A stretch of 23,991 nt of DNA from a virus. Each line of letters starts with the position of its first letter. The first letter of the stretch is position 1. Shown here in pieces: positions 1 to 23,991 of the stretch. The position numbers and the translations under genes were made by a program. The stretch is taken from positions 1 to 23,991 of the IMG/VR virus record IMGVR_UViG_3300030329_003347. One strand, 5' to 3'. The notes under the pieces were generated by a model. The model did no database searches. It was not told the origin of the DNA and saw nothing but the letters and a program-made list of their open reading frames with translations.

Positions 1-52
1 ATGAGGTAGGGTGGCTTTGTACTTTGTCTCCCACTTTGTAATCTAATGCCAT
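1..52 (-). CDS. Unknown leftward gene, 5' part only
   Basis: Reading leftward, an ATG at 52 is preceded by a good ribosome binding site (AAAGGA, 7 nt upstream). It opens a frame that runs off the left edge with no stop. Only 17 residues are visible, beginning MALDYKVGDKVQSHP. The VGDKV stretch resembles the start of small beta-barrel (KOW or SH3-like) proteins, but that is too little to assign a function. It would be the third gene of the leftward operon that starts near 680. The start is supported by the ribosome binding site; the product is unknown. Confidence 0.55.
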   Translation of the reverse strand, partial: MALDYKVGDKVQSHPTS

Positions 53-93
53 TTGTAATTCCTTTGTTAATGTGATCCTGCGTTGTGCAATGA

Positions 94-119
94 GCCTGAT
101 GGGTTTGACCCCACCAGGC
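94..119. other. Stem-loop between leftward genes
   Basis: GCCTGATGGG (94-103) pairs with CCCACCAGGC (110-119), nine of ten positions plus a G-U pair, around a 6-nt loop. On the leftward transcript it lies between the 129-residue gene and the next gene. No T-run follows on either strand, so it is not a canonical intrinsic terminator. It may be an mRNA processing or stability element. A strong Shine-Dalgarno (AAGGAG, 135-140 leftward) sits just before it with no usual start codon at the right distance. Confidence 0.5.
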
Positions 120-141
120 CCGACTGATTGTTTTCTCCTTA

Positions 142-531
142 TTAAATGTTCTCCCTGGCAAACACTCTGTTCACAAAATGAGTGTCGGTTTTCGACGGCA
201 GTTCCTCACCCACTAGTTGGACCAACCAGGGATATTTTCTGTTGGCTTTTTTGTATCCCACCAACTTGTATTCTCTGCCCATGATCTTGCCAACTTTGTC
301 ACCGTCGATGTTCGGCATGTCGGCTAGTTTTTCTTTCAACGCTATTTCATAAATGTTGCCAGCGCTCTCTGGTTTGATGGTCAGGTGGAACCTGAGTTCT
401 AAGCCATTGACACGGTGGTCATCTAACTCATAGATCAGTCCCAGGGGTTCAAGTATAGAGGGCAACATTTTCATAATTGCGTTGACCACTAACTGCCCAT
501 TTTTCTTTCCCATCTTTTCCAAAACAGCCAT
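142..531 (-). CDS. Unknown phage protein, 129 aa, leftward operon
   Basis: The frame has two consecutive ATGs, at 534 and 531. The Shine-Dalgarno AAGGAG (leftward, 542-537) is 2 nt from the first and 5 nt from the second, so the second start (531) is preferred. The protein is soluble-looking, with no signal peptide or membrane segment and many Lys and Arg. A basic, aromatic stretch near the C-terminus (GREYKLVGYKKANRKYPWLV) could contact nucleic acid, but no family is recognised. It follows the 31-residue peptide gene by 21 nt and is probably co-transcribed from the promoter near 690. The position, divergent from the capsid operon, suggests an early or regulatory gene, which is inference only. 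Confidence 0.75.
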   Translation of the reverse strand: MAVLEKMGKKNGQLVVNAIMKMLPSILEPLGLIYELDDHRVNGLELRFHLTIKPESAGNIYEIALKEKLADMPNIDGDKVGKIMGREYKLVGYKKANRKYPWLVQLVGEELPSKTDTHFVNRVFARENI

Positions 532-552
532 CATAACTCCTTGCGTTGCGAA

Positions 553-648
553 TTAAATTCCAGACAGAATGAAGTTGGTCAGGTAAGCGCTGTAGGGCCA
601 CAGGCTGTAAGCCAATGACATCGCTTTGAAACCGACTGTGTATTTCAT
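553..648 (-). CDS. 31-residue peptide, first gene of leftward operon
   Basis: A short frame starts at ATG 648 after AAAGGA (spacing 6 nt) and ends at TAA 553-555. The peptide begins MKYTVGFKAMSLAYSLWPYS and is rich in aromatic and hydrophobic residues, with two Lys near the start and no acidic residues. It could be a membrane-associated micropeptide or a leader peptide for the 129-residue gene. It lies about 30 nt downstream of the predicted transcription start. Function is unknown. Support comes from the ribosome binding site, the promoter spacing and the tight fit before the next gene. Confidence 0.5.
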   Translation of the reverse strand: MKYTVGFKAMSLAYSLWPYSAYLTNFILSGI

Positions 649-683
649 TTGTCTATCCTTTAATTCTTGTTTATTTAGTTGAC

Positions 684-712
684 TTAATAATAATAGGTGA
701 AACACCTACTAT
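684..712 (+). promoter_or_regulatory. Possible weak rightward promoter towards capsid gene
   Basis: TTAATA (684-689), 17-bp spacer, TACTAT (707-712). The -35 is poor (4 of 6) and the -10 fair. It overlaps the leftward promoter and contains the same palindrome in its spacer, so both directions could be controlled together. It would give a leader of about 240 nt before the capsid start at 954. No better rightward candidate is seen in 713-953. Confidence 0.3.
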
Positions 713-716
713 GCAA
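687..716 (-). promoter_or_regulatory. Sigma70-type promoter of leftward operon
   Basis: Read leftward: -35 TTGCAT (716-711), 18-bp spacer, -10 TATTAT (692-687). An alternative -10, TTATTA, gives a 17-bp spacer. The start site would be near 680, about 30 nt before the 31-residue gene. The spacer holds the perfect palindrome at 694-708, the classic place for a repressor to block RNA polymerase. Confidence 0.65.
694..708. promoter_or_regulatory. Operator-like perfect palindrome TAGGTGAAACACCTA
   Basis: Six-base arms TAGGTG and CACCTA are exact inverted repeats around AAA. The element sits between the -35 and -10 of the leftward promoter. A near copy (13 of 15 bases) occupies the spacer of the leftward promoter at 20699-20727. 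A repeated palindrome inside two promoter spacers is what a phage repressor operator looks like; the binding protein is not known. Confidence 0.65.
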
Positions 717-953
717 GGACAGGCAATACGATTTTTGAAACAATGTTTTGGTCAGGTCAAAAACTCTATTGAGCAATTCCCATGACAGGTTTAGATTTGT
801 AAGAATTGATCGTGGGTCCAGTCGGGGCATTCCAACCACTCAGTTCTGCGAATCGAGGTGTGACGCTTGCTCGAGCATCATCGAATCAAATCATTGATAA
901 GTGTTAACCGGATAACAAAAACCCTTTGTATATCCCAAAAACAGGAACAAATT
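717..953. other. Non-coding leader upstream of capsid gene
   Basis: With 649-716 this makes about 300 bp without a convincing gene on either strand. It contains a 10-bp palindrome TGCTCGAGCA (868-877), a near-palindrome TGTTAACCGGATAACA (902-917, 7 of 8 paired positions) shortly before the capsid ribosome binding site, and a repeated CGAATC. No clear sigma70 promoter or tRNA fold was found. The 902-917 element is a candidate late-gene control site, with low confidence. Confidence 0.4.
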
Positions 954-2318
954 ATGGATATGAGATCCAGAGCCAAGGAGCTGAAAGCCAAGTGTGAGAC
1001 GGCCATCTCCGACGCAGAACAAGAAGGGCGCACCATGACAGAAGAAGAACAAGAGCAGTATGATTCTGACTTCTCTGAATTGGAAGGCGTACTTTCCCAG
1101 ATTAAGCGAGCAGACCAGCTCGCAGAGGTCGCTGGCGATCTGTCACAGCCAGCGTCAACTCCTGTCGGACCAGAAGCATCAGTTGCTCCAGAGCAGACAA
1201 GAGAGAGCCATGCAGAAGTACGCATGGGCAAAGACAGAAAAAATGAGCGTGGATTCGACAGCATCGGTGAACAGCTCCAGGCAATTGCTCAAGCGAGCCA
1301 CCCAGAATCACGCTTTGAAACTGTAGACAAACGTCTCATGTTTCTACAGGAACGAGGTGGAAATCCTGAGAATGAAAAACGTGCCAGTGGTGCATCGGAA
1401 GCAGTCGCATCTGATGGTGGGTATCTTGTGCAGAAGGATTTCAACGACAGGATTCTTGAGCGTGTCTACAACACTGGCGAAATAGCCAGCAGAGTAACAC
1501 GTCAGGCGATTGGTCCAACTGCCAATGGTCTCACATACAACCAACTTGACGAAACAAGCCGTGCAGACGGTTCAAGATTCGGTGGCTTACAGGCTTACTG
1601 GACAGCAGAAGCTGGAGCGCTGACAGCAAGCAATCCGACATTCGCACAAACAACCATGACGCTGAAAAAGTTGGCATGCCTGTTCTACTCGACTGAGGAA
1701 TTGTTGATGGACCAGACAGCCTTGGCAGGAATGGTAGAAAGAATTGTGCCTCAAGAGATAGCCTTCAAGGTTGAGGACGCAGTGATTAATGGAGATGGCA
1801 GTGGCAAACCATTGGGCATCTTGAATGGTCCATCATTAGTCACGGTAGCCAAGGAATCGGGACAGACGGCTACTACTATAAACGCCACTAACGTGGAAAA
1901 AATGTGGAGCAGGATGTTCGCTCCAAATCGTGGATCGATGGTATGGATTATGAACCAAGACTGCGAGCCACAGCTTACTGCCATGACGAGTGGTGATCAT
2001 CCGATCTATATGCCACCACTAGGGTTGTCGGATACTCCTTTCAGCAGATTGTACAACAGACCAGTCATCGCTACCGAGTACAACCAAACGCTGGGAACGG
2101 TTGGCGATATCATGGCTGTTGATCTTTCACAATACATGTTGATCGATAAAGGCGCAGTTCGGGGTGACAGTTCAACTTCCGTGCGTTTTTTATACGATGA
2201 ACGTGCCTTCAGATGGATGTACAGAGTGGACGGCCAGCCTATGCCTAACAGCGCCCTCACTCCCAAGAACGGAAGTAACACAGTTTCACCATTCGTAGCA
2301 TTAGCGACAAGGAGTTAG
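954..2318 (+). CDS. Major capsid protein, HK97 fold
   Basis: This is the 454-residue capsid subunit. Residues 1 to about 90 form a charged, helical, coiled-coil-like region matching the scaffolding delta domain of HK97-type capsids, normally removed by a prohead protease. The mature part probably begins near RGFDSIGEQLQA (99-110). The hallmark GDGSGKPLGIL lies at 280-290 and GGYLVQKDF at 155-163. The start at 954 has AGGA 7 nt upstream; a longer reading from an upstream TTG (867) adds 29 basic residues with no ribosome binding site and is rejected. Unusually, terminase, portal and protease genes are not upstream; a divergent operon is there instead. A linker rich in Pro, Glu, Ser and Ala occupies about 64-90. 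Confidence 0.96.
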   Translation: MDMRSRAKELKAKCETAISDAEQEGRTMTEEEQEQYDSDFSELEGVLSQIKRADQLAEVAGDLSQPASTPVGPEASVAPEQTRESHAEVRMGKDRKNERGFDSIGEQLQAIAQASHPESRFETVDKRLMFLQERGGNPENEKRASGASEAVASDGGYLVQKDFNDRILERVYNTGEIASRVTRQAIGPTANGLTYNQLDETSRADGSRFGGLQAYWTAEAGALTASNPTFAQTTMTLKKLACLFYSTEELLMDQTALAGMVERIVPQEIAFKVEDAVINGDGSGKPLGILNGPSLVTVAKESGQTATTINATNVEKMWSRMFAPNRGSMVWIMNQDCEPQLTAMTSGDHPIYMPPLGLSDTPFSRLYNRPVIATEYNQTLGTVGDIMAVDLSQYMLIDKGAVRGDSSTSVRFLYDERAFRWMYRVDGQPMPNSALTPKNGSNTVSPFVALATRS

Positions 2319-2319
2319 T

Positions 2320-2799
2320 ATGTCTGCACAAGGATTTAGCATTGGAGAAGGCCAAGGGAAAATGATCCTGGGCGTAACTCCAAAAGATATAGACGCAGGA
2401 GCGCAAACCTCAGATGCGTGGAGCATGGCAGATTGGACTCATGCGAGTATCATTATTTCATTTGGCGTGACTGGCGCAGCCAGCACTGTCACAGTCAAGG
2501 AGTCCACTGACGCATCAGGCAGTGGGGCTACTGCGATCGGCTTCAGCTACTACGCTGAAGAAACGGCAGGTGGTGATACCACAGGCGCAAGAACTACAGT
2601 AGGAACTGGAGGGTTCAGTTCCAGCACTAATGATTCTGTCTATTACGTAATTGAGTTGGACAGCACAGAATTGAGCGACGGTTATCCCTGGGTGACTGTT
2701 CATCTTTCTGATCCTGGGGCAGCTACGTTTGCTTGCGTAAATGTAGTGTTGTCAGGAGGTCGTTATCAGGAGGTTCAGAGTCTAACGGCAATAGCCTAA
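2320..2799 (+). CDS. Probable head decoration or capsid-associated protein
   Basis: A 159-residue protein with AAGGAG ideally spaced before its ATG, one base after the capsid stop. It is rich in Gly, Ser, Thr and Ala, has alternating beta-strand patterns, and lacks membrane segments or Cys pairs. Its ending, GGRYQEVQSLTAIA, and the segment DGYPWVTVHLSD resemble small beta-rich proteins encoded right after HK97-fold capsid genes in many siphophages. The position argues for a particle-surface or capsid-stabilising role. A strong hairpin follows it, so the capsid and this protein may form a highly expressed pair. Function rests mainly on gene order. Confidence 0.6.
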   Translation: MSAQGFSIGEGQGKMILGVTPKDIDAGAQTSDAWSMADWTHASIIISFGVTGAASTVTVKESTDASGSGATAIGFSYYAEETAGGDTTGARTTVGTGGFSSSTNDSVYYVIELDSTELSDGYPWVTVHLSDPGAATFACVNVVLSGGRYQEVQSLTAIA

Positions 2800-2821
2800 T
2801 CAGTTAGTAGCTAGAGACTCA

Positions 2822-2855
2822 GATGGGTGGGGAGTCCTCCAACTCCCTGCCCATC
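2822..2855 (+). terminator. Strong hairpin after capsid gene pair, partial terminator
   Basis: GATGGG (2822-2827) pairs with CCCATC (2850-2855), and GGGAGT (2830-2835) with ACTCCC (2842-2847), with a small internal bulge. The sequence after it is T-rich but interrupted (ATTTGTTCATTTG). It probably attenuates transcription or protects the upstream mRNA so that capsid and decoration proteins are made in excess over the connector genes. Confidence 0.55.
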
Positions 2856-2884
2856 ATTTGTTCATTTGAACGGAGAAAAATTTT

Positions 2885-3175
2885 ATGTCCATAAGAATCA
2901 GAAGACTGGATGGCCCAATGAAAGGTCAGGTGTATTTCGTCCGTGATGACGTTGGGCAAAATTTGATTGATGTTGGATCAGCAGTGTTGGCAGATTTCGA
3001 TGACAGATCAGTGGCAACTGAACCTGCTGTGGAAACTCCAGAGAAATCTACTGCATATGCAGATATGAAAGTGAAGGAGCTGAAAGCAGAAGCAGAGGAA
3101 CGTGGTTTAGAAATCGAGGGAACTGGAACAAACGGACGAGTCACTCGAGCCGACCTGATCAAAGCACTGTCCTAA
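2885..3175 (+). CDS. Small protein with C-terminal SAP/Rho-N-like domain
   Basis: A 96-residue protein. The N-terminal part (1-40, IRIRRLDGPMKGQVYFVRDD) looks like a small beta domain. After an acidic Pro/Thr/Glu linker, the C-terminal 35 residues (VKELKAEAEERGLEIEGTGT onward to DLIKAL) form a helix-extended-loop-helix pattern typical of SAP, HeH/LEM and Rho N-terminal domains. Such proteins are common between capsid and connector genes in siphophages. They may bind DNA or a capsid partner, but the role is not established. It starts after CGGAG 10 nt upstream and ends 1 nt before the next ATG. Confidence 0.7.
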   Translation: MSIRIRRLDGPMKGQVYFVRDDVGQNLIDVGSAVLADFDDRSVATEPAVETPEKSTAYADMKVKELKAEAEERGLEIEGTGTNGRVTRADLIKALS

Positions 3176-3176
3176 A

Positions 3177-3776
3177 ATGCACAAGCAGACTCCGTGGAAC
3201 AGGGTGGTGACCACCACTGCTCCGACCACCAGACCAGTCACCTTAGATAGAGTGAAACGCAATCTTGGTTTGGATGATGTCAGAGATTTCGACAGCACTT
3301 TGCAGGAGCTGATTGCATCGGCTACCAATGCTGTTCAAAATGATCTGGGCAGATGTCTACTGGAAACCACTTACACTCTGTATTTAGACAATTGGCCAGG
3401 TCGGGAAATTCAGCTACCGTATCCACCACTGATGTCTGTGACTCATGTGAAATACTATGGGGATGCAACAGAGACATTGGACACTCTGTCGAGTTCGGAT
3501 TATACGGTCGGTAAGGGAGACCCTGGGGTTCTTTGGCTAAATGAGGATAAGGACTGGCCTGATTTAATGGATAGACCACAGCCCATTGAGATCCAGTTCA
3601 AAGCTGGATACGGAACAGACACCGACGATGTGCCGTCTGCTATACAGCAAGCAGTGGTGATGACTGCATGTTACTTCTTTGATCAACCATTGCCAGTGGT
3701 CACAGGAACGATTGCGACAGAATTGCCTCTGGGAGTTTCACGTTTGATTGATTCAGAAAGGTTCCAGAGGTATTAG
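3177..3776 (+). CDS. Head-tail connector, HK97 gp6-like adaptor
   Basis: A 199-residue protein. The layout matches the gp6-like adaptor family that forms a ring under the portal: an N-terminal helical region (VTLDRVKRNLGLDD, then the LIASATNAVQNDLG helix), a beta segment with PYPPLMSVTHVKYYG at about 81-95, the motif IEIQFKAGYGTD, and a C-terminal helix (IQQAVVMTACYFFDQP). The YPPLMSVTHVKYY stretch corresponds to the usual P-hydrophobic-V-x-V-x-Y signature. The first 15 residues are longer than in typical members. No clear Shine-Dalgarno precedes the ATG, which lies 1 nt after the previous stop, so translation is probably coupled. Confidence 0.8.
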   Translation: MHKQTPWNRVVTTTAPTTRPVTLDRVKRNLGLDDVRDFDSTLQELIASATNAVQNDLGRCLLETTYTLYLDNWPGREIQLPYPPLMSVTHVKYYGDATETLDTLSSSDYTVGKGDPGVLWLNEDKDWPDLMDRPQPIEIQFKAGYGTDTDDVPSAIQQAVVMTACYFFDQPLPVVTGTIATELPLGVSRLIDSERFQRY

Positions 3777-3778
3777 AA

Positions 3779-4123
3779 ATGGCAAACAAAAGCAGACTCA
3801 GAACAAAGGTGATGTTTCAGAAGGACACTCGCACCAAAGACACCGATGGGTTTGAAACGCCCACGTGGGTGGACCAATGTGAACGGTATTGTTCTGTCGA
3901 ACCAATGCAAGGTCGAGAGTACTGGGACGCACACGCAGTTCTTGGTCAACAGCCTTTGCGTATTCGCACTCGCTATGATACGACTATCGGAGCTGTCGAG
4001 CCTGATCGCTGGCGTATGAAAAACGGTTCCACGATTTATGACATTAGAAGCATGGTCAATGTCGATTTGGAAAATCGTTACCTGGATTTTGTATGCACGA
4101 CTGGCACTGGAGTGTTGGACTAA
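3779..4123 (+). CDS. Head-tail joining protein, SPP1 gp16-like
   Basis: A 114-residue beta-barrel-type protein. It has the pattern of the head-tail joining (stopper) family: basic N-terminus (MANKSRLRTKVMFQKDTRT), D-x-D-G-F, W-V-D-Q-C, VEPMQGREYWDA, LRIRTRYDTTI, YDIRSMVNVDLENRYLDFVC. In SPP1 the equivalent protein closes the connector after DNA packaging. It follows the adaptor gene by 2 nt, and its stop TAA overlaps the next ATG (TAATG at 4121-4125). The assignment combines sequence pattern and gene order. Confidence 0.82.
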   Translation: MANKSRLRTKVMFQKDTRTKDTDGFETPTWVDQCERYCSVEPMQGREYWDAHAVLGQQPLRIRTRYDTTIGAVEPDRWRMKNGSTIYDIRSMVNVDLENRYLDFVCTTGTGVLD

Positions 4124-4710
4124 TGGCAAAGAATTGGTTGAACCCGGGAAAAAGAAAAAGGGTTTCTCAAGGTCCAAGCGACTTCAAGAATTTGGGTATC
4201 GATTTGGAGCTGGACGGTGATAAAGAAACCCTTGCTATGTTCCACAACTTAAATATGGGTTTGCGAAAAAACGTATTGAAACAAGCCACATTGAAAGGCG
4301 CAGAAGTGGTGGCGCAGGAAGCCAGACTCCGTGCGCCTCGAGGCAGGTCTGGCAACCTAAAACGCAAGATTCGATCTGTGGTTTTGACCACCAGAGATGA
4401 GCTGGCCACAATTGGTGTGTCGTGGTTGCGAGGCAAAAGTTTGAGAGGCAGTGGATTTTATGGTTTGTTTTTGGAAAAAGGAACTAAGCCAAGATTCCAA
4501 AAAAAAGACAAACGCTTTAGGATGAGGGGTAAGAGAAAGCTATTGGATTCGTATATACCAAAAGCTACTGGAACTGTGGGTCCAAAACCGTTTCTCACAC
4601 CTGCTTTTGACGCCAAGCGCAACGAGGCTTCTCACGTCATTAAAGCTGAGATCAGCAGAACGATCAGAAAAATAATCACACGACGTGGCAAAGGACGAGT
4701 CCGTGGCTAA
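4123..4710 (+). CDS. Tail completion protein, HK97 gp10-like
   Basis: A 195-residue very basic protein. The core resembles HK97 gp10-like proteins: a helix LRKNVLKQATLKGAEVVAQE, then ARLRAPRGRSGNLKRKI, a beta segment, GFYGLFLEKGTKP, and the ending PKPFLTPAFDAKRNEASHVI. These proteins act at the neck, where the finished tail meets the head. The start at 4123 uses the TAATG overlap with the joining-protein stop; an ATG at 4093 inside the previous gene adds ten residues without support. The N-terminal 50 residues, before MFHNLNMGLRK, are more than in most family members. The 3' end overlaps the next gene. Confidence 0.85.
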   Translation: MAKNWLNPGKRKRVSQGPSDFKNLGIDLELDGDKETLAMFHNLNMGLRKNVLKQATLKGAEVVAQEARLRAPRGRSGNLKRKIRSVVLTTRDELATIGVSWLRGKSLRGSGFYGLFLEKGTKPRFQKKDKRFRMRGKRKLLDSYIPKATGTVGPKPFLTPAFDAKRNEASHVIKAEISRTIRKIITRRGKGRVRG

Positions 4711-5098
4711 TCAAATTGAAGACGTCATATACTCCAGGCTACAGGCTACATCAGCTGTCACAGATTTGGTCTCCACTAGATGCTATCCAATACGCAGACC
4801 ATCCGATGCCAGCTTACCTTTGATTGTCTATGAAAGAATCAGCGAGGTGTCACCACCTGCTATGGCGAGCGACCCTGGAAACGTCATCAGTCGCTTTCGA
4901 TTTTCTTGCCAGGCCACCACTCCAGAGAACGCCAGGGAACTAGCTGCCAAAGTCAAATCGACTATCGGATACTATCGGGATAGCACCAGTACGCCAGTTG
5001 TGGATGGTTGTCTGCCAGAGGGTTCGGCAGAGGAATATGATTTTGGAGCAGATTTATATGTCGTGGAAAAAGACTTTCAGATTGCATACAGGGAATAA
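4703..5098 (+). CDS. Tail terminator/completion protein, DUF3168-like
   Basis: A 131-residue protein starting at GTG 4703, with AAAGGA 8 nt upstream. A GTG at 4685 in the same frame lacks a ribosome binding site. It shows the DUF3168 pattern: N-terminal helix (IEDVIYSRLQATSAVTDLV), RCYPIRRPSDASLPLIVYER, ISRFRFSCQATTPENARELA, and a final strand YVVEKDFQIAYRE. Members form the ring that ends tail-tube growth and joins tail to head. The start overlaps the end of the gp10-like gene by 8 nt, indicating coupled translation. Confidence 0.85.
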   Translation: MANQIEDVIYSRLQATSAVTDLVSTRCYPIRRPSDASLPLIVYERISEVSPPAMASDPGNVISRFRFSCQATTPENARELAAKVKSTIGYYRDSTSTPVVDGCLPEGSAEEYDFGADLYVVEKDFQIAYRE

Positions 5099-5101
5099 AC
5101 T

Positions 5102-5836
5102 ATGGCAACTTTTGTACAAACCAACGTCGGACTGTACTGGGGCAGTTACAGTTTGGCATCGACCTTCAACGCAGTCGGATTAACTCTTTCAAGTTCATTG
5201 GCAGAGGACACCGTATATGGGGACACAACCGTCTCTAATGCTGGTGGGCTGACCACTGTTTCTTTGGAAGGGGAAGGCTATTGGGATTCGACAACCGATG
5301 GAATTTTGGATGCTACTACTGGACTGAGTGCGTCCAATCAATTGGTGACCGTAACTCCAGTAGATCAGTCGGTTGGTTCACCAGCTCTTTTCAGCCAGTA
5401 TCAGACTGCCGAATACAACCCATTTTCCACAGGCACAGTCGGTGAAATGTTGGCATTCAGAGTCAGTGGGGAATCGGTCGGTCAGGAATTAGTTCACGGA
5501 GAAATAATGGTTGCACCAGGCACGACCAGGACCAGCAATTCTAATTCCGATTCAAATCAGCTGGGAGCCGTTTCTGCCACGCAAACAGTCTACAGCGCTT
5601 TGCACGTTTTGACTGTATCTGGATCATCACCCACGTTGGACGTCGTGGTGAAGTCGGACAATGCGTCAGGATTCTCATCTCCGACCACCCAGCTCACGCA
5701 CACTCAAGCGACAGCAATTACCTCAGAACTCAAAAGCAAGGATGGGGCAATAACCGACGATTACTGGAGAGTGTATTGGACGGTTGGTGGAGGCTCACCA
5801 CAGTTCGATTTTATTTGTTCAATTGGAATCATTTAA
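5102..5836 (+). CDS. Tail tube-like protein with C-terminal extra domain
   Basis: A 244-residue Ser/Thr/Gly-rich beta protein. Residues 1 to about 140 align by eye with the next gene product: both begin MATFV, then share a (D)DT-x-x-GD-x-x-x-SNAGGL-like block and AEYNPFSTGTVGEM versus ESYNPVAGSVGDQS near the end of the domain. The last 90 residues form a separate beta-rich domain (YSALHVLTVSGSSPTLDVVV to YWRVYWTVGGGSP), possibly an immunoglobulin-like or surface-exposed fold. It is either the major tube protein with a decoration domain or a minor tube or initiator variant. Position between the tail terminator and chaperone genes fits both. Confidence 0.7.
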   Translation: MATFVQTNVGLYWGSYSLASTFNAVGLTLSSSLAEDTVYGDTTVSNAGGLTTVSLEGEGYWDSTTDGILDATTGLSASNQLVTVTPVDQSVGSPALFSQYQTAEYNPFSTGTVGEMLAFRVSGESVGQELVHGEIMVAPGTTRTSNSNSDSNQLGAVSATQTVYSALHVLTVSGSSPTLDVVVKSDNASGFSSPTTQLTHTQATAITSELKSKDGAITDDYWRVYWTVGGGSPQFDFICSIGII

Positions 5837-5853
5837 TTTAGGAGTAAAGAAAG

Positions 5854-6288
5854 ATGGCCACGTTTGTAATGTACAATGCGTATCTCACAGTCAACACAGA
5901 TGGAACCACAGGTTCTGCAATAAACTTGTCAGACCATGTGAGGAGCATCACTTTGGATCAATCCGTTGCGATGCAGGATGACACTGCGATGGGGGATTCC
6001 GTCGCTTCTAATTCTGCTGGGCTAGAGTCCTGGACTCTGACGGTTGAGTTTTTGCAGGACTATGCAGCTTCCAAGGTTGATGCTACAATCTCAGGATTAG
6101 TTGGAGTCGGCAAAACAACACAACTGATATTCAGATCCGACTCTGGAAGTACGGCAGTCACCAACCCACAATGGACAGGTCTGGGGGTGGTTGAAAGCTA
6201 TAATCCAGTAGCTGGTTCTGTGGGTGACCAAAGTATGGCCAGCGTTGTTTTTCAAAGCGCTGGAGCATTAACGAGAGTCACATCATAA
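5854..6288 (+). CDS. Tail tube protein, compact form
   Basis: A 144-residue protein following AGGAG (9 nt spacing). The pattern NLSDHVRSITLDQSVAMQDD, DTAMGDSVASNSAGLESWTL, FLQDYAASKVDATI and ESYNPVAGSVGDQS is typical of short siphophage tail tube proteins, which stack as hexameric rings around the tape measure. No membrane segment is present. It is related to the N-terminal domain of the preceding gene product. Being the simpler copy, and next to the chaperone genes, it is the better candidate for the main tube subunit, but sequence alone cannot separate the two. Confidence 0.8.
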   Translation: MATFVMYNAYLTVNTDGTTGSAINLSDHVRSITLDQSVAMQDDTAMGDSVASNSAGLESWTLTVEFLQDYAASKVDATISGLVGVGKTTQLIFRSDSGSTAVTNPQWTGLGVVESYNPVAGSVGDQSMASVVFQSAGALTRVTS

Positions 6289-6303
6289 TGATTGACTAAA
6301 AAG

Positions 6304-6316
6304 TCCTTTCCCTTCA
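6304..6316 (+). promoter_or_regulatory. Pyrimidine-rich leader motif TCCTTTCCCTTCA, copy 1
   Basis: A 13-nt motif ends 14 nt before the ATG of the tail chaperone gene (6331). An identical copy ends 14 nt before the ATG at 11889. Same sequence and same spacing suggest a translation element, for example a pyrimidine-rich ribosomal protein S1 contact. Confidence 0.4.
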
Positions 6317-6330
6317 ACAGCAGGTGCAAT

Positions 6331-6681
6331 ATGAAAACACTATCGAAAGATGACATTTTGGGCGTAGAAGATTTGGAAACAGAGAAAGTGAAAGTCCCAG
6401 AGTGGGGTGGAGTTGTAATTTTGAGAGAGCTGAAAGGTTCCGAGAGAGATACATTTGAGGAAGGTTCTCTGGACAAAAACAGAAACGTGAGCATGGCAAA
6501 TATGAGAGCCAGGCTGGTGGCACTAAGTGCAGTCGATGACAAAGGTGAGAGATTGTTTTCTGCAAAAGATGCAGTGAAGCTAGGGAGCAAATCTGCAAGT
6601 GCATTGGATAGACTGTTTGAGGTGGCATGTCGGCTCAGTGGAATCACGGACAGGGATGTTGAGGATCTTGAAAAAAACTAA
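6331..6681 (+). CDS. Tail assembly chaperone, short form (lambda G-like)
   Basis: A 116-residue soluble, charged protein starting at ATG 6331, with AGCAGGT upstream. A TTG at 6292 would add 13 residues without support. By gene order and the downstream frameshift it is the counterpart of lambda gpG, which coats the tape measure protein during tail assembly and is absent from the virion. The middle (VVILRELKGSERDTFEEGSL and ANMRARLVALSAVDDKGERL) is a pattern common in these chaperones. It ends in LEKN at a slippery sequence directly before its stop, so most ribosomes would make this short form. Confidence 0.88.
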   Translation: MKTLSKDDILGVEDLETEKVKVPEWGGVVILRELKGSERDTFEEGSLDKNRNVSMANMRARLVALSAVDDKGERLFSAKDAVKLGSKSASALDRLFEVACRLSGITDRDVEDLEKN

Positions 6682-6866
6682 GGCGCTCTCCGTCCAGGAG
6701 AGCGTGGTTTGATTTAGCAGAGATGTTTGGTATTCCAGTCGCAGAATTACAACGTCGGATGACGTCGAAAGAATTTTCCGAATGGGTGGCGCTGGCAAAA
6801 ATAAAGACAGAGGAACGTGAGCAGAATGAAATGATAGCCAGAGTTGAGTCAAGGATAAAGAAATGA
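6331..6866 (+). CDS. G-T fusion chaperone made by -1 frameshift
   Basis: A slip back by one base at A AAA AAC (6672-6678) bypasses the TAA at 6679-6681. Reading then continues from CTA at 6678 to TGA at 6864-6866, adding 62 residues for a fusion of about 178. The extension contains WFDLAEMFGIPVAELQRRMT and SKEFSEWVALAKIKTEE, the pattern of the lambda T domain, which recruits tail tube subunits to the chaperone-coated tape measure. The extension has no start codon or ribosome binding site of its own, which supports frameshifting. The fusion stop overlaps the tape measure ATG (ATGA). Confidence 0.88.
6672..6704 (+). promoter_or_regulatory. Programmed -1 frameshift signal
   Basis: The canonical heptamer A AAA AAC (6672-6678) is in the right phase with the upstream frame and is followed at once by the zero-frame stop. 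Five bases later an 8-bp perfect stem, CGCTCTCC (6684-6691) with GGAGAGCG (6697-6704), closes a 5-nt loop. Heptamer, 5-nt spacer and stable stem are the three elements expected for efficient -1 slippage in bacteria. Confidence 0.92.
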
Positions 6867-8575
6867 ACATTTCACGCATGAACGTGCAGGTGACTGCAAG
6901 CACTTCTGATTATGCTCGAGAGATGGACAAAGCTGAAAAGCGAACTCGAGTATTCACCAAGAGAGTTGAGAAATCCAGAATCTCATTGCGAGGGTGGGCA
7001 ACAGCGATGGCTGGAGCCGTGGCCAGTGCAGTGGGTTTGGGCGTCTTAGCCAAAAGAACGTTTGACCTGGGTGCAGGAGTTGCAGAAACCGGATCAAAGT
7101 TCAACACCGTCTTTGGCAAGGAAGGTGCAAAGCAGGTGAATGACTTCCTGGATAATTTTGCCAACAAAGCTGGGCTGACAAAAACTGAGGCACAAGCGTT
7201 AGTTTCCACCACTGGAGCCATCGCTCAAGGTATGGGATTTGCTCAAGATGCCAGCGCTACATTTGCCACCCAGGTGACTAAGCTGAGTGCCGATCTTTCA
7301 TCGTTCAACAATATGCCAACAGAAGAAGTATTGATGGCAGTGAACTCAGCTCTCACAGGAGAGAGAGAACAACTCAAGCGCTTGGGAATCGTGATCAAAG
7401 AAACTGAAGTGCAACAGATGGCTCTGTCGATGAGTGGAAAAGCTGTCGCAAAATCTCTGACACAACAGGAAAAAGCGACGGCCACGCTTGCGCTCATAAC
7501 ATCTCGAGCAGGTGTTGCAGTTGGTGACCTGGAGCGAACCCAGAACTCTGCTGCCAACGTGGGCAAAAGGCTTGGTTCAATGTTCAGAGAGCTGATGGAA
7601 ACCATTGCAATCTCATTGATGCCAACTTTTGAATTGGTGCTGGAACAGCTCGACGAGATGTCGAAAAGTTTTGAGGATTTGAAAGAGAAGATCATCTCTT
7701 CTTCAACGACATTTGCAAATTGGTCAGCCGTCATTGGCAATCTTATGATAATGATCAAAGATTATATGTTTGCCCCGATGCAAATGCTTTTCAATTTCAT
7801 ACAAATGTTCGGGAACCTTTTTACGATGATGAAAGGTTTCACACTTTTTCAAGATGAACTGACTGCTAAAGGCTTTGAGGAAATGAAAGAGAATTTTCAA
7901 GATGCCATGTCAGCCTTCAACAAACCAGCACTGTCCACGATAGAGATGTTCAAGTCTCTGGGTATTGCATTGGGACTCATTGAAGGTGACGTCAAAGAAC
8001 TGACAGACGCAGTCGGAGGTGGCGCTCTGAAGATGGACAATGAATTGGCTCCATCTGTTAAGGATTTGGGAGACAAAATCAAAACTCTCGACGAGCAACT
8101 CAGAGACCTCACTCAGACATTCACGAAAAATTTTATTGACCGAATTACGAACTCGCTGAACAATAGCAAAAATGCGTTTGAAGGATTCTTCACCTACATC
8201 CGTCAGGAGCTGACAAAAGTCATGGTCAAGTGGTTGGCTTTTCAAACACTGACAGGATTGTTTCCACACTCAGAGTTCATTGCTGGCGTGACTGGGACAC
8301 CAACTCCAGCCACACTGAGTGGCTCTGGGGCTACCAATCCCGATGGCACATCAATTATGCATCCATTAAAGTCACTGGGTTTGACACCACAGGTGGGTGG
8401 TGGTGGGCGTGGAATGACCGTCAATCAAAACATCACCTTGACTGTTTCTGCGATGGACGGTCAGGATGCATCACGTTTTCTGAGAGATAACAAAGGCACA
8501 ATTGCTCAAGTCATCTCAGAAGCCACTCGAGATTCGACTGGCTATCGAGCGCAGTTATTAGGAGGCAAAGGCTGA
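6863..8575 (+). CDS. Tail tape measure protein
   Basis: A 570-residue protein, short for the family. It is predicted to fill the tail tube and set its length; at about 0.15 nm per residue the tail would be near 85 nm (an estimate). The N-terminal 45 residues are charged and helical, followed by an Ala/Gly-rich hydrophobic stretch (about 43-63). The conserved tape-measure block holds LSADLSSFNN (141-150) and SALTGEREQLKRLGI (162-176). A second hydrophobic region lies near residues 290-325. The C-terminus (VNQNITLTVSAMDGQDASRF) matches the lambda H-type end. ATG 6863 overlaps the G-T stop. The short length and two hydrophobic regions may matter for DNA passage through the inner membrane. Confidence 0.93.
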   Translation: MNISRMNVQVTASTSDYAREMDKAEKRTRVFTKRVEKSRISLRGWATAMAGAVASAVGLGVLAKRTFDLGAGVAETGSKFNTVFGKEGAKQVNDFLDNFANKAGLTKTEAQALVSTTGAIAQGMGFAQDASATFATQVTKLSADLSSFNNMPTEEVLMAVNSALTGEREQLKRLGIVIKETEVQQMALSMSGKAVAKSLTQQEKATATLALITSRAGVAVGDLERTQNSAANVGKRLGSMFRELMETIAISLMPTFELVLEQLDEMSKSFEDLKEKIISSSTTFANWSAVIGNLMIMIKDYMFAPMQMLFNFIQMFGNLFTMMKGFTLFQDELTAKGFEEMKENFQDAMSAFNKPALSTIEMFKSLGIALGLIEGDVKELTDAVGGGALKMDNELAPSVKDLGDKIKTLDEQLRDLTQTFTKNFIDRITNSLNNSKNAFEGFFTYIRQELTKVMVKWLAFQTLTGLFPHSEFIAGVTGTPTPATLSGSGATNPDGTSIMHPLKSLGLTPQVGGGGRGMTVNQNITLTVSAMDGQDASRFLRDNKGTIAQVISEATRDSTGYRAQLLGGKG

Positions 8576-9198
8576 TGGCAGCTTTTCCAAGAACAGTACC
8601 ACCAGCGACTGTTACTTATCCAACCAACATCGGTTCATTGATCTCAGTCGGTCAATCGGGTGGAGTACAAACCAGGAGTCAAAATGCTCAAGGAATAGTA
8701 TGGCAGGAGACCTGGTCTGCGTTGCCAGCTGGTAATGAAGATGTGCAGGAATTGTTGATGACGATTCAGAATCTTTATAACACTGGAGCAACCTGCACAC
8801 TGACCCACTATCTTTTGCCTGGCAGTGGCAAAGCCATCAATGGAGCTGGCGCAAGTGATTCGGCAGAAGTAAAGGGGGTCGATCAATCTGGCACCACTTT
8901 GAACACCGATGGATGGACGAACAATACAGGCGTTCTAAAGGCTGGCGATTGCTTCACCATTGCTGGGCTATCAGTTCTGTTCCGTGCTACAGCAGACGTC
9001 ACGTCACATGCCTCTGGTGGCACAACAGCCATCTCTATAATGCCACCGATACTTGCTGGGAGTTCACCAGCTGACAATGCAGATTTGACCGTGGCGAGTG
9101 CGACGATCACAGCAGTGATTTTGGATTATACTTCTGCGAGTGCAGGACCAGCTGAGTACATCGGTGGTCTGTCAGTGACATTCCAGGAAGCACCATAA
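8575..9198 (+). CDS. Minor tail/distal tail protein
   Basis: A 207-residue beta-rich protein starting in a TGATG overlap with the tape measure stop, with GGAGG about 12 nt upstream. The N-terminal half (QNAQGIVWQETWSALPAGNE, then VQELLMTIQNLYNTGATCTL) and the later LKAGDCFTIAG, ATADVTSHASGGTTAISIMP pattern resemble minor tail proteins placed directly after tape measure genes. Those proteins form the first ring of the tail tip, to which the hub attaches. Two Cys are present without a metal-site pattern. Identification depends on position plus general pattern. Confidence 0.65.
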   Translation: MAAFPRTVPPATVTYPTNIGSLISVGQSGGVQTRSQNAQGIVWQETWSALPAGNEDVQELLMTIQNLYNTGATCTLTHYLLPGSGKAINGAGASDSAEVKGVDQSGTTLNTDGWTNNTGVLKAGDCFTIAGLSVLFRATADVTSHASGGTTAISIMPPILAGSSPADNADLTVASATITAVILDYTSASAGPAEYIGGLSVTFQEAP

Positions 9199-10145
9199 TG
9201 GCAGTCAGGTCAGCACTGACATCCGACATGATCACAGCTATATCGGCCAAGGAAGGATATGGGGATGTCTGGCTGATCGAAATTCTGGGATCGGGATCAA
9301 CGATTCGATACTGTACAGCACCGACAAATATGTCGTGGAACTCATTGACGTGGACTGGCATTGGTGGTGTGATGACTTTGGCTACTCCACCAGAGACGGC
9401 AGACCCATCAGGTCAATCCTGCCAAGTGTCTTTCTCTGGCGTCAACACCGATGTGATTGCAGAGGTATTGGCTAATGAAGTCAGAGGGAGAAATTGTCGG
9501 ATCTACTTTGGCCAGGTTTTGTTGACCAGTGGAGCTGTGATTGATGATCCTTTGCTGATGTTCAAAGGAATGATGAACTCTGCATGGGAAGTCAGTGAGC
9601 AACCATCGAACACAGAAGGCAGAGGTACTTGTACAGTCTCGACAACCATTGTCTCTGACATGGCGAGGCATATGTTCAAAAGATCAACGATGACCAACTG
9701 GAGATCGCTCAGAAACATGCAAGCGAGATCGCATCTGACCAGAACTCTTGGGGCGAATCCTATCACCACGACTGGCAGTTCAACCAGCGTCCTGTTCACC
9801 GACACCGTTGCTCCATGTCGAATTGGTATTGGCTCACAGGTCACGATCTCTGGAGCGAGTGCCGTGAATGGACTTACAATGAATGGCACCTTTGAAGTGG
9901 TCACGGTTCCAACGGAGAACTCATTCACTGTGACAGCTGGAAGTAGTGCCAGTGGAAGTGGATCAGGTGGTGGCTCATCAGTCGTATGCACTTACGGCCA
10001 CGACATCTTGGGAAGTAATGCCGATTATCTGTTTAACACGGTTCCAGACCTTTCCGGTAAACCAGTTTTTTGGGGACGAAAAGGCGCTGTGCCACCATCG
10101 ACTGGCAACTCTGGTCAGGGGCCAGCAGGGGATTTGGCAGGATGA
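9198..10145 (+). CDS. Tail tip/hub protein with inserted beta domain
   Basis: A 315-residue protein starting at a TAATG overlap with AGGAAG upstream. Residues 20-150 (WLIEILGSG, YCTAPTNMSW, GVMTLATPPETADPSGQSCQ, DDPLLMFKGMMNSAWEV) match the pattern of DUF2163-like minor tail proteins that form part of the tail-tip hub before the J-like protein. An insertion at about 190-268 (GSQVTISGASAVNGLTMNGT to GSGSGGGSS) looks like a small beta domain of the type often labelled FCCH-like in phage structural proteins. The C-terminus ends in a Gly/Pro-rich tail. The stop overlaps the next start (ATGA at 10142-10145). Confidence 0.72.
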   Translation: MAVRSALTSDMITAISAKEGYGDVWLIEILGSGSTIRYCTAPTNMSWNSLTWTGIGGVMTLATPPETADPSGQSCQVSFSGVNTDVIAEVLANEVRGRNCRIYFGQVLLTSGAVIDDPLLMFKGMMNSAWEVSEQPSNTEGRGTCTVSTTIVSDMARHMFKRSTMTNWRSLRNMQARSHLTRTLGANPITTTGSSTSVLFTDTVAPCRIGIGSQVTISGASAVNGLTMNGTFEVVTVPTENSFTVTAGSSASGSGSGGGSSVVCTYGHDILGSNADYLFNTVPDLSGKPVFWGRKGAVPPSTGNSGQGPAGDLAG

Positions 10146-11818
10146 GTCCATCAAACTTACCTAGCAAAGGGAACGTATTTAAGTTCGGCTTAAGAGTGGG
10201 GGCAGCTGTCGCTGGCTACTACACTGGCACTGGTGGATGGGGCCGAGCCTTCAAATGGTTGGGTTACAGTCATATTGGCATCGGTGCTTATGATGGTTGG
10301 CGTATGAACAACCAACTCAAAGAGCAAAGCACTGCCTCGAGACAACAGGGAGTTGAGCTGAACTCCACTGCAAGTGAGTCAGCGTTGCCAATTCTTTATG
10401 GCAAAAACAAAGTCGGGTTGAAAATTATTGACATCAGACAAAAAGCAGACGGAAGCGACTATGACACACTAGCTGTGACTGGAGCGATATGCGTCGCATC
10501 AGGTGGTGGCAACGCCACGGCTGAACGTGGCATCAATGCTGTCGAGTACGTTTATTTTGATGAAGTATTGGCGATTGATGGACCGACCTTTCCTGCCAAC
10601 GATGGAAGTAACAATCCCAACACAACTGGAATGTTCAACAGCCAGTGGTGGAATGCCTCATCGTCCACCTGGGGTACAGAATTTTTTCTGCGATACATGA
10701 TGCATAATGGAAGCCAGACGGCTGTCGATTATTATCTGAACAATCAATTTTCAAACACCTCGACAGCTGGTGGAGCGTGGGGGACTCAAACAATAGGGCA
10801 AGGCGTGGCATACTGCACCTTCTGGATGCACTACTCCACTGATGCGATCACAGGCAAACCGACATCATATCCGAATGCACTACCGAACATCACGATGATC
10901 GCAGACGGCAATCGAGTTCCCAACGTCACAGACCTGACATCGGCTCAAGCGTACTCGATCAACCCTGCCAAATGTATTTACGATTTTATGACGTCGAAAA
11001 CTTACGGAATGGGCATCCCAGGATTCGACATTGACACTGCATCGTTTGAAACAGCGAGATCATATTGCGACGAATCGGTGACGATAGTCGGAGCGTCAGG
11101 AACGATCACCACGTTGGGAGACAGGTACACCTGCAATGGCATTCTGGACAGCGCTGAATCACCGTTGGCGAACCTGGAAAAAATGCTCACCTCGTGCAAC
11201 GGCAGGATTGTTTATGAGAACGGAAAGTATTCCTTAAAGTTACGAAAGGTAACGTCGGCTGAAACCTTTGAGCTGAATGAGGACAACATCGTCGGGGATC
11301 TCAATTTCAGACGTGCAGGAATCGACGAGACTTGCAACTCGATCACTGTTGAGTACGTTGATCACGATCAGAATTTCACGCCACAGACAATCACCTGGCC
11401 ATATCCAGATGATACAAATCCTTATTTGGTTGAGGACGGTGGGATGCTGAACGAACTTAGCGTGGAACTGCCGTTCACTAACAACGAATATATGGCTGTG
11501 CTTTTGGCAGCGCAGATTCTGTTGGAGACCAGGACGGACATCACGTGTACACTTACAGCTCAGAGAGAGGCGTTGAAATTGACGGTGGGAAGTGTGGTCA
11601 AAGTGACGCACTCGACTCCAGGGTGGACAGAGAAATTGATGTGGGTTGAGGCGATTGCGATCAATGGTGATGGCACTGTGCAGATAGCACTGAAAGAATA
11701 TGCCGATGCGACATACACCAAACCCACTTTCAAAACCAAGGTGGCCAAAGTTGCGAACAATTTGCCAGGCCAATACAGCTCTGGAAGTACACAGCTTCCG
11801 AGTGAAGGTCCGTTATAG
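10142..11818 (+). CDS. Central tail tip protein, lambda J-like
   Basis: A 558-residue protein starting at the ATGA overlap at 10142; an upstream ATG at 10070 lies inside the previous gene and is rejected. It begins with Gly/Ala-rich, possibly membrane-interacting sequence (FGLRVGAAVAGYYTG), then SESALPILYGKNKVGLKIID, a typical opening of the hub domain. The middle has KTYGMGIPGFDIDTASFETA and NGILDSAESPLANLEKMLTS, as in J-like tail-tip attachment proteins. The C-terminal half holds beta domains around LKLTVGSVVKVTHSTPGW. It is shorter than lambda J (about 1130 residues) because the receptor-binding part appears to be on the separate fiber gene downstream. Confidence 0.83.
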   Translation: MSPSNLPSKGNVFKFGLRVGAAVAGYYTGTGGWGRAFKWLGYSHIGIGAYDGWRMNNQLKEQSTASRQQGVELNSTASESALPILYGKNKVGLKIIDIRQKADGSDYDTLAVTGAICVASGGGNATAERGINAVEYVYFDEVLAIDGPTFPANDGSNNPNTTGMFNSQWWNASSSTWGTEFFLRYMMHNGSQTAVDYYLNNQFSNTSTAGGAWGTQTIGQGVAYCTFWMHYSTDAITGKPTSYPNALPNITMIADGNRVPNVTDLTSAQAYSINPAKCIYDFMTSKTYGMGIPGFDIDTASFETARSYCDESVTIVGASGTITTLGDRYTCNGILDSAESPLANLEKMLTSCNGRIVYENGKYSLKLRKVTSAETFELNEDNIVGDLNFRRAGIDETCNSITVEYVDHDQNFTPQTITWPYPDDTNPYLVEDGGMLNELSVELPFTNNEYMAVLLAAQILLETRTDITCTLTAQREALKLTVGSVVKVTHSTPGWTEKLMWVEAIAINGDGTVQIALKEYADATYTKPTFKTKVAKVANNLPGQYSSGSTQLPSEGPL

Positions 11819-11861
11819 TGAAAAAACAGAACACCGATGTTAAATTTGATTTGTAGTACTT

Positions 11862-11874
11862 TCCTTTCCCTTCA
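11862..11874 (+). promoter_or_regulatory. Pyrimidine-rich leader motif TCCTTTCCCTTCA, copy 2
   Basis: Identical to 6304-6316 and again exactly 14 nt before the start codon (11889). The gene it precedes has only a weak Shine-Dalgarno (GGA, 9 nt upstream), so an additional ribosome contact would make sense. Confidence 0.4.
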
Positions 11875-11888
11875 GATGGATCAAAAAA

Positions 11889-12215
11889 ATGAGCAAGAAA
11901 ATTAGTTTTGAGCTGACCAAAATTGAATACGAGACATGTTACAGGATCTTAATCACAAGCAACGTGCAAACAATGGCTGAACAACGAGCGCTCAATGAGA
12001 TATTAGACGAAATGGAATCGGCTGGATTCGCTGTCGGTGATGAGGTGGAAGGTTTGCCCCAGATGTTTTCGATAAAGCCAGGGACTCCAGCACAGCTGAG
12101 AATCTCATCAGCAAGTGCAAAGGTCATGGCAGAACACATAGAATCTGGCATCAGTCGTTTTCAAACTTGGGCCGTCAGAAGTTTGCCAGGAGTTGTTGAT
12201 ACTCTGAAAAAATAA
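11889..12215 (+). CDS. Unknown 108-aa protein between tail tip and fiber
   Basis: A mostly helical, soluble protein with an acidic middle (LNEILDEMESAGFAVGDEVE) and a basic end. No family, Cys pair, signal peptide or membrane segment is seen. It follows the J-like gene after a 70-nt gap containing the pyrimidine-rich motif and precedes the 120-residue accessory gene by 12 nt. It could be a fiber-assembly helper or a minor tail component, but nothing in the sequence decides this. Confidence 0.65.
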   Translation: MSKKISFELTKIEYETCYRILITSNVQTMAEQRALNEILDEMESAGFAVGDEVEGLPQMFSIKPGTPAQLRISSASAKVMAEHIESGISRFQTWAVRSLPGVVDTLKK

Positions 12216-12227
12216 AAGGTGTGAAAT

Positions 12228-12590
12228 ATGAGCTACGCAGCTGGACCAGTACACTTTACAATAGACACATATGCTGACTGGGAAGTCACTCTGACGTGGT
12301 ACACAAACACGGCAAAGACCACGACTAAAAACCTAACAGGGTACACGGCTAGGATGGCGATCAGAAGAAAGCAAAGCGATTCTTCAGCACTCGCTGATTT
12401 GACCAGTAGTTCGGGCATCACACTGGGTGGGAGCGCAGGGACTATAGTAATAAAGCTGACCGACACTCAGACATCTGCCATCACTCCAGGTCCAGGGGTC
12501 TGGGATCTAGAACTTATCGATGGCTCTGGAATAGTCACTCGCTTCATTGAAGGCACTTGCACTTTCACTCCATCAGTTACGAGAAACTAA
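12228..12590 (+). CDS. Fiber-adjacent beta-sandwich accessory protein
   Basis: A 120-residue protein with AAGGTG 6 nt upstream. Pattern: DWEVTLTWYTN, LTGYTARMAIRRKQSD, GITLGGSAGTIVIKLTDTQT, GVWDLELIDGSGIVTRFIEG, ending in SVTRN. I recognise this as a common small phage protein beside tail-fiber genes. It resembles the N-terminal domain of baseplate upper proteins and probably adopts an immunoglobulin-like sandwich linking fiber and tail tip. The stop is directly before the fiber ATG. The family resemblance is fair; its exact place in the virion is unknown. Confidence 0.65.
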   Translation: MSYAAGPVHFTIDTYADWEVTLTWYTNTAKTTTKNLTGYTARMAIRRKQSDSSALADLTSSSGITLGGSAGTIVIKLTDTQTSAITPGPGVWDLELIDGSGIVTRFIEGTCTFTPSVTRN

Positions 12591-15500
12591 ATGGCAGAGA
12601 TCAATTACATCGTCATAGAAACTGATGGAGCAGTGATCGAGGTTGATAACGGAACCAATGTCATCGACTTCAATACGAACTCAGAAATCTCTGTCGAGTA
12701 CTCTGGGGATAGCAAAGATGCAAACGCCATCAGAGGTCGGACGATTGAAACTGGAACTCCTGCTGACCAAGAAGTTCTGACGTGGAATAACTCTGCCAGT
12801 GAATGGCAATATCAGACTGTCGATGAGAACGTCGATGACCAAGTCGCAAGCCTGATTCAAAACAGTGCTGGTGGTGGGCTGACATGGACCTATGATGATT
12901 CAGCTGGCACTCTCACTCCTGCCTATGTTGGCGATAGCACCCTGGTGACAACTGGAGCCGTGAATAGTGGTTCTATAACTAGTGGGCATGGGTCCATCGA
13001 TATTGGAAGCTCTGCTCTCACTGCAGGAACTGCAACTTTCACTCAAGTAGACATCACAGCAGAAGGCGATTTAAGGCTTCAAGATGCGTCGGGAGGGCAG
13101 TATGTAGGGTTCGACGCTCCAGCTACTGTCTCGACGAGCTATACGCTCACCATGCCCAGTGCCGTGGGGTCAGTCAACCAGGTTCTGAGTCTATCGAACA
13201 CCGATGGAACTCTGGCCTGGAGTACGCCAGAAGTTGGAGATATTACAGCTGTTACAGCTGGAGACGGATTGAGTGGTGGTGGTACATCTGGAGCAGTATC
13301 GTTGGCTCTGGATCTGAATGAGCTGACTGGTGCTACCGTGAACGTGGCGAATGATAGCATCGCCATTGTTGACGCATCCGATTCCAACGCATCACGCAAA
13401 GAAACGATTGCCGACCTGATGTCAGCAGTGGACGGCACTGGGCTGACGGCATCCTCTGGAGTTTTATCGGTGGATGCCAGCCAAACTCAAATAACAGCAG
13501 TCGGAACAATAGCCACAGGAACCTGGCAAGGGACAGAGATCGGACTTGGATATGGTGGCACAGAGCTGGTCGGAGAAACGGATGGCAAAATTGTTGTCGC
13601 TGACGGAAGTGGGGCGCCAGTACATTTGGACATCGGATCAAGCACAGCCATCACGATTCTGGGAACAGTGGCAACAGGGACATGGCAGGGAACTACTCTG
13701 GCAGTTGGGTATGGTGGAACTGGACTGACGAGCTATGCATCGGGAGACGTGATATACGCATCAGGATCAACGACACTCGCTAAACTAGCAAAAGGTTCTG
13801 ATGGACAAGTGCTGACGCTGGCTAGTGGAGTTCCATCTTGGGCTACTCCTACTGTCGGTGACATCACTGCTGTGACGGCTGGCAATGGATTGAGTGGGGG
13901 TGGTACGTCGGGTGCTGTGTCTTTAGCATTAGACCTCAACGAATTGACTGCTGCCACTATAGATGTCGCTAACGATAGTATTGCAATCATAGATGCAAAT
14001 GACTCAGATACTTCCAAGAAAGAATCGATTGCTGATCTGATGTCAGCAGTGGATGGTACTGGACTCACAGCGTCCAGTGGAGTTCTGTCTGTTGATGCTT
14101 CTCAGACGCAGATCACAGCCGTTGGAACTATCGCAACAGGCACATGGTCAGCCGATACCATAGCTGTCAACAAGGGTGGAACTGGAGCAACCAGTCTCAC
14201 CGATGGTGGAGTTCTGTTGGGATCTGGAACAGGTGCTATCACAGCGATGTCAGCTTTGGGCGATGGAGTGATCGTCATTGGGGATGGATCTGGAGATCCG
14301 ACCACACTAGACGTTGGCAGTTCATCAGCGATTACGATCCTTGGAACCATAGCCACTGGAGTATGGAACGGCACGTCAATCGGTACAGGCTACACTGACG
14401 CAAAAGTCACGAGCGTTGTGGCTGGCACTCTCGTCGATGTATCAGCTACGACAGGGGCCGTGACTGTCAATGTTGACCTCTCTGAACTTGCCACATCCAC
14501 AAGCGATGGAGACGGAGACTTCTTTGTTGTTGTCGATGACAGCAATGCTCAAAAGAAACTGACCAAAGGGAACATCGATCTGGCAGGGTTCGGTGGAACG
14601 GCCTCATCAGCCACACTAGCGTCCACCATAACAGTCACTGCGAACAACACCACAGATGAGACTGTTTATCCTCTGTTTGTAGATGGAGCGACTGGAACTC
14701 AGGGAGCTGAAAGCGACACTGGGCTGACTTATAATCCTAGCAGTGGCATACTCACAACCACCCAGGTGACTGGCAATCTAGTCGGCAATGTCACTGGTGA
14801 TGTGAGTGGCTCGTCTGCCACCACAACCCTAGCTTCCACTGTTACGGTAGTGGACAGTTCTGACACCACAGCGTTTCCTGCCTTCTTTGACTCTGCCACT
14901 GGCTCGCTTGCTATAAAAACCGACGCTTCCAATTTGACCTACAACGCCTCAACTGGAGTTCTCAGCTCTGGAGGATTAGTCGTGCCAGACGGCTCGCTGA
15001 CCCTAGCTTCCACGGCTGTCACTTCTACTGGGGCTGAACTGAATATTTTGGATGGCGTTACAAGCACTACAGCAGAGCTGAATATCCTTGATGGTGTCAC
15101 AAGCACCACGGCAGAATTGAACATTTTAGATGGGGTCACTAGCACTGCTGCCGAACTCAATATTTTGGACGGAGTAACTAGCTCCACAGCAGAGCTGAAC
15201 ATTCTGGATGGGGTGACTAGTACGACTGCCGAACTCAATATCTTAGATGGTGCGACAGTCGTGGTCGGAGAGATTAACTATCTGGATCTTGGTGCAACGG
15301 CAGTCGGAAATGCTATCGCTTCAAAAGCTGTAGTGTTGGATGCAAACAAAGACTATACAGGCGTCAGAAATTTCACACTCACTGGCGAACTGCAAGCGAC
15401 CAACATTGGATATACTGATGGCGATAATGCCATCGTCATTGCAGATGGTGGTGGCATCACTGCATCAGCAGGAATCACCTCGACTGCATCTGCCAATACG

Positions 15501-16652
15501 TTTGGATCGACCAGCTTTAATGATGCCAACATCACCAACGTCGGAGACATAGCACTGGACACTATTTCATCAGATGCTGGCACAACTGTATCTGTCACCT
15601 TGGGGACGGATGCTGGTGACAACTTTGTGGTCGGAAACAACAGTGCATTTGTTGTTGAGGGTGATACGGATTTCGTCGGGATCGGAACCGACACTCCAGC
15701 TTGCTTGCTCTATTTGACGGATGCAAACGATGGCATCACTGCCATCGGTAATGCTAGAGCGAGAGCAGGAATCTGGATGAACACTAAGTCGGGAACAGGA
15801 GCTGGCATGGCACAGGGAGTGACTGATGGTGGCTATCCTGTGATCCAGGGAATGTATACCGATGACTCTACAGCCAGGACATTATATTTAGCTCCTTATG
15901 GTGGTGGAATAGCATTGCCACCAGCAGGTAAACTTTACTTAGATGGTGGTTCAAATACCTATCTCACAGAATCGGCAGCAGATACGATTAGTGTATACAC
16001 TGCTGGAGATGAAAGATACATATTCGGTGGGGGTGGAAATCCATACCTCAGAATATTGGCAGGAAACACTGGCGTTGGAGCTGTACAATTCTATGAAGAT
16101 GATGGGGGGAGTGGCCAGGTACTCCACTGGCAAGCAGGAGTTCGGGGAGCAGACAACAATTTTTACATCAGTGAAAACGCCACGATTCACTCATCCTACG
16201 CCTTGATGATTTCTAATTCCCAGGATGTGACTGTCGGAGGGGCATTAGCCAAAGGCTCTGGCAGTTTCAAGATAGATCATCCAATCAAAGAAGATTCCTT
16301 GCTCGTACATTCATTCTTGGAAGGCCCACGCTGTGATTTGCTCTATAGAGATAGCGTAGAATTACACTTGGGAACAGCGAGTGTTGACATGGACGAGGTA
16401 GTCGGACTAACTGACGGAACATGGGAAGCACTGTGCAGAGAGCCACAGGTGTTTGTTCAGAATGAGAGTGGCTGGAGTTCTGTGAAGGGAGCTATATCGG
16501 GAAGCACTCTAATCATCAGCTGTGAAGACACCAACAGCACCGATACAGTATCATGGATGGTCGTTGCTGAACGACACGATGACAATATTAAAGGAGCCAG
16601 CTGGACTGATGATGACGGCAAACCAATCCTTGAACCATTGAAGGAAGCATAA
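12591..16652 (+). CDS. Tail fiber, 1353 aa, repeat-rich
   Basis: The largest gene in the window, a likely trimeric receptor-binding fiber. The short N-terminal part (1-50) probably attaches to the tail tip. The shaft holds two 98-residue repeats (residues 215-312 and 422-519), four copies of a TIATGTW-x-GT motif often followed by YGGTG, and six 13-residue VTSTTAELNILDG units (residues 810-887). The C-terminal region includes SGSFKIDHPIKEDSLLVHSF and ends after VSWMVVAERHDD with a WTDDDGKPILEPLKEA tail. I associate this end domain with marine phage fibers. No S74-type self-cleaving chaperone signature is seen. The tip between about 1030 and 1220 is non-repetitive and is the likely receptor-binding part. 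Confidence 0.9.
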   Translation: MAEINYIVIETDGAVIEVDNGTNVIDFNTNSEISVEYSGDSKDANAIRGRTIETGTPADQEVLTWNNSASEWQYQTVDENVDDQVASLIQNSAGGGLTWTYDDSAGTLTPAYVGDSTLVTTGAVNSGSITSGHGSIDIGSSALTAGTATFTQVDITAEGDLRLQDASGGQYVGFDAPATVSTSYTLTMPSAVGSVNQVLSLSNTDGTLAWSTPEVGDITAVTAGDGLSGGGTSGAVSLALDLNELTGATVNVANDSIAIVDASDSNASRKETIADLMSAVDGTGLTASSGVLSVDASQTQITAVGTIATGTWQGTEIGLGYGGTELVGETDGKIVVADGSGAPVHLDIGSSTAITILGTVATGTWQGTTLAVGYGGTGLTSYASGDVIYASGSTTLAKLAKGSDGQVLTLASGVPSWATPTVGDITAVTAGNGLSGGGTSGAVSLALDLNELTAATIDVANDSIAIIDANDSDTSKKESIADLMSAVDGTGLTASSGVLSVDASQTQITAVGTIATGTWSADTIAVNKGGTGATSLTDGGVLLGSGTGAITAMSALGDGVIVIGDGSGDPTTLDVGSSSAITILGTIATGVWNGTSIGTGYTDAKVTSVVAGTLVDVSATTGAVTVNVDLSELATSTSDGDGDFFVVVDDSNAQKKLTKGNIDLAGFGGTASSATLASTITVTANNTTDETVYPLFVDGATGTQGAESDTGLTYNPSSGILTTTQVTGNLVGNVTGDVSGSSATTTLASTVTVVDSSDTTAFPAFFDSATGSLAIKTDASNLTYNASTGVLSSGGLVVPDGSLTLASTAVTSTGAELNILDGVTSTTAELNILDGVTSTTAELNILDGVTSTAAELNILDGVTSSTAELNILDGVTSTTAELNILDGATVVVGEINYLDLGATAVGNAIASKAVVLDANKDYTGVRNFTLTGELQATNIGYTDGDNAIVIADGGGITASAGITSTASANTFGSTSFNDANITNVGDIALDTISSDAGTTVSVTLGTDAGDNFVVGNNSAFVVEGDTDFVGIGTDTPACLLYLTDANDGITAIGNARARAGIWMNTKSGTGAGMAQGVTDGGYPVIQGMYTDDSTARTLYLAPYGGGIALPPAGKLYLDGGSNTYLTESAADTISVYTAGDERYIFGGGGNPYLRILAGNTGVGAVQFYEDDGGSGQVLHWQAGVRGADNNFYISENATIHSSYALMISNSQDVTVGGALAKGSGSFKIDHPIKEDSLLVHSFLEGPRCDLLYRDSVELHLGTASVDMDEVVGLTDGTWEALCREPQVFVQNESGWSSVKGAISGSTLIISCEDTNSTDTVSWMVVAERHDDNIKGASWTDDDGKPILEPLKEA
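13233..13526 (+). repeat. Fiber module repeat, copy 1 (98 codons)
   Basis: Encodes residues 215-312, from VGDITAVTAG to IATGTW. The protein is about 90% identical to copy 2, 621 bp downstream, but the DNA differs at most third codon positions, so this is an old or recoded duplication. Part of the fiber shaft. Confidence 0.85.
13854..14147 (+). repeat. Fiber module repeat, copy 2 (98 codons)
   Basis: Encodes residues 422-519 of the fiber. It matches copy 1 without insertions or deletions. The longest exact DNA match seen by eye is about 17 nt (CTGATGTCAGCAGTGGA). Confidence 0.85.
15018..15251 (+). repeat. Six tandem 39-bp units encoding VTSTTAELNILDG
   Basis: Six units of exactly 13 codons, followed by a degenerate seventh (VVVGEINYLDL). 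The AELNILDG part is invariant in the protein, yet no two units use the same codons for it. This is a beta-strand shaft repeat common in marine phage fibers. Confidence 0.92.
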
Positions 16653-17008
16653 TGGCCAACACATACACAATGAAAATAGAAAGACTGAATGCTGTGGTTG
16701 GTCCTGATTCGCACGGCCATCAGAACTCAGTCATCAGGATTGAATGGCAGGTCGTTGCATCGGATGGACAGGGACATTCTACACACTGGGCAGAGACTAC
16801 CAAGCTACAATGGCAAGAGGGTGAGCCTTGGACAGAATTGGCTGAACTCACGGAAAGCCAGGTAGTCGGATGGGTGGAGACTTCACTCGGTAGTCGGTAC
16901 GATTTGATCAAATCTAAGCTTGATGAGACACTGGTGAGAGAGGCAGAGACACCAGCAGAGGAAATCATCGACAGAATGCCTTGGTCTCCACCAGAGGCAG
17001 AGTTGTGA
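16652..17008 (+). CDS. Fiber-downstream small protein, DUF7936-like
   Basis: A 118-residue protein with AAGGAAG upstream and a TAATG overlap with the fiber stop. The pattern TYTMKIERLNAVVG, RIEWQVVASDG, EGEPWTELAELTESQVVGWV and a final PW (residues 110-111) fits a widespread family of small phage proteins after tail-fiber genes, which I recall as DUF7936; the name is from memory. A short beta domain is followed by an acidic helix. The role may be fiber assembly or capping. The end overlaps the next gene start by GTGA. Confidence 0.65.
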   Translation: MANTYTMKIERLNAVVGPDSHGHQNSVIRIEWQVVASDGQGHSTHWAETTKLQWQEGEPWTELAELTESQVVGWVETSLGSRYDLIKSKLDETLVREAETPAEEIIDRMPWSPPEAEL

Positions 17009-17316
17009 ACCTTGGAGACGTGGTGACTGAGGCTGTTCCCAGTGCGAAAGCGCTGAGTGTGATCGTCGGATTTGCAGTCACTGCGTTTCTAGCTGGAGCA
17101 GGGTTCGTATTGGGTTGGTCAGACTACAGCAATTTGCCCACCGATGTTTCAGAACTGCAAGCACAGATGTTAGTTGCTGACAGCACGATGACTGAATTGA
17201 AAACAGGACTGTCCACAGCTCACGATGAGCGCCATCAAATTTTATGTCTAGTAAGACTGACAGCCACAGCTGGCAGAACATTGACCCCATTGGAGGTACA
17301 GGAACGATGTCCTTAA
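17005..17316 (+). CDS. Single-pass membrane protein of lysis group
   Basis: A 103-residue protein best started at GTG 17005, which overlaps the previous stop (GTGA) and has GAGG about 8 nt upstream; a TTG at 16981 is possible but less likely. A hydrophobic segment at about residues 17-38 (ALSVIVGFAVTAFLAGAGFV) is followed by a hydrophilic, coiled-coil-like region (VSELQAQMLVADSTMTELKT) and two Cys near the end. This plan resembles inner-membrane spanins or accessory holins, and the position directly before the holin supports a lysis role. There is no lipobox and no nested outer-membrane partner, so spanin identity is not proven. Confidence 0.6.
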   Translation: MNLGDVVTEAVPSAKALSVIVGFAVTAFLAGAGFVLGWSDYSNLPTDVSELQAQMLVADSTMTELKTGLSTAHDERHQILCLVRLTATAGRTLTPLEVQERCP

Positions 17317-17723
17317 CAGGTCCACTAGGTTTCATCAGCAAAGTGATAGAGCCAGTCACAGCTCTGGTCGATAAGTTGCACACCTCAGATGATGAGCGAC
17401 TGGAGGCCAAATCAGTGCTGTTGAACATGCAGACTGAGCTGATGTCACAGACCCTCGATTACGAGAAACAGATTGCCAACGCTCAACGAGACATCATCGT
17501 GGCAGAGGCCACTGCGAACTCCTGGCTGACCAGGACATGGCGCCCCATCACTATGCTGACTTTTGTTGCGCTGATTGTCATCAGTCAGTTTACCGGAATG
17601 GCAATCCCTGATTCGTTATGGACGCTAATTCAGCTGGGATTGGGTGGTTATTTGGGGGGACGATCCGTTGAAAAGTCTGTCGAGTCAGTGGTGAAAGTAA
17701 TGAAGCAAAAGGAGCAAGTCTGA
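17307..17723 (+). CDS. Holin, GTA-type Holin_3TMs family
   Basis: A 138-residue protein starting at ATG 17307, inside the end of the previous gene, with GGAGG 10 nt upstream. An amphipathic N-terminal part is followed by a charged helix (SDDERLEAKSVLLNMQTELM) and the motif QRDIIVAEATANSWLTRTWRP (60-80). Two hydrophobic segments follow, at about 81-97 and 105-118, then a basic C-terminal helix. The AEA-x-x-SWL-x-x-x-RP block is the signature of holins first described in gene transfer agents of alphaproteobacteria. Holins open the inner membrane at the end of infection so that the peptidase encoded next reaches the cell wall. Confidence 0.82.
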   Translation: MSLTGPLGFISKVIEPVTALVDKLHTSDDERLEAKSVLLNMQTELMSQTLDYEKQIANAQRDIIVAEATANSWLTRTWRPITMLTFVALIVISQFTGMAIPDSLWTLIQLGLGGYLGGRSVEKSVESVVKVMKQKEQV

Positions 17724-18214
17724 TGGCACATAAATGGCAAAAGCAGGAGGGTTACCACGACGGCTTTGAGTTGAATCATTTCGCTCCCCATGAGTTTGAT
17801 CGTCCACAGTTGATGGACGCTGACTTCATGCAATCTCTCGACATTTTGCGTGATCGCTGTGGGTTTCCACTCACCATAAACGATGACGGCCGAACAGACG
17901 CAGACATGAAACGCATCTATCGCAAAGAGATTGCGAAAGGTCAAAGCTATCCGACCACATCTGCACATCTACAGATTGGAGATCACGCAGTTCGGGCAGT
18001 GGACATAGAGCCTAGTGTCCCTAGACCTGGGGACGGTTCCAGTCTGACACTTGAGGAAAGAGAACTGGAGTTGATCTATCAGATTTTGACCATGTATAAG
18101 CAGGGTGATTTTCCATACCTGGGACTTGGACTCGAGACAGGCCACATCCACCTCGATGATACCCCACGACTGAAACACAAGCGACCATCGTTCTGGGTTG
18201 CAGTCTCCAAATAG
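17723..18214 (+). CDS. Endolysin, M15-type metallopeptidase
   Basis: A 163-residue protein without a signal peptide, so it needs the holin for export. Features of M15 peptidases: HFAPHEFDRP (19-28), a helix with LDILRDRCGFPLTINDDGR (39-57), SAH (80-82), AVDIE (92-96) and GHIHLDD (140-146). Likely zinc ligands are His82, Asp94 and one of His141 or His143. The His82-to-Asp94 spacing of 12 is longer than the usual SxHxxGxAxD arrangement, because extra residues QIGDH lie between. His88 might substitute. It would cleave peptide cross-links of peptidoglycan. TGATG overlap with the holin stop. Confidence 0.8.
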   Translation: MAHKWQKQEGYHDGFELNHFAPHEFDRPQLMDADFMQSLDILRDRCGFPLTINDDGRTDADMKRIYRKEIAKGQSYPTTSAHLQIGDHAVRAVDIEPSVPRPGDGSSLTLEERELELIYQILTMYKQGDFPYLGLGLETGHIHLDDTPRLKHKRPSFWVAVSK

Positions 18215-19102
18215 ATGCACTTAGTCGGTGTGTTTTCAGACATACATGCAGGAAGCACCATTGGACTGATGGGCGAGCCTGTTTTATTAGATGACGAAAA
18301 CTACTTCCATCCCAGCACACTTCAAAAATGGCTGTGGCAAGAATGGGTCGATCACTGGCGTCAGATTGGCGAGCTGAGAAAGGATGCCGATCAGTTCACT
18401 TTGATAAGTCTGGGTGACCTTTCTGAAAATATACATCATGGGACACACCAAGTGATTTCCAACCAGGCCAGCGTACATTCTCGAGTTGCCGTTGACTGTT
18501 TGAAAGTTCCATTGGCTCTGCTGCCGAATGAGATTCACATCATCAGAGGGACGTCATCGCATACTGGTAAAGGATCATCGATTGAGGAAAGCATTGCCAG
18601 ACATCTGGCCAGTCATGGGCATCCAGTTATCAAAGATCCTGACACTAAACAGTTCACATCCTATCGCAGAAGGTTGTTGATCGGGGATACGTTGCTAGAC
18701 CTTGCTCATCATGGTAGAGCATCTCAGCGATCCTGGACATCTAAGAGCTATTCTGCTCTCTATTCTGAAGATATATTCCAGAGCCAGATGAAAGATTGCT
18801 ATCGAGCCATGCGTCAAAATCCAGATGACCTGGTGAACATCTTCAACGAGATGCGACCACCAGATATATCTCTCAGAGGCCACCACCATCGGTACGTTGA
18901 TTCGGGTCCAGCTGAAGACTACGGAACCAGGCTCATCAGATCTGGATGTTACCAGGCATCCAGTGAGTTCGTATATCGCATCGCCAGTGAGACGGTCCCT
19001 TCAATTGGATGTGTAGCTTTGGCAATTAGAGATCATTCAGTCGAGGTCATTCCTTTCCTATCTCAAATGGCTCGTCACACAATCATCAAAGGGCAACAAT
19101 GA
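18215..19102 (+). CDS. Calcineurin-like metallophosphoesterase
   Basis: A 295-residue protein directly after the endolysin stop. The metal-site motifs are in order: D9-x-H11 (FSDIHAG), G67-D68 (SLGDLSEN), RGTSSH (111-116) in place of the usual GNHE, HH (165-166), and GHHHRY (222-227). The set is complete enough for an active two-metal hydrolase, with the third motif altered as in several phage homologues. Substrates in phages are unknown; nucleotide, RNA-end or protein phosphate removal are all possible. The stop overlaps the next gene by ATGA, tying it to the winged-helix protein. Location at the end of the late operon is unusual for a nucleic-acid enzyme. Confidence 0.88.
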   Translation: MHLVGVFSDIHAGSTIGLMGEPVLLDDENYFHPSTLQKWLWQEWVDHWRQIGELRKDADQFTLISLGDLSENIHHGTHQVISNQASVHSRVAVDCLKVPLALLPNEIHIIRGTSSHTGKGSSIEESIARHLASHGHPVIKDPDTKQFTSYRRRLLIGDTLLDLAHHGRASQRSWTSKSYSALYSEDIFQSQMKDCYRAMRQNPDDLVNIFNEMRPPDISLRGHHHRYVDSGPAEDYGTRLIRSGCYQASSEFVYRIASETVPSIGCVALAIRDHSVEVIPFLSQMARHTIIKGQQ

Positions 19103-19392
19103 TTCAACTAACCCAGGAACAAATCATAGAGGAATTTGAGAAGGCTCTCGAGGTCAGCAAGCAACATCAGGACACCGACGCTTTTACTCATAAAGAGTTG
19201 CAAGCACTACTAGGGATGTCAGCCAACAGTGTATATGATCGCTTGGCAGTTTTAGATGGAGCAGGACGATTGGAGTGCGTGTCCAAAAGTATTGAGACCA
19301 GAGCAGTCGGAATGAACGGCAAACGTGTCTGGCGCCATGTCACAGCATATCGCATTCTGCCAGAGAAAAAGGCTGAATCTCAGGAAAAGTGA
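19099..19392 (+). CDS. Small winged-helix DNA-binding protein
   Basis: A 97-residue protein. After an N-terminal acidic helix, residues 28-55 (FTHKELQALLGMSANSVYDR then LAVLDGAG) form a helix-turn-helix and 56-92 a beta wing (RLECVSKSIETRAVG to VTAYRIL). The C-terminus is charged. It is likely a transcription regulator or an accessory DNA-binding partner of the phosphoesterase, to which it is translationally coupled. No strong rightward terminator follows. The fold call is good; the target is unknown. Confidence 0.72.
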   Translation: MIQLTQEQIIEEFEKALEVSKQHQDTDAFTHKELQALLGMSANSVYDRLAVLDGAGRLECVSKSIETRAVGMNGKRVWRHVTAYRILPEKKAESQEK

Positions 19393-19458
19393 AAAAAACG
19401 ACGTCCATAGATCGCTTCTAAGAGACTTGGCAGGGGTTCTGAATAGTAGGAGTAGGGC

Positions 19459-19493
19459 AAAAAAAGACCCCTGGGCCGTGAACCCAGAGGTCT
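19459..19493 (-). terminator. Intrinsic terminator of leftward Cys-pair gene
   Basis: Leftward, AGACCTCTGGG pairs with CCCAGGGGTCT (one internal mismatch) around a 7-nt loop, then seven T. It lies 30 bp past the stop of the leftward gene. On the rightward strand the T-run is absent, so it works one way only. Confidence 0.88.
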
Positions 19494-19522
19494 CCATCAG
19501 TTCCTCAGTCTGATCGTTAGGG

Positions 19523-20092
19523 TTATTTGTTCTTTGCAAAACTCGTTCTGATATTGTCCCACCTGTTTTTCATCTCGCACTTCTTGTGTCCCTCATATGC
19601 ACACTCTTCACAAGCATCGACAAACATCATATCCCAGTGATTGCTGTCACCACCGATCATGTCGGTTGGCAACCTGTGACGGAGCCAACGGCCACGATCA
19701 CCACAGCTTTCACATTCAACGAACTTTGCATCATCAGCATAGTTCCAATATTTGTGCATCTTTCTATGGTCTTCAACTGCCCAGATGATGGCATACAATT
19801 CGTCGCTGTTAACTACTGTAAATATCTTGTCCAGCATTTCCTCAAGAAGTTTTCTTGTGGCTTTGTGGATCAACTCTCCAGTCTTTCGATTGACGATGCT
19901 CAAGAAGCCGTCATCTGGATGCCATGAGATTGACAGTTGACGATGAACAATAGCGCAAAACAATTCGACGTGTTCCAGTGTCTCGATTTCTGGCAATTTA
20001 GATGTGAGCCATTCGGTCAAATCTTTATTGACCAAACTGTCATCGCTGAAACCATTTTTGAAGGTCGCATTATCTAATGATGAGTAGTTCAT
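19523..20092 (-). CDS. Stand-alone leftward protein with zinc-ribbon-like Cys pairs
   Basis: A 189-residue protein of unknown family. ATG 20092 is preceded by AAAGGA (spacing 7 nt). The N-terminal 120 residues are mixed helical and acidic (VELFCAIVHRQLSISWHPDD, ELYAIIWAVEDHRKMHKYWN). The C-terminal part has C127-x2-C130 (CESC) and C161-x2-C164 (CEEC), plus His169 and Cys172, suggesting one structural zinc site. It has its own promoter and its own terminator and faces against the late operon, a moron-like arrangement. It may bind nucleic acid or protein. It does not resemble the common Arc, Cro or CI types. Confidence 0.8.
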   Translation of the reverse strand: MNYSSLDNATFKNGFSDDSLVNKDLTEWLTSKLPEIETLEHVELFCAIVHRQLSISWHPDDGFLSIVNRKTGELIHKATRKLLEEMLDKIFTVVNSDELYAIIWAVEDHRKMHKYWNYADDAKFVECESCGDRGRWLRHRLPTDMIGGDSNHWDMMFVDACEECAYEGHKKCEMKNRWDNIRTSFAKNK

Positions 20093-20135
20093 TCTGCTAT
20101 CCTTTCTAAATTAGATGTTAATATATTTGTCTGAT

Positions 20136-20165
20136 AATATAGTTGGATCTTCTATAGAATTGCAA
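20136..20165 (-). promoter_or_regulatory. Promoter of leftward Cys-pair gene
   Basis: Leftward: -35 TTGCAA (20165-20160), 18-bp spacer, -10 TATATT (20141-20136), then about 43 nt to the ATG. The spacer contains the perfect 10-bp palindrome TTCTATAGAA (20150-20159). It starts right after the terminator of the upstream leftward genes, so this gene is transcribed independently. Confidence 0.65.
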
Positions 20166-20170
20166 GCATA

Positions 20171-20200
20171 GAAAAACCCCAGGGCTATTAACCCTGGGGC
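20171..20200 (-). terminator. Intrinsic terminator of leftward wHTH operon
   Basis: Leftward CCCCAGGG pairs exactly with CCCTGGGG (arms 20177-20184 and 20192-20199) around a 7-nt loop, followed by TTTTTC. It ends the leftward operon whose last stop is at 20229. A second short inverted repeat, AACCAG/CTGGTT (20202-20220), lies just upstream of it on that transcript. Confidence 0.9.
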
Positions 20201-20228
20201 CAACCAGTCTCCAGCTGGTTTTGGTTAG

Positions 20229-20525
20229 CTACTTCTGGCAACGTCCCGATGGCAACAATCGGTATTCAAAAAGTCCTCTGCCTTTGTATCGTTTCTGCAC
20301 ATAGTTGCTTCCAAATTTTTCTTTCCTCAAATGCCTCATTTGTGCAGAGACCGATGCATGTGGATCGCCTGTGATTTCAACAACGTCATCCAACGTCATC
20401 CACCTTGAAGAACACATGGCTCTGTAGACTCTCCGAATCTGACCATTCAAACGTGGCCGATCTCGTTTGTCATTGTAGTCAGAGCCATCAAACTGAGCAT
20501 CGAAAATATCTCTCTGTGCTGTCAT
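20229..20525 (-). CDS. Winged-helix DNA-binding protein, candidate regulator
   Basis: A 98-residue protein started at ATG 20525 because that codon overlaps the stop of the upstream 40-residue gene (ATGA). A longer reading to 20609 would run antisense-like through that gene with a very basic His/Arg stretch and is rejected. Residues 27-70 (LNGQIRRVYRAMCSSRWMTL, then DDVVEITGDPHASVSAQMRH) form a helix-turn-helix, and 71-92 (FGSNYVQKRYKGRGLFEYRL) a basic wing. It is a good candidate for a transcription factor acting on the nearby divergent promoters and their operator. Its terminator is 30 bp downstream. Confidence 0.78.
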   Translation of the reverse strand: MTAQRDIFDAQFDGSDYNDKRDRPRLNGQIRRVYRAMCSSRWMTLDDVVEITGDPHASVSAQMRHLRKEKFGSNYVQKRYKGRGLFEYRLLPSGRCQK

Positions 20526-20644
20526 TTGAACCATCCGATGACCACACGAATGCAGTCGTATGCGAGAACGATTGCGATGGTGCCTATCAGGCCACCTATG
20601 AATGACCATGCCAACGCCTCGATGATTGGGTCTGTCGTTGTCAT
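20522..20644 (-). CDS. 40-residue single-pass membrane peptide
   Basis: ATG 20644 has a strong ribosome binding site (AAGGAAGG) and the frame ends at TGA 20522-20524 inside ATGA, shared with the winged-helix gene. Residues 10-29 (ALAWSFIGGLIGTIAIVLAY) form one membrane helix, with Asp/Glu before and Arg/Lys after it, suggesting the N-terminus outside and C-terminus in the cytoplasm. It is the first gene after a near-consensus promoter. It could be a superinfection-exclusion, signalling or holin-like micropeptide; no homologue is recognised. Confidence 0.65.
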   Translation of the reverse strand: MTTTDPIIEALAWSFIGGLIGTIAIVLAYDCIRVVIGWFK

Positions 20645-20698
20645 CTTTCCTTCCTTTGCTAATGTGATTAGCTAAATGTGTTAATTATATCGTCTCTG

Positions 20699-20727
20699 AG
20701 TATAGCAGTTTCACCTATTCTTGTCAA
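20699..20727 (-). promoter_or_regulatory. Near-consensus sigma70 promoter, leftward
   Basis: Leftward: TTGACA (20727-20722), exactly 17-bp spacer, TATACT (20704-20699). The -35 is perfect and the -10 is 5 of 6. It should be strong unless repressed. The operator-like element at 20703-20717 lies in its spacer and touches the -10. The leader to the 40-residue gene is about 50 nt. Confidence 0.88.
20703..20717. promoter_or_regulatory. Operator-like element, second copy (13/15)
   Basis: Leftward strand TAGGTGAAACTGCTA. It equals the palindrome at 694-708 except at two adjacent bases in the right arm. As there, it lies in the spacer of a leftward promoter, in the same orientation. One arm stays perfect and the other is weakened, as in graded phage operators. 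Confidence 0.65.
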
Positions 20728-20749
20728 AGCAGGTCTATAGGTTTATCCT
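20721..20749 (+). promoter_or_regulatory. Rightward promoter of recombination module
   Basis: TTGTCA (20721-20726), 17-bp spacer, TATCCT (20744-20749). Its -35 overlaps the leftward -35 (20722-20727) by five bases, so two polymerases could not occupy both at once. The start would be near 20756, about 34 nt before the nuclease ATG. Confidence 0.6.
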
Positions 20750-20789
20750 TTACGAACATTCTTTTATAACAACTATCAACAGGAGGTTT

Positions 20790-21698
20790 ATGTATTCAGA
20801 AAATTTACATCTCATTGAAGGACTGGAGCAGGAAATTGAAAATGCTCCAACCGTCCGTGTCACTCGGAGTCCTGTCGGATACGATATACACGACGGAAAC
20901 AGCACCATGTTTTACAACAGAACAACCACTCTTCTAAACGGTTATCCTAAACCAGCACTGGTTCCGTGGGGCATCAACAGCGTTAGCAACTGGGCATATG
21001 ACAATCGGGACGAGTGGCTGCACCTTGAAAAAAAAGAAGCTATAAAGAAGCTGAAGTCATCACCTTATGATTACACAGATAGCAGAAAGATTAGAGGAAC
21101 AAATGTCCACAATGCTATCGAGGCTCTTGTCAAAACTGGATTCGGCACACATCAAAAATTCGTTAATGATTTGAGTCACGATGAGGCTCAATGCGTTAAA
21201 GGGGTGATGAGGATGCTGGAACTGCGACAAAGCAAAGTTCTTGCCAGCGAGGTGATCGGCTTCAACAATGCAGTCAGCACTCCTTATGCAGGAACTTTCG
21301 ATCACTGGGAAATTGATGCAGACGGAGTCACATGGTTGCTAGACTGGAAAACTTCCAAGTCGGTCTATGCAGACCAGTCAATTCAGATGTCGGCATATCA
21401 GAATTTCACTCATGTGATATTGGATGTGAAAGAAGAAAAATCATCCGATCCAGATACAGCGATTTTCGTCGGCAAAGTGATTGCGTGGTTGCCAGAATAT
21501 GCCCAGCGATTAGGGGTGGTTCATGTCGAGCCAAACGAGGCAACTCTTTATCCGATCATTCCCGATCATCATCATCAATTATTCACCGTCTACAGAGCAT
21601 CAGCTCACGTCAAAAAATTCATGCTCGACACAGACACTTTCAAGAAAAGACAACCTCGCAAGAGAATTTATGCACAACCTATATGCTATGGAGATTAA
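20790..21698 (+). CDS. RecB-like PD-(D/E)XK exonuclease
   Basis: A 302-residue protein started at ATG 20790, with AGGAGG just upstream; a TTG at 20721 lies in the promoter and is rejected. Motifs of the RecB/Cas4 nuclease superfamily: RGTNVHNAIEALV (102-114), Glu154 in ASEV, GTFD (168-171, metal-binding Asp171), LLDWKTSK (183-190, Asp185 and Lys187), and QMSAYQ (199-204), the QxxxY motif. The N-terminal TTLLNGYPKPALVPWG is also typical of phage members. It probably resects DNA ends in a phage recombination pathway with the SSB-like protein encoded next. No RecT- or Erf-like annealing protein is visible. Confidence 0.85.
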   Translation: MYSENLHLIEGLEQEIENAPTVRVTRSPVGYDIHDGNSTMFYNRTTTLLNGYPKPALVPWGINSVSNWAYDNRDEWLHLEKKEAIKKLKSSPYDYTDSRKIRGTNVHNAIEALVKTGFGTHQKFVNDLSHDEAQCVKGVMRMLELRQSKVLASEVIGFNNAVSTPYAGTFDHWEIDADGVTWLLDWKTSKSVYADQSIQMSAYQNFTHVILDVKEEKSSDPDTAIFVGKVIAWLPEYAQRLGVVHVEPNEATLYPIIPDHHHQLFTVYRASAHVKKFMLDTDTFKKRQPRKRIYAQPICYGD

Positions 21699-21702
21699 TC
21701 AG

Positions 21703-22155
21703 ATGGAGAGAACAGAGGAATTAAGATTGAAGAACGCAGAAAAAAATTATGAAACAACTGGTCCACGCACTTTTGACAATCCACCCTGGCTGAAGTGGGG
21801 TGATGAAAAATATTGGATCGAGGGAAAGGTCACTAAGACTTTCAATCCTGGGCATGGAATCTGCGTCGAGATGAATATTGAAGAGGTGCGTGAGAAGGGC
21901 CAAATATTTGCTCATGGCACTAATGACAATAATGAGAAATATCAGGTGGCAGTTCAACCAAACATGGCTGTGGCTTTACCTGTTCACAGTGCATCACTGA
22001 AAGGTCAAATAAACGAGGGCGATGAGGGCAAGAAATTCCACATCGCATTTGAAGGATGGATCAAATCCAAGAAGAATGAGGGGTATAAATTCAGAGCATT
22101 TTCAGTCTTTGAATTGAAAGATGATGACATCTTGCCTAGTGATTTACCATTTTGA
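21703..22155 (+). CDS. Putative single-stranded DNA-binding protein
   Basis: A 150-residue protein starting at ATG 21703, with GGAG 9 nt upstream. An in-frame ATG at 21688 lacks a ribosome binding site. Residues 29-137 have the beta-strand spacing of an OB-like fold (YWIEGKVTKTFNPGHGICVE, EKYQVAVQPNMAVALPVHSA, FHIAFEGWIKSKKNEGYKFR). The C-terminus is DDDILPSDLPF, closely resembling the acidic DDDIPF tail by which bacterial SSB proteins recruit repair enzymes. The position beside a RecB-like nuclease supports the same role. The body does not match E. coli SSB, so it would be a divergent type. The single-strand binding function is inferred. Confidence 0.6.
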   Translation: MERTEELRLKNAEKNYETTGPRTFDNPPWLKWGDEKYWIEGKVTKTFNPGHGICVEMNIEEVREKGQIFAHGTNDNNEKYQVAVQPNMAVALPVHSASLKGQINEGDEGKKFHIAFEGWIKSKKNEGYKFRAFSVFELKDDDILPSDLPF

Positions 22156-22580
22156 ATAGAACAGAGGAGTTGCGACGCTCTCTCGAGCAGATGGCGCACA
22201 GCCCCAATTCTGCCAGGGAAGTGCTGTCGAGTACTATCGGCAGTGATCCTTATGTGCGTTTGCAGGAACTGCGTGAGATTGGTGAGGATTTGGCCAAGCG
22301 TGAGGGCGTCGCATATCAACTTCAGAACGAGACCAAACCTTTGCTTGCCAAGATAGCAACTGAGATTGCGACGGCTCATACTCATGCGAATATCAGCGAG
22401 GCCAAACTCGACAGAATGGCAAAGAGTGATCCAAGGTATTTGAGTCATATCCAGGGAACAGCTGAAGCTATAAGGCTGAGAGAAGACGCCAAGTACAAGT
22501 ACTGGGCGATCAAATCAGAGCTGGAATGGGATCGGGCAGCAGTCGCTCATGCCAACAGTTTGACACGGTTAGAGCAATGA
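22152..22580 (+). CDS. Unknown helical protein of DNA-metabolism module
   Basis: A 142-residue, almost all-helical, charged protein. The likely start is TTG 22152, overlapping the previous stop (TTGA); it has no Shine-Dalgarno and would rely on coupling. ATG 22191 is an alternative, giving 129 residues. Heptad-like patterns (VRLQELREIGEDLAKREGVA, LDRMAKSDPRYLSHIQGTAE) suggest a helical bundle or coiled coil. I have a general impression of similar unknown marine phage proteins. The N-terminus NRTEELR repeats that of the preceding protein (ERTEELR). The last codons overlap the methyltransferase start (ATGA). Confidence 0.7.
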   Translation: MNRTEELRRSLEQMAHSPNSAREVLSSTIGSDPYVRLQELREIGEDLAKREGVAYQLQNETKPLLAKIATEIATAHTHANISEAKLDRMAKSDPRYLSHIQGTAEAIRLREDAKYKYWAIKSELEWDRAAVAHANSLTRLEQ

Positions 22581-23722
22581 AAATAGGAAGTGTATTTACA
22601 GGGATCGGAGCCTGGGATTTAGGCTTTGAAATGGCTGGCCATGAAATCATTTGGCAATGTGAAAACGACAAGCATTGCAGGAAAGTTTTGAGGCGTCATT
22701 GGCCAGATGAAAATGTGCCATTATATGGAGATGTCAAAGACATAGGAGGGATCAATGGAACAGACAGAATTGTGGTCGAGCGACCAGACGTCCTTATCGG
22801 TGGCTGGCCGTGTCAGGGAATCAGCATCGGTGGAAAACGTCAGGGACTTGCTGATGCACGGAGTGCAATGTGGTTTGAGTATATCAGGCTTGTTGAAGAA
22901 ATCAGGCCAAAAATTTTCATGCTGGAAAATGTCCCAGGGATACTCAGCTCAAACAGAGGCCAAGACCTCGCACTCATCACAACCACGATACAAGAACATG
23001 GGTATGAGTTTGCGTGGAGAATTGTTGACTCTGCGAGTTCGGGAGTCCCTCAGAGACGCAGACGTTGGTTCTGCGTTGCATCACGTCTTGGAACGGAAAG
23101 TTGCCTCAAAGTTTTATTTGAGCAGAAAGGCATGCCGTGGAATCCTCCGACGAGTAGCAGACAGAGGTACGCAGATCCCAGAGAGACTGAGAACGGCTCT
23201 CGAGAGAGTGGTCGAGAACGAGAAATAATTTTGGACAGGGCAAGTTTCAATCAGGGCAAGAATGCAAAATACAATCCATATATTGCAGAGACTGAAACCT
23301 GCCCACCGTTGGTGGCAAGGGGTCCACATGCAGTGATGAGGTCCACTGGATTTTCCAGATACAAAGAATCAGATGTCGCTGGCGCACTCAGAGCGTCTCA
23401 GGCAAAGCAGGGTGACACGGATTTGGTGTTGACTCCAGATCAGGAATCGTATTACGAAAAGGCTCCGACACTGCTGGCCAGTTCTGCTGGCACCAGTCGG
23501 CCAGGTGGAAATGCTGGAAATGAGATTCAGTATTATGTGGGAGCCAGGCCCAGAAGATTGACAATGATCGAATGCGAAAGGCTTTCTGGACTTCCTGACG
23601 ATTGGACCAAATACGGTCCAGACGGTGAGGTTATCGCTGACGGTCATCGCTACAAGCAATGTGGCAATTGCGTCACTGTGAATGTTGCTCATTTCTTTGG
23701 CCACAACCTAGCCAACCTCTAG
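22577..23722 (+). CDS. dcm: DNA (cytosine-5-)-methyltransferase
   Basis: A 381-residue enzyme started at ATG 22577 (ATGA overlap). All key motifs are visible: motif I FTGIGAWDLGF (7-17, SAM binding), motif IV GGWPCQGIS (75-83, catalytic Cys79), motif VI ENVPGIL (117-123), motif VIII VPQRRRRW (157-164), motif IX RRLTMIECERLSGLPDDW (about 326-343), and motif X CGNCV (about 362-366; GNCV where GNSV is usual). The target-recognition region between VIII and IX is short and contains PTLLASSAGTSRPGG, as in phage enzymes. It probably methylates phage DNA to evade host restriction or to regulate genes. The target site cannot be told from sequence. No partner restriction enzyme is evident apart from the HNH-like gene next to it. 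Confidence 0.95.
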   Translation: MKIGSVFTGIGAWDLGFEMAGHEIIWQCENDKHCRKVLRRHWPDENVPLYGDVKDIGGINGTDRIVVERPDVLIGGWPCQGISIGGKRQGLADARSAMWFEYIRLVEEIRPKIFMLENVPGILSSNRGQDLALITTTIQEHGYEFAWRIVDSASSGVPQRRRRWFCVASRLGTESCLKVLFEQKGMPWNPPTSSRQRYADPRETENGSRESGREREIILDRASFNQGKNAKYNPYIAETETCPPLVARGPHAVMRSTGFSRYKESDVAGALRASQAKQGDTDLVLTPDQESYYEKAPTLLASSAGTSRPGGNAGNEIQYYVGARPRRLTMIECERLSGLPDDWTKYGPDGEVIADGHRYKQCGNCVTVNVAHFFGHNLANL

Positions 23723-23723
23723 A

Positions 23724-23991
23724 ATGGAAATGAAATCGAGCAAGCAGAGACGAAAGGAAAAACGTGAAGCGCTATTCGTAAGAAACTTCCACAGTGCATT
23801 GCGAGTTGCTTGGATCAGAGGTCTCCCCTGCGACGTTACCGGCGAACACAAAGGCGCTTGTGTCAATGCGCATATGAAGTCCAGAGGAGCTGGTGGAACG
23901 TGGAGAGACATCGTTCCTTTGAGCTGGGAATGCCACCAGGATTTCGACACGATGCCAGATGAAAAATTTCAGAAAAAATATTTGAGGTCTA
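23724..23991 (+). CDS. HNH-like nuclease, 5' part (cut by window edge)
   Basis: The frame begins at ATG 23724, one base after the methyltransferase stop, and is open to the right edge (89 residues). A very basic N-terminus (KSSKQRRKEKREALFVR) is followed by CDVTG, then C-x-x-x-AHMKSRGAGGTWRDIVPL and ECHQDFD. The spacing His-x3-RGAGG-x3-D-x2-PL-x4-CH is that of compact HNH/beta-beta-alpha-metal nucleases found in phages. The role may be recombination, packaging-related cleavage or resolution. An ATG at 23730 is an equally possible start. No Shine-Dalgarno is clear. Confidence 0.7.
   Translation, partial: MEMKSSKQRRKEKREALFVRNFHSALRVAWIRGLPCDVTGEHKGACVNAHMKSRGAGGTWRDIVPLSWECHQDFDTMPDEKFQKKYLRS

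Follow-up and report, generated by a model that had tools for sequence, protein, structure and literature searches.

Three leftward promoters were recognised in the window, the 23,991-nt stretch of phage DNA analysed here, and all of them carry a 15-base mirror-symmetric site at the −35/−10 region. We put at roughly 70% the probability that a single dimeric repressor uses this 15-bp dyad as its operator; it would cover the −35/−10 region of every recognised leftward promoter and block RNA polymerase. The putative operators and their promoters, all of the latter being consensus predictions, are as follows.

694..708, no strand: putative operator 1, TAGGTGAAACACCTA, a perfect 6-3-6 dyad (TAGGTG-AAA-CACCTA) within the −35/−10 spacer of leftward promoter 1; L011 and L013 have the homologous dyad TAGACGAAACGTCTA
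20703..20717, no strand: putative operator 2, TAGGTGAAACTGCTA as read on the minus strand, an imperfect, poor dyad occupying the spacer of leftward promoter 2 and the first two bases of its −10
20140..20154, no strand: putative operator 3, TAGTTGGATCTTCTA, which fits the dyad consensus TAGnnGnnnCnnCTA, in the spacer of leftward promoter 3 and overlapping its −10 by two bases; absent from the sequence-only reading that preceded this work
687..716, minus strand: leftward promoter 1, −35 TTGCAT (716-711), spacer 18, −10 TATTAT (692-687), read from the sequence
20699..20727, minus strand: leftward promoter 2, TTGACA-17-TATACT with an extended −10 TG; strong, consensus scan 11/12
20136..20165, minus strand: leftward promoter 3, TTGCAA-18-TATATT; consensus scan 9/12

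The sequence-only reading had reported that operators 1 and 2 agree at 13 of 15 bases. Both elements were found at the positions and strands given for them, and the identity holds for site 1 on the plus strand against site 2 on the minus strand. Read in the same direction along their own leftward promoters, the two sites agree at 10 of 15 bases, which is immaterial because the element is a dyad. Promoters 1 and 2 are alike only over this element, their flanks being at the random level (18/60 and 20/60 identical). That both elements lie within leftward promoters was likewise borne out. Promoter 1 is weak by consensus and was missed by the consensus scan; its credibility comes from relatives, in which TTGCGT-17-TATAAT (L011) or a similar promoter stands at the same place.

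As a raw pair, sites 1 and 2 are insignificant genome-wide, since 10.75% of random 15-mers from the window (about 1 in 9) have another match of at least 13/15 within it, and a plain motif search of the window allowing up to 3 mismatches gave no enrichment (6 found versus 4.5 expected). Both results would suit a chance resemblance. Against it stands the consensus TAGnnGnnnCnnCTA, which has exactly three matches in the window versus 0.10 expected, each in the spacer of a leftward promoter and none (0/3) outside promoters or scattered through coding DNA; none of 100 shuffled sequences reached three matches. The consensus was defined after sites 1 and 2 had been seen, and therefore only the third match and the relatives count as independent evidence. 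Shuffled site-2 promoters matched site 1 equally well in 4e-5 of trials, and spacer palindromy across 14 promoters gave a combined p of ~2.5e-5, or 5.6e-5 when site 1 was left out. These data leave chance a negligible probability, and the recurrence in relatives refutes it in practice. The dyad was also considered as an RNA terminator and rejected: the stem at site 1 is only 6 bp (−5.7 kcal/mol), site 2 is a poor dyad, and each unit's predicted transcription start falls downstream of its dyad.

Downstream of the operators lie three leftward units, listed here with the exonuclease gene that serves as landmark for site 2 and its candidate promoter.

553..648, minus strand: 31-aa ORF, first gene of leftward unit 1, its start preceded by AAAGGA
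142..534, minus strand: 130-aa ORF, function unassigned, second gene of leftward unit 1, which may run beyond the window edge
20522..20644, minus strand: 40-aa ORF, first gene of leftward unit 2, a probable single-span membrane peptide
20229..20525, minus strand: 98-aa winged-helix protein (wHTH), second gene of leftward unit 2
20175..20201, minus strand: intrinsic terminator ending leftward unit 2 (−20.9 kcal/mol), with a U tract behind it
19523..20092, minus strand: 189-aa ORF, leftward unit 3
19464..19494, minus strand: intrinsic terminator ending leftward unit 3 (−23 kcal/mol, z −3.9), with a U tract behind it
20790..21698, plus strand: RecE/Cas4-like exonuclease gene; the L105 orthologue, 44% identical, stands beside the matching site
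20721..20749, plus strand: candidate divergent rightward promoter of the exonuclease operon, TTGTCA-17-TATCCT, consensus scan 9/12; operator 2 ends 3 bp upstream

Units 2 and 3 have their own promoter and terminator and are oriented against the neighbouring genes, and unit 1 reaches the window edge, with its end outside view. A second wHTH protein, of 97 aa, is encoded at 19099-19392. A distant homologue of the unit-3 ORF is encoded leftward in L003, where it adjoins the capsid gene instead. The capsid gene is preceded by a covarying RNA leader that is absent from Rfam. The leader of unit 2 holds a second, different dyad, TTTGCTAAT-GTG-ATTAGCTAA (20655-20675). A divergent rightward promoter had been proposed for both operator regions; the one at site 2 is close and supported by the scan, and the one near site 1 lies ~65 bp off (772-800) and was read by eye only. 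The proposed regulon is supported for the left operon and the wHTH operon and gains a third leftward unit, but the results do not extend it to the recombination operon: in the window, operator 2 lies just upstream of the −35 of the exonuclease promoter and not within that promoter. Only G008 has a second palindrome, with 3 mismatches, in the exonuclease promoter region (L105 14505).

Relatives were found by aligning the capsid and by aligning two exonuclease sequences; searches for close relatives of the exonuclease and of the wHTH protein gave no matches. As asked of related phages by the earlier reading, the same two promoters carry operators, at the promoter matching site 1 in L011, L018, L009, L021, and L023 and at that matching site 2 in L104, L105, and L117. 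These operators are mostly dyads that differ between phages and match within a phage. Perfect dyads occur at site 1 and in L011, L018, and L104, and partial ones at site 2 and in L015, while in L003, L028, and L029 the leftward promoter at site 1 shows no clear dyad. In L011/L013 the site at the homologous spot differs by four substitutions that keep the palindrome. G003 and G008 each have two copies of GGGGACANNTGTCCCC (at most 1 mismatch) at these two promoters, which lie 17-19 kb from each other, and such paired copies were never obtained in Markov simulations. Two operator copies were also found in G013/L117, and L015 has a TAGAAGAAAGTTCTA-type operator three times, with three leftward cassettes; L004 has two related promoters whose repeated motif is hardly palindromic. 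Within a phage, operators are identical at 12-15 of 15-16 bases; different phages of the AT-rich group agree at 8-12, and AT-rich phages compared with GC-rich ones at 5-8. Among the GC-rich phages, operators of different phages resemble each other too (11-16 of 16), so within-phage matching discriminates in the AT-rich group only. A scan of the collection with the AT-rich operator-promoter pattern returned 39 stretches, among which the only clear relatives were L144/L175, the same phages as L011/L013. It also caught unrelated groups with the same layout. The unrelated virus group L161, L155, and L162 has TTGACA-AG-TAGAAGTAACTTCTA-TATACC and a second copy, and L153 has TTGACA-AG-TAGTAGAAACATCTA-TAAAGT.

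Could the promoters be copies of one mobile promoter cassette, alike by common descent with no regulator involved? L015 repeats ~100 bp three times, the RBS included, the G003/G008 units share the UTR sequence AACCTTCGCAACAGGAG, and in L003 the relative of the unit-3 gene occupies the other insertion spot. Since the flanking promoter or UTR is repeated as well in L015 and partly in G003/G008, recent duplication contributes there. The promoters of the window share the operator only, however, and copying leaves unexplained why diverging sequences stay palindromic, which makes this account improbable. Still smaller is the likelihood we give to an activator or architectural site. MerR-type activators also use the position between −35 and −10, which the dyads occupy, and some GC-rich promoters can be read with 19-20 bp spacers. 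The AT-rich phage spacers, in contrast, are 17-18 bp long, and promoter 2 is near consensus and so needs no activator. Spacers of this length are normal for sigma70, and occlusion is therefore the natural effect; accordingly we infer repression rather than activation for the repressor reading.

The origin of the presumed regulator bears on two further possibilities. Neither an XRE nor a ribbon-helix-helix protein was found in the 12 family records, all of them fragments, and the same records gave no match for a tyrosine integrase or a serine recombinase, so that a role in lysogeny stays hypothetical. That no phage repressor gene was found in these fragments would fit a host transcription factor whose sites the phage exploits, with the leftward cassettes following a host signal, and so would the layout in L161/L155/L162 and L153, which shows that it is not private to the family. 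Yet in two phages whose capsid proteins are 85% identical the operators differ by four bases with the palindrome kept, whereas a host factor common to close relatives should keep one site, unless the hosts differ; we consider this source unlikely. Similarly unlikely, if slightly more so, is the special case of a single repressor in which the 98-aa wHTH protein, named earlier as the nearest candidate binder, regulates itself through operator 2. Its gene lies directly downstream of that operator, it has a winged-helix relative, and the site-2 leftward operons of L105 and L117 encode a 66-aa HTH-like protein. The only significant phage relative of the wHTH protein, however, is the N-terminal domain of PenguinLover67 gp52, a 539-aa mycobacteriophage exonuclease (44% identical), pointing to DNA metabolism. 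No relative appeared in viral_contigs (close-relative pattern search) or in the family loci, where the operator layout is the same but other genes take its place, and the TTTGCTAAT-GTG-ATTAGCTAA dyad in the same leader could equally be its site. The claim that it binds the operators thus found no support. There was no PDB sequence match and no plasmid match, and its structure model (pLDDT 51) was too poor for a fold search, as was that of the 66-aa protein (pLDDT 58), whose Pfam hit (HTH_29, E 0.034) is too weak to call. Both proteins are weak candidates for the repressor. The leftward proteins of L004/L018 were examined as kin of the wHTH protein and rejected, with no BLASTP alignment.

Lambda-type operators are dimeric dyads in early promoters, arranged as tandem triplets and served by CI/Cro-like genes. 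The sites described here resemble them in that the dyad lies within a promoter, where a bound dimer would block RNA polymerase, and in that specificity differs between related phages; they differ in having no tandem triplets, in that the genes they would control are accessory cassettes, and in that a CI/Cro-like gene was not found. Phage morons are accessory genes inserted between phage modules, each equipped with a promoter and terminator of its own. Leftward units 2 and 3 are of this kind, but unlike morons the cassettes within one phage have an operator in common, which suggests that they are co-regulated. In Cluster A mycobacteriophages (L5, Bxb1), 13-bp asymmetric sites are bound by a monomer, number more than 20 per genome, and lie mostly outside promoters, and the repressor gene is known (PMC6550527, PMC9283540). 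As with these operators and stoperators, one site is scattered over the genome, some copies fall in promoters, and each phage has its own motif variant, diverging between relatives. In contrast, the present site is a 15-16 bp dyad found two to three times per fragment and in promoters only, and neither repressor nor integrase was found in the fragments searched; Cluster A stoperators are asymmetric and keep one orientation relative to transcription, whereas site 1 is a perfect dyad and the match between sites 1 and 2 has them facing opposite ways with respect to their promoters. In Cluster K, SAS lie at translation starts and ESAS have 17-bp arms with a variable spacer (PMC3203893). These repeats too are tied to the starts of a subset of genes, about half with the inverted-repeat element, and their consensus shifts between phages (PMC3203893); here the dyad is instead compact and lies between −35 and −10.

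Taken together, the shared site and its symmetric versions in relatives point to one regulator switching scattered small accessory genes together, on or off, with whatever timing it may impose. According to the repressor reading, a single dimeric DNA-binding protein, most likely phage-encoded, would bind the 15-bp dyad and, once bound, cover each leftward promoter from −35 to −10 so that RNA polymerase is blocked. The leftward units would be small self-contained accessory cassettes, each made up of its own promoter-operator and one ORF or a small number of them, with a terminator as well in units 2 and 3. They would have been inserted at two boundaries in the rightward genome, one ahead of the capsid gene and the other ahead of the exonuclease gene. 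As the specificity of the repressor diverged, the operators would follow, and operators would thus change symmetrically between phages while remaining common to the cassettes within a phage. A broader proposal, possible but doubtful at present, is that this lineage lacks a recognisable lysogeny module and keeps variable accessory genes in leftward cassettes sharing one phage-specific operator; new cassettes would come under one regulator whose specificity drifts, an immunity-like divergence outside lysogeny. If the regulator is found, TAGGTG...CACCTA in the window versus TAGACG...CGTCTA in L011 would be a natural experiment on the evolution of repressor specificity, and from the layout of the cassettes one would learn how phages bring newly acquired genes under existing control. 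For an uncultured, unannotated phage lineage, these sites offer a testable regulon, with its co-controlled genes, the place of binding, and the bases that would set specificity.

Two 15-bp elements about 20 kb apart, at 694-708 (site 1) and 20703-20717 (site 2), had been claimed to agree at 13 of 15 bases and to lie in leftward promoters, and both are indeed present as described, within predicted promoters. The match alone is not rare, since 10.75% of random 15-mers from the window have a partner with at least 13 of 15 matches elsewhere in it, and a motif pattern with three mismatches allowed showed no enrichment in the window. Site 1 forms a perfect 6-3-6 dyad, and a shuffled site-2 promoter matched it equally well in just 4 × 10−5 of trials. 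A search with the dyad consensus TAGnnGnnnCnnCTA gave exactly three hits in the window (at 694, 20703, and 20140; 0.10 expected), a count reached in 0 of 100 shuffled windows. The copy at 20140 (site 3), overlooked in the sequence-only reading, sits in leftward promoter 3 (TTGCAA-18-TATATT). The motif is thus not scattered in coding DNA but confined to the three leftward promoters, so that the dyad marks every recognised leftward transcription unit and nothing else. Units 2 and 3 each form a closed cassette of promoter-operator, ORF(s), and terminator.

Leftward units of the window
716-687, minus strand, predicted promoter of unit 1
553-648 and 142-534, minus strand, ORFs of unit 1, which continues off the window edge
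20727-20699, minus strand, predicted promoter-operator of unit 2
20522-20644 and 20229-20525, minus strand, ORFs of unit 2
20201-20175, minus strand, predicted terminator of unit 2
20165-20136, minus strand, predicted promoter-operator of unit 3
19523-20092, minus strand, ORF of unit 3
19494-19464, minus strand, predicted terminator of unit 3

The window, an IMG/VR virus record, is a linear fragment of 23,991 bases. The phage is siphovirus-like, with an HK97-type capsid protein and tail genes, and carries exonuclease and DNA methyltransferase genes in the right part of the window. A family of environmental phages was gathered by capsid-based searches (L and G numbers denote records compared with the window). 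As found in L011 and L013, whose capsid protein is 85% identical to that of the window, the homologue of leftward promoter 1, which lies before the capsid gene, contains TAGACGAAACGTCTA, which differs from site 1 by four substitutions with the palindrome and the AAA centre both retained. Dyads were also found in other relatives, whereas L003, L028, and L029 showed no clear dyad at the leftward promoter. Spacer palindromy over 14 promoters combined gave a P value of about 2.5 × 10−5 in a crude test.

Dyads at the homologous capsid-side leftward promoter
L018, GGGGACACCTGTCCCC
L009, GGGGACACCTGTCCTC
L023, GGGGACATCTGTCCTC
L021, GGGCATATGCCC

The key test was the recurrence of each phage's own dyad at site 2. 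Conservation at matching promoters was observed in G003 (190-201 and 17164-17175) and in G008 (1063 and 20469), where the second copy occupies a leftward promoter whose immediate right-hand neighbour is the orthologous exonuclease gene (44% identity), an arrangement shared with the window. In L117, one copy is at 8520 and another, adjoining the exonuclease gene, at 9648; three leftward promoters of L015 carry TAGAAGAAAGTTCTA or a one-base variant, and two related ones in L004 share a repeated, barely symmetric motif. In the GC-rich records, all matches with at most one mismatch were at leftward promoters, and essentially none occurred in simulated sequence. G008 (14505-14740 under its handle L105) and L117 (9690-9930) have in common a leader of ~200 bp that separates site 2 from the exonuclease gene, carries several hairpin-like repeats, and is lacking in the window; G008 also has an extra palindrome in this interval, GGGGGCGTCTGCCCCC.

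Operators agree at 12-15 of 15-16 bases within one phage, at 8-12 between AT-rich phages, at 11-16 between GC-rich phages, and at 5-8 between the two groups. Such symmetric change between phages, together with the match within each phage, is predicted by co-divergence with a phage-encoded protein. A host factor would hardly be expected to differ among relatives this close, unless the phages infect different hosts. In L015 and G003/G008, where the flanks are common to the copies as well, shared descent of promoter cassettes plays a part, but not in the window, where the flanks of sites 1 and 2 are unrelated (identity of 18/60 and 20/60). Judged by sequence, the most likely role of a dyad whose centre falls between −35 and −10, with these elements at the normal 17- to 18-bp spacing, is that of an operator for a dimer, which, once bound there, would block RNA polymerase; we infer repression, a phage origin of the regulator, and the timing. 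The layout of the window operators also appears in L153, an unrelated viral contig (TTGACA-AG-TAGTAGAAACATCTA-TAAAGT at 2030). Another unrelated contig, L161, has TTGACA-AG-TAGAAGTAACTTCTA-TATACC at 5458-5482 before a helicase-like gene and a second copy of the TAGAAGTAACTTCTA element at 3785-3799, 1.7 kb from the first.

Of the proposed regulon, the same dyad at all recognised leftward promoters is supported, but the 98-aa winged-helix (wHTH) protein (20229-20525) suggested as its binder is a weak candidate. This protein, a genuine winged-helix protein by homology, shares 44% identity across 86 residues with the N terminus of gp52 of mycobacteriophage PenguinLover67, a 539-aa annotated exonuclease, and it was not found in the relatives sharing the operator layout. 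These data, together with its position beside the window exonuclease gene, suggest that it acts in DNA metabolism rather than as a common repressor. The domain is an N-terminal fusion in gp52 and a separate gene in the window. In L105 and L117, the site-2 leftward operon instead has a gene for a 66-aa HTH-like protein, 97% identical between the two. The wHTH leader, between leftward promoter 2 and the first ribosome binding site, contains a near-perfect dyad, TTTGCTAAT-GTG-ATTAGCTAA (20655-20675), unlike the operator dyad and single copy in the window; it could be the wHTH protein's own site, a second operator, or an RNA hairpin.

Gene content was assembled across several relatives, and early, packaging, head, and tail regions were represented. 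Despite this coverage, searches of 12 family records, all fragments, gave no match to a tyrosine integrase, a serine recombinase, or an XRE or RHH domain, so that lysogeny is not indicated in these fragmentary records. The leftward genes at 5919-6287 (minus strand) of L003 and 19523-20092 (minus strand) of the window are distantly related, the former located at the capsid-side spot and the latter at the exonuclease-side spot, which suggests from sequence a movement of cassettes between these spots.

The capsid gene at 954 is preceded by a structured RNA element of ~109 nt with two hairpins (798-906, plus strand), which begins near the predicted late-transcript start and is present in every family member examined. 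Both-sided (compensatory) changes affect 9 of 14 consensus pairs, 93.3% of alignment cells are paired (75.5% when shuffled), with a covariation score of 0.555 versus 0.190 for shuffled alignments (0/500). Its covariance model gave a single match in each of 15 family records and no others across 1.07 Mb, and the element had no match in Rfam. The HK022 put antiterminator forms two stem-loops in about 70 nt, and putL is located just downstream of its promoter (PMC9378689). The likeness, two stem-loops at a transcript start, is an analogy only. The element is possibly a put-like antiterminator or a translational leader.

In cluster A mycobacteriophages, operators and stoperators are dispersed and their motifs vary from phage to phage (PMC6550527), two traits also seen in the present sites. 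However, cluster A sites are asymmetric 13-mers, monomer-bound and mostly outside promoters (PMC9283540), whereas those described here are dyads in promoter spacers. The SAS/ESAS repeats of cluster K differ as well, in that they mark gene starts (PMC3203893) rather than promoter spacers. By their sequence features, the sites of the window and its relatives would work like a classical dimeric operator set.
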